Made by a program: the position numbers and the translations under genes. 64,000 nucleotides of DNA, taken from Cylindrotheca closterium (Eukaryota; Bacillariophyta; Bacillariophyceae; Bacillariales; Bacillariaceae). Where the stretch lies: NCBI GenBank assembly GCA_933822405.4, contig CAKOGP040001925.1, forward strand, positions 137,899 through 201,898, read 5' to 3'. This document shows positions 1 to 64,000 of this stretch, piece by piece; the stretch's first letter is position 1; every line of letters begins with the position of its first letter. The notes below the pieces were generated by a model. That model searched no databases, was not told where the DNA came from, and was given only the letters and a program-made list of their open reading frames with translations.

Positions 1-549
1 TTGTTGTTGTTGTTGTTGTTGTTGTTGCTGCTCGTCAATGGTTGTAAAGTGAAACTTTTCCATCAGCAGTTGCTTACGACGATCTTGCATTTGTTCCTCT
101 TGCTCTTGTTGGATTTGTTGGTTGCGTTCTTGTTGTGCGTTGCTGTGATTGTACCCCCGGTTCAGCAAAAAGAGGGCCAGAAAAATGGCAGCGCTCAACA
201 GGAAAACCTGAATTTTACTGCTGTTGGACATTTGATTACTATTAGAAGGACCCCGTTTTTTGCCCTTGTATGGTTTGGAGTAAGTTCCTTGTCGCGGAAC
301 TGGAGTTGGGGGTGAGGCTCCGTTTGTCGACGGTGCTTCAGCGGTTGGAAGGATTGTGGCGGCGGCAGTCATTCTTGTCGGAACTGATGAAGGAACTGAT
401 GTGGGTTGTTTGCTGATGATGTTGCTAGCTGCTGATGGCGATCCTGTCATTGGCGTAGAGCTTTGCGCTGAAGTTGCTGACAAGTTGAGGAGAATCGAGA
501 CAACAACGGTGCCGAAGAATCGCATTATTGTGCAAGATTTCTTCGTCAT
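1..549 (-). CDS. Membrane RING-family protein, 5' part only (cut by window edge)
   Basis: The reading frame opens with ATG at 549-547 and stays open for 183 codons to the window edge. Residues 1-28 form a signal peptide. Residues 29-110 are a Ser/Thr/Pro-rich stalk without cysteines, and about 113-130 are one membrane span. The cytosolic part starts with a Gln-rich basic stretch and an FHFTTID box at 167-173, then a polyglutamine run written as CAA repeats at the edge. That box matches the juxtamembrane FxFxT[IV] box of the RING-H2 genes further right, especially the one at 62404-63357, so the missing part should hold a C-terminal RING. The RING itself is not visible. It resembles the members without the CCKC module. 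Confidence 0.7.
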   Translation of the reverse strand, partial: MTKKSCTIMRFFGTVVVSILLNLSATSAQSSTPMTGSPSAASNIISKQPTSVPSSVPTRMTAAATILPTAEAPSTNGASPPTPVPRQGTYSKPYKGKKRGPSNSNQMSNSSKIQVFLLSAAIFLALFLLNRGYNHSNAQQERNQQIQQEQEEQMQDRRKQLLMEKFHFTTIDEQQQQQQQQQQ

Positions 550-1051
550 GATGATGATGATGGATCTTTCGAAGACTTCTCTCAAAATGTTATGTTTCAA
601 GCAACTGTATTCAAGATATGATCAAAGTGTTGGTCCATTCTTTAGTGATAACACCGGAATACTGGACTAACAAGAGAGACTTATTGAGGAGAGACGACTT
701 TTGGACGAATAATCTGAAACAGTATGCACTGTTTATTATTGTCAATCTTGTTGCGAATTTTGTAGTGCAAGATGGTTTTGATATATTATTTTATATACTA
801 TTGATAATGATTTCCAGACGGTCGCGCCCCCGTCTGCCTGCCAACAGTTAAAGATTCGATGGAGTCGAAGCAAACGTAGCGGTATATGCAGGCATCATGG
901 GTCATTTTTTATCGTCAGTGGAACAAAAATGTAAAAAAGCTCACCAATATATTTTTCGCTGTCGCAGTCACTGGATCTCGTATCTGCGCGCATCATAAAA
1001 ATCTTTCAGATATTCCTACAGTATATAGTACTTGCATCACATCTCATCGCA
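550..1051. other. Intergenic, nothing recognised
   Basis: AT-rich spacer between two divergently transcribed genes. It holds short TATA-like runs (around 781-800 and 1020-1026) but no supported gene or repeat. Confidence 0.5.
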
Positions 1052-1804
1052 ATGGCTTTATCGCTAGAGACATACCCTTCAAGAATGCAACATCACGAGC
1101 ATGACAAGGGCTCCAAGGAGGCAATTCGACAGTATCCAAGTTCTGTCCAAGATGATCTGTCATACAGAAGCAGGGTGGCGTTTCATCCATCAAGAAGGGG
1201 TGTCATCAATGACACGACGGACGACAGTAGGAGCCTTTTCTGCGAGAATCGAGCCCACTCTTTCTATCCAGAATGGACTGGACAGGAATGCGACCACGAT
1301 TCCTTCTTTTGTTTTACAGAAGGGATCAATAGCCATTGCTGTAAATGCAGACCTCAGTAAGTTGAAACTAAGATGTGATGCGTTCGTCAATATATCCTAG
1401 AATTGTCAGAGAAATGGAATATTAACACACCTTCAATTTTGTATAGATGTTGTGGACAGTGCAATGTAACGGCATCCTACAATGATCCATATCAAGCATG
1501 TCCAGTGCTGGATGGAAGAGCACAGGAGCAGAGCAATACACTACGTAGTAGACTGAATACGCTACGCAGTGAACTGACGTATGAGCAAGCAACACAAGCA
1601 ATAGTCATCGGAATTATCCTGGCTGTGTTGGCCTTTGTCTTGTGTATCTATTGTTGCCTGAGAAGTCACCAAAAGCGAATGGAGGAGATTGCTACGACGA
1701 CGAGTGATAGGGACAAGAACCTCCGATTCACACGGGATGACGAATATGGAGATGAAGGGAGTTTTGTAAACCACGAAGGCATATCCCGCAACAAGAGTTC
1801 ATGA
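1052..1804 (+). CDS. CCKC-module single-pass membrane protein without RING (two exons)
   Basis: Exon 1 runs 1052-1356 and exon 2 runs 1447-1804. The donor is CA|GTAAGT and the acceptor TATAG|A, giving 220 residues. The join restores a cysteine-rich module with the order C..C-D-H..C...CCKC..CC..C, matching the ectodomain of the RING-H2 genes. It is followed by a span rich in Ile/Val/Leu and a charged tail containing DKNLR. The tail has no RING. No signal peptide is seen; positive charge after the span favours N-terminus out. An in-frame ATG at 1085 starts M-x-H-H like the paralogue at 2893 and may be the true start. Function unknown; it could be a non-ligase co-receptor or decoy (inference). 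Confidence 0.75.
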
Positions 1805-2892
1805 TTAATCATCACTGCTACCGGTATATTTGTATTTTGTAACAATAGCGTCAGTCAGCAAATATCCACCTAGAAAATGTGGTGAACTATTGTAAACGTA
1901 TTGTACTAAGAAAATATAAAAGTTGTGGAATGAATCAATCAATTATTCGTTGGCAACAAGTTCGGTCAAAATTGCAGCCCTCTTTCTTTTCGACAACTGA
2001 ATTCGTTTTTCGTATGGTAAAACCAACCGTTCGGTTCATGTTCTCGTCTGCTCGGGTTACTTGCCCTCCTTTCTGTGGGGGGACCCAGCTATCCAATCGT
2101 CTTCTTCGCTCCTACGTAGTGATGACTTTCAGCAAGGTCGTGATAGCTGGCGTTGAAGGTTGGTTTTCTCGCCACTGCACCTCTTATCCCTTTTTGAATT
2201 CCACTCAAAATAAATTCATCCAATACTTGGGCTTGCTCGTCATTGAGAGGCGTGATGTGATCTCCCGTCTGCTTTTGCCTTACTCTTCTTTCCAATCGTA
2301 CAGACTGCTGTATGTCGTCACCTTCAGATGTCCATGATTATGCCTTGAGGATGAAATTCGCTCTGAAGCTTGCTGCAGAATGAGCGAGACTCTGTTGGAA
2401 TGCCGTGCCCAGTGAAAAGGACGACGAACCAAAGATATATGAATGAATATATTACGTAGTCATCAGATAGAAAAATTCTGATGTTTGTACCGTCCATATG
2501 AAGATAACTCTGATAATATTGTCTCTCTCAAACGTTCGCCTCTTTCGATCAGAATGGGTTGGAACAATACTGTGGTAGTAGCAACATCATCTTCTGGTGC
2601 TGGACGTTTTTTATCGATCGTCATGCATCACAATCAGAGGTACACGTACTGCTATAGTGCCGTTACGGTCCATTGAGTCCGAAAATATCCACTTTTCAAA
2701 CAGAAAAATCTTCTGTCGTAGAATATGTACCAAGTGCTAGATACCCAAAATGACCGAACCGACGACGAGCAGAATCATTATAAAATCCCGGACACAGACG
2801 TCGCTCTCATCAGTTCTCTTCTTATACTATTGGGGTTGACTTATAATATCTACCGTATATATATATTCTCATCGAAAGGAATCACAATCACC
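1805..2892. other. Intergenic with one protein-like open frame on the minus strand
   Basis: Spacer between the two tandem CCKC paralogues. It holds a TACCGGTA palindrome near 1820. A minus-strand frame at 2089-2338 looks coding (acidic and basic residues well spread) but has no ATG, so it may be an exon or relic. A TATAAAA at about 2781 sits where a promoter for the gene starting at 2893 would be. Confidence 0.4.
2781..2787 (+). promoter_or_regulatory. Putative TATA box of the second CCKC gene
   Basis: TATAAAA lies about 110 bp before the ATG at 2893. Transcription starting about 30 bp downstream would make 2893, and not the in-frame ATG at 2725, the first usable start. Confidence 0.35.
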
Positions 2893-3664
2893 ATGGTTCA
2901 TCATTCAGAAAGAACGGCAGTACACACAGCTAGTAGTACCAACAGAGATCGAATCGGAAACAGCAGAGAAAAAGAGCACAGAGCGGAGGAGTACGATACC
3001 CCTCGAACTTCTGCTTCTGTTGCTGCCGTCACCATGGATCGTGCGGAAAGCGACAGCAACGAACCAAGACATCATAGCGGTATAAACTCTCCTGCTGCTG
3101 CTGCTGCTGATGTCCGTTCGGAAACAGCTCCTGACGAGAGAAGTCTTTCCTGTGAGAATCGACCTCATTTCTATTATCCGGAATGGACCGGAGAAGAGTG
3201 CGATCACGAGTCCTTCATGTGCTTCAGTGAAGGTGTGAACCACAATTGCTGCAAATGCCGTCCAGAGTAAGTGCATTCAATTGATCACTCGGTGCTAGCA
3301 TATTTTCATTTTCATATCAACAATGGGAGCATTAACCAATACAATTTCTACTTTTCTTTCATTCAGATGTTGTGGCCAATGTACTACCTTGACTTCCTTT
3401 AGTGATCCCTATCAAGCCTGTCCTACACTATCTGCCAAGGCTTATGAACGGTCTCTTGAGGATCATGGTATTACTCCCGTGACCATGGTCGCTGTTGCCA
3501 TTGGCATTTCGGCCGTCTTTGGAATCATTCTAGCATTGTGGCAACACTCTCTAGAGAGACGTCGCAGGATGATGGAACAAGACGACAAGACCAAGAATCT
3601 TCGGGCTTATCGGGATCAAGATGATGTGGATGATGGTGTCTTTAGGGATAAACCGTACCGCTAA
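2893..3664 (+). CDS. CCKC-module single-pass membrane protein without RING (two exons), paralogue
   Basis: Exon 1 runs 2893-3266 and exon 2 runs 3367-3664. The donor is GA|GTAAGTG and the acceptor TTCAG|A, giving 223 residues. The intron has the same phase and sits at the same codon after CCKCRP as in the neighbour at 1052-1804, so the two are tandem duplicates. Residues up to about 80 are hydrophilic and Ala-rich. Then come the CCKC module, one span, a basic stop-transfer (RRRR) and a tail with TKNLR like the neighbour. An in-frame ATG at 2725 would add 56 residues including a hydrophobic stretch, giving a two-span protein; the TATA box at 2781 argues against it. There is no RING domain. Function unknown. 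Confidence 0.75.
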
Positions 3665-4314
3665 CTTACATATGCGTGTGTACCGGTACTGTAATATACG
3701 AATGAATAAAAATAATCAATTCAGAAAATCCTACATTAGAACGAGAAAATTAAGAATCTAATATTACTCCCTTGCATTGCATATAGATGCGCCACATCAT
3801 GAGATCAAAATTCAATCTGCCTTGAACATTCTTTTTCCTCCGCTTTCATGCATGTGATATATATATTATGCATCAGAGAGCGAGACTGACTTCCACAGAA
3901 CTTGGGATTTTCTGAAACTCCTAGGCCCCTAGCTCATCGGGAACCTGAAATCTATTTCAGTAATATTGATTGATTCTAGCAAACAATAAAATATTAAAAT
4001 ACTGGTAAAGAAATTGGTGTTTTTATGTTGCCATGGTGACTGAATAATGATAATGGCATGAGTATGAGTGATTCTTTCAATCATCGGGCTTCTAATAAGA
4101 TGCAAGAGGCGGTGGTTGGCTGGCTGGGTGTGGAGGCGCAAGATCAATGTTGTGTTCGTTTGTTTGATAAATGGAATGGAGGAGAGATAATTGAATATTG
4201 TGTTAGTGGTGGCTTTCAGGGATGATGTTTGTGCTGACGGATCATGATACATAGTCCTAATATATATTTGGAATATATGACTAGGTCGTGCTGCCGGTGT
4301 TAGTTTGTGTTACT
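3665..4314. other. Intergenic; poly(A) signal and TACCGGTA motif
   Basis: AATAAA at 3705-3710 is a plausible polyadenylation signal for the preceding gene, with a TACCGGTA palindrome near 3681. The rest is AT-rich with no supported gene. Confidence 0.45.
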
Positions 4315-4920
4315 TCACCTCTGCTCCCGACCCAAGGTTTGAACGGATTGGGATGCTTGCTTCAAGTATTTCCCAAAGGACACCGTGTCAACATGCTGAC
4401 GATGTCGTTCCTCCATAGTTTCCACTTTGGCCACCAACTTGAAATAATTGCTCAATTGTATCAAATTTTCAGTCGCTTCCATAGGTTCGGTCAATCCGGC
4501 AATGACCTTGAGTTCTCCAGCGGCACCCTTGTAGGCCTTTTGCATTTCGACAGATCGTTGAAGCTGAGACAACATGACAAAGGAAGAAGCACAGTCGTCC
4601 ATGGCATAGGTCACCGCCTCCCAGTGATCTTGGTTCCAAGCATTTCCAGCATCGGTCAAGGAACACGCGGCTTCTCGTAGAATGGTAGGATAGGCGTAAT
4701 AGCTGTCTCCGATGTTTTGAAAGCAATTGGAAGCCTTCTTTAAGGCTTTACCGGCATCTACGAGATGTTTGCCACCAAGGGCAGTAGTCTGAAAGGGAAG
4801 GGGGAAGAAGTTCAGAGCACCCTGCTTGTTGTTGTTGGCGTTGTTCCATGCAGAAACATTTGATAAGCAGCTGCAGGCAATAATTAGAAGAAGCACGAGA
4901 GTCGTCTCGTTTCGGTACAT
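4315..4920 (-). CDS. Small secreted helical protein, unknown function
   Basis: 201 residues from ATG at 4920. Residues 1-24 are a clear signal peptide (hydrophobic core, then Cys and Ser-Ala). The mature part is about 175 residues, predicted largely helical from its Ala/Leu/Glu/Lys pattern, with cysteines near 64, 85 and 108 that could pair. There is no membrane span after the signal, so secretion or lumenal location is likely. It has one exon and is divergent from the LRR gene at 5485 across about 560 bp. I recognise no family. Confidence 0.75.
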   Translation of the reverse strand: MYRNETTLVLLLIIACSCLSNVSAWNNANNNKQGALNFFPLPFQTTALGGKHLVDAGKALKKASNCFQNIGDSYYAYPTILREAACSLTDAGNAWNQDHWEAVTYAMDDCASSFVMLSQLQRSVEMQKAYKGAAGELKVIAGLTEPMEATENLIQLSNYFKLVAKVETMEERHRQHVDTVSFGKYLKQASQSVQTLGREQR

Positions 4921-5484
4921 CGTTGTGGAAGAGTTTGAAATAGGAGGGTTCAGTTTGTTGATGTTTGTGATTGTATGGCGTCTTCTCCAAATGCCGTCAA
5001 TTTGTGATTATTGGGTTCTGATTCTTTGTCATCTTCCAGACCAATAAAAATCTGTCTTTTGATTGATTGTTCCATGATGGTATCTTCTCTTTCGTGCGGT
5101 ATCGCGCGCTACAAAGAAGATTGTATGACTCGTATGACCAACACGGAAGCGCTTCTATTATGACTGCAATTTGAGCCGGCATCTTCGATGTTGCCACCGA
5201 CCATACCCCAAATACGGTCCGTTCCACCACTAACTGTAGAGTGACAGAGCCACCAAGTCAACTCTAGGAACTTTCTCTTTCGCGTGGAATACGTAGCACT
5301 TGTAAATCAACAAGTGAAGACTGCGTTCCCAGGTTCACCTTGACAGAGGTTTCACATACGTCACACATAAGAATTCAAATATCTTAATTTAGATCCACTG
5401 CTGACACCGCCGTTCCAGTTCCAAGCAAAGCTTGTTGTCGAACGCCCGAGTTTCCTCGATTCCAAGAGTCATTGTTGACCAACC
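4921..5484. other. Divergent promoter region
   Basis: Spacer between the starts of the minus-strand secreted-protein gene and the plus-strand LRR gene. It must hold both promoters. No clear TATA box or repeat was picked out. Confidence 0.4.
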
Positions 5485-8400
5485 ATGGCGTCCCTCAAAG
5501 AACGCATGGCCATGCTGACAAAGTCGGCCGCAAAGACGGACGATCATCAGGAATTCAAGAAAAAGAGTGGGAATACCGAACAACCGGAGAAGGTGGGCAA
5601 GTTGACTCATTCGTATCTCTCGAGGGATTCCGGTGCAAAGCCCAAGCGCAACTTTAAAGTTCCGAAATTCAACAAGAAGAAAAAAGAGGAAGGCGAAAAG
5701 AAAGCCGAGGAGGCAACGACCACGACTAGTACTGCGGCAGCAACAACAGAGTCAAAGGATGAAGTAAAGACTGCAGCCAAGCCCAAGCAAGCAGCAGATG
5801 CTCCAAAGTCTCCAATGGCTCCAAAGTCACCCATTAAGATTCCCGGAAGGTTGTCTGGAAAGTTCAAGAATCCATTCTTGAGAAACGATATGGCTGGAAA
5901 GGTCAACAAGAAAGGTAAAGAAGGAGAAGAAGGGGCCGCGAAGCCAGAGAAGTCTGAAAAGGAAGCTGACGATGATGAACTAGAAGCGCAAGAGGAAGAA
6001 GATGATTTCGTGATTCCAGAAGATGAAGAAGGCGAAGAGGGAGATGAAGTGGGGGACATGAACAAGCAGGAAGCCCCAAAGCGTGGAGCCTTGAGGAATT
6101 TTGTGCAGACGTCTCAGCGATTGAGTCTGGGTATCTTTGCCAAGAAGAAGGGTGCACCAACCTCAAGGACGCAAAGTGACACTAGTGGTGGAAGAAAATT
6201 CGGTACCGCCAATATCAGTGCGGCTGACAGCAAGGCTCGAGACCGAGCTGGCATCAAACTGAATGACGGAAATGCAGCCCCGCCTCCCCGCAAGCGCATC
6301 AGTCTGTTGGGCAACTTGGGTCGCATGGGATCCAAACGCAATACTAACAATAACAAAATGAACGCTTACAACTTGGTCCTGGACAAGGCAAGGGCCGACG
6401 AAGTGGAAGGGTATTTGGACCAGATCAATACCTTCAAGCAATCCTTCACTTTAGTGAAGCGGCTCAGTATCCGTGACAATGATATTGTGCAAGCGGTCCA
6501 ACGGGTCATCGATAACGATCCCAAACAGACTGCTATCAAGATTACGGATGATGTTCGCTTTGGTCACCTCCGGTCTTCCTTGGTGCAAGACTTTGGAGAT
6601 GCGATTCGGAAAAACCTATACCTCAAGACCTTGACGATCAAGGGCGTCGATCTTGGGAACCCATTTTTGGAGGCTTTGGCGTCGGCCATTCGGGACAATG
6701 TTACATTGCAAGAAATTGATTTGTCCCGAAATGCCTTTACGCACGATGCCTTGGTCGAATTTTGTCAAGCGTTGGAACTGAACCATACTATTACCAAAGT
6801 TAAACTTGAGACGCAGCTCTCACCACTATATGAAAAGGGAGCCGAAACTGCATTGGCTGCCATTGAGAATAACCGCTCCGTCAAATCAATGACCATTGAT
6901 TTCCAAGGAGATGTGGATGGCAAATTCGACAAGCGGCTGAAGGAAATCACTCAACGCAACTACTGGAACAAGGATAATTATCCAATGCCCAATCCAGATG
7001 ATCTGTTGGTCAATTTCTTGAAGGAAGAAGTGGTACGAACCGAGGAATTGCACCAACAAAAGATGCTCGAAAAGGACTTGGAGGAGGTCCGAGAAGGAGA
7101 TTGGGATTATTTATACGAATTGGCAGTTCTCTTTGATAGATTCAAGATTCAAGAGACTGATGAAGAATCAAAGCGCAGTTCGGTCCAGAGTTATGCCAGT
7201 CCGATGCATGCGGCACAGCAAAGCCGAAACAGCGAAGGATTTGGCGCAGGAAAAAATCCAATGACTGGAGCTCAAGGATTTCCTTCAGACGGTTCTTTCT
7301 TGACAGAGGAGTTCATCGATACGTATTTGCAAGAAGATGCAGAACGAGGTGGCCTTGTTTTCAATTTCTGCAATCAAGCACGGCTCTTCAAACAGTTTCC
7401 GTCAACCAGCCCAGACCGTGAGACAATCGTCAACATTTTTGTTTATGAGCTCTTGCATCACCCTCGGCAACAGGAGTTTACTGGAATCAACATGACCAAC
7501 ACTGGTTGTGGCAATGACTTTTGGGTGAAGATTGCTGAAGGTGTTCTTGAAGATCCAGATTTGTTCCCAAATATCAACATGATCAGTGCCGAGACTAACT
7601 TTTTGACCGAAGCTGGATTTGTTGCAATTGCGGATATGGTCAAATCCGAAACTTCCATGAGGTACCTTCAAGTCCTCAAGCTGGATAACCAAAAGGCTTT
7701 GCTATCTTCGAAAGCTGAGCGGGCTTTGGCCAGAGCCATGTGTGTCAATCTGAGTATTGTTCGATTCTCACTTCGCGTGCGAAACCTTCTTGAGAGGGAC
7801 CAATGCAACAAATACGTTGTGCGTAATATTGATTTCTTGCGCCAAGCGAGACGGCATCACAAAATCAACACAGGAACTCTTGAAGAACGCAAACGGAATG
7901 CGATGGAACAACTTTTTGACAGTATTGCTGCAAATGACGAGAGCATCACCGAGGTCAATATTTCTGCTGACATCAAATTCACAGGCCTGAGTGATGTCGA
8001 AAAGGTCAAGAGTGCCAAGGCTTTTGCGACGAATTCGCATGTGAAGAAGGTCCTCATGAACCAGCTTCAACTTGGAGATAAATTTGCAATTGCACTCGGA
8101 GAAGCACTCGAACGAAACAAGACGATCGAGCGCTTGGTCATTGAAGGTAATGCCTTCACTGGTGCAGGTTTCAAAGGAATCTTTGAAGGGTTAGGAAAGA
8201 ACTCATCGGTAGTGGAGCTACTGGCGGGACATCAAACCAAGGCTATGTCTAGTCCTGATGAGCAAGCTCTACCTGGGCTCCTACAAGGCAACGAGACTAT
8301 CACCAAGATCAGTCTTGACTTGCGTAATTCTGCCGTAACAATGCAACTGGACAAGATCTGCAACCAGAACCGGAGCAAGAGGATTAGCGCGCAAAGGCCA

Positions 8401-10827
8401 TCGGAACGCAAACGGAATGCTATGGAACAGTATTTCGACAGCATTGCCGCAAATGACGAGAGCATTACAGAGGTGAACCTATCTGCAGATGTCAAATTCA
8501 CTGGGCTGAGCAAAACTGAGAAGGTCAAGAGTGCTAAGGCATTTGCAACAAATTCTCACGTGACAAAGGTCACCATGAATCAGCTTCAGCTCGGTGATGA
8601 CTTTTTGATCGCGCTTGGCGAAGCTCTTGAGACGAATACGACGATCAAAAGACTGGTCATTGAAGGCAATTCATTCGCTGGCCCTGGATTCAAGGGACTC
8701 TTCACCGGTTTGGGCAAGAATTCGTCCGTGAAGGAACTCTTGGGAAAGCATCAAACCAAATCGATGTCTAGTTCCGACGAGCAAGTTCTGCCAGCCTTGA
8801 TCGAAGAAAACACCACACTTTCCAAGATCAGTCTCGACTTGCGTAATTCTGCAGTGACCATGGCACTTGACAAAGTGTGCAATCGAAACAATCAAGAAAG
8901 GCGCAAGAAGAAAAATTCTTCTGCTGTATCTGGCCCAGCTACAGACAATGCTGCCATGGCAGTTGCTTCAACTCCTGCTGGGTCACTGAGAGATTCTGTT
9001 GTTCCTGTTCCAACTGACGAACCCCAGAGCGAAGCGACGGCTAAGGAGAAGTCTGAAGAGAAGCCTTTCGATGAAGACAAACCACCAAGTGAATCTCCTG
9101 TGGACGAGGCACCTGTGGATAAAGTACCAGAAAAGAAGCAAGCTTCGAACGAAAAACCTTTTGATGAGCGATCGGTAGATGATAAGCCTTTTGATGAAGA
9201 GATGCCAGAAGACGAAGTTTCTCCAGTTGAAAAGTCACCGGTCGATGAAGAGATGCCAGAAGACGAAGCTTCTCCAGTTGAAGAGGCACCCGCAGATGAA
9301 GAGATGCCAGAAGACGAAGATGCCCCGGCCGACGAGGGGCCCGCGACGGAGCAAAAGGAAGACAACGAAGATGCTCCAGCCGATGAGGTACCCGAGACGG
9401 AGCAAAAGGAAGATGACGATGATGCTCCAGCTGATGAAATTCACGAGACGGAGCAAAATGAAGACGACGAAGATGCCCCAGCCGATGAGGGACCTGAAAC
9501 AGAGACAAAAGCAGAAATCGAAGTAGTCGCTGAGGAAGAGGCACCAGTGACAAAGGATGCACCGGCTGCAGAAGAAGAAGCACCAGCCGATGAAAACGAG
9601 CCAGCACCACAAATGGATGTTGTCCAGGATGCACCAGCTGCAGAACAAGTTGAAAATGAAGCAAAAGAGGCTGTCGAGGAAGCTCCAGCTGATGAAGCAG
9701 TTTCAGAACCAGAAGTCTCTGCCGAGGAAGCACCAGCTGATGAAGTAGAACCACAAGCTGCAGAGGATGCACCAGCTGAAGAACCAGAGCCTGAACCTAA
9801 GACTCCTGAAGAGCCATTGACGGAAGCAGCACCAACTCCTGACACTCCTGACAAAGAAGAAGAAGAAGAAGTAGTTATCACTGAGGCGCCAGCAGCTCCG
9901 GCTGAAGACCCAGAGCCAGAACCTAAAACGACTGAAGAGCTATCGGTCGAAGCAGCTGCAAAAGAAGAAGAACCAGTCCCTAAGACTCCTGAAGAGCTAT
10001 CGGCCGAAGCACCTGCAGAAGAAGAAGTACTAGAGCCTGAACCTAAGACTCCTGAAGAGCCATTGACGGAAGCAGCACCAACTCCTGACACTCCTGACCA
10101 AGAAGAAGAAGAAGTTATCACTGAAGAGCCAGCAGCTTCGGCTGAAGAACCAGAGCCAGAACCTAAGACTGCAGAAGAAGAAGAAGAAGAATTGCCAGAG
10201 CCAGAACCCACAACGACAGAAGAGCTACCGGTCGGAGCAGCTGCAGAAGAAGAAGAAGAACCATCCCACAAGACCCCTGCCGAAGCAGCTGCAGAAGAGG
10301 AGGGAGAAAAAGAAGCACCAAAGCCAGAACCTAAGGCTTCTGAAGAACTATCGACCGAAGCAGCTGAAGAGGAAGAAGAAGTATCAGAGCCAGAACCATT
10401 GGCCGAAGCAGCTGAAGAGGAAGAAGAAGAAGAAGCAGAACCAGTACCAGAGCCAGAACCTCAAAATCCTGAAGAGTTATCGGCCGAAGCAGCCGCAGAA
10501 GCAGAGCCAGAACCCAAGACTTCCGAAGAGCTATCGGCCGAAGCAGATTCAACTCCTGGTACTCCCGGTGTAGAACCAGTACCAGTACCAGTACCAGAGC
10601 GCGAACCTAAGACTCCTGAAGAGCAAGAACCGGCCAAAGCAGAACCAACTCCTGACCTTCCTGCAGAGACTCCAGCCAAGGAAGCAACGCCAGTGTCTGA
10701 TACCGTCATTGAAGTAGGAGACGGCGAAGAAATTGAAGTTTCTCACAGCGGAGAAATCGCAGAGGAGGAGGAACACGAGACCAACGTGGAAGAAATCGAT
10801 GGAAAATCGGCCGAGTCATGGGATTAA
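5485..10827 (+). CDS. Tropomodulin-like LRR protein with long acidic repeat tail
   Basis: 1,780 residues in one exon. Residues 1-150 are Lys-rich and basic, and about 150-190 strongly acidic. From about 290 to 1140 lie degenerate ribonuclease-inhibitor/tropomodulin-type leucine-rich repeats (pattern LGEALExNxTIxxLxIEGNxF). Residues 801-965 and 974-1138 are a near-identical internal duplication (173-residue period). From about 1170 to the end is a Pro/Glu/Ala repeat tail built from units such as EEAPADE and EPEPKTPEELS, resembling PEVK-like or neurofilament-like spacers. No signal peptide or span is present, so it is cytosolic. Tropomodulins cap actin pointed ends; an actin or cytoskeletal scaffold role here is inference, since the N-terminal tropomyosin-binding part of tropomodulin is not recognisable. 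Confidence 0.85.
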   Translation: MASLKERMAMLTKSAAKTDDHQEFKKKSGNTEQPEKVGKLTHSYLSRDSGAKPKRNFKVPKFNKKKKEEGEKKAEEATTTTSTAAATTESKDEVKTAAKPKQAADAPKSPMAPKSPIKIPGRLSGKFKNPFLRNDMAGKVNKKGKEGEEGAAKPEKSEKEADDDELEAQEEEDDFVIPEDEEGEEGDEVGDMNKQEAPKRGALRNFVQTSQRLSLGIFAKKKGAPTSRTQSDTSGGRKFGTANISAADSKARDRAGIKLNDGNAAPPPRKRISLLGNLGRMGSKRNTNNNKMNAYNLVLDKARADEVEGYLDQINTFKQSFTLVKRLSIRDNDIVQAVQRVIDNDPKQTAIKITDDVRFGHLRSSLVQDFGDAIRKNLYLKTLTIKGVDLGNPFLEALASAIRDNVTLQEIDLSRNAFTHDALVEFCQALELNHTITKVKLETQLSPLYEKGAETALAAIENNRSVKSMTIDFQGDVDGKFDKRLKEITQRNYWNKDNYPMPNPDDLLVNFLKEEVVRTEELHQQKMLEKDLEEVREGDWDYLYELAVLFDRFKIQETDEESKRSSVQSYASPMHAAQQSRNSEGFGAGKNPMTGAQGFPSDGSFLTEEFIDTYLQEDAERGGLVFNFCNQARLFKQFPSTSPDRETIVNIFVYELLHHPRQQEFTGINMTNTGCGNDFWVKIAEGVLEDPDLFPNINMISAETNFLTEAGFVAIADMVKSETSMRYLQVLKLDNQKALLSSKAERALARAMCVNLSIVRFSLRVRNLLERDQCNKYVVRNIDFLRQARRHHKINTGTLEERKRNAMEQLFDSIAANDESITEVNISADIKFTGLSDVEKVKSAKAFATNSHVKKVLMNQLQLGDKFAIALGEALERNKTIERLVIEGNAFTGAGFKGIFEGLGKNSSVVELLAGHQTKAMSSPDEQALPGLLQGNETITKISLDLRNSAVTMQLDKICNQNRSKRISAQRPSERKRNAMEQYFDSIAANDESITEVNLSADVKFTGLSKTEKVKSAKAFATNSHVTKVTMNQLQLGDDFLIALGEALETNTTIKRLVIEGNSFAGPGFKGLFTGLGKNSSVKELLGKHQTKSMSSSDEQVLPALIEENTTLSKISLDLRNSAVTMALDKVCNRNNQERRKKKNSSAVSGPATDNAAMAVASTPAGSLRDSVVPVPTDEPQSEATAKEKSEEKPFDEDKPPSESPVDEAPVDKVPEKKQASNEKPFDERSVDDKPFDEEMPEDEVSPVEKSPVDEEMPEDEASPVEEAPADEEMPEDEDAPADEGPATEQKEDNEDAPADEVPETEQKEDDDDAPADEIHETEQNEDDEDAPADEGPETETKAEIEVVAEEEAPVTKDAPAAEEEAPADENEPAPQMDVVQDAPAAEQVENEAKEAVEEAPADEAVSEPEVSAEEAPADEVEPQAAEDAPAEEPEPEPKTPEEPLTEAAPTPDTPDKEEEEEVVITEAPAAPAEDPEPEPKTTEELSVEAAAKEEEPVPKTPEELSAEAPAEEEVLEPEPKTPEEPLTEAAPTPDTPDQEEEEVITEEPAASAEEPEPEPKTAEEEEEELPEPEPTTTEELPVGAAAEEEEEPSHKTPAEAAAEEEGEKEAPKPEPKASEELSTEAAEEEEEVSEPEPLAEAAEEEEEEEAEPVPEPEPQNPEELSAEAAAEAEPEPKTSEELSAEADSTPGTPGVEPVPVPVPEREPKTPEEQEPAKAEPTPDLPAETPAKEATPVSDTVIEVGDGEEIEVSHSGEIAEEEEHETNVEEIDGKSAESWD
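7885..8373 (+). repeat. Intragenic LRR duplication, copy 1
   Basis: Codes for residues 801-963 of the LRR protein, starting at ERKRNAMEQ. It matches 8404-8892 at high protein identity, with an offset of exactly 519 bp (173 codons). Confidence 0.85.
8404..8892 (+). repeat. Intragenic LRR duplication, copy 2
   Basis: Second copy of the block at 7885-8373. Differences between the copies are scattered and mostly conservative, so both copies remain under coding constraint. Confidence 0.85.
9060..10680 (+). repeat. Coding low-complexity Glu/Pro/Ala repeats
   Basis: Tail of the LRR gene. Degenerate short repeats (GAAGAA runs, CCAGAGCCAGAACC-like units) encode acidic PEP/APADE motifs. Long antisense open frames here are a by-product of the composition. 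Confidence 0.8.
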
Positions 10828-10947
10828 GATCCAAAGCTCGACCTTTAAAGTATATGGATAGAAGAAGATTATTAATGTGTATAAAAATTGCGAAGTATGT
10901 TGCAACATGTTTTGTTTACAGTACATGTCCCGTCAAATGAATGAATG

Positions 10948-10953
10948 AATAAA
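10948..10953 (+). terminator. Putative polyadenylation signal
   Basis: AATAAA 120 bp after the stop of the LRR gene, embedded in an ATGA repeat. Confidence 0.4.
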
Positions 10954-10970
10954 TCTTTCAATCATGCTTG

Positions 10971-11507
10971 CTATTGGGCTGGCAAATCTGGACAATTGTA
11001 CCCTGTCATGTGAACTTGCCAATTATCACTTCGCGAAAAGATACCATATTGTCGTATCATATTGTACAACCCAATGTAGGAGTTGGCATAATGCTTCCCA
11101 GCGGTACCAATGTGTAGAATATCTTGGATGGTCAATTTTTCATTCAATCCGGTGGTGGTATATGCCTTCGGAATGTGAAGAAAGTTTCCTCCTTTCTTGC
11201 GGCGATGTTTTGTTTTGTTGTTGCGTCGCCGCCGTGGAGGAGCTTCTGACACCACATTGCATCGTATCCAATCTTCCTTGAGGTAGGTCCGAAACCAGTA
11301 CACAGCCATGGATGTGGGCCCAAGAAATGACAAATTGGGATATTCGTGAACGGTAAACTGCCGAAACTCTTGAAACGAAGCTGGGGATACTATTGGATCC
11401 TTCTTTTGATGTTTACAAGTTGAATTAGTGTCATTTTCGTCTATTGAGGACGAAGTTCGATGTCTCCTCATGATGGCGGCAGGCGGTAGGAAAAGTATAT
11501 TCATCAT
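10971..11507 (-). CDS. Hypothetical protein
   Basis: 178 residues with tandem ATGs at 11507 and 11504; an internal ATG at 11471 (MRRHR) could also serve. The C-terminal two thirds look globular, with aromatic and charged residues well mixed (FTVHEYPNLSFLG, YWFRTYLKEDW, NWQVHMTGYNCPDLP), interrupted by a basic RRRRNNKTKHRRKK stretch near 95-108 that could be a nuclear signal or nucleic-acid contact. It is convergent with the LRR gene. No family recognised; it may be one exon of a longer gene. Confidence 0.5.
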   Translation of the reverse strand: MMNILFLPPAAIMRRHRTSSSIDENDTNSTCKHQKKDPIVSPASFQEFRQFTVHEYPNLSFLGPTSMAVYWFRTYLKEDWIRCNVVSEAPPRRRRNNKTKHRRKKGGNFLHIPKAYTTTGLNEKLTIQDILHIGTAGKHYANSYIGLYNMIRQYGIFSRSDNWQVHMTGYNCPDLPAQ

Positions 11508-12213
11508 TCATTCATTTATTCGCATGCCTTCATCGCCAAATACGACTGATTCGATTAGAAAATCCAACCCATCACTTCTCACTTCTGCGATTGATTCATT
11601 CTGATCTGCGAATCTCTCATCCCAACCGGTATACGGTACTGGTATATACTGTATGCACATATCTTTGTACATGAGCATCATCGTACATTGTACTCGCGAT
11701 TGCTATTCTACTGACTGTTGAGACGAAAGAATCCTTTTGTTGTAATGGATATACGTGTAGAGGTCGAGCCCATGCTTTTCGGAAATGAGCATTACTAAAA
11801 AGCCCTTGCTGTTGTGCCATCACCAGTGGATGCGTACTGTACAGAGATTAAACCAGGAAATAAGATAAAATGCATTGTCTATGTTTGGTTTCAAAATCTA
11901 TAGTATATATGTTGTATCAATGCCACACGGATGTGGGTTCGAACATGTTGGATGGTGGTAAGCTCATATCTCTTGAGGCTCCATCATCATTATGATGGCT
12001 TCTTCTTGGAAAGAAGCTCATATATTGATTGGGGCATTATACCAGGTCCATGATTGGATGTCTGCAAAGGACTGTCTTCGAGTCGAAACTCAATTCCATG
12101 CGCGACTGTCAGCATAAAAGTATTCGTTGTTTGTTCATGCGCGACTGTCAGCAGTCGTGCGTTGTTCCGGAGCATCGCGCTGAAAGGCAATGTGCTGATA
12201 GGCAAGAATGAAT
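11508..12213. other. Intergenic, nothing recognised
   Basis: Contains ATTCATTCATTT-type repeats after 11500 and a CCGGTATACGGTACTGGTA cluster near 11627-11645. No supported gene. Confidence 0.4.
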
Positions 12214-12525
12214 TTATGCTGAACTGGCAGCAATCTTCATTCGGATGGGGCTTGGCATGGGCTTGGCGGTGTTGTTGTTGTTCTTGTTGCTATCGTGTGT
12301 CTTCATTGTGGCGTCTTCAGTCGCAATAAGTGGCTGAGTAATGATTTCGCACAATGATGATGATAATGATGATGATGATTCTTCGCTCCTCATGCCCACC
12401 ATGTTGGACATCACAACTTTTCGTCGTGGTAGGCTGGATGGGGATCTGTCCTCGACAACGACAATATCGTCAAGTCGGTGCTGTTGCTTCAAGTTTGAGA
12501 AGTAGATTTGGAGTGGAGATGACAT
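12214..12525 (-). CDS. Small protein, paralogue of the one at 14006-14248
   Basis: 103 residues from ATG at 12525. The first 31 residues follow the pattern MSSPLQxYFxNLKxQ...DIVVVEDRSPSS, nearly identical to the small protein 1.7 kb away, while the rest diverges into Ser- and Asn-rich low complexity. Conservation restricted to one end, together with the shared start codon, argues that both are translated. No signal peptide, span or known domain. The conserved segment could be a short interaction motif (inference). Confidence 0.55.
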   Translation of the reverse strand: MSSPLQIYFSNLKQQHRLDDIVVVEDRSPSSLPRRKVVMSNMVGMRSEESSSSLSSSLCEIITQPLIATEDATMKTHDSNKNNNNTAKPMPSPIRMKIAASSA

Positions 12526-13039
12526 AGTATTGCTTGTGGTTTGTTTGTTTGTTTATTTGTTTTGGTTTCAAAACTGATGTGCGTGAAAGATTTGATGGAG
12601 AGATTTTATGATCTCTTCTACCACACTGAAAAAAAGAGATCTGAAATGCTGACTGGGTCTGATTAGAAACATTTATGACGAACATTTTTATGACGAAGCA
12701 ACTTTTCGTGGTTCAGTGGGGACAATCTGCCTCTCTGATCGGAACAACAATTAAAGGTCGTGAAAATCAGGATTGAAGTTTGGAAAAGTGCGTAACAAAT
12801 CAATTAACGACACCGGAAAGATCACGACAAGAAAGCCGCACATTCGAACTGCACTGACGCCGCATACAAAATAATTCTTACCAAAGAAAACCAGATCATC
12901 ATTACTCGTACACGTGCTTTTACTTCCCATATATTCTGTTCAGCCGCGATCTGTGACTGCCGCATCAGCACTGACTGTTCCGACGTTCACTACTGTATGT
13001 CTTTGCCGATTATTTCAATACTGTACGAAAAGTTGAAGC

Positions 13040-13126
13040 ACAATAAAATTCTTATCAGTCCCCAGAGTGGGAGAATGTAGCCAGATCATCCACCGCATCC
13101 ACATCCGCATGCGTCATTCCAAGTCA
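13040..13126 (+). repeat. Imperfect direct repeat, copy 1
   Basis: Shares ordered words (AAATTCTT, GTGGGAGAAT, TCATCCACCG, TTCCAAGTC) with 13267-13355. Confidence 0.5.
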
Positions 13127-13266
13127 GCAGCCTACTGTACCAGGTACCTTACCGAGAGACATGAAATGATATACGGTACCGTACTGCACTGTACTGTATA
13201 CGTATAAACTAGGGCTGAACACCACGTACTACATACTATAGATGGATCGTCAGCAGACAACTTGGA

Positions 13267-13355
13267 GCAAAATTCTTCTACAGAGAGCGATCCTGCCTGA
13301 GTGAGTGGGAGAATAAAGTAGACAGGTCATCCACCGAATGTGTAATTTCCAAGTC
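13267..13355 (+). repeat. Imperfect direct repeat, copy 2
   Basis: Same ordered words as 13040-13126, about 230 bp downstream. Origin unknown. Confidence 0.5.
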
Positions 13356-14005
13356 CGTACTGTAGCGCACGTCCAGCAGTGCAATAAAATAGTAAGTTGC
13401 TATGATAGGTAACCATATGCATTGCGACTTGAAGTCACATTAGTCGAAGGTTACAGATAAAATGGTTTGTACAGTAGCTATTAATACAGCGTATATATAT
13501 ATACCGGCACCCTGGTACGTACAGTATGGAGCTCTTCCAAGCGACAAGGTAAAATGTGAAGTCCAAGGCCATCTTTGTCTTGGAAGCGACATATATTGTT
13601 GTTTCGGGCATGGTGCCTGTCTACAAGGGATTTGTATGTAACCGATTTCAGAAGGAGGGAGGAGTGGAGTAGCTATCTTATATTATACAAAAGTGGTAGC
13701 ATGGTGGTATATTATCTGTCTATAACTTTATATATAAGTATTATTGTATTGTGATTGAATCAAAAATGTAAGAAGCAAATAAGCTGCTGTGTTCCATAGC
13801 TGTTGGAACAACATAGCAAAACTGTGCTCCTGCCTCCTGGGACTTCATCGAATGCTGCAAGAACTTCTTGTGGTAATGCCATAATAGTCGTTGCTAGCTG
13901 CTGTTGCATCATGAGGTCGACACGAGCAGTCGTGTGCTTGGACTGTCCTGATCTTGGTCTGCATAGAGCAAGCAATAGTCAACGGCGCTGTCGGCGGCAT
14001 TTTGC

Positions 14006-14248
14006 TCAAGTTCGGATATGTAGTCGGATGGTGGGCCTGTTGGTGTTTTGGGTGTGCGTCTTGTTGTTGTTGTTGTTGTTGCTGTTCATAGCGGCCTTAT
14101 TATCGTCATCATCAGTCTCGTTAGAAGCTCGAACAATCCTTTTTATTTGTATTCGACTGGACGGAGACCTGTCCTCAACAACAACAATGTCATTGGATTG
14201 AAGCTGATCTTTCAAATTTGCGAAGTATAGTTGGAGTGGGGATGACAT
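14006..14248 (-). CDS. Small protein, paralogue of the one at 12214-12525
   Basis: 80 residues when started at the ATG at 14248, the position that aligns with the paralogue's start; a longer in-frame reading to 14410 adds residues with no counterpart. The N-terminal 31 residues are conserved and contain DIVVVEDRSPSS. The remainder is Asp/Asn/Thr-rich. Function unknown. Confidence 0.5.
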   Translation of the reverse strand: MSSPLQLYFANLKDQLQSNDIVVVEDRSPSSRIQIKRIVRASNETDDDDNKAAMNSNNNNNNKTHTQNTNRPTIRLHIRT

Positions 14249-14469
14249 TAGGTTGATGATCTGATGTTGATGATGATGATGATGATGTTGAGTGAGTGAG
14301 TGAGTCCTCGGAAGATAAGATTTGTGGAATTGGAATTTTGTGAGCACTAATTCCGATAAGACTGCATATCTACCAGTGGTGTTAGTTACTGCGTATCGAT
14401 GCTGACTCAATCGCAGATAAGACAGATAAGACGAAACGAACCTTTGATGATGGTTATCCGTAATATGGA

Positions 14470-14501
14470 AGGACTTTAGGCCCTTAAGGGCCTAAAGTCC
14501 T
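14470..14501. repeat. Perfect 32-bp palindrome
   Basis: Every base from 14470 to 14485 pairs with 14486 to 14501, without a spacer; the centre is CCCTTAAGGG. It lies in the divergent spacer between the small-protein gene and the broken AlkB-like gene. It could be a cruciform, a protein-binding site or a trace of a mobile element's inverted ends. Confidence 0.85.
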
Positions 14502-14666
14502 GAAGACGATTCATTCACTTTCATAACAATGTTGTGGTGAAGTCAAACAGCGTAGGAGAGCGGAAGTTTCCAAACAATTAACGACAGGTGAAAAAATCAC
14601 GAACGATATTTAGGAGGCGAAAATTAGCTGACGCATATAACTAAAATTCATGAGGCTGCGAATCAT

Positions 14667-15462
14667 ATGACCAATATATATAGTCATCATCATCCCACAT
14701 CATCAGCAGATCCGATTCTGCTCTGCTGTTCTGAATCATCAGCAACAACATTCATTCGTTCAAGCTACTCTAGAGAGGTCCCATACCGTATGTCAGCAAC
14801 GCCCTTTCTAGACAAACTAGTAGCGACGGCTGAAAAGGCTTGTGGTCTTTTTCGTTTTCCCAAATATTTTTTATATCTCCACGATTCGAAAAATAAGTGC
14901 AAAAGCATATTTGAAATCTTGGACGATACTACTGATAATGCCTCATTATTTCCTTGGGATCTAAAGCCGAAACTCTTGTTGTATGGCGCTGATTTAGATC
15001 AGCATGCTTATTTATTTGACAGAAGAGCTTCCATAAAAGAAGAGAACGAACAACAATCCATCGTTGGAGAGTTTTTGGAGGAACTACAAATGTCAGAGAA
15101 TCGAAACGGATTTGGATGTCAAAATTTATGATGTATTTTGCAATCGCTTTCAAGATTCGACGCACAACATTGGATGGCATAAAGATACTTACGGGAATCA
15201 TATCTTGGTTCTGTCTCTTGGAGCACAACGACTGATAGAATTCCGAGACAATGAAACAAGGGTTACTAGTAGGGATTGATTGATTGATTCGGTCACTCCA
15301 GAGTCTGGAGATATGTACTTTATGGCCCTTGGTTTGAATAAGACTCACATGCGCCGTGTCTGTAAAGGTGAGGACGGAGCCGGTTCCAGAATGAATCTCC
15401 CTGGTCTTCTTTGTCAAGCCACCCAAGTATGCCAAGGAATATCAAATCTCCTTTGTGGATAA
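14667..15462 (+). pseudogene. Broken AlkB-like 2-oxoglutarate/Fe(II) dioxygenase
   Basis: The last 100 codons read like the AlkB dioxygenase core: GWHKD (the HxD metal pair), a LSLGAQR strand, GDMYFM, a second metal histidine in KTHM, and the closing GSRMNL arginine motif. The frame is interrupted twice. The upstream part (14667-15131) is in another frame and must shift near 15085-15125. At 15277 an in-frame TGA lies inside a (TGAT)n run of about 12 bp that interrupts the family alignment between D and SVTPESG. AlkB proteins demethylate nucleic acids or proteins; this copy is probably inactive. An unrecognised small intron or sequencing error could explain the first break but hardly both. Confidence 0.6.
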
Positions 15463-16011
15463 AGTTGTTGGGTTTGTCCAAGGCGCTCTCTCATCTGGTG
15501 CTTGTTAGCTTTGAATCAATCGATGGACATTTCTCAGTGTTTCCATGACCTACTTTTGTCAATCCTACAGAGTGAGTCGTCATCACCTTTGGTCCTTCAG
15601 GCAACAATTGCATGAGCATATTGTCATTATTGTCTATTTCTTCTGTCATAGCAGCGATGAGGAGGGAGATGGTTTCCAAAGTCTTCCTCGTCCTTCAATC
15701 GTGCGACTTAATTGGCTTAAATACTAATGTTCCGTCATGCAGGCTCATATAGACTGTATATTTCAATCAAAGTCTTTGTGCATGCAAACTGTATGGGGCT
15801 CACGGATTCCATACATATCGATGTCATTTCAGGCAACCATGTTGTCCTGGTCCCTTTTTTACCACGAATCTGTGTCTATAGTAGTGAATATTATTTATAT
15901 TATATTGTACCATACACCCTTACCGCTAGTCCTGACAATAATCATCATCCATATTTTATATCATAAAGAATGTGATCGATCAATCAATCAATCAATCAAT
16001 CAATTTTATTA
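15463..16011. other. Intergenic; (TCAA)n run
   Basis: No supported gene. An ATCA tetranucleotide run lies at about 15977-16001, just beyond the stop of the transporter gene on the minus strand. Confidence 0.45.
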
Positions 16012-17965
16012 TTAATCTGCCTTTTTCTTTGACGCGGATCCCATCATTGTCAGTTGCAATGCTCCCGCACCAAAGAAAAACAAACTGACCGCCTTGAACA
16101 GCACGGATGGTTCCAAGACATCCGTAGCGTAGGTCCCCGAAACGACTACCGCATTCAGTGGCAGACGGAAAATATTCAAAATGGCTCCCTGCAGAGCATC
16201 TGGAACATATTTGGATCGCAATGTACCGGCGACGGGCATGAATAGACCGACACAACATTCGACCATCATGAAACTAATGATAATGCTGTAAAAGTGTTCC
16301 TCGGCGGATCCTGCAAGAAAGTAGGCCGGGACCGCCATGCTAGCGGCAGCCGCAAAGTAAATAAAGGAGGCACAGGCTTCCGAGGCGCTATCTTTGGAAC
16401 CACCAAGCACTATTCCTGTGGAAAACATGGATTGGAGAATGGGAAAGACCATGCCACCAATGGTAATGGCCATCATCATTGCCGAAAAGACACATCCGGT
16501 GGGAAGTCCACCTGGAGGATTCATGGAAAGCAATGTTGGTACCCACATGAAGACAAACTAATATATATATATATATGAAAGAGAATACGGCACGACGATG
16601 CATAAAGTGAGAAACAGAGATTCCTTTGAGGAAGTGACAATTTGCAATCCGTTCCGTTCCGTTCGGACCACATTATTGACTGACCGTATACATGGCACCT
16701 TCACTAAAGGCTTGGATCAATCCAATCTTCCAAATGGACGAATTCGACAATGTGACCTTCCATCCTTCAAAGAATTGATCCGAGAGAGCATTTCCGTCCT
16801 TTTTGTTTTCGTCACCCTTGTTCTCCCCATAATTTTCTTCCCACGGCAAGACTAGGACCAGTGCCAGTACGGTCAAAGCAATAGCTCCTTGGAATGGGCC
16901 GACTGCAGAATAAGAACAAGAATCGAGTGAGAATCATAATGGTAAAATGACCATGTCCATGCCAATGATCAAGGAACGCAGTCATGTAGTACTGTAGGCA
17001 CTAAACAAATAAATTCGACTGGACTGGACTGGACTCGACTCGAGACTTACTGTGCCCAAATTGATCCTCCAATACCTGAGAAACGACCCCCGCCAAGATG
17101 GCCATGGTCCCATTTCCAATCGAAGCTGCAGAATATGTCCGTGACAGCCACTCCTCTGGGAACCCTCTCTTTCGATGTTCCGTGGTCATCCAAGATTCAA
17201 AGGCAGAAAACAAGAGATTGGTCGAAATTCCTCCCAAGACACGTCCCAGCAATAGAATCCCAAAGTTGGTCGAATGTTCCAAGGTATTAATGATAATTTC
17301 CAACACGCAATAGACGATGCATGAATTCTTGCGTCCAAACTTGTCCACCGCGCTCCCCAAAAAGGGTGCAAAGAAGGCTCCACTCAAAAATCCCGTCAGA
17401 AACAAGGCAGAAATGTTGACATTGTAACTCAAATACAAAGTGTACATGTGTGTCCCTTGCATCCAATCGGCCAGCATAATGACAAGGTAGACCAAAATGT
17501 ATTGGTTTCGGAATTTCATGAAATCCTTGTGCAAGTCTTCCGATGCCTTTTGTTTTTGTTGTTGTTGTTGCTGTTGTGCGTCATTATCCTTGTCATTATC
17601 CTCGTCGTCATTGTTGTCTTGTGGCGCAAACACGGTCGTCAAGATGATTGTTGCAATGAGCAGGGCGGTCATGAGTAGGAGAACATCCAGAGCCCTATAA
17701 TATAGATATAGATGTAGATACATTTATAAAGGAAACGTTAGAACACACATAGAAAGTATACACAAGGATGCCAACAACAACCACAACAACAACAACAGCC
17801 ACAACCACAACAACAACAACCACAAAAAACAATGACATCCGGTACATAATATTATAGTACAAATAGTATAACATTTTACAAGCTTCAAAATCAAGCTTAT
17901 ATCTTTACTCACCATTCTGGCCAATCAGGAAGAAAATCCTTTACTGCTGCTAGTATTTCTGACAT
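16012..17965 (-). CDS. MFSD5/MOT2-like major facilitator (molybdate-anion transporter family), four exons
   Basis: Exons on the minus strand: 17965-17913, 17694-17051, 16902-16685 and 16557-16012, all GT-AG, giving 486 residues. Joins reconstruct conserved family blocks, e.g. ...LEDQFGHIGPFQGAIALTV and GAMYTFVFMWVPTLL. Diagnostic stretches include DFMKFRNQYILVYL, ADWMQGTHMYTLY, the loop VDKFGRKNSC (the MFS loop 2-3 motif), LLGRVLGGISTNLL, FESWMTTEH and GFPEEWLSRTY. About 12 hydrophobic segments, plasma or endomembrane. The first loop after the N-terminal span carries an Asp/Asn/Gln run. MFSD5 relatives transport molybdate in algae; the substrate here is inferred from family. Confidence 0.9.
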
Positions 17966-18342
17966 TATGGGCTCTGTGCGGTGTATTATGATTCGGTGCG
18001 GATGGATGAGGAACAAATAAATACTGCACTGTACTGTTCGTTGGTTTTTGCTTTATTGATGACAGCTGGAATGCAGCATTTTATGATGTGACAAAGTGTT
18101 ATATATTTAGTCGAAGAAGTCTATGTCGCATGCGACAAAAGTGATGTCAGTTTCTCTTGTCAAATCGAGGGTTCTCAAAAGAATAGGTAGATATCATACA
18201 AAAAAGATCTAGAGACTCGAACTGGAACAAATAATAACAGCAGGTTTTAATATTATAAAATCAATCAATCAATCAATCAAAATCGACCAACACCAGTCAG
18301 TCAGTCAATCTATCGATCAGTCAATCGATCAGTCAATCACCC
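17966..18342. other. Divergent promoter region with TCAA/TCAG repeats
   Basis: Spacer between two divergent starts. From about 18261 to 18339 it consists mostly of ATCA, CAGT and GATC tetramer repeats ending 3 bp before the ATG at 18343. Confidence 0.5.
18261..18340 (+). repeat. TCAA/TCAG tetranucleotide repeats in the 5' leader
   Basis: Starts with an (ATCA)n run and decays into CAGT/CGATCAGT variants, directly abutting the start codon at 18343. A similar run precedes the start at 24143. Confidence 0.75.
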
Positions 18343-19467
18343 ATGTCTTCACCCCCCTTGATGATGCTTCTGCTCATCAATGGATTCTCTCCTTCGGAAT
18401 TGGCAACCTCCCTTGGCAAACTCAAGGCCGAAACCAAAAACATTGGAACCCACAATCAACGCGAACTCTATTGGAAGGCCTATGGTGAAATTCAAAAGGA
18501 TCTCAACAAGTACAGTGATAGGAGTCGTGGGAGTGATGGAAAGCTATATGGACTAGTCAAACACTTTCGAAGCATGGAAAGGGACAATGGTGGTGGTCGT
18601 GGTGGTGGTGGTGGTCGTGGTGGTGGTCGTGGTGATAGTACTAGTAGCGAACCCAGAACGGAATTTGAAGAATTCACCAAACGTCAATTGGCCTTGGTAC
18701 AAACTCCTAGGGTATTCATGGGACGGCACATTAAATTATTGGTGGATGACGAAGGGGAAGCAGGATCTGGAAAGGAATTCTTCATGCCATGGTTTGGGGA
18801 AGATGCCGAAAATGCCTACCAGGATATCACGGAAGGAGAAGAAACCATTAGCATCGATTCGGATCGCGGCGTCTTTGTCTCGACTCGGATCAAGCGCAAA
18901 CATTGTGCGGGACCTCCCTCCAAGGACCAGATAAAGTCGATGGAAGCACTCGAACAGTACATTGCCGACTTGAAAGCAGATGCACCCTTGCAATCCATTT
19001 CTTGGAACGGCCACAGTCCACCCAAGGTCAAAACCTACAATGTCATTCTCACGGGAACTTGGCAAAATACCATTACCCATCACTTGCCACCTACGATTGC
19101 ACATACGACTACAACCTCCATGCACGAAGTGTATGACTTGTTTGAAAAACGCCGCAACGACGAACACATTCAAGAGGCAGAACAATTGATCAGTCAAATG
19201 CTGACGGAAATTGCCAAGAACGAGACGACTACCAGCGTCCATACCGGCAGCATGAAGGATTTGGCCTGCGCCCGGCGGAATGCCCTCTTGAAAAAGGTTT
19301 ATATTTCTTCCGAGCGGACCAAATTTATCGAAACGGCCAAGGCCGATGGTGGCTTTGAGACTGTGGTGATTCAGCCGCGGCAGGGCAGCGATGTTGGGGC
19401 CTTTGAACAATATGGTAGCGTGGTATTTGAGACCTTTTACAAACTGGATCTCAGTATATACGGATAA
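18343..19467 (+). CDS. Hypothetical protein, possible eRF1/Pelota domain-3 relative
   Basis: 374 residues, one exon. Residues 80-97 are a Gly/Arg-rich linker (GGGRGGGGGRGGGRGD). The last about 65 residues resemble the third domain of eRF1/Pelota and the bacterial baeRF proteins: a helix with AL-x2-VYISSE, then GG-x-ETVVI, a G-containing turn, and QYG-x-VVFETFYKLDLS, which lines up with the GGIxxILRYxLD end of that domain. This is remote resemblance seen by eye. Residues 110-260 are mixed alpha/beta without a family I can name. No signal peptide, cytosolic. If real, it would be an eRF1-like protein without a recognisable GGQ loop, so not a release factor itself. Confidence 0.5.
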   Translation: MSSPPLMMLLLINGFSPSELATSLGKLKAETKNIGTHNQRELYWKAYGEIQKDLNKYSDRSRGSDGKLYGLVKHFRSMERDNGGGRGGGGGRGGGRGDSTSSEPRTEFEEFTKRQLALVQTPRVFMGRHIKLLVDDEGEAGSGKEFFMPWFGEDAENAYQDITEGEETISIDSDRGVFVSTRIKRKHCAGPPSKDQIKSMEALEQYIADLKADAPLQSISWNGHSPPKVKTYNVILTGTWQNTITHHLPPTIAHTTTTSMHEVYDLFEKRRNDEHIQEAEQLISQMLTEIAKNETTTSVHTGSMKDLACARRNALLKKVYISSERTKFIETAKADGGFETVVIQPRQGSDVGAFEQYGSVVFETFYKLDLSIYG

Positions 19468-20642
19468 GACGATACTAATATTATTACGAGTATTAAAATA
19501 TAAAAGATAACATATTATAATATGATCATTAATTTTAAAATGCGAGCACCAACATAATGTACTATTGATGCAGAGAAAGAGTCGTTGGGCTTGACGATGA
19601 TGATGGTGGAGCATAATACAATCGTCATACTAGCTAGTAGTAATAAATTTCCTATCCAAAACCCCCGAGGGTTGCTATCCTACCACATCTGAATACTGCA
19701 TAAATGCAAAGCTCTTCATGATCCAGTACTCGCTGACTCCAGTAATCATCACCATCTCCTTTGGCAATCTGGTGTTGTTGTTGGTGTTGTTGACGCTTTG
19801 TGGTGGTTGTTGATGTTGTTGTTGTACTAATACTACTACTAGTAGTTTCATGATTTTTTGCCACTCTTTGTGTTTTGTGGCCACCATATATTCATTAGAA
19901 TGAATCGGCAGCAAATACTACTTCCATCAAATGTTATTGTAATAGCATCATCATGCCCAACAGTAACACGAAAGCGCTCTATCCCCTCACGTCGCGTCGC
20001 GCTCGCTCCCATCAAGTCCACTTCATGACTCGATGTCTAGTGTGATTGGCCTAGGATGATTGCATACTATACTACGAATTGTATCAAATGAGATTGTGCC
20101 ATCAGTCCTCCATACGCAAGTAAGAGATGTAGGTTTGGCATCATCGGAATAAGCTTATGCGGTTATGCGATGGACCGTGGTTTTGCTTGAAACCGGAATC
20201 GAATATTCGACTCAATGGACTCAAATTTAGTATAGGTGCAGAAGAGATAAATCAGGCCAAGGAATGGTATGCGATCGCTTCCGGAGGAAACGGAAAGAAG
20301 GGCCAATACACTAGAAAAGAAAGAAAAAAATGTTGATGGCTGGAGCATCATATAAAAAGGAGGGGAAAAGTTGCAGAGGGTAGCAAGTGTAGTTACTCTT
20401 CCTTGCTCTCACATATATTCTGACCTTCCAGTACACCTAGGGGAATTGGGGAATTTACAGCTCCAATCAATTTCCAAGCCTTATAGTAATTTAGCTTCTA
20501 TTGTACCTATTGCTATTGTCGCTCTCAGAATTTTCTCCTTTTTAAAAAAAAACCGTCAGTCACGAATGCATCTTCAAGCTCGTTCCAACTTTTCTGCCAC
20601 TTGCAACATCATAAAACGTAGAGTATTCTCAGTTTGTTTCAA
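19468..20642. other. Intergenic, nothing firm
   Basis: Holds (ACAACA)n-type repeats near 19770-19850 and a short minus-strand frame at 20163-20351 starting with a signal-peptide-like stretch. No homologue or conserved paralogue supports it. Confidence 0.35.
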
Positions 20643-23117
20643 CTACATAGTACTGTCTGCCTCCGTACCCGTCGTTGCTCCACTATTTGTACCAAAAGCT
20701 TCATTGTATCCTTTGGATATATCGTTCAACAGAGATTTGGATAGGTCATCGTTTTTCGTCTTGCTTCGGAGCAAGCAATTGCCTTCTGCTCCGAACGCAA
20801 GCTCTGCATGCGACACCATGACCTCGGACTCCTGTCCACCCCCACACGTCGAACACAAAGCAAGATTGGTTGCTCCAAACTCATCTTCCGTTGGCAGCAC
20901 AATTGTCACACTAACAACTTTGCCTTGGCAAAACGTATGACTCAAGGAGGACGATTCTTCCAATGTATCGCCAAGTCCAATGTGAAATAGCATACATACT
21001 CCAGTCTCAACTTTGGCGTCAGTAAATACTTTTTCCATTGCCTCGATTGCAGCTTGACGTTGCTTTGCACTGTATGCCACTCGATTTTTCACGCTCACCA
21101 ACATGGGACAGTAATGCAAAGTCCCATTTACAGTGTACTGCAATGGCACCAGCATGTCGTACGCCTTGCAAGAAGCGTACGCATACGATGCTCGTCCACC
21201 AAGATACCAATGCTTGAGAAGTCCGCTATCCTGAATTTCGTTCAAAGTGTAATGTAAATAATTCCGACAAACTTGAATGAAATTGACGCTTGGTTTTGCT
21301 GTACTTTTGGACAACTTAGCACCTTTGCCTTGTTGCATTCTTGCAATCCAGTTCTCTAGTGGAACAGAAAGCTGAGTGAGATCTCGTGAGTGCTCGAACC
21401 TCAATTCATCCCCGCAAGCCAGCATGTAAAAGGCAGCTGCAACCTCACCGACGTCTCCCTTTTCGGGGCGGCACAGTGCAGAGGAGTAAATCTTGATGGC
21501 CTTCTCCGACCAAACAGATGGGTGTTTGCCACACCCCATCAAGATACCACCAACCTTCTCATATAGATCGCAGTCCTTAATCATCTGTGTCATTGCAAGC
21601 CATGCGCAAACCGGATCAGGAAGAAATGCAATCTCGGCCACTACTGGGGGTGAAAAGTGAGTCAGATGTGCGTATCCCGAAGCCACTAGTTCTGATGCAA
21701 AATCAAACGACACTTGCCCCATTTGCAGCCGCGTCGCCAAAAGCGAAAAATACTTCTGCAGTGAGAGCTCCTGGCCCGCACCTCTCATTCGGAACAAGAT
21801 ACTTCCAAGTGCATCCTTCAACTTTCCGTTCAATTGCAATCGTCCGAACAAGGGCCGTCCATATTGAGTTGCGACATCAAACTCCGTAACAATGTTGCCG
21901 TTAGTGCGCACACCTACGGTTCCAAACTTGGGTCCATCAGAGCGTGACACAAGACCTGTCGTCGTAAGTTGACAGAACGGAGGGTACAGCTTTTTCCCTC
22001 CAAGGTACTTTACGCTTGCATTCCTCGAGTCAGTTGAATGGTTTTGTTCCGCATAGTAGTTTGCCAATCTGGTGGTGGTTCCCGCAAACACACAAACCAC
22101 GTTGACGCCGTTTGGTTTATCTGGCAATCGGAGCCACCACCGTATGCATCGGAAATGCCAACCATCACTGTTGCTGGTTAGGTGCTGGGACTCGTCAAAG
22201 AGCAATACAACCTTCTTCTTATTATCATTTGTCTCGACGAGGGTCGCCATTTTTTCAGAAAGCTTCCTTTGACCATCTTCACCCACTTGAAATTGACTCA
22301 CGTCCAAAGTCTCCGAAAAAATGCTGCAGTTTTGTGACAACATTTCTGGAGGATCTCCGTTCGTGCAGAGAATGAGTCTCACGTGGACATCGGTGTCGTT
22401 CGCCATTGAGCATTGCGACTCGTGCAGCAGTTTGGTCTTGCCAGCTCCGCTGGATTGTATTAGTGGAAAGTACGGCGCCATATACTCTTTTGACTGGTGT
22501 ACTTTCCACTCAAAGAGTTTTTTCACCGCAGCTATCAATGCCATCAAGTCTCGTTTATACACCATCTTGCTCGCAATAATGTCGAAATCAATGCTTGCCA
22601 CCCGCTGCGATGCAGTTGCTGCAGTGCTAGAGATGAACGGTTTAGTTTCTCCAGTCTTCAAGAAATGAGCCAAGTCGATCTTCAGATATTTTTGTGTCAC
22701 TATGAAATAATCTTCATCTTCTTTCAAAGCCTCAATCGATTGAGATTTAGAGCTCTTCTTCTTTCCACTAGTTACACCTTCATTGAACCATTCGTCGTCG
22801 TTAGTAATGTAGTTTCCAAGTCTTTTGTCATCAGCAGGTGGATCGCTGCCCGTTCTTATTGTCTCTTGGTTGATTGAAATACCCACGGCAGCTTTGGATG
22901 TTTTCCGACTTCTTTGGTCGCTGTCGTCGCTTACTTCTTCCGCTGCTCGCTTCTTGGAACCATCTGGTTCGGTACTGTTATCACTACTCATGTTGTTGGA
23001 GGAATATAAGTGCGACAGCTGCTTTATGGGTGCCAATATAATAGTGCCAAAAGGTAATGATGATGAGTGATATAGTGCGATGAGTGATTTCACTGCAGAT
23101 ATTATACCGTCTGTCAT
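20643..23117 (-). CDS. Crinkler-type P-loop NTPase with restriction-nuclease-fold domain
   Basis: 824 residues from ATG 23117; an ATG at 22991 (MSSDNSTEPDG) is an equally good start 42 residues in. Residues 43-130 are Ser/Lys-rich with a likely nuclear signal (GSKKRAAEE, QRSRKTSK). The P-loop SSGAGKTKLL is at 222-231, and Walker B VVLLFDESQ at 303-311. Near the C-terminus are GEVAAAF (Glu558), YDML (Asp654) and VSVKN (Lys677), fitting the E-D-xxK pattern of the REase fold found after the NTPase in CR (Crinkler-RHS-type) effectors described by Aravind and co-workers. Such proteins act on nucleic acids in the nucleus or as effectors; no secretion signal is present here. Single exon, unlike many neighbours. 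Seems intact. Confidence 0.75.
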   Translation of the reverse strand: MTDGIISAVKSLIALYHSSSLPFGTIILAPIKQLSHLYSSNNMSSDNSTEPDGSKKRAAEEVSDDSDQRSRKTSKAAVGISINQETIRTGSDPPADDKRLGNYITNDDEWFNEGVTSGKKKSSKSQSIEALKEDEDYFIVTQKYLKIDLAHFLKTGETKPFISSTAATASQRVASIDFDIIASKMVYKRDLMALIAAVKKLFEWKVHQSKEYMAPYFPLIQSSGAGKTKLLHESQCSMANDTDVHVRLILCTNGDPPEMLSQNCSIFSETLDVSQFQVGEDGQRKLSEKMATLVETNDNKKKVVLLFDESQHLTSNSDGWHFRCIRWWLRLPDKPNGVNVVCVFAGTTTRLANYYAEQNHSTDSRNASVKYLGGKKLYPPFCQLTTTGLVSRSDGPKFGTVGVRTNGNIVTEFDVATQYGRPLFGRLQLNGKLKDALGSILFRMRGAGQELSLQKYFSLLATRLQMGQVSFDFASELVASGYAHLTHFSPPVVAEIAFLPDPVCAWLAMTQMIKDCDLYEKVGGILMGCGKHPSVWSEKAIKIYSSALCRPEKGDVGEVAAAFYMLACGDELRFEHSRDLTQLSVPLENWIARMQQGKGAKLSKSTAKPSVNFIQVCRNYLHYTLNEIQDSGLLKHWYLGGRASYAYASCKAYDMLVPLQYTVNGTLHYCPMLVSVKNRVAYSAKQRQAAIEAMEKVFTDAKVETGVCMLFHIGLGDTLEESSSLSHTFCQGKVVSVTIVLPTEDEFGATNLALCSTCGGGQESEVMVSHAELAFGAEGNCLLRSKTKNDDLSKSLLNDISKGYNEAFGTNSGATTGTEADSTM

Positions 23118-24142
23118 GCCGTCAGGAACACCTGGCTCTTGGGCTTTTCAGTGATGGACTATAATCCGGTATTCGTATACCGGTACGCATCCTCCAGTGG
23201 ACCTTGGGGGCGCATCAATCCTCAGATCTCACACGACCACTTTGAACTTGCTTGTTGTTCTTTTGCTATCGTTGATGTAAAGTGCTCTTCTCAGCCAAAA
23301 TACTCGCTGATTCAGACTACAATCTTGGCTACCTATAGAACATCTGTTAGAAGTTAAACAAGAATATATACCAAGGCGACATTTTTGGCGTATAAGAGTA
23401 CCGGTACATATAGATTTGAGTAGGTATTTTGAAAAAAATTAAATATCGATCAGAAGATACGATTGACCCCTTTGACCAAATATAACTCCCCAAAAATCCA
23501 TACCCCGAAAATTGTTGCTCGAAAATACAGTATAGCATGTTCCGGTTTCTATTAGTATGCTGCAAACAGGGACTTATTCTACTCTACTGTAAAGTAGAAT
23601 GCAGTCATACGTCTGAGATTGATTTCAAAACAGCACTGTTACTTTATTTGTTGGATATCGTAGTATTGTTACCGTATTGTTGCACCTACCGTATATCCCT
23701 CATTGGACTTCTGATCGGAATGCATAGATAGTTCGTGCACGCATATTCAATATTTCATGAATATATTTTCCTTCCGTGAAATCAAAGAATTATTGGAAAT
23801 AGCGTTTGGAACAAGTTTGGAACGTTCTTTTCCTCAGTTTTGTCTAGAAATAGCATGACAAAGTTTCTCCGAGATTTTCAATTTCCGTGTGGAAAACGAT
23901 CTTTCAAACGATCCCGCATTTCGCTCACGTAGAATTGTACACGTGTATACAGGGTCGGACAAGGTTCGGATACACCGCTATTATAATTTTCAAATCTTGT
24001 TTGAAAAATCTTGCCAAATATAAAAAACAGAGAACTCATCGGATCATCATAGATTACATAATTCGTCGTATCAGCAGAATAAGAAGAGGAATATTGTTGA
24101 CATCAGTTGACAGTATACCGTAGTAATCAATCAATCAATCTC
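23118..24142. other. Intergenic, divergent promoters
   Basis: AT-rich, two TACCGGTA motifs (about 23174 and 23398). An ATCA tetramer run at about 24126-24141 abuts the channel start codon. No supported gene. Confidence 0.45.
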
Positions 24143-26643
24143 ATGTCAGAAGCACCGTCATCTTTTCTGTCGGCAGCACCATCGTTGTTCCTGTCGACGG
24201 AACCCCCTTCGGAAGCACCATCTACGGCACCCTCATTTGAAGGCGAAGTCGAGAGCACCATTGTGGGATGGAGCGGAATCACGGCCACGTTGATTGCAGC
24301 CTTGGCACAGACGACTGCGTTTTACATATTTTTCATGTTTCAGCGCAGTCGAGAAAAGGCCAAATCCAGCTACAGTTTGTACGAACCTCGTCAATTCAAC
24401 TTTTCACATCGTTCGCCTTCTCCGTTTGCGGACAATTGGATGTTGGAGGCTTGGAAGGTGGATAAGGAAACCTTGCGTCGCAGTGTCGGTTTGGATTCCT
24501 ACATGTATTTGCGCTTTTTGCGCTTGGGGGCTCGGATCTCCGGCATGGGTGTCTTGGCAAGCATCATTTTGCTGCCAGTCTATGCCACAGGATTGGAGCG
24601 CGGGGATGACACCGTGCAATTCAATCAGCTTACCTTGGCGCGAGTCTTGCAGGGCAGCGATCGGATTTGGGGCACTGTCTTACTCTGGTGGATCTTTATT
24701 GCCTTTATTCTAAACGAGTTTTGGAAAGAATGGATGGAATATCAAGACAATCGCCGCGATTTCTTGGCCAAGGGAGATCCGGATGGTAGTTTGGATATGC
24801 GGTATGCATTGTTGGTCGAAGAATTGCCTGCTTCGAAACAATCGGACGAAGCATTGGCGGCTCATTTTGAGGCCATTTTCCCAAACAAAGTGCGTCAAGC
24901 CACTGTCTTGCGAGAGCTAACGCCACTGGAACAAAAGATTGCCGAACGTCAAGTTGCCATTGAAAATGTCGAAAAGGCCGAAGCCTTCATCATGGCTCGG
25001 CCCGAAAAGCCACGACCCACCATGAAAATCAACTCCAAAGTGCCCTGTATGGGAGAAACAGTCGATAAGATTGATCACAATGTGGCTGAATACGAACGTT
25101 TGAACAAGGAAATTGATCAAATGCGCAAGTCCTCGGAAATTGTGGACGATGCCATACTGTTGGAAAATGCGGTCGAACGGTCGGGATCGGAAGGACAAGG
25201 ACTCTTCAAGGCTTCCACGACCGGTGTCATTACCTTTACGTCACTTAGTGCCAAGGAATCGGCCATGGCGGGGCATTACAAGGGACTCAAGGTCTTTGCG
25301 GTGGCGGATCCCGAGCATTCCATTCTCTGGCAAAATGCTACGGTTCCTTACTCCAAACAACGTATCTTTGAACTTGTGGCCTCTGCCTTGTGGACTGTGG
25401 GTATCTTGTTTTGGGCCGTTCCCGTTACCCTAGTGGTGGCCATCGCCAATTTGGATTCCATTTTCAAGACGCTTGGTTTGCGATCAATTGATTCCACCTC
25501 GGCGGCCTACGGTATCATTGCCGGTCTCTTGCCAGTCATTGCCTTGGCCGTATTAATGGCAGTCTTGTACATGTCCATTGTCGCAGCGGGACAGAAATTC
25601 ATCAAGTTCAAGTCTGCCCCTGAAGTGGATGCTTACACCTTTCATTGGCACATGCTCTTTCAATTTGCAAATCTATGGTTGATTCTCATTGGTGGTTCCT
25701 TTTTCAATCAAGTCGATGCCATTTTGGCAGATCCAACCTCGATAGTAGGGATCATTGCGGGGGCACTTCCAGGAGCATCTGTCTTTTTTGCCAACATGCT
25801 CATTGTCAAGGTATGTTGGTTGTATTTTGTACACTCGTACTTGTGTTGTCGTTACTGTAGTGATTGATTCTAACTCTCTCATACGATATCTTTTCAAAAT
25901 AGGGAATTGGTAATTTTGGACTCGAACTATCCATGCTACCAGCCTATGGGCTAACCTTTGTCATGAGTCTCTTGGCACCAGAATCCCAGCGGACGCAGCG
26001 CATGCTGGATGCCAGCAAGACACCGCCGGAAATCAAGTGGGGGCAAAAATTACCGGATTCCATCTTTGTCTTTTTGGTCATGATTCTCTACATGCCCATT
26101 GTTCCATTGATGGAATTGTTTGCCTTTATCTACTTTGGTGGAATGTACATTGTCTGGACGCATCAGTGCCTTCATGTCTATGCCCAAGCTTCGGATGGTG
26201 GCGGTGTCACGACTTGGCAAACTCTCTTTGGATTTCTCATCGTTTGCTTGTACATGGGCGAAGCTGTCTTTATTGTCTATATGGGACTCAAGGAAGCACC
26301 AGGTCCAGCGGCATGTGGATTTGTTCCTTTGGTTGTGACGATTATTTTCCACAAGTACATTAATCAAAAGATTGTGTACAATATTGGAAATTTGGCACTT
26401 GATGTTGCCGCAGAGATTGACAAGGACAATGGAGAGTTGGAACGTCTGAATGGAACTTCTATTGAAGACAAGGTCTTTGGTCAACCAGCTCTCAAGCTTG
26501 CGAATGAAGAACGAGAACCAATGCCATATCGTCGCAGTGAGGTTGCTACTGATCCGTTCCGTGATCCAAACAGGGGGACCGAAGATGATGGTAAGCAACC
26601 TAATTATGATGAACATGATGGTAAGCAATCGAATTTTGGATGA
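24143..26643 (+). CDS. OSCA/CSC1-like calcium-permeable stress-gated channel (two exons)
   Basis: Exon 1 is 24143-25810 (AAG|GTATGT), exon 2 is 25903-26643 (ATAG|GGA), giving 802 residues. The N-terminus is short and Ser/Pro-rich. It is followed by a first span (IAALAQTTAFYIFFMF) and the RSREKAKSSYSLYEPR stretch typical of this family, then two further spans, a cytosolic loop of about 250 residues (MRYALLVEELP, then a Lys/Glu coiled coil), SLSAKESA and the WQNA linker. A C-terminal membrane block of many spans matches the 7TM (DUF221) region, e.g. MLPAYGLTFV and IYFGGMYIVWTHQCLHVY. OSCA proteins are mechanosensitive or hyperosmolality-gated cation channels of the plasma membrane. The soluble tail repeats DGKQxN twice, and each copy contains GATG|GTAAGC, so an alternative C-terminus by splicing is possible. 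Confidence 0.85.
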
Positions 26644-26647
26644 ATGA

Positions 26648-26941
26648 TTATGACGAATACAAGGATGCCCACGAGGGTGAGCCTTTTTTCATGCTGCTGA
26701 GCATGATGTGCAATATGTCATCTGTATCTCATTTTGTGTTCTGAAAGTAGACCCTATTCATGTAGTAGGAGTTTACGAGCCTAATCATGATGAACTATAC
26801 AAGGACGCCCAAGAGAGTGATCATTTTTCCTGCTAAGCATGATGTTCAATTCATACAGTGTATCCATAATTTCGAAATCTCACTTTTGCGTTTGGATACT
26901 TTTCTGAAAGCAGATCCTATTCATCTAGTAGGAGCTTACTA
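26648..26941 (+). repeat. Tandem imperfect duplication after the channel gene
   Basis: Segments of about 26648-26780 and 26788-26941 share ordered words: ATACAAGGA-GCCCA, GAGCATGATGT (or AAGCATGATGT), TTCTGAAAG-AGA-CCTATTCAT-TAGTAGGAG. The second copy has an extra insertion. Both start like the channel's 3' coding end (GAA-TACAAGGA), so the duplication may derive from an exon end. Confidence 0.65.
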
Positions 26942-27057
26942 AGTCATATTATTAGAAGTCGTATGATTAGATGTTTTGTATTCGCATCATCATCAACAAT
27001 AGACAAACATCACCTACTATCAACCTTATTTGCGTGTACATCCCTCAGCATTCACCC

Positions 27058-27555
27058 ATGCACTCTACCAGGCTTTCCGTTCTTTACATTCTTCTTACAT
27101 CCTCCTTGTTGGCTTCAGTATTACTGGGCTGGTCTGCTACTCCCAAACAAGGAGCTTCTCGTCGTGTCTTTTTGGATACGGCTGCCAAAGTAGTCCCACT
27201 GGTGGCTTTGTCGTCTCCTGCCTTTGCCGATGACGAAGCTGCTTCTGCCGAGCCCATCTCTGTTCCCGGAACAACTCCAGTTCCTTCAACTGAAGAAAAT
27301 GAATGCATTGCCAGATTAAAGAAGCAATCTGACGCCAACAAAGAAAAGTATGCCCAACAAGCCATTCGTAGTGACAAATTGAGCAATGGACAATTCTCGA
27401 CTCAATACCAACGACCATCCTATTTTGGTGTTCGCCGCACTAATGGGTCTTTTGAAATGGTCGATCCTAGTGAACTTGACGAATTGATGAAGTCTGGCAA
27501 AGTCGAATCGACATTCGACAAAATGTCTAACAAGACGGTTTATGCCTACAAATAG
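27058..27555 (+). CDS. Thylakoid-lumen protein with ER signal, transit peptide and Tat signal
   Basis: 165 residues from ATG 27058. Three targeting layers are visible. Residues 1-20 form an ER signal peptide (hydrophobic LYILLTSSLLASVLLGW). A short basic, Ser-rich transit stretch follows. Then a twin-arginine thylakoid signal, RRVFLDTAAKVVPLVAL, ends with an SPAFA|DD lumenal cleavage site. The mature domain is about 110 residues, Lys/Glu-rich, with NGQFSTQYQRPSYFGVRRTNGSFEMVDP. This is the expected layout for nuclear-encoded lumen proteins in diatoms. Role unknown; a small photosystem-associated or assembly factor is possible (inference). Confidence 0.75.
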   Translation: MHSTRLSVLYILLTSSLLASVLLGWSATPKQGASRRVFLDTAAKVVPLVALSSPAFADDEAASAEPISVPGTTPVPSTEENECIARLKKQSDANKEKYAQQAIRSDKLSNGQFSTQYQRPSYFGVRRTNGSFEMVDPSELDELMKSGKVESTFDKMSNKTVYAYK

Positions 27556-27798
27556 ACAAAGAGACCCTATGGTATGAACTGCTCAAGGCTAGCTTTTTAA
27601 AAAAGAGGTTCAATATTTCAAAGCCACTACTAGCATGTACTAAATACCTGTCAACTCTTGGTTTCTGGTAATATAGTAGTTCTCATAGTATTTGTACATG
27701 CTAAATCCAAGGTAGGCAGGCCTCACTCCCTTTGTCAACTTCAGTCCAGTCACCCAACTCAAGTATCACAAGGCATCACAATGCCGTAGAAATTGTGC

Positions 27799-30036
27799 TT
27801 AGTAGAAGAGCCGGTGCTTCTTTCCACTGGGCTCTGCCTGTGCTTCGTCGTAGAAATCAAAGGACTCAATCTCACTGAACTGGTAAGCACTGTCTTGAGT
27901 CAAGGTATGACCATAGCTCGAATCTTCATCTCGCATCGATTTCATGGATTTCACATGTTCTACTAGTCGCTCAGCGTGATCCGCGGCGTGGCTCGCTGCT
28001 GTTGTCAAACCTTTGGCTACATAGGGTGCCGAGAAACGAGAAATAACATAGACAATTGCAATCGAAGCAACTATCAGGAAGGAAATGATGGCAAGCTTAG
28101 TCGAAATCTCTTCTTCATGAATCGATCGGAACCTCTCTCCAGTATTGTAGCGGAAGGTCTGGAATTTCTCGCCGATGCGGGTGCGGAAGCCTCTCCAACT
28201 CGTAGTCGCCGAGTAGAGCTTGTAGTTGTACAAGTTCTTAAATCGTGATTGACTCATTGCATTCTTTTGGAAGGAATCATTCGATGCTTTTGAATTCATG
28301 ACAGTGCAGACTTCGTCCTGATCGTATGGGTTCTGAATCTCGTAAGCATAAGATTGTCTTCCATTGTATGCTGAAAAATAGCTGTATTCACCATACGGCT
28401 TGTCTTGATTTGTATAGCTCTGGCTGTAGGTTTGATCTTGATTGTTTTGTTGCTGCCCGTTATCGTAGCATGGAATACCAAGCTGGACGACTTGTTGTTG
28501 AAATAGTTGCTGACATGAATTAGCTGCCTGCACATTGGAACCATCCATGTAGTACGAGTAGTAGGCGTCACTTTGTTCTTGATAGTACTCGTTTGTCTGT
28601 TGGTAGGTTTCGTCTTGCTGCTGGCTGTATGCATTGTAAAATTCCTCAGCGTCGGCATAATATTGGCTGGTAGCCTCCTGCTGTTGCTGTTGCTGCTGCT
28701 GATAGTATTCGTAATCAGCTCTTGAATCAAAATCAGGCTCAGTGTATTCATTCGCCTTGCATTCAATGGGTTGGGTGAAGGTGAATTCCATCAGTCCTTT
28801 TGTGAGCTCGTAGTACGTTTTTTGTGGAGAACCGTTCTTGATAATATCCTTGTAGGTACGAGAACTGTCGTAAATGGTGCAATATGCGTCCATGAAGATT
28901 CCGATCTCCATGCCACTTCCATCCGAGTTGCACATCATACCAGCATATGGGTTGCGGAGACTCGCCTTGTAGGAATTGGCGTTCTGGCTTGGACTGCTTG
29001 TTTGCTGATACTGATACTGTTTATCATAATATTGACCTTGGTCTTGCTGCGCCTGTTGGCTGGACTGTTGGTTCTTGTACTAAACAGAAGACACAATGGC
29101 AGTGTTAGATTCAAATGATATGTAAACGAGGAAACACAAAGCATATTGATCCAACTGCTAGTTCCCTTACATTGGTGTAGTAGCCACTGGACCCTGAAGA
29201 GTCAAACATTTTTAGTTCCTTGCACTGCGCTATTTCGGATACCCAGTTCAATGCTGCCTCCATTGGTGTCGAGAACTCCTGTTGTTGCTGATTTCCATAG
29301 TTCCCATAATTTCTTTGTTCCGAGTTTTGACTGTACCCGTCGAAGCAACCAAAACTGTCGCATGTCTCACAATCGATATATTCAATGCTAAAATCATCTT
29401 GCTGGTCCAACTTTCGACGATTGCTGCCATTACTGTTGGAATATTGGGCATTATCGTCGGTATTTTGTGCGTAGTAGTCTTGTGCATAGTAGCTCATTCC
29501 GTCTGAGTCCCCCCATCCCCAGTTTTTCATATTGCTCTCTTCCTTTTCTTCCTGCTCGACGGTAAAGCCATAGTAGTTTCCAATGTTTCCACTGTTCTGA
29601 ACAACACTGTTCCATTCGTTCTGAGCCTTCTGCTGTTGGCAGGTTTGGTAGGACTGTTGACAAACTTGACAGTAATTCGCACGATCGTCGGGAATGGTTG
29701 AGATGAGGCTTTCAACAAAGTCGCTGATGCCAACGGCAAAATCGAATTCCTTCTGGTACCTGTCTGTCACCTTGAAAATGACAAAGTCCGAGATCGACTG
29801 CATATTCTTCCCTTCGTATTGAGTAATGTCTTCATTGAGCGATCGAAGAGAGACGCAACGTTCGAACTCAATTGACTTCGTTCCATCGATTTTAAAGTCT
29901 CCTTGGCGCATGTTCTGAAAGTAGTACTGGTTGACATCTTGGGTGTAATACTCATTGTCTTGGTTGTTTCCATTATTATTGTTGTTGTTGTTGTCGTCGT
30001 TCTGTTGATATGACCCAGAGTTCTTATTGTATCCAT

Positions 30037-30084
<48 letters not shown>

Positions 30085-30346
30085 CATTACTACTTGAGTA
30101 GGTTCCGTAAGAGTTTCCATTGCTGTTGCTGCCGTAGTATTGGTTGGAATTGCTGTTGCTACCATAGGCCTGGTATGATGATGCTGAATCATCAAGCTTT
30201 CTTCTGCCTTGGGCAACGCGGTGCGAGTGCTTCATCAGCCGAAGCTTGTCCATCTTATTCATATGGTGCTGGATGGTCTCACCGCTGATGGATGCGGCAT
30301 CAGACAAGCCGAGAATCGACAAAAGTACAAGGCTCGAAACCTTCAT
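27799..30346 (-). CDS. Asn/Gln/Tyr-rich type I membrane protein (two exons)
   Basis: Exon 1 is 30346-29171 (AAT|GTAAGG), exon 2 is 29079-27799 (TTTAG|TAC), giving 818 residues in frame. It has a signal peptide (1-17), then an Asn/Ser/Tyr low-complexity block with an (SN)n run from a hexamer repeat. A folded part follows with paired cysteines (SDFVIFKVTD, ANYCQVCQQ, IDCETCDSFGC) and another Gln/Tyr-rich region. The motif MCNSDGSGMEIGIFMDAYC precedes one span near residue 720 and a cytosolic tail of about 90 residues. Paralogous to 32208-33935, which lies opposite in orientation beyond one RING gene. Prion-like composition suggests self-association or a cell-surface or wall matrix (inference). 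Confidence 0.85.
30030..30085 (-). repeat. Coding hexanucleotide repeat, (Ser-Asn)n
   Basis: GTTGCT tandem units on the plus strand, read as AGCAAC (Ser-Asn) in the gene on the minus strand. Likely length-polymorphic. Confidence 0.8.
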
Positions 30347-30825
30347 TGCTGATTCGTTGGTGATCTTGTTGGGTGGAGTTATTCATAGCGGAAAGAAGAC
30401 GAACCAGAGTTTGGCATGCCGACTGGCGAGACCATGCGACGTCGCCAGAATAAAATTGCTTAGGTTAGGATGCCTGACGGGCTCGGATATCTCGCTAATT
30501 GCATCACGAAAATTGTCAGACTACTGTAGTTCGACCAAATCGAAACAGTTTTTAAAATCTTAAATGAAACTCATCTTTTGAGTTCGGCTTCTTGGAAAAA
30601 AATCCTAACTACGGTTCATTCAAAGGCGAACATATCATATGTTCCAGAAGGAGGTATGACTCAACTGCGACATCTATGAACACTGATCATGACACGTTCT
30701 TCTGCTGCGAAAACGCACCTTGAACCTTCTGTCTCGCTTCAACAATGAAATGATGAATATCAGAACCCACTAGACGGTTAGAACTTCAGACGGTACCTTT
30801 CACCTACGGTACACTACATGGTACG
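30347..30825. other. Divergent promoter region
   Basis: Lies between the starts of the Asn/Gln-rich gene (minus) and the RING gene at 30826 (plus). No repeat or clear core element noted. Confidence 0.4.
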
Positions 30826-31974
30826 ATGTCTCTATGGATAGTGGTGTTATGGCTTGTGGCTAGTGCTGCGCAACCAATGTCACCTCAGCTGAACGATAAC
30901 TCCACCACAGACAACATCGTCTTCAACTCAAATAATACCATCAGCGTGAATGACACTGATGCCCAACCACCAGGAGCCCCCTCGGTGAGTCATTCACAGA
31001 GCAGTGCTTCTACAAATGCACCCACTACGAAAAATGAATCCTGTCTGAATACTGAAGGATGGACATTTGGAGCCTCAGTGAAATACACCTGTGATGACGA
31101 CTTTGTCTGGTGTTCTGATCCGGGAGCTATGGAGAATTGTTGCAAGTGCAAGGCTTCGTGTTGCAGCTACTGTAAGACCCGTAATCACGCCCAAGATCCA
31201 TACCGACCATGTCAATATAAACCTTCAATGCGACCAACAAGCGTCAGTATGCCAATAAGCCTCTTCAGTGAAGATGAGATTCCTCCTAGTGAAAATAAGA
31301 TTGGCCGACTTGAGCTTGGCCTTATTATTGGAGCATCTGCATTTATTTTACTTTTAATCCTCGTAACGGTAATGATTCGAACCAATGTCCGGCAACGACG
31401 AGAGATATTAAATCTAAGAAGGACGATGGCGGAACGACGAAGAAATTCTCCATCATCAGACAATTCAGATGATGAGGTTTCCTCGGCACGAGACAACAGG
31501 ATACGATTGAGCTTCTTCTTTGACACAGTCCTACCGGACAAGAGTAATGCGAATGCCGTCAGTCTTCGATCCTTTCGTGATGTCATGGAAGCAAGTGAAA
31601 ACGATACCCACTCGGCCACCACGACCCGAAAATCCATGAACGAAACCGGGCCCGAAGAAGGCCCACAAGTCATCAAGCGACAACAATCCAATTCGAGTGC
31701 ATCGACTTCGATTCCGGACCTTCGGAAGACGCTGTCTTTACCGAAACGATCACAGCGATCTCTCCGTAATGTATTCTCCTCCTGGCGCAAGCAATCTAGC
31801 GATGACGAATGCTCCATATGCTTAGAATGCTATAAACCAGGGGAAGCGATTTGCGTCGCGAAAGCAGATACATGCAATCATGTGTTTCACAAGGCTTGTT
31901 TGGTGGAGTGGCTCAAGAATCATGACTGTTGTCCATTGTGCCGGGTGAACCTACTTTTGGAAATGAAAAAGTAA
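30826..31974 (+). CDS. CCKC-module membrane RING-H2 protein (putative E3 ubiquitin ligase)
   Basis: 382 residues, one exon. Signal peptide 1-15, then an Asn/Ser/Thr-rich stalk. The CCKC module is at 73-116 (C..CDDDFVWC..CCKC..CC..C). One span lies at 165-184. RRTMAERRR follows at 198-206, the box FFFDTVLPDKSN at 230-241, and the RING-H2 at 329-372 (C-x2-C-x17-C-x-H-x2-H-x2-C-x10-C-x2-C), with the EWL tryptophan that contacts E2 enzymes in canonical RINGs. The module would be lumenal or extracellular and the RING cytosolic. Sits between two Asn/Gln-rich membrane paralogues. The module has extra Cys-Cys compared with most members, and the DKSN box ends NAN instead of NIT. Confidence 0.9.
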   Translation: MSLWIVVLWLVASAAQPMSPQLNDNSTTDNIVFNSNNTISVNDTDAQPPGAPSVSHSQSSASTNAPTTKNESCLNTEGWTFGASVKYTCDDDFVWCSDPGAMENCCKCKASCCSYCKTRNHAQDPYRPCQYKPSMRPTSVSMPISLFSEDEIPPSENKIGRLELGLIIGASAFILLLILVTVMIRTNVRQRREILNLRRTMAERRRNSPSSDNSDDEVSSARDNRIRLSFFFDTVLPDKSNANAVSLRSFRDVMEASENDTHSATTTRKSMNETGPEEGPQVIKRQQSNSSASTSIPDLRKTLSLPKRSQRSLRNVFSSWRKQSSDDECSICLECYKPGEAICVAKADTCNHVFHKACLVEWLKNHDCCPLCRVNLLLEMKK

Positions 31975-32207
31975 TAGCAACTTTGCCAGTACTCACAGTT
32001 TTCACGTCGTCTGTCCTGTCCTCCGTCAATTTCGTAATTAACGGAAAGGCGCTACCAAAACGGCGAGTCATAACGCTCATGGGCGATAAAAGCTGTAAAT
32101 GGGACGCGCGAGTCACTCCGTTTGGTCTCCTTCCAACGCCAAATCATGATTTTGTGAAACCACAAAGTTGAGGTGAATATCATTTTCACGTTTCCCAAGG
32201 AACCACC

Positions 32208-33935
32208 ATGAAGTACACCGCCCTTGCTGTTGTGGCCATTGTAGCCTTCGCAGATGCTTCTACTGGCATCAACAAGGAAACTATCGAAAGAAGCTTGAAG
32301 CAAGTGGACCAGACAAAGCTCCTTCGTAATGCACGCGAGCTCTACAACAAGAACACCAATAACTACGGGAGCAACAATAACAATAACGGCAATCAGTACC
32401 AGTCACAATCTCAGTATCAGTACAACATGTACCAACAACAGAAACAAAATAGCAACCAGTACAATGGAAACAATCAAAACCAAAACTACCAATTCCAGGT
32501 TGACGGCTCATTTTCTCTCAGATTCGAGACATGTACCTCCTTGACCATCCTAGATGATAACGTGATGGAAAGTGCCGACAATGGATCCGTGCTGCATACG
32601 GCAAAGGATTTTGTTATATTCAAGGCAACGAACAACAAGAAAGTTCAAAAACGATTTGCAGTTGACATTCCTACCTTTGTCAACACTATAGCTGAAACTA
32701 TTCTCTCAGAGAACTACAGTTACTGTGAAGTCTGTAATGATGCTATCGACACTTGTCTTTACACGAGTTCTGGTACCAGTAGCTCGTACCAAGGAAACCA
32801 GTATGGGTACCAAATGGCCAATGGTGGCAACCGCAGGCTTCAAAATGGCGATACTGAACCCATTGACTGCGCCACATGCAAAAAGGTTTGCGGGGCGCAA
32901 ATGACCGCATACAGTTACCAGTCTGAGTATACCGATGAATCAGCGATGGGATGGCTCGAGACCATCTCCCAGTGTGCTCAGCTGAGCAGTGACGACGGAT
33001 ACCAATTGAACAACCTCCAATACGGGAACTACCTTAGCACAAATGGAGACAGCGTTTACACCAACAGCAACAATGGAAATGTGAACAGCAACGGCTACTA
33101 CAACTACCAGGGACAGCAACAGCAGTACTCTGGACAACAGCAACAAACATACGACCAAGTCTATGGTGAAATCTATGCTGGACTAATGTGCAATGCTGAT
33201 GGAACTGGAATGGAGATTGGACTTTTCAAGGACGAAGACTGTACAATACAGAATCCAGCAGATGCATTTAAGAACACCCTCGTGGAGGGCACAGAGCCCT
33301 ACATTTACTACACCAAGACCAAGAGTGTTGTTGAATACCTCTTCCAAGCACCAGTTAGTTGCAAAGGTACTACATACTACAACCCTTATGACAATGCCAA
33401 TGGTTACTCCAGCAACAGTGACAACAGCTACAGTTCTTATCAAGTCCCTCAAGCCAACGAAGGGTGCCAGGACTTGTTTGGTGGAGACTACACTCTCGAT
33501 CTCTCTAGTGGAGACTGCAGCAATGTTGGACAAAACAATGGCAACTACTACAACAACCAAGCCCAAGAGGATGGGTCGCAGTACGGAGAGTATACGTACT
33601 ACAGCTCTTCTGGATGGAAAACATACAGCTACGACATTACGGATGGTGACGATATGTTCCAAGTGTGCACCTCTCTTGAGAAGCAACTCGAGGCAGGAAG
33701 TACTTACACCACAAGCACTCAGGCAAGAAGTAACAACTTGTATGAATACACACATAACATGTCGGTCAATGAACTGCTACGAGAAAAACTCACAGGGGAT
33801 GATATCTTCCTTATCATCGTGGGTGTCCTAGCGGGACTTGCCGCTGTCCTTTTCTGCTTTAAAACGTTCTGGCGCAGACGAAGAGCAAACCGCGACAAGA
33901 GACAAGCTCTCATCAATGCGGGGGAAATGTCTTAG
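32208..33935 (+). CDS. Asn/Gln/Tyr-rich type I membrane protein, paralogue
   Basis: 575 residues, one exon. Signal peptide 1-18. Asn/Gln/Tyr-rich blocks alternate with cysteine motifs shared with 27799-30346: KDFVIFKATN, YSYCEVCNDA, IDCATCKKVC, MCNADGTGMEIGLFKDEDC. One span (IFLIIVGVLAGLAAVLFCF) lies near 535-553, with a short RRRRANRDKR tail. Shorter than the paralogue, lacking its long tail and intron. Membrane-anchored surface or vesicle protein of unknown role. The composition is prion-like, and the shared Cys pairs suggest a folded, disulphide-bonded core. Confidence 0.88.
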   Translation: MKYTALAVVAIVAFADASTGINKETIERSLKQVDQTKLLRNARELYNKNTNNYGSNNNNNGNQYQSQSQYQYNMYQQQKQNSNQYNGNNQNQNYQFQVDGSFSLRFETCTSLTILDDNVMESADNGSVLHTAKDFVIFKATNNKKVQKRFAVDIPTFVNTIAETILSENYSYCEVCNDAIDTCLYTSSGTSSSYQGNQYGYQMANGGNRRLQNGDTEPIDCATCKKVCGAQMTAYSYQSEYTDESAMGWLETISQCAQLSSDDGYQLNNLQYGNYLSTNGDSVYTNSNNGNVNSNGYYNYQGQQQQYSGQQQQTYDQVYGEIYAGLMCNADGTGMEIGLFKDEDCTIQNPADAFKNTLVEGTEPYIYYTKTKSVVEYLFQAPVSCKGTTYYNPYDNANGYSSNSDNSYSSYQVPQANEGCQDLFGGDYTLDLSSGDCSNVGQNNGNYYNNQAQEDGSQYGEYTYYSSSGWKTYSYDITDGDDMFQVCTSLEKQLEAGSTYTTSTQARSNNLYEYTHNMSVNELLREKLTGDDIFLIIVGVLAGLAAVLFCFKTFWRRRRANRDKRQALINAGEMS

Positions 33936-34215
33936 GCTGTAGCGGTCATATAAATTGATTAAAATATGCATTTTTAGTTTGTACTCGGCTCCCAAAAGGC
34001 TTCCTTCATTGCTTTTCGGTCATTCCATCACAGTCTTGATGGAAGAGCTTAGATTGCTTGTCCTTTCAAGAGCCTGTTCTGGAGCCTCTGGACGAACAAA
34101 CCGGCTGACAGAATTTGACATCATCCGCTATTATTGCTCAAATCGCAAATTTGGGCTATAGTTCGTAGTGAAAATTTTGCTGAATCAATCAATCATCAGC
34201 CGTACGTCCAAGCGA

Positions 34216-35574
34216 CTAAAGCTCTGTTTCTTCCCCGTCTACTTCTTCTCGTGAATCGTTTAAGCTAGCCTCCTCGGCCGCTTGTTGACGAGCTTCCATG
34301 TCTTCGTCGGATTCTTCACTTTGACCGTCTTCGTCAGACTCGGATGTATGTGGTTCTTCCATTTCCTGACTGTGGTGAGTTATAGTTATGGTATCTGTTG
34401 GTGGTATCCGTGGCTCGGCTGATGATGCCACGGAACGGTCTACTGATGGTGGCGGGTCATCCACAACCTTCACCTCCTTCATCAGATCCACCCTACACAA
34501 AGGACACCTGTTATTATGCTGAAGCCAGGCAACCACACATTCCTCATGGAACATATGATGGCAGGAGTTAGCAATAGGAACACAAATGGTATCGCCGGGA
34601 CCATAGTTTTCAAGACAAATGCAGCATTCGTCCTTCTGGGCCTGTCGCCTCCAAAAGGAAAGTTTGCTGGGTCGCTTCTTTTGCATTTGAAGCCTTCTGC
34701 GGACGCTACCAGGACTGGTGGGACATTCCAAATCGCAACTGGTTTCCCCGCTTTCGTTGGTGCCCCAAGAGTTAGAGGAGGAAGCTTCACCAGCAGCTTG
34801 CTTAGAGAAGGGGATCGTGCGAAAGTGAAACTGGCGAATGATATTTTCGTGTCGCTTCACTTTGGCAACATATACGGGGTCATCCTTTCCAGCGGCACCC
34901 GGTCGAGTGAGAGCGTCTGCAGTGTCCACTGGAATGGGATACCGAGAATAATCGAGACCTCGTTTCCTTAATTTTCGGAGAATGAAAACAACGTTGACGC
35001 AACAAGATAGCAATATCACCAAAGATACAAAAAGCGCAATCAAATCCAACCCAGAAGAACCAGTAAAGGATGTTGGAGACATGACTCCTTCTGCTTCGAG
35101 TCCGGGTTGGATAGGAATACCTGAATTCTTGGGGTCAGCCTTAGAACTGGGAGATGTTGGTGCTTCATCAGTCGGAGATGTTCCCGTTGCTGTGCAGTTG
35201 GATCCTTCAATACAAACAAGTTTGCACTCGCAGCAGGAAGCTTCTGGCGAGCAAGGAGTAAGGGTGTCATCTTCACAGATGACGTAACGGGATTCCCAAG
35301 TGTTTTTATCAAATACATTCATTTCTCCATGCCCCCATAAAGCGGAGTCTTGACATGGATCAACCATGCTTGCGGGAGCTTCCGTGACTGTGGATTCCGC
35401 ATTCTGGTTGGAAGGAACCCCCAAACTTGAATTAGCGTTGTCGTGAAAGTCGGTCTGATTAAATTCCAATGAATGACCGTCAGCGATTGAAACGTTGCTC
35501 ATTGCACAGGTTTCCCGAATTAGCAACAGCACAAGAAGACCCATAGGACGCAATGATGTGGTTGTTGTCATCAT
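34216..35574 (-). CDS. CCKC-type membrane RING-H2 protein with acidic C-terminal extension
   Basis: 452 residues from the ATG pair at 35574. Signal peptide within 1-26. A divergent cysteine module at 74-127 has CCEC in place of CCKC. Span 176-198, then a basic stop. The box QFHFRTIPFSK (248-258) stands where other members have FYFQTVLPDKS. RING-H2 at 317-360 with x17 spacing. Unlike other members, about 90 residues follow the RING, ending in a Glu/Asp/Ser-rich tail (possible phosphorylation or degradation signal). It is one of the most diverged members. Confidence 0.88.
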   Translation of the reverse strand: MMTTTTSLRPMGLLVLLLIRETCAMSNVSIADGHSLEFNQTDFHDNANSSLGVPSNQNAESTVTEAPASMVDPCQDSALWGHGEMNVFDKNTWESRYVICEDDTLTPCSPEASCCECKLVCIEGSNCTATGTSPTDEAPTSPSSKADPKNSGIPIQPGLEAEGVMSPTSFTGSSGLDLIALFVSLVILLSCCVNVVFILRKLRKRGLDYSRYPIPVDTADALTRPGAAGKDDPVYVAKVKRHENIIRQFHFRTIPFSKQAAGEASSSNSWGTNESGETSCDLECPTSPGSVRRRLQMQKKRPSKLSFWRRQAQKDECCICLENYGPGDTICVPIANSCHHMFHEECVVAWLQHNNRCPLCRVDLMKEVKVVDDPPPSVDRSVASSAEPRIPPTDTITITHHSQEMEEPHTSESDEDGQSEESDEDMEARQQAAEEASLNDSREEVDGEETEL

Positions 35575-36223
35575 AATATCAGAAGGGATTGCCTTGGACA
35601 AGCTGGTGGAACTATATGTTGATGAACTATGTACTTCAGAATGTAGCCGTTTGAAAATGAATCTAAATTCGTTTGTGCGGTTTTGAAGTTTTGGCCGCGA
35701 GCTAGGCTATGCACTGGAGGTACGTATAGTAAGCGAAAACTTCAACTACGTATTTCCGCCTGCATTTTTGAGAGGCGTCATCGCAATCTTCCGGCACATA
35801 ATCAAAACGAGCCAATCAGATAATAATGACCGTGACCATCCATTATATGAGAATTACGAAGAATAAGCTCACCGCAGATGTGATTCCAACCACAAATCTC
35901 TTGGAGGGAAACGAGAACCCGTTCTTGTCAAAAGACTCAAAAGTTAAACCGAATCTCCGCATCCTCCGGCAGAGATCCATTCTTCATGAAAAGAAAGGGC
36001 CCAAAGCACTCCTTGACTCGTTCTTTGGGATAGCTCATAAATTGCCTCGAGCTAGATGAACTGCCATACAGGTACGTCATGGTGACTTACAAGCGGAAGA
36101 TGGTCGTCGTGCCTTATTGGGCCCGAATGAATGTGACGAACCAGCATGGATCCTAGTATTTTTAGGACGATCATCTCCTCTCGCTTGATGATCGGTATCT
36201 TCGATTCATTCATTCCTTCGTAA
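35575..36223. other. Intergenic with a doubtful small open frame
   Basis: A plus-strand ATG frame at 35826-36059 (77 residues, Lys/Leu-rich) has plausible composition but no recognised relative. Nothing else seen. Confidence 0.3.
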
Positions 36224-37573
36224 TCATTCTTGTAATTGTTTCAGTGTTAGTTCACTCCTTTCAATCTCATCCCACATGAGATCTGTCATGGGTTCTTTTT
36301 GAGCAAACAGAAATGTATTTTGGAATCCACCGTTCGTCTGAACTGGCGCTTCCAACAATTTGGTCACGACGCCAACATCCGAATCAGAAACATACTTCAT
36401 CGCTTCATGTAGATGGCGACACCAAGCATCAAACTTGCCTTGCAAATGCCATCGAGGTGGTCCTTCCCATTCTTTTTTCTTCCAGTATCCCGGCGAGCAA
36501 ACTTCCTTGGTGGGGAATGCATATTTTCCAGCTTGAAAATGAGTCTGTTGCTTTTCGTATGCCATTCCGGGCAAGCAACATGGCTTTAGAATAAGACCAT
36601 GAATGGACGGGACCGAATAAAACATTTGAACGGCTTGAATGGACAATGTCCCGCAAAGATGTACGCCCAGGACAAAGCACGGCCCAGTTGATGTTTGACC
36701 CAAACGCTGCTGCAGTCGTCTCATATCCGATGTCTTTTTGAGATTTTGTTTGCTCGTGTGCAACGGAATAGGCCATGTAGAAAAGTAGGATTTCAATTCT
36801 GTACCATCTTCTGCTGTAGTGTAGCTGCCGTAGATGTGATCCCAATTGATGTGGTGTGGTTTGGGTTCGGCATGACACATGGGCCAAGCCTTGTCAATCA
36901 AGACAAACTTTTCGACCTTGTCTGGTGGTAAATATTCACTCAAAATCATGGATAGATATCCCTTTCCACTGCACAGATCCACTATAGTAATCTTGTTTTT
37001 ATTTAGACCACCCTCGTCTGATGGAGGAGGAGGCATGGATCTCACATACTTGTCAATGGCATGAATAATCGGTATGGATTCCAACACTTCCTTCACCACT
37101 CGATCACGCTTGAATAATCGTTTCCATATTCCTCCATCGACTCGCCGATCACCTGATTCCATTGAAACTTGTTGATCATCATCAGCGTCATTACGATCAT
37201 TATTGTTGCCCATTCGATAGCGTTGACGCCACTTTGTCACACAGTGCGACAGATCCACAAATAACTCATCACCATAGGTTTGATGAAGTATTGGACCAGC
37301 TTCTTCTTTCAGCTCGTGATAAAACCAGTCTTGAAACTCATCATCTGACCACCAGACGACGGCACCCGCCGTGTTCTTATTGTTGTCAATACTACTGCTA
37401 CTACATGTCACTGGTGGTGCCTCGCCGTTGTGGTTGACTTTGGATGTGGATCTCAGGTGGAACCTTCGTTCAGAAGAACGAGTCTTTGGGATTACCCAAC
37501 TCTGCACATCATTGATCATGCATATTACCCACACCAACAAAGCAAACGCCGCATGCGTTATTATTGCCATCAT
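36224..37573 (-). CDS. Plastid-directed SAM methyltransferase (Methyltransf_32/METTL25-like)
   Basis: 449 residues from the ATG pair at 37573. The N-terminus is a signal peptide (about 1-25) followed by VQS|WVIPKTRSS and a basic Ser-rich stretch. That resembles the diatom plastid import rule, in which an aromatic residue follows the signal cleavage site. Motif I for SAM, IVDLCSGKGYLS, is at 197-208, with FVLIDK following. LGVHLCGTLS (302-311) and LKPCCLPGM (329-337) match the HLCG and CC signatures of METTL25/TRM13-related enzymes. TRM13-type enzymes methylate tRNA; METTL25 substrates include ribosomal protein. The substrate here is unknown, and a plastid RNA or ribosome target is inference. 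Confidence 0.75.
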   Translation of the reverse strand: MMAIITHAAFALLVWVICMINDVQSWVIPKTRSSERRFHLRSTSKVNHNGEAPPVTCSSSSIDNNKNTAGAVVWWSDDEFQDWFYHELKEEAGPILHQTYGDELFVDLSHCVTKWRQRYRMGNNNDRNDADDDQQVSMESGDRRVDGGIWKRLFKRDRVVKEVLESIPIIHAIDKYVRSMPPPPSDEGGLNKNKITIVDLCSGKGYLSMILSEYLPPDKVEKFVLIDKAWPMCHAEPKPHHINWDHIYGSYTTAEDGTELKSYFSTWPIPLHTSKQNLKKTSDMRRLQQRLGQTSTGPCFVLGVHLCGTLSIQAVQMFYSVPSIHGLILKPCCLPGMAYEKQQTHFQAGKYAFPTKEVCSPGYWKKKEWEGPPRWHLQGKFDAWCRHLHEAMKYVSDSDVGVVTKLLEAPVQTNGGFQNTFLFAQKEPMTDLMWDEIERSELTLKQLQE

Positions 37574-37771
37574 AAAAAACAAATATCATCATCTGGAGAA
37601 TATTACAAGATCAACGCACATGCGGTGCATTTTGATGGATTACATCGACCTTTATAAGGGCTAGAGAAGTACCAGGTTAGATTTCAGATTTTCCATGCAT
37701 TTTTCTTGTCGTGTAATAAAATATATTGTAGGAATAATAAGAGACATACATACTGAAGTATAAAAGACTAC

Positions 37772-39395
37772 ATGACGGATCAAGAACATCAAGCACCCGT
37801 CAAGTTTGACACCAAAAAGGTGTATTTCTTTGCCGGTCCACACAAGACCGCCAGTACAAGCGTAGAAAAGTTCTTTGCCAAGTGGGCGGAAGATGGTTTT
37901 CATCACGGGCACCACAAGACCTATGGGTACGCTTATTGTCATCATCATCGTCGTCGTCGTCGTCGTTTGTGTTTGCTGGTTGGTTGTAGTATTGGACAAA
38001 AGAAATTCCCCTGAGCTTATTGTGTTCATCAGCTGATACTTTCACATATATTGACGCCGTCTGTTTACCACTTTTAATCATTCACTGATTGTATACATTG
38101 TGTTCTCTCTTTTTTCATCATAAAACACCGCACAAACAAACACATATATACATATGATACATGATCACGCGAACAGACTTCAATATTGGAGATGGCCCAC
38201 CTTTGATGAATCGGAAGGTGAGAATCAATACGGTGCCTTGGTCCAACGGAAGGATAATGTTGCCTATGAAAAGAGGGCTTTGGATGTGATTTCAGAGCGA
38301 TTTGAGGAATCCGACAATGGAGTCTTTTTGGGAACCGAAGAGTTTGATCAAGTGGGTCCCGACAAGTATTACAATGCTCTACCCGTCATGGAAACGATTA
38401 CCATGAAACTCAATGTTGGTCCACAAGATACCAAAGTGATCATGAATTATCGAACGCCTCGTCTCGATCAATGGGTCAGTATTTGGAAACATGCCGATAA
38501 ACATTATGCGGACTCCTCCTATGGTTATTTCCTGTGCGAAGCACATTTGCGAGAAAAGGACCACAAGCAACGGCGCAGCATGATTGGAGCGGAAATGAAC
38601 CCTTTGGGGGCTGCCAAAATCTTTTTAGAAAAAGGATGGAGCGTCACAATTATGGATATGGGTGGCATCACAAAGGCTGGACAGCACATTGTTCATGCGA
38701 TTGGATGCGACGTATTGATGGGAGGTTGTGATGAAGATGGGAATCTGGGAGGCCTCAAAGACTATTTGCCCAACAAGAATGCTGTCGACAAGGAGTTTGT
38801 GGGACTGGCATTTCAGGACGCACAGAAAGTGGAGCAACTCTTTACGGATCGTGATTGCGCGTACCAAAAACTCTTGGAACCCTATGTCAAGACAGGCCAA
38901 CTGGAGATTTTGTACCAAGATTCCTTGTGGGTGGCCTGTGATGCACCTCAGAAATACTACGAGAAGTTCATTGATAATACGGATTTGATGTATGATGCCT
39001 TGGTTGGTCAAGTGAAGTGTGATGATGATCCGGAAGACTTTGTACTAGGAGCGGATATGGATGCTGCTTTGGAAGGTGGGGACCTACTGGCCAAGGAATC
39101 GCCTCTTTCTTTGGTGAATATTTCGTTCTTTGACATTGGCTTAACTGTGGCGCTATTGATTGCTCTATTCCAAATCATCAGACAACGTACCCGTGGTCAG
39201 AATGGTCAGCAGTCAAGGGCGGCGACCGAATTGACAACCTATCCAAGACGGGTGTATAAGGACGAATCAGATGACGACGATGATGTTGCAGAATCATCGG
39301 GTGGATTCCGGGACGATGTCAGCCTCGATGAGGAAGAAGTATCAGATACACCAAAACCTACTGCAAAGGGCGGGTCGCTTTCAGGGAGAATCTAG
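37772..39395 (+). CDS. Sulfotransferase-like protein with C-terminal membrane anchor (two exons)
   Basis: Exon 1 is 37772-37926 (GG|GTACGC), exon 2 is 38177-39395 (ACAG|A), giving 457 residues. Residues 17-30 contain FFAGPHKTASTS, which fits the 5'-phosphosulfate loop of PAPS-dependent sulfotransferases. KVIMNYRTPRLDQWVSIWKH near 120-139 fits the 3'-phosphate-binding Arg/Ser motif. One hydrophobic segment (ISFFDIGLTVALLIALFQII) lies about 110 residues from the end, followed by an acidic, Ser-rich tail. Lack of a signal peptide and a late anchor imply a tail-region-anchored topology different from Golgi type II sulfotransferases, where the anchor is N-terminal. Acceptor unknown. The intron is AT-rich with a CATCAT/CGTCGT repeat. 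Confidence 0.75.
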
Positions 39396-39607
39396 TTAGG
39401 TCCGATTGATTTTTTGTAATTATGTTAAAAATTGAGTTTAGAAATGTTAAAAGGAAGAGGCAGGTACCGCCAGGTGGAACCGCCTTCATTCTCATTCGAA
39501 TGGCTTTCCCATGGAGTCATATTGCAGATACTTTTTATCTTTCTACCTCATGATATGATATGGTCATGATGGCAACGCCTGACTCGATTGATCGGGTCTA
39601 CAGCTTC

Positions 39608-41032
39608 TTACCGAGGCCAGGAGACATCTGTGGGCCCAAACACGACTCGAACCTCTCCTTCTCGACGGAATCGTATCCATCTTCCCCAGTTACTATTGTA
39701 TTCTCCAACAAATAGGCTGCAAGATTCTAGGACCATCAAATCAAAAATGGCCGCAATCGTGTGTTCGTACTTATCATGACAATTCTCCAAAGTATTCAAA
39801 TGACCACTACTGGTCGCAACTGGATTGAAATGGAATCTCCATTGGTCACGGTCTGGTAACGTTTGAATTTCATTTCGAACTGTCGTTGGATCGTCAGTTG
39901 CAATATAGACATGACGTATGGATGATTCAAAGAAAGGCGACGGTATCTTCTGTAGGTAGGCAGTCAATGGAACATAATTGACAGGCATGTCGTCTTCATC
40001 CTTCAATAAGTATCCCTGCTTCCTCCAGTACTCTTCTACCCAATATCTCGACTCTACCTTTAGTTTATCACCACGGCGAATATGAATTCCAATCATTTCT
40101 TGGAATCGCACTGCGCCAGTATTGTTATTATCACTATAGTTGGTGATCAGCCGTTTGACATCATTGATAATCCAAGGCTGGAATCGAACCAGTGGCTTGA
40201 TGAGGCGCATGACACGATCTCGATACGAGCCATGTGTTGCATTGTTCTTGGCATCTTTGTGTAGTAACTGAATTTCCTCCATATTCTCGAGACCTAGTCG
40301 TTTGCCCCATTCCTCCAGATTTTCTGCCCCATCCAGTTGTGGTTGAATTTCATCTCGAAAGTATTGTCGGAGAGCATAACCTCCCAACAACAGTACAGAT
40401 ACGGACGAATTCTTTGTTTCACTAGCTCGGTCCCGACATGGAATGTGAGCATCCATATTCTTCTTTTGAATGACACGGTAGGCCAGTCGGTGCCATTTCT
40501 GAATTCGTTGGCATGGTGGTGGGGGGCATTGACGACTCAAAAGGGAGACATCCAATACGTGGCTCAATCCACCGGGATAGGAATAATAAGTTTGTTGCTC
40601 CAACAATGATGATGAGTTATAATTTCCATTTCCAGGACAGCCAAACATACTTTCATCATTGGAATGAAGAAAGACCAGACGTCGATCTTCCACAATGGCA
40701 ATCAGGACGGCTCTCAGAAATGTGTTCAGTTGAGCCACAATACCAACCGGATTCAGATAGTCGGTGGCATACAAAAGGATCCGGTCACACTTTTGGGATT
40801 GATGATGGTGAATCTGTGACTGTATCTTCGTAGAAGTTTCAGAGTCCAATGCAAAATATGTTGGCTCTGTTGCCGTTGTTGTTATTGTGAAAGGTGTCAA
40901 TAACCCTGCTACTGCTATCAGTTGAATGCCAATCTTCATGACAGTAGCTGCCAGTAGAAGAATTACCAAACTCAACAGTAGTACTGTTCTCATCTTGAGT
41001 CGTCTTCTAGACGAGTGCCTATGTCGATTCAT
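39608..41032 (-). CDS. GT23/FUT8-like fucosyltransferase-related protein
   Basis: 474 residues from ATG 41032. Short basic cytosolic N-terminus, signal anchor at about 16-45, then a lumenal domain, the type II layout of Golgi glycosyltransferases. IGIHIRRGDKL at 314-324 corresponds to the GDP-fucose-contacting HxRR(T/G)DK motif. HVYIATDDPTTVRNEI and a closing VLESCSLFVGEYNSNWGR correspond to the FUT8 ATDD and S-N/Q-R segments. GT23 enzymes add core or related alpha-1,6 fucose to N-glycans; acceptor here inferred only. Several NxS/T sites are present in the lumenal part. Confidence 0.75.
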   Translation of the reverse strand: MNRHRHSSRRRLKMRTVLLLSLVILLLAATVMKIGIQLIAVAGLLTPFTITTTATEPTYFALDSETSTKIQSQIHHHQSQKCDRILLYATDYLNPVGIVAQLNTFLRAVLIAIVEDRRLVFLHSNDESMFGCPGNGNYNSSSLLEQQTYYSYPGGLSHVLDVSLLSRQCPPPPCQRIQKWHRLAYRVIQKKNMDAHIPCRDRASETKNSSVSVLLLGGYALRQYFRDEIQPQLDGAENLEEWGKRLGLENMEEIQLLHKDAKNNATHGSYRDRVMRLIKPLVRFQPWIINDVKRLITNYSDNNNTGAVRFQEMIGIHIRRGDKLKVESRYWVEEYWRKQGYLLKDEDDMPVNYVPLTAYLQKIPSPFFESSIRHVYIATDDPTTVRNEIQTLPDRDQWRFHFNPVATSSGHLNTLENCHDKYEHTIAAIFDLMVLESCSLFVGEYNSNWGRWIRFRREGEVRVVFGPTDVSWPR

Positions 41033-41690
41033 CCTGATAGCCTTTGCCAAGTTCCAAGGCCTCTGCAAATTAGCTCACCCTTTCATCGTACTGTTGGTAA
41101 AGTCATTATTATTATTGTCACAATGCGATACCTGTATATAAATATCATCGCAGTTTTTATTTTCATTTTGATGATAGAAAGACACTTTAGTAGTACCTCG
41201 GTCAGATGTGTGTCTTATTCAGTCCATAAACTATTAATACTGTGTATGCGTATACTATTGGTTCCGTCCCATGCAGCAGGCATATGGTACCGACTATCAT
41301 ATTATGCAATGCAGTATTAGAAATTCCGTTATGATCAGCTAGTGTCAGTCATAGTGTCAGTAAATCAAAGAAACAGTTCGTACGTTCCATGGGCGGCTGA
41401 CTATTCATCATCAGCAATGCGACAAAACAATAAGAACCTGCCTGTATGTCATAGTACGACAATCATAGATCCACACAGGCCACAAGCGATTTATGAATCC
41501 AGATTTGTTTTTAAAACTTTTCAATGATTAAAGGAACCCGCTTTCGTTACTGCTTTCTTTCGGAACAGTGTCTAATGTGAAGTTCCATTGGCAATCCAGT
41601 AGCTACTGTACTTTCAACTTGTACTCTTCGAAGTTCCTGAAGTTATTTTGGGCCATGTGTATACGTTGATGGGTACGCCCTTTAACATTG
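41033..41690. other. Intergenic, nothing recognised
   Basis: No supported gene. No RING-coding remnant was found downstream of the RING-less CCKC gene that ends at 41691. Confidence 0.45.
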
Positions 41691-42407
41691 CTATGCACTG
41701 CCATATCTATTGCGAAGACGACGGCGATGGCGATACTTCGGTATTGCATAAGCACCGCCAAACAAGCATAGGACTGCCAATGAACAGCCGATGAGAATAA
41801 CGATAGTATTATCATCGCCCTCATCATTGTCGGCCATAGCATCTTCATCGCTATCAGTTGACATCGTATTTTTCCCATTCGCAAAATCTGTATCATTACA
41901 AAAGGGTTTGCATTCTGGTCCCTTGCATATACAACAGTGATCTTTGGCCAGACCAAGATTTCCTTGGTCATAACAGAATAGACGATAGTTGTCGCAAAAA
42001 ACACTAGGTTCCTCCCAGATCCAACTCTTGACCAGGAATCCTGGCGTATTCTGGCAAGTAGATTCCATAATATCGCTTGGTGCTAAACCTTCTGTCTCAC
42101 TTGTAGTTGGAGAAGGAGGCATTCTTATGGACGATGGTGATTCAGATGATGAGGCTATTCCTGTGGGACCGAAATCATCGCCAAGAGGTGGCGAAGGGCG
42201 TGCACTAGGCTCATGACTTGACTGGGAACTGATGATATCCGACGGAGGCAGCTGTGATGTCTGGGTACTTGTGCCATCATCATTGTCCTTTGCAATGATT
42301 ACCTGTGCATGGCCACGTGGCACTGACGATGCAATGAACATGATGATGAGGAGGAGCAGGGCGACGTGTATTGAAAAAGCAGCCCTCATCACTGTCGACA
42401 GCAACAT
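41691..42407 (-). CDS. CCKC-module membrane protein without RING
   Basis: 238 residues from ATG 42407; ATG 42389 (MRAAFS) also gives a good signal peptide. Ser/Pro-rich stalk 35-115. CCKC-type module at 118-170 (CQN..FCDNYRLFC...GNLGLAKDHCCIC..C..C), very close to the modules of the neighbouring RING genes. Acidic stretch, span about 201-222, then only about 15 cytosolic residues (HRRRLRNR). The frame ends at a clean stop with no RING fragment beyond. Lies at the edge of the core array, same strand as most members. Could be a decoy or partner of the full-length proteins (inference). Confidence 0.82.
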   Translation of the reverse strand: MLLSTVMRAAFSIHVALLLLIIMFIASSVPRGHAQVIIAKDNDDGTSTQTSQLPPSDIISSQSSHEPSARPSPPLGDDFGPTGIASSSESPSSIRMPPSPTTSETEGLAPSDIMESTCQNTPGFLVKSWIWEEPSVFCDNYRLFCYDQGNLGLAKDHCCICKGPECKPFCNDTDFANGKNTMSTDSDEDAMADNDEGDDNTIVILIGCSLAVLCLFGGAYAIPKYRHRRRLRNRYGSA

Positions 42408-42704
42408 CCAATTGATTCCACGCTGCTGAAGTGCAGAGGACCTGACATCAAGTTGCACACAAGTACATTAGTTGAAGATGCGATGCTGTTTTATATATTT
42501 CAGTTGGACGACAGTAGAATTATATAGAGATACATTTTATCTGTACGATGATGAGCATCTGCAGAACACTATCGAAATGCGCGAAGCGTTCGTCAGAATT
42601 CACGTTTTGACTCAAACGACCAAAAAAGCTTGCATCTTCAGATGTTTTATTCTGAGTAATACGCTCTGGTAGTGTGCCAATAGTTTTATATAACATATAA
42701 ACGT

Positions 42705-43823
42705 CTAATCGTTTAGTAGTTCCACACGACACAACGGGCACTTGTCATTATTCTTCAGCCACTGATTGATGCATGCTTCATGAAACACATGATTGCATTC
42801 GTTCGTTTTCGAAGCACAAATGGTCTCTCCGACTACATAGCACTCCAGGCATATGCAGCATTCGTCCTTCGACGATGGTCTTCTCCAACTGGATAGCCGT
42901 TGGGATAGAGAAGAATGGCTGGTTGGCCTGCTGCTATTGAATACCGCAGAGGCGTCATCATCATCCTTGTTGTGATGATGAGCCTCACTTGGATGTTCTT
43001 CGTCAATTATAGGCTTGGATGCTGAACTTCTCAAGCTATTCGCAGTGATGTTGGACTTGTCCGGCAGCACCGTCTGAAAATAGAACTTTGTAAGAAAGAC
43101 TTCATAACGGGAATGATTTCGTTCTTCCTCAGTCAACCCTTGACTACTTGTGTTGTTTGCACGCTGCTGTCGTCGTCTTGCGGCCATGGTTTGTTGAGTA
43201 GCGTCACGTCGAGAGTTTTGCTGGTTCCGATTGTTCTTTTGACAGAGAGCAAGTCCGCAGCATACAAAAATAAAAGCTGCGACCACCAGCACAATGGTGT
43301 CTGGTCCATCATCGTCATCGCCGTAGAAATCGTCGCTGTAGGTGTAGCCCCCAGTAGTATAACAGTCATTATCAAATGACGGTGGGATACTAATAGAGTC
43401 ATTACACTGAAAGAAGCACAATGGATTGCATTTGCAACAGTGATCATTGGCAGCCCCAAGATTTCCATAATCCAAGCAGTCGACGATGGAGTGGTCACAG
43501 GTCAGGTTTCGTAAGACTGGGGTGCAACCAAAGTAATCCCAGTATTCGTATCGCCATTCTGGGTTATTCGCGCAAGTATCGGTTGTTGGCAATCCAAAGA
43601 TGGGAGCACTGTATGGTGGTGGTGACGACGCAGTAGGGGAAGGAATGGCAGGTGCTGCCGTAGCAGGATTCCGGGTCAGGCCAGCAAGGAGGCTCGGACT
43701 GGAACTTCTTGTTGTTACCGACGTAGGAACAGAGCTTGGTGCAGTAGATTGAGCCTTACATGCTGAAAGAGTTAATATCAATAAGAGCACGATGACCATA
43801 GGTTTATTCATCATCATGGACAT
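42705..43823 (-). CDS. CCKC-module membrane RING-H2 protein
   Basis: 372 residues. Signal peptide 1-24. Ser/Thr/Pro stalk to 80. CCKC module 84-140 with CDHSIVDC and GNLGAANDHCCKC. Span about 176-194. ATQQTMAARRRQQR at 208-221. EEERNHSRYEVFLTKFYFQTV box followed by LPDKSNIT at 253-260. Acidic His/Asp linker, SWRRPSSKDE, RING-H2 322-365 and a seven-residue end. It has the typical layout of the family. A conserved GCN4/AP-1-like element lies about 95 bp upstream of the start (43916-43934). Confidence 0.92.
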   Translation of the reverse strand: MSMMMNKPMVIVLLLILTLSACKAQSTAPSSVPTSVTTRSSSPSLLAGLTRNPATAAPAIPSPTASSPPPYSAPIFGLPTTDTCANNPEWRYEYWDYFGCTPVLRNLTCDHSIVDCLDYGNLGAANDHCCKCNPLCFFQCNDSISIPPSFDNDCYTTGGYTYSDDFYGDDDDGPDTIVLVVAAFIFVCCGLALCQKNNRNQQNSRRDATQQTMAARRRQQRANNTSSQGLTEEERNHSRYEVFLTKFYFQTVLPDKSNITANSLRSSASKPIIDEEHPSEAHHHNKDDDDASAVFNSSRPTSHSSLSQRLSSWRRPSSKDECCICLECYVVGETICASKTNECNHVFHEACINQWLKNNDKCPLCRVELLND

Positions 43824-44210
43824 GCAGTTGCAGAGCGGAACTTTTGACGGTCGTATCGCGTCGTTTCAGATAATATAATGTTTCTTTTCTCTTTTTGAAA
43901 ATGACTGAAGGGAATCACGCACGATTGAGTCACGAAGGGAAATTTGGAACAGGAAAATAAAAGAACTATGGGTACACTATGGATACGAATCAATCATACT
44001 ACCGGTATATATGTAGCAGAACTCATGCGCCCAACTGCAGGTGTACTAACAATCTTCGGTGCTTCACTAGAATGAAGTAATATTATCATACAGCCAATTC
44101 CTTTCCTCGACAGTTGGTAATCAGAAAACAGTCACCGACAGAATTTACACTTTCAAGAAGGACCAAGTGAAAGAGCAGCAAATAACCAGAAGTATATAGT
44201 ATATAAATTT
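43824..44210. other. Intergenic promoter with conserved element
   Basis: Contains the element at 43916-43934 and a TACCGGTA motif near 43999. No gene. Confidence 0.5.
43916..43934 (+). promoter_or_regulatory. Conserved AP-1/GCN4-like element, copy 1
   Basis: CACGCACGATTGAGTCACG contains TGAGTCA, the AP-1/GCN4 consensus. It recurs at 45938-45956 and, inverted, at 49933-49951. It lies upstream of the RING gene at 42705-43823. Confidence 0.6.
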
Positions 44211-45752
44211 CTAATCCTTTAGTAGTTCTACTCTGCACAAAGGGCATTTGTCATTATACTTCAGCCATTCATTTATGCATCCTTTGTGAAAAACATGATT
44301 GCATTCCGTTGCGATTGGAGCACATATCGTCTCGCCTACAGCATAACTCTCCAAACATATGCAGCATTCTTCCTTATTTGCGGATGAGGGTTTCCTCCAA
44401 CTATATGGTCTCCTCCAACTCGATGGTCTCCTCCAACTAGAACTTTGCTTTTCATCAACTACGGACGCATCAGCATTACCGTCATGATCGTTTGCAGCAG
44501 GAGATGGATTCTCTTCGTCAGGCTTGCTGGATGCCAAACGCCTTAGATTATTTGCAGTGATGTTGGATTTTTCCGACAAGACAGTGTGGAAGTAAAAGCT
44601 GGCGACAAACTGCTCATAGCGGGCATGATTTCGTTCCTCGTCTGTCAGCCCTTGTTGACGGCCGGTGTTGTTTTCACGCTGTTGCCGACGCCTCGCTGTC
44701 ATGGTCTGTTGAATTTCATGTCGAGAGCGAGCTTGTTCTTGATCTTCATATGCAGAGACACTACGTTGACTACTTCGATGCATATCATAGTACTTCGCCA
44801 CGAGGGCGCATATTATAATGCCACCAAAAATGCCGAGACCTGGCACCAGGTCAGGGGCATTGGAATTTGAGCTTGCGCTTCCATTGCAATTCAAGAGCCC
44901 TTTCCAAGCATCACTCCAACCACATAATACGGCCGGCTCCTCCATCGCTGCATTGAAGAACATCATCCTCGCGTCTGTGACTTTCGAGACATCCCAGGAT
45001 GACAAGTCTTGATTGAATGATGTTGCATAAAAGAACATATGACTCATATTAGTCACTGAAGAAACATCCCAGGATGACAAGTCTTGATTGAAAGAGTGTG
45101 CATCCCGGAACATTGACTTCATTGCAGTCACAGAAGAAACATTCCATGATGACAAGTCTTGGTTGAATGAATATGCACCGTAGAACATGGCCGTCATATC
45201 AGTGACCGCCGAAACATCCCATGACGACAAGTCTGCTTGATTGAAGGAAGAGGCTCGCACGAACATGTTGCTCATGTCCACGACAGAAGAAACATCCCAC
45301 AAAGACAAGTCTTGATTGAATGATGCTGCGCCATAAAACATCCCAGTCATGTCCACGACAGAAGAAACATCCCAGGATGAAATGTTATCATTAAAGGAGG
45401 ATGATCCAGTAAACAAATAATTCATCTCCGTTATGGAAGAAACACACCATGATCCCATGGGCCAACCATACTTTTGTACAACGGTGGTATTGCAGTGGTT
45501 GTAATCAGAACAGCCCTCATCGATAAACTGATTGACAGCACTTCGCAGCTCGTCGCTGCTGTCAAAACAAAGACAGCCATTGTCGTTGACGAATTGTGTC
45601 GTGTTTCTTATTTGCTGCGCCCAATAATAACCATTGTTGTTGTTATACGAACAGCTAAATGTGCTGGAAGACGATGACGCGGTTGAAACAGTCATCATCA
45701 GTAAGGACCAACATATTGTAGTCAACACAACAAGGGAGGAAAGATGAGCCAT
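44211..45752 (-). CDS. BspA/DUF285-repeat membrane RING-H2 fusion (6 repeats)
   Basis: 513 residues, one exon. Signal peptide 1-25. A Cys-containing cap has DELRSAVNQFI typical of DUF285 N-ends. Residues 118-270 hold six 25-residue BspA-type repeats (SFNQDLSSWDVSSVTxMxxMF), usually found in surface or adhesion proteins. Span 303-321. From there the protein is like the CCKC members: QQTMTARRRQQR, EERNHARYEQFVASFYFHTVLSEKSNIT, an acidic linker, a triplicated SWRRP/SWRKP box and RING-H2 463-506 ending VELLKD. So the cytosolic half is kept while the ectodomain is replaced. Paralogous to 47487-49622, with which it lies head to head. Confidence 0.9.
   Translation of the reverse strand: MAHLSSLVVLTTICWSLLMMTVSTASSSSSTFSCSYNNNNGYYWAQQIRNTTQFVNDNGCLCFDSSDELRSAVNQFIDEGCSDYNHCNTTVVQKYGWPMGSWCVSSITEMNYLFTGSSSFNDNISSWDVSSVVDMTGMFYGAASFNQDLSLWDVSSVVDMSNMFVRASSFNQADLSSWDVSAVTDMTAMFYGAYSFNQDLSSWNVSSVTAMKSMFRDAHSFNQDLSSWDVSSVTNMSHMFFYATSFNQDLSSWDVSKVTDARMMFFNAAMEEPAVLCGWSDAWKGLLNCNGSASSNSNAPDLVPGLGIFGGIIICALVAKYYDMHRSSQRSVSAYEDQEQARSRHEIQQTMTARRRQQRENNTGRQQGLTDEERNHARYEQFVASFYFHTVLSEKSNITANNLRRLASSKPDEENPSPAANDHDGNADASVVDEKQSSSWRRPSSWRRPYSWRKPSSANKEECCICLESYAVGETICAPIATECNHVFHKGCINEWLKYNDKCPLCRVELLKD
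44940..45405 (-). repeat. BspA/DUF285 coding repeats, 6 units of about 75 bp
   Basis: Each 75-bp unit codes for 25 residues with conserved SSW[DN]VSSV and MF. One unit has an extra Ala (NQADLSS). Confidence 0.85.
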
Positions 45753-45937
45753 TATCTTGATTCAAAAGGCGATGTGCCACGCATAATAAGATGAGTCTTC
45801 GGGTTCTTTCTTATTATAATGTAATTGTTTTATGGCATATCCGCAACATCATATATATTATTCTTCGTATTCTTATTTTTCCATCTGGTGCGGTGCATGA
45901 CACCGACTTTATTTGAAAATGACAGTCGGGAAAGTCC

Positions 45938-45956
45938 CGCACGATTGAGTCAGTCA
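45938..45956 (+). promoter_or_regulatory. Conserved AP-1/GCN4-like element, copy 2
   Basis: CGCACGATTGAGTCA with a following GTCACGA, about 190 bp upstream of the BspA-RING gene start at 45752. The sequence before it (TTTGAAAATGAC) is also shared with the 43.9-kb copy. Confidence 0.6.
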
Positions 45957-46040
45957 CGAGGGTATCAGATGCAAATAATCGAATTTATAGTACCTATTTA
46001 CATACAGTCTATAGTAGTACAGTAGGTCGTATTAGACAGT

Positions 46041-47216
46041 CTAATCCTTTAGTAGTTCTACTCGGCACAAAGGGCACTTATCATTCTTCGTTAGCCACTC
46101 ATTTATGCACCCTTCGTGAAATACATGGTTGCATTCCGTTGTGATTGGAGCACAGATCGTCTCGCCTGCAGCATAACACTCCAGGCATATGCAGCATTCG
46201 TCCCTTGCGGAGGGGTTCCTCCAGCTCGATAGACGCCGAGACAACCGGCCTTGTGTTCCATCAACTTTGGACGCATCATCGTCATCATCGTCGTGATCGT
46301 TTGCGGCAGGAGATGAATGATGCCCCTCGTCCTCGTTGGGCTTGGGAGTGGTGCTGAACGCTGAATTTCTCAAACTATCTGCAGTGATGTTGGATTTATC
46401 CGACAAGACAGTTTGGAAATAAAAGCTGGTAACAAATTGCTCATATCGGGCATGATTTTGTTCTTCCTCAGTCAACCCTTGAATGCTTGTATTGTTTGCA
46501 CGGTATTGTTGTCGCCTAGCTGTCATGGTCTGCTGAACTTCACGTCGAGCAGGACGCTGACCTTGGTTGTTATAAAACAAGCGAGCACAACATGCCAAGC
46601 CTAAGAGACTGAGAAGTATCGCTATGATAGCAGTATCCGAGCCGTCGGTAGAGAACAAATCGTCGTCAGTATAGTCGTAGTACCCACCATTGTTGTACCC
46701 GCTTCCGCTTCCACCATGGAGGCAGGAAAACTGATCATCATTAGATGACGGATCCTCGACATGAATCGGATCATTGCATTGCCCCTCACATTCAAATTTA
46801 CACCTGCAGCAGTTTTGCGCTGCGTATCCCAAGGGTCCAAGATACCAGCACTCGACTCGATCGTCGTCGCAGGAAAGCTTCACAATATTCCATCTGCAAT
46901 TGTAATAGATCTGATCTTCAGTATACCAGCCTTGCGTATTTCCGCACACCTCCCATGTCGGCGATGAAGTAGAAACCGAAGGCTTGTTTGTAAGTGTTGG
47001 TTCCAAGCTTGTGGTAGGGGCTGCTTCTGCTGCTATCGTGGGAATCTGACTGACGCTTGGCCTTATTGTAGTACTCGTTGCCACCGAGGATGTAGGGACT
47101 GAGCTTGGTGGTATCGATAATTCAAGAATGGGGTCTTGGGCATTGGATCCTGATATGGTCAATAGAAATAAGAGGATGGGTGAAGAGATTATTATAACGT
47201 TCATCGTCGTGAACAT
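46041..47216 (-). CDS. CCKC-module membrane RING-H2 protein
   Basis: 391 residues. Signal peptide 1-26, Thr/Ser/Pro stalk, CCKC module 91-147 (CDDDRVEC, CCRC in place of CCKC, ECEGQC). Tyr/Gly-rich linker, span 195-215. QQTMTARRQQYR, then SFYFQTVLSDKSNIT, Asp run, RRLSSWRNPSARDE and RING-H2 341-384 ending VELLKD. Its cytosolic half is closest to the two BspA-RING proteins that flank it, so ectodomain exchange may have happened between these neighbours. Divergent from 47487-49622 with 270 bp between starts. Confidence 0.92.
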   Translation of the reverse strand: MFTTMNVIIISSPILLFLLTISGSNAQDPILELSIPPSSVPTSSVATSTTIRPSVSQIPTIAAEAAPTTSLEPTLTNKPSVSTSSPTWEVCGNTQGWYTEDQIYYNCRWNIVKLSCDDDRVECWYLGPLGYAAQNCCRCKFECEGQCNDPIHVEDPSSNDDQFSCLHGGSGSGYNNGGYYDYTDDDLFSTDGSDTAIIAILLSLLGLACCARLFYNNQGQRPARREVQQTMTARRQQYRANNTSIQGLTEEEQNHARYEQFVTSFYFQTVLSDKSNITADSLRNSAFSTTPKPNEDEGHHSSPAANDHDDDDDDASKVDGTQGRLSRRLSSWRNPSARDECCICLECYAAGETICAPITTECNHVFHEGCINEWLTKNDKCPLCRVELLKD

Positions 47217-47486
47217 ATGTGTTCTTCATCACACTCCAAAATTATTGCTGGCGCGATGTACCTACCGGTATACATCTGACAGCTGAAAAACAGAGTGTGA
47301 CTCAAATTGATCACTTTTGAATTTCTGGCCTCCTCGCGTCCTACAGCACAGCACATATATATTTTAAAATACAGTGTGAATCAAAACAGATCAAAATATG
47401 ATTCTCTGACAGACCGCGTTTACTGGTGGAGAATTTCATCAACATGCACCTATTGAATATATGTTCAACGAAACCAAATCAAAACG
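47217..47486. promoter_or_regulatory. Short bidirectional promoter region
   Basis: 270 bp between the starts of the CCKC-RING gene (minus) and the BspA-RING gene (plus). It holds a TACCGGTA motif near 47266 and GTGTGACTCA near 47300, a partial match to the array element. Confidence 0.4.
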
Positions 47487-49622
47487 ATGGGCCATCTTCC
47501 CCCGCTTATGTTGAATACAATCTGTTGGTATTTACTGATCACAGTTGCAAATGCAGCATCTTCAAATTCATTTAGCTGTTCGTATAACAACAATAGTTGG
47601 GCGCAGCAAATAATAAGAAACACGACACAATTCGTCAATGACAATGGCTGTCTTTGTTTTGATAGCAGAGATGAGCTGCGAAGCGCTGTCAATCACTTTA
47701 TCAATGACGGCTGCTCTGATTACAGTAACTGCAATACCACTGTTGTGCAAAAATATGGTTGGCCCATCGGATCCTGGTGTGTTTCAAACGTCACTAAAAT
47801 GGATAAGTTATTCTACGGAGCATCCTTCAATGATGACATTTCACCCTGGGACGTTTCTTCTGTGACTAATATGACTGAGATGTTTCATGGCGCAAGATCA
47901 TTCAATCAAGACTTGTCTTTGTGGAATGTTTCATCTGTGACAGGCATGGAGTCAATGTTCTCACACATAGGAGGCTTCAGTCAAGACTTGTCAAAATGGG
48001 ATGTTTCTTCTGTAACAAACATGGGTTCAATGTTCTATGATACAAGAGCATTCAGCCAAGACTTGTCGTCGTGGGATGTTTCGTCTGTGACTAATATGAG
48101 AGCAATGTTCGGCACAGCGTATTCCTTTGACCGAGATTTGTCGTCATGGGATGTTTCTTCTGTGACTGACATGAGTCATATGTTTGCAGGTGCAGCATTG
48201 TTCAATCAAGATTTGTCGTCATGGGATGTTTCTTCTGTAGTAGACATGGATTCAATGTTCGATTATGCAAGATCATTCAACCAAGACTTGGCATCATGGG
48301 AAGTCTCTTCTGTTACTAACATGAGCCATATGTTCCGTGCTGCATTCTCTTTTAATCAGGACTTGTCATCGTGGGATGTTTCTTCTGTGACTGACATGAG
48401 TCATATCTTTTATGACGCACTATCCTTCAATCAAGCCTTGTCGTCGTGGGACGTTTCCTCGGTCGCGTCAATGAGCAACATGTTCGCGCGAGCCAAATCC
48501 TTCAATCAAGCAGACTTGTCATCATGGGATGTTTCTTCTGTGACTGACATGAGTCGTATGTTTTATTACGCACGATCCTTCAATCAAGCCTTGTCGTCGT
48601 GGGATGTATCTTCTGTGACTGACATGAGTCAGATGTTCTCGGATGCACACTCTTTCAATCAAGACTTGTCATCATGGGATGTTTCTTCTGTCACTAATAT
48701 GACTGGGATGTTTCAAACCGCAGCATCATTCAATCAAGACTTATTTTCATGGGACGTTTCTTTTGTCACTCAAATGAATGAAATGTTCTCACGCTCATAC
48801 TCATTCAATCAAGACTTGTCGTCGTGGAATGTTTCTTCTGTGACTGATATGAGTCATATGTTCAGTGATGCAACATCGTTCAACCAAGACTTGTCACGAT
48901 GGGATGTCTCGAAAGTCAAACACGCGGCGATGATGTTTGCCAATGCAGCGATCGATGAGTCTGTCGTGTGTAGTTGGGCTAATGCTTGGAAAGATCTCTT
49001 TCAATGCGATAGTGGAAGCAAAAATATTGAAAAAGAAAGCCGTCCCACCACCAAAACTGTGGTTTTCGGCATCTTTGGTGGCATAATAGTATGCGCACTT
49101 TGTGGCTACTGTTATAACGAACGAAGACAACGACCTCGATATGCCGCTCAACAAACGATGATAAGGAGGCGGCAACAACAGCGTGAAAACAATTCAGCAA
49201 TCAGTCAAGGGTTAACAGAAGAAGAACAAAATCATGCCCGATATGAGCAATTTGTCACAAAGTTTTATTTCCAAACTGTCTTGTCGGATAAATCCAACGT
49301 TACTGCAAATAATTTAAGGAGCTCGGCAGTCAAGCCCAACGACGAGCAGTGTCCTTCATCTGCTGCGAACAAAAGCAGTGACGATGATGTGTCTGTATTT
49401 GATGGAAAACAAGGTTCGCTGTCGAAGCGTTTAGCAAGTTGGCGAAAACCCTCCAAAAGGGACGAATGTTGCATATGTTTGGAGTGTTATACTGTAGGCG
49501 AGACGATCTGTGCTCCAATCACAACGGAATGCAACCATGTATTTCACGAAGGCTGTATAAATGAGTGGCTGAAGACGAATGATAAGTGCCCATTGTGCCG
49601 AGTAGAACTATTAAAGGATTAG
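47487..49622 (+). CDS. BspA/DUF285-repeat membrane RING-H2 fusion (15 repeats)
   Basis: 711 residues, one exon. The N-terminal cap (signal peptide, NNNSWAQQIIRNTTQF, CLCFDSRDELRSAV) is nearly identical to that of 44211-45752. About residues 112-491 hold fifteen W[DNE]VS-type 25-residue repeats. Span near 521-541 (VVFGIFGGIIVCALCGYCY), then QQTMIRRRQQQR, EEEQNHARYEQFVTKFYFQTV, the SDKSNVT variant, SLSKRLASWRKPSKRDE and RING-H2 661-704 ending VELLKD. The only plus-strand member of the core array. DUF285 repeats in other organisms mediate adhesion or binding; ligand unknown. Confidence 0.92.
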   Translation: MGHLPPLMLNTICWYLLITVANAASSNSFSCSYNNNSWAQQIIRNTTQFVNDNGCLCFDSRDELRSAVNHFINDGCSDYSNCNTTVVQKYGWPIGSWCVSNVTKMDKLFYGASFNDDISPWDVSSVTNMTEMFHGARSFNQDLSLWNVSSVTGMESMFSHIGGFSQDLSKWDVSSVTNMGSMFYDTRAFSQDLSSWDVSSVTNMRAMFGTAYSFDRDLSSWDVSSVTDMSHMFAGAALFNQDLSSWDVSSVVDMDSMFDYARSFNQDLASWEVSSVTNMSHMFRAAFSFNQDLSSWDVSSVTDMSHIFYDALSFNQALSSWDVSSVASMSNMFARAKSFNQADLSSWDVSSVTDMSRMFYYARSFNQALSSWDVSSVTDMSQMFSDAHSFNQDLSSWDVSSVTNMTGMFQTAASFNQDLFSWDVSFVTQMNEMFSRSYSFNQDLSSWNVSSVTDMSHMFSDATSFNQDLSRWDVSKVKHAAMMFANAAIDESVVCSWANAWKDLFQCDSGSKNIEKESRPTTKTVVFGIFGGIIVCALCGYCYNERRQRPRYAAQQTMIRRRQQQRENNSAISQGLTEEEQNHARYEQFVTKFYFQTVLSDKSNVTANNLRSSAVKPNDEQCPSSAANKSSDDDVSVFDGKQGSLSKRLASWRKPSKRDECCICLECYTVGETICAPITTECNHVFHEGCINEWLKTNDKCPLCRVELLKD
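47822..48960 (+). repeat. BspA/DUF285 coding repeats, 15 units of about 75 bp
   Basis: Tandem 75-bp units with highly similar DNA, e.g. repeated TGGGATGTTTCTTCTGTGAC. High similarity between units suggests recent expansion or gene conversion. Confidence 0.88.
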
Positions 49623-50126
49623 ATTGTATCACTAGCGTGTCTTCCATGTGCGAAATATTAAAACACGCATTCAGGAGAAGGTTACACACAACGACGCGAC
49701 CTCAAAAGGTAGAGGGCAGTATCAACACTCACTGACAGATTAGTCGACGAAGACGAACTAGTAAGTCTAAGGTAAGGAACTAAGTATATGAACAAACGAC
49801 TCAAAGAATATACGGCTTTATTCATCCATACTGTCTACGATATCGCTGCACTAGTATACAATATGAATGCCGAAGGAGTACCTACACAAAGTCGCGGAGT
49901 CACTTTTTCAATAGATGGTTCGAGTTTCTTTCCGTGACTCAATCGTGCGTGATTCAGTTGTCAGCCTTGTGGCATTTCAATTCAAGTCAATCTGTATCCC
50001 AACTATTTGTTTAGATATCCTACAGCACTCCTGTATGAAGCTGAAGAAATGATATGTAACAAAGTGATCATTAATCTATATAATGGGGGGATCTATCTTC
50101 TTTATTGCAAAAATCCTCTAGCAAAG
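49623..50126. other. Convergent intergenic spacer with conserved element
   Basis: Lies between two 3' ends. It still holds a copy of the array element (49933-49951), so it may contain the promoter of a deleted member. Confidence 0.4.
49933..49951 (-). promoter_or_regulatory. Conserved AP-1/GCN4-like element, copy 3
   Basis: On the minus strand it reads CACGCACGATTGAGTCACG, identical to the 43.9-kb copy, with a matching GAAT before it. No gene start lies next to it, unlike the other copies. Confidence 0.55.
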
Positions 50127-51134
50127 CTAATCCTTCAAAATTTCAACCCGGCACAACGGACACTTGTCGTTACCCCTTCTCACCCATTCATGCATGCATC
50201 CCTTATGGAATACATGAATGCATTCTGTTTTCATTGGGGCACAAATAACTTCTCCAATAGTGTAGCATTCCAAGCAAATGCAGCATTCTTCCTTGGCTGC
50301 TGGCTTTCTCCAACTGGATAGCATCCCTGACAAAGTTTGGTCATTGATGATAATTCCTGGGCCTGAGTTTTCAGGTACTACCGAATCGTCGCCATCGACC
50401 ACCTCCGTTTTGATATTTTCTTCATCGCAGAGATTGTCATCGCCTAGCTTCATAGACGATCTTCTCAGTCCATCGACAGTAATGTTGGATTTATCAGGCA
50501 TAACTTCCTGAAAAAAGAATTTCGATGTAAAGAGCTCGTATCGGGCAATATTCATTTCCTCTAGCGTCAATGCGGTATGGTTGCTTTCCCGTTGCTGTTG
50601 TCGTCTAGCAGCCATGGTTTGCCGAATGTGGCGGAGTTCGCTCTCTCGGACCATCTTGAAGGAAAACAATGTTAAAAATACAAAGCTGACAGAGGTCAAC
50701 ACTTGCAAGGCAATCGGGAATCCATCGTCATCGGGATTTCCAGAGCATTCATAGTCGGCTGCTTTGCATTTGCAGCAGTGATCCTTGGCGTACCCCAAGT
50801 TTCCCTCGTGACAACACTTGACACTGTCGTCGTCACATCCACGGATTTCAACCACTTTTGCCCAACCAGCAACATATTGGTGGGAAAAGGACCAATCTGG
50901 ATCATTGGTGCAGGTAGAATATTCGTCTTGTGGGTCTTCTGGGGCAAGCGTGAGGTTTGTGGCTGACTGTGGCGCAGATGTAGGAATAGTGAGAATGGGA
51001 GGGTCGTTGGCCGTGGGAGGACTTATCATGATGGTTGGAGAAGGGCTTGGCTGCTGAGAGCTACCGTCTTGTCCATGGGCAACGGTGATGAGGCAGATCA
51101 GCAAGAGAGACAGAGATTTCATTAGATTCATCAT
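50127..51134 (-). CDS. CCKC-module membrane RING-H2 protein
   Basis: 335 residues from ATG 51134; upstream in-frame codons have no ATG and no signal. Signal peptide 1-21. Pro/Thr stalk. CCKC module 75-130 (CDDDSVKCCHEGNLGYAKDHCCKC), with the final Cys pair reduced (ADYEC). Span 141-160. RQTMAARRQQQR, SKFFFQEVMPDKSNIT, SSWRKPAAKEE, RING-H2 284-328 with one extra residue in the last loop (x11), end VEILKD. Shows the family plan with more drift in the FxFQTV box (FFFQEV). Confidence 0.92.
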   Translation of the reverse strand: MMNLMKSLSLLLICLITVAHGQDGSSQQPSPSPTIMISPPTANDPPILTIPTSAPQSATNLTLAPEDPQDEYSTCTNDPDWSFSHQYVAGWAKVVEIRGCDDDSVKCCHEGNLGYAKDHCCKCKAADYECSGNPDDDGFPIALQVLTSVSFVFLTLFSFKMVRESELRHIRQTMAARRQQQRESNHTALTLEEMNIARYELFTSKFFFQEVMPDKSNITVDGLRRSSMKLGDDNLCDEENIKTEVVDGDDSVVPENSGPGIIINDQTLSGMLSSWRKPAAKEECCICLECYTIGEVICAPMKTECIHVFHKGCMHEWVRRGNDKCPLCRVEILKD

Positions 51135-51508
51135 TGATTCATTTCTTTCTTCCAAATGAAACAACAATGCTATGATGATGTAAGCTGAGAAAGCGTTGGA
51201 GATAATTCTTTGGCTTCGCAATTTCGGTTTCAATTGATTTCTGTCATATATCATAGCTTTTGAACATATCCCACGTACTACTGGCACGATGACGCGGGCG
51301 TATTTTCGCGACAAGTGCAACCAAATCGTGTCAGAAACTTTGTGCGGGTAACCAACAACAGTTTTTATGCATACTATTTTTCACCCGCGAAAACTGCAAG
51401 GCCTTTCACCTAACCGTACCTGGTAAATGACAAAGGTGAAAATGCAAGTGGATACACATAGGTACTCCTTGCACTATTGGTAGGGGATTGATTCATTTTA
51501 TTGCACGT
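51135..51508. other. Intergenic promoter region
   Basis: Upstream region of the RING gene ending at 51134; no gene or repeat seen. Confidence 0.4.
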
Positions 51509-52510
51509 TTAATCTTTTAGTAGATCCACACGACATAAAGGGCATTGATCTTGCTCTCGAAGCCATTCTTTTATACAAGATTCATGAAAGACATGATCGC
51601 AGCGCTTTGTGGCTGGAGCACAAATGGTTTCTCCTTTAGTATAGCACTCTAAACATATACAACATTCATCCTTTGCCGCTGGTTTCGTCCAGCTTGCCAG
51701 TTGTTCCGATATTATATTCCGGGTTGGGATTTCCTTTACAACATCCGCTGATGATTCTCCATCCTCGTCGAAACTATTCGAACTACACTTTTCAGTTGGA
51801 GTCTCTTCGTCTTTTTTCGTACGAGACGCCTGACGTATAGTTTCGGCGCTAATATTGGATTTGTCTGGCAATACGATTTGGAAATGGAATCGAGTTACAA
51901 ACTGTTCGAATCTGAGGTTAGCATTCTCTTCTGCGGTGAGACCATTGGCCCCCCGTCCTTCTAGCTGATGCTGCCGCCTTGTTGCTAGGTTTGCCTCCGC
52001 AATCAGACGCTCCTTTCGCCGAAGTAGATATAATCCCAAGACGACACATAATCCCACAAGAATTGCAACTGGAACAAACAATGAAAAAAATCCACCATAT
52101 CCATCAATCGAAGAATCATCTCGCCGTATTGGCTCTGTAAATACAGCTTCGTTGCATTGATCCACACAGCTGTCACGACATTTGCAGCAGTGGTCCTTCA
52201 CTTGACCCAGATTTCCAAATTCGTAACAGTCTACAAGAATGTCATCACATCCCATGGTTTGCAAATGCCATTCCCCTTCAAATCGATTCCATTCGGTCAA
52301 AGAAAATTCAGGAGTGTTGGCACAGAAATCTGGATCCAATGCCGCCGTGATTGCAATTGATGGTGATGCGGATGGACTGAGAGAGTCGGAAGTAAGATTC
52401 ATCATGGGGGCAAAGGAAGGTTCGTCTGACGCACATGCCAAACCAATCACAGAGAGGGCGAAGAAACTACTGAAGAAAACTCTCACAGGATGAGGGAAAA
52501 TAAGGGTCAT
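51509..52510 (-). CDS. CCKC-module membrane RING-H2 protein
   Basis: 333 residues, one exon. Signal peptide 1-27. Short stalk. CCKC module 63-119 (CDDILVDC, GNLGQVKDHCCKC, C..QC). Span about 141-163 with RRKER stop. The TMxARR box has drifted to NLATRRQHQ. EENANLRFEQFVTRFHFQIV and LPDKSNIS box. Acidic Ser/Glu linker, ASWTKPAAKDE, RING-H2 283-326, end VDLLKD. A typical member. Confidence 0.92.
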   Translation of the reverse strand: MTLIFPHPVRVFFSSFFALSVIGLACASDEPSFAPMMNLTSDSLSPSASPSIAITAALDPDFCANTPEFSLTEWNRFEGEWHLQTMGCDDILVDCYEFGNLGQVKDHCCKCRDSCVDQCNEAVFTEPIRRDDSSIDGYGGFFSLFVPVAILVGLCVVLGLYLLRRKERLIAEANLATRRQHQLEGRGANGLTAEENANLRFEQFVTRFHFQIVLPDKSNISAETIRQASRTKKDEETPTEKCSSNSFDEDGESSADVVKEIPTRNIISEQLASWTKPAAKDECCICLECYTKGETICAPATKRCDHVFHESCIKEWLREQDQCPLCRVDLLKD

Positions 52511-52859
52511 AGTTGCGGGGATTTCTGAAAGCCGCTCAAGAGAATGGGAGAGAGACCAACTGCATTTGTTGCGTAATAGTTACAGATGATGCTTTGATAA
52601 AGGTGTGTGGCGGTAGCACTATACTATAGCTGTTGTCCAAAGAGGAACAAGACCGCACAGCTACGATCTATCATGAGCTGGAAAGAAGCGACGCATATGG
52701 TCTCCGAACTCGCAGAACCAGTACCACACTGTGGTACTGGTACTCCCGCCACGTACACATTCAGAATTCTTTCCATCATCGACTGTTCCGATCGGATGGA
52801 CTGACTCGTTCGATCTAAACAGTCACAGTCGTTGCATCGTAGCCCGGATATCCTCTTTG

Positions 52860-54011
52860 AGTAGTCACAGTTCTACTCTGCATAAAAGGGCGCTTGTCAT
52901 TCGTCTTCAGCCACTCATTTATGCATCCTTCGTGAAAGACATGATCGCATTGGGTTGTGATTGGAGCACAGATCGTCTCTCCGACAGCATAACACTCCAA
53001 ACATATGCAACACTCGTCCTTTGGTGCGGATGGTTTTCTCCAGCTTGCTAGGCGCTGGGACAGAGTCTGTTCGCTGGGAATTGTTTCCGTTTCAGTTTTA
53101 GTTTCCAATGATGGATCATTGTCATTATTATCACTTTCAATTTTGCCGGACTCATCATCTGCGGGACGTTCTTCACACTATTATTCTTCACACTTCTGTT
53201 GTTTTTCAGACTCGCCACAGTAATATTGGACTTATCTGGAAGAACAGTTTGAAAATGGAATCTGGTCAGAAAAAGCTCATAGCGAGCGTGGTTCTTTTCT
53301 TCCTCCGACAACCCTCTACCAATGTTATCTTGTCGTGGTTGTCGCTGCCTTCTTCTTGTTCTTGCTTCTGTATGGTACTAGTACGTCCTCGCATTGCTCC
53401 ATTTCCATTATTCTTTTGTTGCGCATGTGCAATCAAAGCACAACAACACAATAGTCCAAATATTGCAATGAACACCGGTAGGACGTCTAGACCACCTGCA
53501 CCGTCATCATCGTCGAAATCATCATCCTCATTGTCAAAACGATAGGAAGGCGGTATTTCGTCGTTACGCTGCCCCTGACACTCCGGTTTGCATTTGCAGC
53601 AGTTTTCCTTTGCTGGACCCAAAAGCCCCAGATTGCCAACACTTGACTCGGTTGTCATCACACCCAAATGTTGCAAAGGGATACCTCCAATCATCATTGT
53701 TGTTACCAGCAGTGCAATTATTATTATTATTATAGTAGATCGGAATTCTTGGAGTTGGACTTGTGGTTCTGCTTGCGTTGGTTGGTGCAAGAGATGGCAG
53801 GAAATGGCTTGTTGCTTGGGTCGTCCTTATTATTGTCGTCATTGTTGGTGTTGGTGTTGTCGCTCGTCCTCGTCGGCGGAACAATATCTATTGCTATTAT
53901 AATTGGTGGTCCACTTGTTGGGGCTTCCAAGAGGACAGGTGATGACTCTTGCGCAACTGATACTGATGCAGGAAGGAGACTGCTGATAAGGATCGTAAAT
54001 CCATTCTTCAT
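52860..54011 (-). pseudogene. Decayed CCKC-module membrane RING gene
   Basis: Pieces of a member closely related to 54487-55656 lie in order but in different frames. Signal peptide and stalk from ATG 54011; stalk and NNDDWRY..FGCDDNRVKC in a second frame (about 53564-53884); GPAKENCCKC, span and acidic linker in a third (to about 53330); LSEEEKNHARYELFL..FHFQTVLPDKSNIT in a fourth; SWRKP and RING up to NDK in a fifth. At least four shifts, a module Cys changed to Arg (GQRND), a RING Cys changed to Arg (NDKRP), and loss of the CRVELL end rule out function. Fragments remain highly similar to the neighbour, so decay is recent. Confidence 0.85.
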
Positions 54012-54486
54012 CTTTTTCTTGAAGTGATGGTGTGGTGGACGAAAGCAGAGAGGTTGAACACCGAATATATCAGGAACATTTGATGCGTGGTATTATTCTG
54101 ATCATCGTATCGTGACCGATGAATACAAAGGCGGCAGTTATATTACGATAATAACGCGATGAGATCGCTCGTATTATGCGTGCGTATATGTATATTATAG
54201 TGTCAAATCAAGAGATTCGATTCATTCGATGTACTTGTACCATACGTAGGTATCACCATTCGTTCGAGTGCTGTCCATGATATGGGCACACTGCACATGA
54301 CACAAGTCACATATCACAAACTTGACACAACCGTAGACGAGAAATCAAACTGGTAGGTAGTGTATATATGTAGGCCCTACTATAACGATTCAAAACTGCC
54401 AAAAATAGCGGTAGAGGCTTCGACTTCCTCGCTCTTCACATGACACTAAAACATCTCCCTCGGGGCCTCTTCTTGTGGTATTAATT
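54012..54486. other. Intergenic, nothing recognised
   Basis: Promoter region of the decayed copy; AT-rich, no element recognised. Confidence 0.4.
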
Positions 54487-55656
54487 TCAATCGTTCAGTA
54501 GTTCTACTCGACACAAAGGGCACTTGTCATTCGTCTTCAGCCACTCATTTATGCATCCTTCGTGAAAGACATGATCGCATTGGGTTGTGATGGGAGCACA
54601 GATTGTCTCGCCTACAGCATAACACTCCAAACATATGCAACATTCGTCCTTTCCGGATGGTTTTCTCCAACTTGATAAACGTTGGGAAAGGGTCTGCTCA
54701 CTGGCACTTGTCTCCGTCTCAATTTTATTTTCCAATGATGGATCATCGTGATCATTATCACTTTCAGTTTTGCCGGACTCATCATCTGCGCCTGCAGAAC
54801 GTTCTTCATCCTTGTCTATGCCATTCATGCTGTTGTTCCTCATACTCGCCACAGTAATATTGGACTTATCTGGTAGAACAGTTTGAAAATAAAACTTGGT
54901 CACAAAAAGCTCGTACCGTGCGTGGTTCTTCTCTGCCTCCGACAACCCGTTGCTTGCTTGTTGCTGTTGTTGCTGCCGTCTCCTTGCTGCCATGGTACGT
55001 CGTGTAGCTTGAATTTCATTGTTCTTTTTAAGCGCGGATGTCAGCAGCCCACAGCAAAACAATGCACCAACAAGTGCAAGGAACAACTCTAATATTTCTA
55101 GACCACCATGATTTTCATCGTCATCATAGTAACCATCCGACTCATAGGGTTCTCCATTGCGATAATAGAAATCATCGTTGAAAACTGGGTTGTCGCACTG
55201 CCCTTCACACTCGGGTTTGCATTTGCAACATTTATCCCGTGCTGATCCATAATTTCCTATATGCCAACATTCGACTCGACTGTCGTCACAAACAACGTCT
55301 TGAAAGTACTGCGCACCATCAAAAGTGTATGAAACGGTATACCTCCAATCAAGATAGTTACCATAGCAACCACTACTGTCTGAACTAGTCGGAAAGGGAC
55401 GAGTCGGGCTTGTGGTTCTGATTGTGTAGGAGGGCGGTCTGGTTGGTGCAAGAGTTGGTACACGAATGTCAGGAGATGGCTGCGAGCTCATAGTAGGCAT
55501 CATGTTATTGCTTGGGTTGTTATTGTTCTCGATTATTGTTGGTGCACCTGTTGGTACACCTGTTGAGGCTCCTGAGGGAACAAGAGGGTCTTGAGCACCT
55601 CCTTCTGATGCAATAAGGAGGAGGAGAGTGCCGATTAGGATCATCGATGGATTCAT
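54487..55656 (-). CDS. CCKC-module membrane RING-H2 protein
   Basis: 389 residues. Signal peptide 1-21. Asn/Pro/Thr stalk. CCKC module 97-154 (CDDSRVEC, GSARDKCCKCKPECEGQC). Tyr/Asp-rich linker, span about 188-207. RRTMAARRRQQQQQQ (polyQ), KNHARYELFVTKFYFQTV and LPDKSNIT, acidic linker, RLSSWRKPSGKDE, RING-H2 339-382, end VELLND. Intact parent-like copy of the adjacent pseudogene. Confidence 0.92.
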   Translation of the reverse strand: MNPSMILIGTLLLLIASEGGAQDPLVPSGASTGVPTGAPTIIENNNNPSNNMMPTMSSQPSPDIRVPTLAPTRPPSYTIRTTSPTRPFPTSSDSSGCYGNYLDWRYTVSYTFDGAQYFQDVVCDDSRVECWHIGNYGSARDKCCKCKPECEGQCDNPVFNDDFYYRNGEPYESDGYYDDDENHGGLEILELFLALVGALFCCGLLTSALKKNNEIQATRRTMAARRRQQQQQQASNGLSEAEKNHARYELFVTKFYFQTVLPDKSNITVASMRNNSMNGIDKDEERSAGADDESGKTESDNDHDDPSLENKIETETSASEQTLSQRLSSWRKPSGKDECCICLECYAVGETICAPITTQCDHVFHEGCINEWLKTNDKCPLCRVELLND

Positions 55657-56072
55657 TTTGTTGATGAAACAATAGTCCTAGATTGTGAAAGGTCGAAGCG
55701 AGGTCTATATTGTTCTTATTGTGTCAAAATGTAGAAATGGGATTTTATTCAAATCGTATTGCAGCCGATATTTTATGGATCAAATACAACGCGGCAGCTG
55801 AAATTTATATGGAAAAAGGATGAGATATAGCCCGTGCGCGTGTGTAAAAACTCAAGAGGTTCACTTTTTGGAATGTCTTCTACGTACACGTACGTGTACG
55901 TGTACTGGTACAGGGTACTGGAGGAATACATAATTAAAAAAATGTTGTTCTAAGAACACCATGACCTGGATGATAACGAACAAGAAAATGTGCAAAAAAG
56001 AAGACGTTGTTCTATTAATATCAGTACTGCATGTTTTTATTTAAAAATTGTTCAAAACTACTACCAGGAGGC
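55657..56072. other. Intergenic with a 20-bp palindrome
   Basis: Contains a perfect palindrome at 55882-55901 (ACGTACACGTACGTGTACGT) about 230 bp upstream of the RING gene start. No gene. Confidence 0.5.
55882..55901. repeat. Perfect 20-bp ACGT-type palindrome
   Basis: ACGTACACGTACGTGTACGT is its own reverse complement and contains ACGT cores of the bZIP type. Located upstream of the RING gene at 54487-55656. Confidence 0.7.
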
Positions 56073-58580
56073 TTAGAAATCATCATCGTCGTCGTCGTCG
56101 TCCTCTTCGTCGAAATCTGTTACTTCTTCGAAACCTGTTTCTTCGTCAATCTCTAGTCTCTCAACAAAGAAGGGCTCCTCTAATCCAAACCGTGTCGCCA
56201 CCTCTCGAAAGCTGTCGAGCCCAAAGCCCGGATGATGGTCCCAGAGCAGATGAGAGGAAAGCACAATCCTTTCAAAGTCCTTTCGTTTGGCCCACCGTGC
56301 TGTATACCTGCCATCATTCGAGTCAGAAGAAATCATCCCTCCATTGGTGGCGGCAAATTCTTCTCGCGGTGATAGATTCTCGTTGCCAGTCTCCTTTCCT
56401 ACTCCGTGCAAGTGCAGTATTTTGCCCGGAATATACAACGGAATATAATTCGCGGCATCCATTTCCTTTAGAGATTGCTGAAAGGCATAAAATTCTTCCA
56501 GCTGCTTTCGAAAATTAGATGTCTCCACTTCGTGTGCACCAAAGAGAATATCGTCATTGGATTTGGATAAGGTTTCTTCGTTATGTTTTGCTTTCTTCAG
56601 CCGCCGCAATTCAAAGACCCTGTGCTTGGGAACCTTGATTCTTGCAATCATTTCCAAGACATCATTCCTCAATGCTTCTACCGACTCTTTGGATAATCGG
56701 GAAACAAAATCGCAGTCGACTACATAGGAAGTCGTCCACGTGGAAGACTCTTCCGCAAGCTGAGCGTCAAATACACATCCTGGAGCACCAAACGCGAGAC
56801 ATCGCAGGTTTGGATACTCGGAGCGGAGCATCAAAGATAAAATGGATGCTACTCCAGCACCAAGAGAGTGACCAACTATCCGCAGACTGTATTCCTTGTG
56901 TGATCCTGAAGGACCAACAAGTTCATCCAAAAAGCCATGCTCCTTCAAATCCGCATAAATCCATTTGGCACAAGCCAACATGCCCCGATGAGTGTAGTGG
57001 TCACTCCCATCAAATCCACATTCCTTTCCCACTTGTTCCAAACTCTCGGGAGTCAGCGAAATATCTGCCAATAGGGACTCCAACGACATGGTACCTCTAA
57101 TCGACAACACCACTGTTTTCCAAGCATGGTCCATGGCAATAAAGTAGGGCGTCTTCGTTACCGAATGCTCAAAAGTGGCATAGACAACGTCCTGTTCGTA
57201 CAAATGGTCCAGAACGGTTCGAATCGCCAATCGTCGCAACTGCAGCCAAATATCATTGACATACTTTTTGCTTTCCGAATTCCGACAAAATGTGGTATAC
57301 CGGAATACATAATAGATCATTTTCAAAGTTCCAGACACGGGCTTGAGGAGCATGACGGCGACCCATCCATAAGAAGCGGCTGCATATTTGTAGAACCATG
57401 CACCTTCTGCTACAGCATGGCGATCCGGATTGGAATCTTCCATTAAAACCTCTCGAATACCCATCGACATGCGCCTGTTATTGTTACCCGCAGATGTGAG
57501 AGATGAAATGTGGTGTTTGTCACCAGGGGTTACGACAGAAGGGGTACTATCCCCAGTCACAGATCGATTGGAAGTTGACATTATGGATCTTCTGTCCGTG
57601 GTTTGCAAGGTTCTAAAACTAGGAACCGAGGAGATGGATGCTCGATCTGTTGGCAAGGATCGGTTGCTGTCGGGAGAGGACATGGCACTGAGACGGAGCT
57701 GTCGCCTGGAAAAATTAAGGTCGGACCTTCTCCTAATGACTTCGACCTTGTTTTCTCTACGAACCATGATCAAACCAGCGGCAACATCCGAGGGCGTGAT
57801 ATCCAAAATGTCATCATCATTGAAAAAGTTGGCCAGCAATATACTGATATCCGTAAAGTCGCCTCCAATGGCCTTGGTACCTCCAAAGAAACAACAGGTC
57901 AAGGCTGAGGAACATGCCATGCACACATTGAAAAAGGTGTTCCAGCAGGAATCTGAATTCACTCCGAAATTCACCACACGACAACAAATCAAATAGATTA
58001 GGGTAAACAATGATAATGTTGCATCAATCCCATGAAAGACAATCGAAATGATCAAAATGACACGGTTGGTCTTTTGCAGAGAACATGCATCATTCCAATC
58101 TGTAGCAAACTCTTCTTCTGTTAACGTACAGCCACAGAATTCATAGGCAAGGGAAATGGCAAATATTCCAAATGTCAAGGCTGCCACTCGCAAACAGCTT
58201 TCCAGAGAAATACTGATGTGGCACAACATTGGCATCAGTCGCCGTGGTGCCGTGTCTGTTGGGGTCCCTCTTCCGGATAATATGTGCATGGGCAGTAGCG
58301 TCGAGAGGCTGACTAACGGCATTGCTAGTGCAATGGTGACGTATCCCACCACAAAGAGTCGTTGGTTTTGTGCAAACATTTCAAAGTCTGGCGAAAAGTC
58401 ACATCCTTCGAGCATAGGCCTCAGTTCCACATCGTAGACTTGTTGTTTTATTGTCAAAAAGGTAAGTCCGATTGCAAGTCCCGACTGAATGAACCTTCCA
58501 AAGCCTATCAGCAGAGAGTATATTCTCAATTCATCACCAGCAATCATGGTTTTACGGCCACATAATCGCAAGGCAGGCAT
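56073..58580 (-). CDS. sn1-specific diacylglycerol-lipase-like class 3 lipase
   Basis: 835 residues from ATG 58580. The N-terminus starts MPALRLCGRKT and has four membrane spans within 1-205, as in animal DAG lipases. A cytosolic Ser/Arg-rich segment lies at 270-385. The alpha/beta hydrolase domain follows: RGTMSLESLLADIS, nucleophile elbow VGHSLGAG with Ser572, FGAPGCVF, CDFVSRLS holding the likely catalytic Asp, and a late HLLWDHHPG histidine. Ends in a Glu/Asp run. These enzymes release monoacylglycerol and fatty acid from DAG at membranes (lipid signalling or oxylipin supply). Exact role in the alga inferred. Confidence 0.88.
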   Translation of the reverse strand: MPALRLCGRKTMIAGDELRIYSLLIGFGRFIQSGLAIGLTFLTIKQQVYDVELRPMLEGCDFSPDFEMFAQNQRLFVVGYVTIALAMPLVSLSTLLPMHILSGRGTPTDTAPRRLMPMLCHISISLESCLRVAALTFGIFAISLAYEFCGCTLTEEEFATDWNDACSLQKTNRVILIISIVFHGIDATLSLFTLIYLICCRVVNFGVNSDSCWNTFFNVCMACSSALTCCFFGGTKAIGGDFTDISILLANFFNDDDILDITPSDVAAGLIMVRRENKVEVIRRRSDLNFSRRQLRLSAMSSPDSNRSLPTDRASISSVPSFRTLQTTDRRSIMSTSNRSVTGDSTPSVVTPGDKHHISSLTSAGNNNRRMSMGIREVLMEDSNPDRHAVAEGAWFYKYAAASYGWVAVMLLKPVSGTLKMIYYVFRYTTFCRNSESKKYVNDIWLQLRRLAIRTVLDHLYEQDVVYATFEHSVTKTPYFIAMDHAWKTVVLSIRGTMSLESLLADISLTPESLEQVGKECGFDGSDHYTHRGMLACAKWIYADLKEHGFLDELVGPSGSHKEYSLRIVGHSLGAGVASILSLMLRSEYPNLRCLAFGAPGCVFDAQLAEESSTWTTSYVVDCDFVSRLSKESVEALRNDVLEMIARIKVPKHRVFELRRLKKAKHNEETLSKSNDDILFGAHEVETSNFRKQLEEFYAFQQSLKEMDAANYIPLYIPGKILHLHGVGKETGNENLSPREEFAATNGGMISSDSNDGRYTARWAKRKDFERIVLSSHLLWDHHPGFGLDSFREVATRFGLEEPFFVERLEIDEETGFEEVTDFDEEDDDDDDDDF

Positions 58581-59344
58581 TTTGTTTATTATTACTTGTA
58601 TATACCGGTACCGGTATGATTGAAAGCAATGATGAGATGATTGAAGCTATATACTGTACATGCACACTAACTATAACCTATCCAAAATTATTCGGAAGTT
58701 TTGTATGAATGGCGCCGGAAACCAATGTCAAGTGTTGGTGGCGTGGTTTTAATTAAACAATTCGAAAGCACTTTGTTGCCTCCGGCCCTTTGAAAACCCA
58801 CGACCATCTACTTAGTGGACATCAATGGAATACTTTTCAAAACCGTTTTTGGGGAGGCTTTTGGTCGCGGTACTTGTGCGAAACACGCGATATTCTCACA
58901 CTTTTTCTCTCTTTTTGAAGCATTCCATATCATAAGGTCGGTAGCTGTAAACAGAATTGCTATCGAAAAAGACAACAAGATTCCATAAATCCCAGTACTG
59001 TAGTACCTAGTTTATCGAAGAGCAATTCAATCGATTCTATCTACTTTTTGTTTTCAATCTGTTTCCAATGATTGCAGTCTGGGTCATAATCATTCGGCAT
59101 GATACCACATGAATGATCAGCGGATCCAAATGTACTCATGATGCTGAATTTTTGTAGACTCGGCACTTTAAGAAGGAACAGCAGTGGGTCGTCAACATTT
59201 CCTCTTGCTCCTGGGGTGCTAGCAACGACATGGACCACCCTCACCTGACCGAACATTGAAATCAATGCATCTCATGGTGCGAAGTGTGCTGGTACGTTCA
59301 TTCGGGTATAGAAATGTATGCAAGAAGGGAAATAACTATTTCAT
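58581..59344. other. Intergenic, no firm gene
   Basis: Holds doubled TACCGGTACCGGTA near 58602-58616. A minus-strand frame at 59041-59265 is rejected for lack of support. Confidence 0.4.
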
Positions 59345-60241
59345 TCATTCGTTGTCCGATACCTCTGCCGATAACAACTTGACACGACACAATGGACATT
59401 CATTGTGTGTCTTGAGCCATTCGACAATGCACTCTTCGTGAAAGACATGATCGCATTCCTCGGAAATGGCAACGCAAATGGACTCCCCCGGCACGTAGCA
59501 CTCGAGGCAGATGCAACATTCATCCTTCGACGCCGTCTTTCTCCAAGGAAAGAATTCCGCCAAAACAAAGGCATCTTTCTCTTCTTCCACTTCGTCTTCT
59601 TGATCCCCTTCTTCCATAAAACTGTCAGCGGTAATGTTGCTCTTGTCTTTTAGGACAGTTTGAAAGTAAAATGTAGACACAATTTTCTCATATCTGGCTT
59701 GTTCATCTTCTTCGGTCGGAGGCTGAGGAGGAATAGGGGGAGCAGAGCCAGGATTATTCCTCCGCTGTCGTCTTCGTCGACGACGCTCGGCCATGCGTCG
59801 TCGAGCTTCTCGCAAATCACGCCCCTGAATTCGATTTCGAATGGCAATCAATATGGAAATCAACACAAAAATGACGCCAATGGACGAAAAGATGAACCGC
59901 AAAAATTTGATAGCCCCATCTTCAGTCTCCTCCTCATACCCATTATTATCGCCATTTCCGTCATCATCATCATCATCTTCTTTGTCAGTATTTTTTGAGG
60001 TTGGGGTGACAGAAGGTGACAAACTTGGAGCAATAGTAATAGGACTGGAAGAATTAGAAGCAGTATTGGGTATTATCATGCTAATAGGCCCTGGTGTCGG
60101 CCCAGCGAGTGTTGGGACAGGGAATGTTGGCGATGATGATGGTGATGATGATGGTGATTGAATATCATTATTCTGAGCCTTCACCGCTGTCAAGCAGATT
60201 ACGCTGAATAAAAGGAAGCAGGCTACCATGAAGGGAGCCAT
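59345..60241 (-). CDS. Membrane RING-H2 protein without CCKC module
   Basis: 298 residues. Signal peptide 1-22, Ser/Pro/Thr stalk of about 90 residues without cysteines, Asp run, span about 113-134. RRMAERRRRRRQRR, then EEDEQARYEKIVSTFYFQTV and LKDKSNIT box. Acidic linker, FFPWRKTASKDE (SWRKP relative), RING-H2 242-285, short SDNE tail. The cytosolic half is close to the core array, so loss of the ectodomain cysteines, and not a separate family, is likely. Confidence 0.9.
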   Translation of the reverse strand: MAPFMVACFLLFSVICLTAVKAQNNDIQSPSSSPSSSPTFPVPTLAGPTPGPISMIIPNTASNSSSPITIAPSLSPSVTPTSKNTDKEDDDDDDGNGDNNGYEEETEDGAIKFLRFIFSSIGVIFVLISILIAIRNRIQGRDLREARRRMAERRRRRRQRRNNPGSAPPIPPQPPTEEDEQARYEKIVSTFYFQTVLKDKSNITADSFMEEGDQEDEVEEEKDAFVLAEFFPWRKTASKDECCICLECYVPGESICVAISEECDHVFHEECIVEWLKTHNECPLCRVKLLSAEVSDNE

Positions 60242-60887
60242 ACTGTACCTGCTGTGGAAGGTAGTACGGTAGTCTGTTGGTTAGAGGATGAAAAGCAGAG
60301 GACAGTATAACGCTATTGTTGCCAACTACAACAGCTGAACTCCGTGGAGCATGCTCATTCGTCGCAACAGGTTTTTGAATACACCACGCACAGCCGTTAC
60401 TTTTGGTACGGTATGACGCGAAATTGAAAATGAAGAACAACACACAACAGGTCACAAACGACCTGTTCGACTGCCAGCTGATTTGAATATTCTCTGAGAT
60501 TATTCCAACACCGATAGGATCCTGTGAAATTTATGCATCCTACGCTACATTTATGTATTCTTACTTCATTCCAAGCCACATGAATCCATAGATCAATGAG
60601 CTGCTTCAGTTACCAACCTTCCTTCTGATCGAGTTAATAAAAAATGACCGAGACTGAATCAATCCCCATCATTCGCATAGCTAGCTGTCCTCCTCCTATG
60701 AAATTTATCAGCAACACGATGTTCCATCTTTTAGCTTGTGCAGAATTGACTTGAAGTATGGATAAGTCGTGCCGGTAGCAGGGTCGGGAGTTATATATCA
60801 TACGCAGGATCGATCCGACCAACAGCCATGTCTTTTTCAGAATGTTGCTAAAGCGCCAAGCATCCTCAAGTACCATAGTATTCTTTC
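60242..60887. other. Intergenic, nothing recognised
   Basis: No gene or clear repeat found. Confidence 0.4.
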
Positions 60888-61712
60888 TTAGGTATTTTCA
60901 TCGCCACGAAACAAATCATTCCGACATAGAGGACATCGATTATGTTTCTTCATCCATTCTTCGATACATTCCTTATGAAAGACATGTTTGCAGCGAGTCT
61001 TGCAAACGATATCCCCATGCCGGTATCCATCCATGCAAATGATGCAAACATCCCCCCTCCTCCTAGAATGTTTCGTCAGTCGAGTCACAAACGAATCAAT
61101 GGATCGGCGGGCCGACATGGAGGACACTCTTGGACTTGGAGAGATCCCTCGGGACTTCTGACTGCGGCTTGATTTTGTGGATTTTTGGCTGGTTTTGGAT
61201 TTCTGGGACCTTCCACCAGTGGCTTGCGATTGGACGGATTTGGAAGTCTGTGCCGACTTCACGGATGCTGGAGCTGGTGGTGGTGTTCTTGACTGCGGCT
61301 CGTTAGGAGCATGAAGTTGAGAAGACGAAAACTGAGAAGATGCCATTTCGCTGACTTGCTGATCGCTCTCCGAAGTGGCAAACCGAAGGAAGGCTGAGGA
61401 ACTGTCGGGCACCGTAAAGACATTGATGCAGTCTTGAATCCGTTCTTCTCGTGTCTGTCTGCTTTGTATATTTGCCAAATCTTCGATATTAATAATGCCC
61501 TCTGCTTCCGCCAAGGCCTGACTGCCGCCTTCCAATCCGAGAATATGTCGACTTCGTCTGGCCTGCATCGTTGATCGAACTTCATTCAGAGCTTCTTCAT
61601 TGGAACTGATGCGTAGGTATATTTTCAATGCCATGACGGCAAAGAAAATAAGCACAGGAGGACCAAAGATGAGGCCCAATATGCCGGCCAAGGATGTTGA
61701 AGAAAGCACCAT
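60888..61712 (-). CDS. Short membrane RING protein, diverged member
   Basis: 274 residues from ATG 61712, the first ATG in frame; the open frame reaches further upstream only through non-ATG codons. Signal anchor 8-32, no stalk or module. VRSTMQARRSRH keeps the TMxARR box; the FxFQTV box is reduced (INVFTVPDSS). Ser/Lys-rich basic linker with QKSKTSQKSTKSSRSQKSR. RING 223-263 with shorter first loop (C-x2-C-x14-C-x-H-x2-H-x2-C-x10-C-x2-C). Distant relative of the array. Confidence 0.82.
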   Translation of the reverse strand: MVLSSTSLAGILGLIFGPPVLIFFAVMALKIYLRISSNEEALNEVRSTMQARRSRHILGLEGGSQALAEAEGIINIEDLANIQSRQTREERIQDCINVFTVPDSSSAFLRFATSESDQQVSEMASSQFSSSQLHAPNEPQSRTPPPAPASVKSAQTSKSVQSQATGGRSQKSKTSQKSTKSSRSQKSRGISPSPRVSSMSARRSIDSFVTRLTKHSRRRGDVCIICMDGYRHGDIVCKTRCKHVFHKECIEEWMKKHNRCPLCRNDLFRGDENT

Positions 61713-62403
61713 AGGAAGATGTGTATGAATGCAATGTATAACAGGCAGCTGTGTTGGATAAGAGACTTCAATCAGAGAAGATGATGATGCAACTTGTAAT
61801 ACCAAGAAGAATGTGAAGTGCACTGATGATGCTGGCACAGTATCCTCTCGAGGGGGTGAATGGAGAGTACAGAAAATATATACTTTATCCAAGGAGTGCA
61901 GGCTGTAAGTTGAGCAGTATTGGTATCTAAAGTGTGATATTAGAAGACAAACTGCAATACCGCAGTTAGTTTGCACATCATTATTATCGCACGTGCAGCT
62001 GGCGGCCAGGCCGCCAGCAAGAACACGCGCATACCGCCGATGTATTGAACCCGGAAGAAATTCTGCAAAGACGACCCAACGTTAAATGATGTATAGGCAA
62101 TGAAATAATAGCGAATTGTGTTAAACATGCGCCATTTGCTTTTTGTTCCTAAGAATGGTTTCGAACTGTATGAGCACCTCACATGATATCCTCTCACAAT
62201 AAAATAATTCGGAAGTGCGCATCTCGCAGTGGAGTATCATCCGCCGTTGTGAATGTTCATGAGGTGCAGCCCTTTCTATTTTTATGATGCAAATAGATTA
62301 CTATCGTATGATCACCCCGGCCGACAAAAAGTGAGAAATGCACCCCATAGTATCATGGTTTTTGTTGTTTCGTCGCTCGTCGTCATCGTTGCCACTCCAG
62401 TCG
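61713..62403. other. Intergenic, nothing recognised
   Basis: No supported gene. A GCTGGCGGCCAGGCCGCCAGC inverted repeat near 61998-62018 is the only structure noticed. Confidence 0.4.
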
Positions 62404-63357
62404 TCAACACTCCTTCACCAAAACGGTTCGGCAAAGTGGGCAGCAGTCATGGTTCTTCTTGACCCATTCAAATAGGCATTCTTTATGAAACACATGATTG
62501 CAAAACCCCGTTTTGGATGTGCAAATGACCTCGCCGTGTTCGTATCCTTCCAAACAAATGCAGCAGCAGTCCTCGTCCTCGTTGTCGTCGTCGTTCGCTT
62601 CTTCCAGGACTCCTTCTTCCGTATTGTGCTGAGAATGACCTTTACTTCGAGTGTCATCTTTGTTTTGGCCACTACCAAAAAATCGTTGTCGAATCATATC
62701 CAATGGTCGGATGATTGAAGAAGCCGATGGTGGTGGTGGTTCTTGTGGTAAGCCAGCGGGGATGCAGGAACGGGAACTTGAAGATGTATTCTGATTCTGA
62801 TCATTCTGAGGTATACTGACACTAGAAGTCGTGCCAACTTTTTCTTCATCCACGTTTTTATGAATGGCATCAGTAGTCTTGCTGCTTGCATCACTGCTAC
62901 CAGTGGCCCCGTGGTGGCCGAGGGCGGAATCTTCATGTTTGTTGGATTCCTCAGAAGGAGAAGAAGATGACATTTGATATTTCGTGGCCGTCGCCGTCGT
63001 GACACGAGGAACTGTTTTAGACTTGCCATAATGTTTGTTCTTATTGTCAATGGTCTCAAAATGAAAAAAGTGCAACATGGTATCTTCGTCATAATCACGA
63101 TGATGTTTGGGATTATTGTTGCCCAGTGCTCCTCCCTGTGCTCTTCCCTGTGCTCGTATTGCTGCAAGCCGGTGCTCCAAGACTCGGGCACTCTCCACTT
63201 CTAATGCTATTTGCGCTTCCAAGTCCATTTCCGACTCTCGATGACGCTTCTTCATGTACCGCAAATAACAAAAGTTCAAACAGAGGCACATGGCAATGGC
63301 ACACAAGAGATCGACCACCATCATCATGGCTCCCGATCCAAGTACTGATCCTGCCAT
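62404..63357 (-). CDS. Membrane RING-H2 protein with N-terminal anchor
   Basis: 317 residues from ATG 63357. Signal anchor about 8-32 rich in Met/Cys/Leu, then KKRHRESE and a helical Glu/Ala segment. FFHFETID box near 96-103, as in the truncated gene at the left edge. Long Ser/His/Asp linker. RING-H2 265-309 (x17 first loop, x11 in the last loop, ending NHDCCPLC). No ectodomain. An array satellite with the same FxFxT[IV] box. Confidence 0.88.
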   Translation of the reverse strand: MAGSVLGSGAMMMVVDLLCAIAMCLCLNFCYLRYMKKRHRESEMDLEAQIALEVESARVLEHRLAAIRAQGRAQGGALGNNNPKHHRDYDEDTMLHFFHFETIDNKNKHYGKSKTVPRVTTATATKYQMSSSSPSEESNKHEDSALGHHGATGSSDASSKTTDAIHKNVDEEKVGTTSSVSIPQNDQNQNTSSSSRSCIPAGLPQEPPPPSASSIIRPLDMIRQRFFGSGQNKDDTRSKGHSQHNTEEGVLEEANDDDNEDEDCCCICLEGYEHGEVICTSKTGFCNHVFHKECLFEWVKKNHDCCPLCRTVLVKEC

Positions 63358-63619
63358 AATTATTGCTGTTGTTATTAACTCCCGTAGATTGAAGAAAGAG
63401 GAATATCTGAATATTTTGTGTTCTTTTACCAGTTTGAATACAGTTTTGCTATTGTATGATGAGGCTCATCATCGCAACTTGAAATTTCATAGGTACGGGG
63501 GAACGGAAACGATCTGAGCGAACCGCAATCAACGAGAACCCTTGCATTGTCGTAACGACGTCGCAAAATGGTCTCCTCATCTTCTGCGCGTTTATTGTTG
63601 CAGGTCAGGTTCTTCAAAA

Positions 63620-63950
63620 AACATCTGGACAAGTATACTACCGGTACTACTATAGGGTACAGTGCACCTACACGTACACGTTGAACGTGTACTGTGGACA
63701 GCAGTCATAATGATTCTGCGGTGCTTAAAATTCCTTGGTGTCAGAGACATGGTTGCGACGACATCTTGTTTTGGGTGTGTGCAAATAACCTCGCCTATAC
63801 TGTAGTTGATAACCGTCCAACAGCAAGGGTCTTCCTCGTCATCGTCATTATCGTCATCGTCGAATGTATGAACATGAAAAGTCGTGATGATGTTGATAGT
63901 GGTTGGTTGCTGCATGATGATGAGGAGAAGGAAAATAGTCCTTCCTGTAC
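63620..63950 (-). pseudogene. RING gene remnant
   Basis: The minus strand reads DDDDNDDDEEDPCC, then GEVICTHPKQDVV, and further on, in another frame, DNA matching the ...HDCCP codons of the RING gene at 62404-63357. Compared with that gene, the first Cys-Ile-Cys is destroyed (CCWTVI) and frames shift before the second half. It looks like the 3' end of a tandem copy in decay. Limits are approximate. Confidence 0.6.
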
Positions 63951-64000
63951 CTGGTACACGTAGATGGTTCCTTGGAATCGTATCGTCATTTAATGCCTAG

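Follow-up and report, generated by a model that had tools for sequence, protein, structure and literature searches.

RING-H2 ubiquitin ligases embedded in membranes are already known. PA-TM-RING proteins, among them RNF13, RNF43/ZNRF3 and plant RMR, consist of a signal peptide, a lumenal or extracellular domain, one membrane span and a cytosolic RING-H2 domain with an N-terminal helix-strand cap. Plant receptor kinases provide a more general analogy, with varied ectodomains mounted on a conserved intracellular effector. The plant ATL proteins form a large expanded family in which a span is followed by a conserved motif (GLD) and the RING-H2 domain, and the excerpted account of this family reports no other recognisable domain (PMC3161093). 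PARCEL/DUF285 repeat proteins are found in Mollicutes, marine microalgae and algal giant viruses. According to an excerpt of a Tara Oceans study, the 100 Pfams most abundant in diatom transcripts include a single domain of unknown function, DUF285 (PMC11992049).

The window analyzed here is a stretch of 64,000 nucleotides that is part of a 279,034-base contig in the 47.6 Mb assembly of Cylindrotheca closterium, a diatom of the Bacillariaceae. It contains a tandem array of genes of one RING-H2 family, which are named below by their first coordinate (Table 1). The twelve intact genes claimed in a preliminary description were recovered as 12 open frames located between 30826 and 63357, all of which match zf-RING_2 (PF13639) with scores of 33.9-53.0 bits against a Pfam cut-off of 27.3. 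Two decayed copies and three RING-less relatives likewise were found as described. An edge-truncated member also exists, but its coordinates rule out the interval 30826-63357 in which it had been placed, as it occupies the very start of the window. Further RING genes lie to the right of the window between C381:202,893 and 246,925, with one flank partly masked, and the genome as a whole yields at least 132 matches to PF13639.

Other genes accompany the array. An O-FucT-like glycosyltransferase gene lies within it at 39608-41032 (-), with a match below the Pfam cut-off. The products of 27799-30382 (-) and 32208-33935 (+) are by eye look-alike Asn/Gln/Tyr-rich proteins of secreted type with a C-terminal span, the former apparently split across two frames or exons, and 20643-23117 (-) encodes a protein of 824 residues that includes the P-loop-like sequence SGAGKTK. 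Elsewhere in the genome, five consecutive short RING-H2 frames (L019, C135:229-234 kb) apparently represent another tandem RING family.

Table 1. Members, relatives and remnants of the RING-H2 family in the window.
Position	Strand	Feature	Remarks
1..549	-	Edge-cut family member: signal peptide, S/T/P stalk, membrane span, FHFTTI box	
935..1804	+	RING-less relative: Cys-rich domain, intron 1357-1446, span, short tail	Stop 1804, start uncertain
2725..3664	+	RING-less relative: Cys-rich domain, intron 3267-3366, span, short tail	Start uncertain
30826..31974	+	Cys-rich ectodomain, span, box, RING-H2; 382 aa	
34216..35574	-	Cys-rich ectodomain, span, divergent box, RING-H2, 92 residues after RING; 452 aa	
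41691..42407	-	RING-less relative: signal peptide, stalk, Cys-rich domain, span, short tail; 238 aa	No match to a RING family
42705..43823	-	Cys-rich ectodomain, span, box, RING-H2; 372 aa	
44211..45752	-	DUF285/PARCEL ectodomain, span, common box/RING-H2 tail; 513 aa	PF03382 216.7 bits, zf-RING_2 48.8 bits
46041..47216	-	Cys-rich ectodomain, span, box, RING-H2; 391 aa	Member modelled by AlphaFold2
46758..46964	-	Cys-rich ectodomain of the modelled 46041 gene	C..CDD..V.C...G..G.A...CC.C..C...C
47487..49622	+	DUF285/PARCEL ectodomain (12 TIGR02167 stretches), span, common box/RING-H2 tail; 711 aa	PF03382 666.7 bits
50127..51254	-	Cys-rich ectodomain, span, box, RING-H2; 375 aa	
51509..52510	-	Cys-rich ectodomain, span, box, RING-H2; 333 aa	
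52857..~54011	-	Decayed copy, frameshifted, last RING cysteines gone; nearest to 54487	Upper end by eye
54487..55656	-	Cys-rich ectodomain, span, box, RING-H2; 389 aa	
59345..60241	-	Signal peptide, stalk, span, box, RING-H2, without Cys-rich domain; 298 aa	
60888..61712	-	Divergent member: N-terminal span, TMQARR, RING-H2 with x14 spacing, without box; 274 aa	
62404..63357	-	N-terminal span, FHFETI box, RING-H2 with x17; 317 aa	
~63590-63830	-	Another decayed copy, leaving frameshifted pieces of the RING	By eye, limits approximate

The family had been described as following one ordered plan, and the motifs on which that plan was built are indeed widespread. The loose TMxxRR motif is present in 10 of the 12 RING genes, the FxF..[VI] box in 11, [DE]KSN in nine, and WR[KRN][PQT] or WTKP in 10; the RING spacing is C-x2-C-x17-C in 11 genes, and the linker between the box and the RING is 45 to 176 residues long. 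The ectodomain does not conform to a single plan. It is Cys-rich in 7/12 members, DUF285 in 2/12 and neither in 3/12, which rules out one ectodomain type throughout the family. The 60888 and 62404 proteins depart from the plan by beginning at the span without a signal peptide, stalk or ectodomain, as do 60888 in having no box and 34216 in extending well past the RING. The signal peptide of the 50127 protein fits better from the second methionine, 40 residues downstream of the first, and P0075 is 335 aa long. In a set of proteins selected mostly by homology, the x17 RING loop occurs in 75/78 with the strict box and also in 39/50 without it, and the box and loop therefore are not claimed as a strict pair. 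The most informative feature of the array is one that was absent from the preliminary description, namely that two members bear a different ectodomain.

These two members, 44211 and 47487, match PF03382 (DUF285) far above the cut-off of 25 bits. The TIGR02167 model, which describes the 25-residue tandem PARCEL repeats, was applied to 47487 alone. When the DNA of the Cys-type gene 46041 was compared with these DUF285-type genes, homology began at nucleotide 668, approximately eight codons beyond the predicted span, and continued to the stop codon, with identities of 78.7% over 512 bp for 44211 and 75.8% over 537 bp for 47487. No further DNA match was detected between 46041 and either gene at E 0.001. 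At the protein level, the match of 46041 starts at residue 195, within the span, with 47487 and at residue 215 with 44211. Four intact DUF285 fusions were compared, two in the window and one each at C435 and C548. In trees of the tail, the four fusions nest among 11 Cys-type tails in one clade with support of 100/98 (47 rows) and 99/95 (19 rows). A constraint that held the 11 Cys-type tails together was rejected (p-AU 0.0149), with a value of 0.104 when the divergent 51509 row was left out of the constrained group. As the tail DNA is homologous from beyond the span to the stop codon and the DUF285 tails lie inside the Cys-type clade, ectodomains have been exchanged on a common membrane-RING chassis. 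Sequence comparison thus establishes at least one such exchange, the direction of which probably was from Cys-type to DUF285-type. A single DUF285 swap was not rejected (p-AU 0.137), so that independent captures of DUF285 gain no support.

DUF285 also occurs outside these fusions. Three tandem DUF285 genes at C548:128500-138499 (L029) have C-termini that are secreted-like, a transmembrane span with the RING tail, and GPI-like, respectively, the first and last being assigned by eye. Whether or not they carry a RING, DUF285 proteins have N-terminal caps similar to that of 47487, with 60-82% identity among the nine best non-self matches. Decayed DUF285 genes with remains of the family tail and RING are located at approximately 475-477 kb of C135 (L038). 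The domain is highly abundant genome-wide, with at least 240 matches and several to each gene.

The more frequent ectodomain has the pattern C-x15-25-C-[DE][DHN]-x4-5-C-x5-12-CC-x-C, usually with two further cysteines after it. None of the 10 domain rows matched a Pfam family at E 10, and a structure search with the predicted model, in which confidence agrees in only two of five models for this ectodomain, found no match to a solved fold. A Cys-rich member with box and RING also is present away from the main array contig, at C436:197501-198298. The six core cysteines are invariant in 10/10 window rows and the domain recurs in C. fusiformis proteins. This conservation bears on the possibility that the array is an ordinary expansion of housekeeping membrane E3s engaged in ATL-like quality control or stress responses, with ectodomains that drift and have little function. 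Such an expansion would resemble that of the plant ATLs, described in excerpt as families with a transmembrane segment, the GLD motif and RING-H2 (PMC3161093), and would accommodate both the three of twelve members that have neither ectodomain and the divergence of several others. However, unconstrained drift would lose features such as the invariant cysteines and the DUF285 repeats that are kept in all four intact fusions, and this explanation appears improbable.

Two of the RING-less relatives, 935 and 2725, are spliced genes in which the intron lies within the Cys-rich domain, immediately after CCKCRP, and the span is in the second exon. Decayed RING genes are ruled out for both by the clean GT-AG intron and by a second exon that consists of the span and a short tail. 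Searches by tblastn with 13 family proteins revealed no RING tail near either gene at E 0.001. One of the RING genes that lie beyond the right edge of the window is interrupted at the same place, after CCKCRP, and its annotated protein P0025 bridges the break.

In active RING ligases an Ile/Val and a Trp contact the E2, and a linchpin Arg follows the last RING ligand. Among the compared members, the Ile/Val and the Trp are present in 47/47 and the linchpin Arg in 46/47, and all 12 RINGs in the window retain residues typical of active E3s, from which ligase activity is predicted. In the AlphaFold2 model of 46041, the FxFQTV box sits on the RING at the site where RNF12, RNF38, RNF13 and RMR1 carry their own helix and strand. 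The box had been regarded as a separate family motif; in light of the model it makes more sense as an element of the RING fold itself, and probably is a RING cap held near to the membrane. The identification draws on the model because homology of the box to known RING caps is hardly detectable by hmmsearch. A Foldseek search with the full 46041 model returned no match at E 0.001 or better, and the best 24 rows were all RING-domain structures (top E 4.9e-3).

Hydropathy and charge fit a signal peptide, one span and a cytosolic C-terminal RING-H2 domain in 10/12 members. Ten window members have a stalk or ectodomain, and in these Lys/Arg number 3-9 among the 20 residues that follow the span compared to 0-4 among the 15 that precede it. 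The proposed joining of a non-cytosolic ectodomain to a cytosolic RING is supported, at the level of prediction, by hydropathy and positive-inside charge, by secreted-like, GPI-like and RING-less forms of the ectodomains, and by intact E2-binding and linchpin residues. An inverted topology with a lumenal RING, or a degraded ligase that acts as a mere zinc-binding interaction module, would be in keeping with the N-x-S/T sequon in the tail box of many members; the charge distribution and the near-invariant linchpin Arg make either very improbable.

A search with a 41-residue box query yielded 23 genomic locations with E of 10 or better, distributed over C381, C435, C436, C548, C82, C278 and C135. 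C82 bears a cluster of box-RING genes (L015, L016; 26-37 kb), mostly without a clear signal peptide, in most of which a short N-terminus MVVPNIRNPNRYR is conserved. On C278 a related box and RING follow a domain enclosed between two spans, and this type of domain matches DUF3592 in the relative P0054 and weakly, below the cut-off, in one of six C278 members. The taxonomic spread was assessed by a word-sharing protein search, in the last round of which 8000 candidates were scored. Relatives of the family tail among the matches listed came from C. closterium, C. fusiformis and a Bacillariaceae MAG, in addition to transcripts and metagenome proteins. The Epithemia protein P0103 matched weakly and showed no box by eye.

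Gene conversion was assessed in 21 pairs from seven array genes at synonymous sites, using only codons for identical amino acids. The RING of 54487 differs from those of 44211, 46041 and 47487 with pS of 0.37-0.41, whereas the tails differ with pS of 0.89-0.96. The permutation p values for RING versus tail were 0.0020, 0.0038 and 0.0006, respectively, or 0.042, 0.080 and 0.013 after 21-fold correction. In addition, the only DNA match between 54487 and 46041 at E 0.001 is a 193-bp segment across the RING with 86% identity. In view of these corrected values and the non-independence of the three tests, the comparisons are counted as a single probable conversion tract, involving the RING of 54487, and no more.

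Between species, the 46041 protein retains 27/31 identical residues in the box and 48/53 in the RING with 77/157 in the ectodomain, and 54487 retains 26/31, 43/53 and 73/150, respectively. Comparisons of 30826 with P0091 (ectodomain 96/137, box 22/30), 34216 with P0053 (102/152, 20/29) and 50127 with P0019 (61/98, 24/31) gave ectodomains about as conserved as the box, and because this is true of three of five pairs, the ectodomain does not in general change faster. Ratios of dN/dS were unusable for detecting positive selection since synonymous sites are saturated in many pairs.

The proteins of the array are best interpreted as receptor-type or cargo-type membrane E3s with a PA-TM-RING-like layout but without a PA domain, which was absent from the 12 window genes in Pfam searches at E 1 for nine genes and 0.1 for three. 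They differ from PA-TM-RING proteins in the Cys-rich or PARCEL ectodomain, the tandem array with exchange, the predominant x17 RING loop (11/12) and the long separation of the box from the RING. They differ from ATL proteins in possessing ectodomains and in this ligand spacing. GLT or GLS, although not GLD by letter, precedes the box helix in six window members. Measured against the ATL features in the excerpted account, no LP that would fit the R-x-LP pattern occurs before the third ligand in 12/12 sequences (PMC3161093). Compared to known PARCEL/DUF285 proteins, the window copies are distinguished by fusion to a membrane-anchored RING-H2 tail, and compared to plant receptor kinases the effector is a putative ubiquitin ligase instead of a kinase. 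No report of a DUF285/PARCEL-RING fusion was found among the matches listed in the literature search, and the RING family itself is named in no title or abstract start among them. Among the literature and protein matches listed, four features are new: the joining of PARCEL repeats to a RING, a Cys-rich ectodomain outside the classified families, the modelled membrane-side cap and the swap between neighbors.

The DNA itself shows how the proteins are laid out, that they share a tail, that ectodomains were exchanged and that the catalytic residues are intact. The reading that we favor, with a probability of roughly 0.6, is that these proteins are single-span membrane E3s that choose partners by an exchangeable ectodomain on a shared cytosolic RING part. 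The shared part would comprise a basic juxtamembrane segment, the RING cap box, a disordered linker, the W-R-K/R-P patch and the RING-H2 domain, and the exchangeable outward part would be the Cys-rich domain, PARCEL/DUF285 repeats or the stalk alone. In the model the RING fold receives its N-terminal helix and strand from the box, on the membrane side of the linker, so that the RING would be clipped back to the juxtamembrane segment. On the non-cytosolic side the ectodomain may select ligands or partner membrane proteins, and the RING may ubiquitinate the partner or itself, with the complex then sorted for turnover as for the PA-TM-RING proteins ZNRF3/RNF43. Ligase activity could depend on whether the cap is docked or released, and the ectodomains in their RING-less, secreted-like and GPI-like forms could act as non-signalling competitors or co-receptors. 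That the family functions as receptors under ligand control is something we infer.

The same architecture could serve endomembrane cargo receptors, with the ectodomain in the lumen of the Golgi, vacuole or silica-deposition vesicle and the RING steering trafficking as in plant RMR, in the absence of any surface sensing. This alternative is less likely than the favored reading, as excerpted work places DUF285/PARCEL in surface lipoproteins of Mollicutes (PMC2996958), the repeats occur here also in secreted-like and GPI-like forms (by eye), and array growth with ectodomain exchange fits recognition of variable partners better, without proving it. An extension of the favored partner-choosing E3 reading is offered more tentatively: a variable recognition system of Bacillariaceae that would swap ectodomain cassettes, mobile PARCEL repeats among them, onto a shared E3 whose RING is partly homogenised by gene conversion, with kinase-free output through a detachable juxtamembrane cap and with secreted, GPI or RING-less forms as decoys or co-receptors.

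The fusions supply DUF285 with a cytosolic partner, unreported among the literature matches listed. The natural swap constitutes a ready test, as one tail stands under two unrelated ectodomains within one gene array, and the cap-on-linker layout renders testable a switch of E2 binding by a RING-adjacent element, the counterpart of which in plants is GLD. Little is understood of the way in which diatoms perceive bacteria, mates and surfaces at their cell boundary; if the proteins of this array are located at the surface, they would be candidate receptors with ubiquitination as their output.
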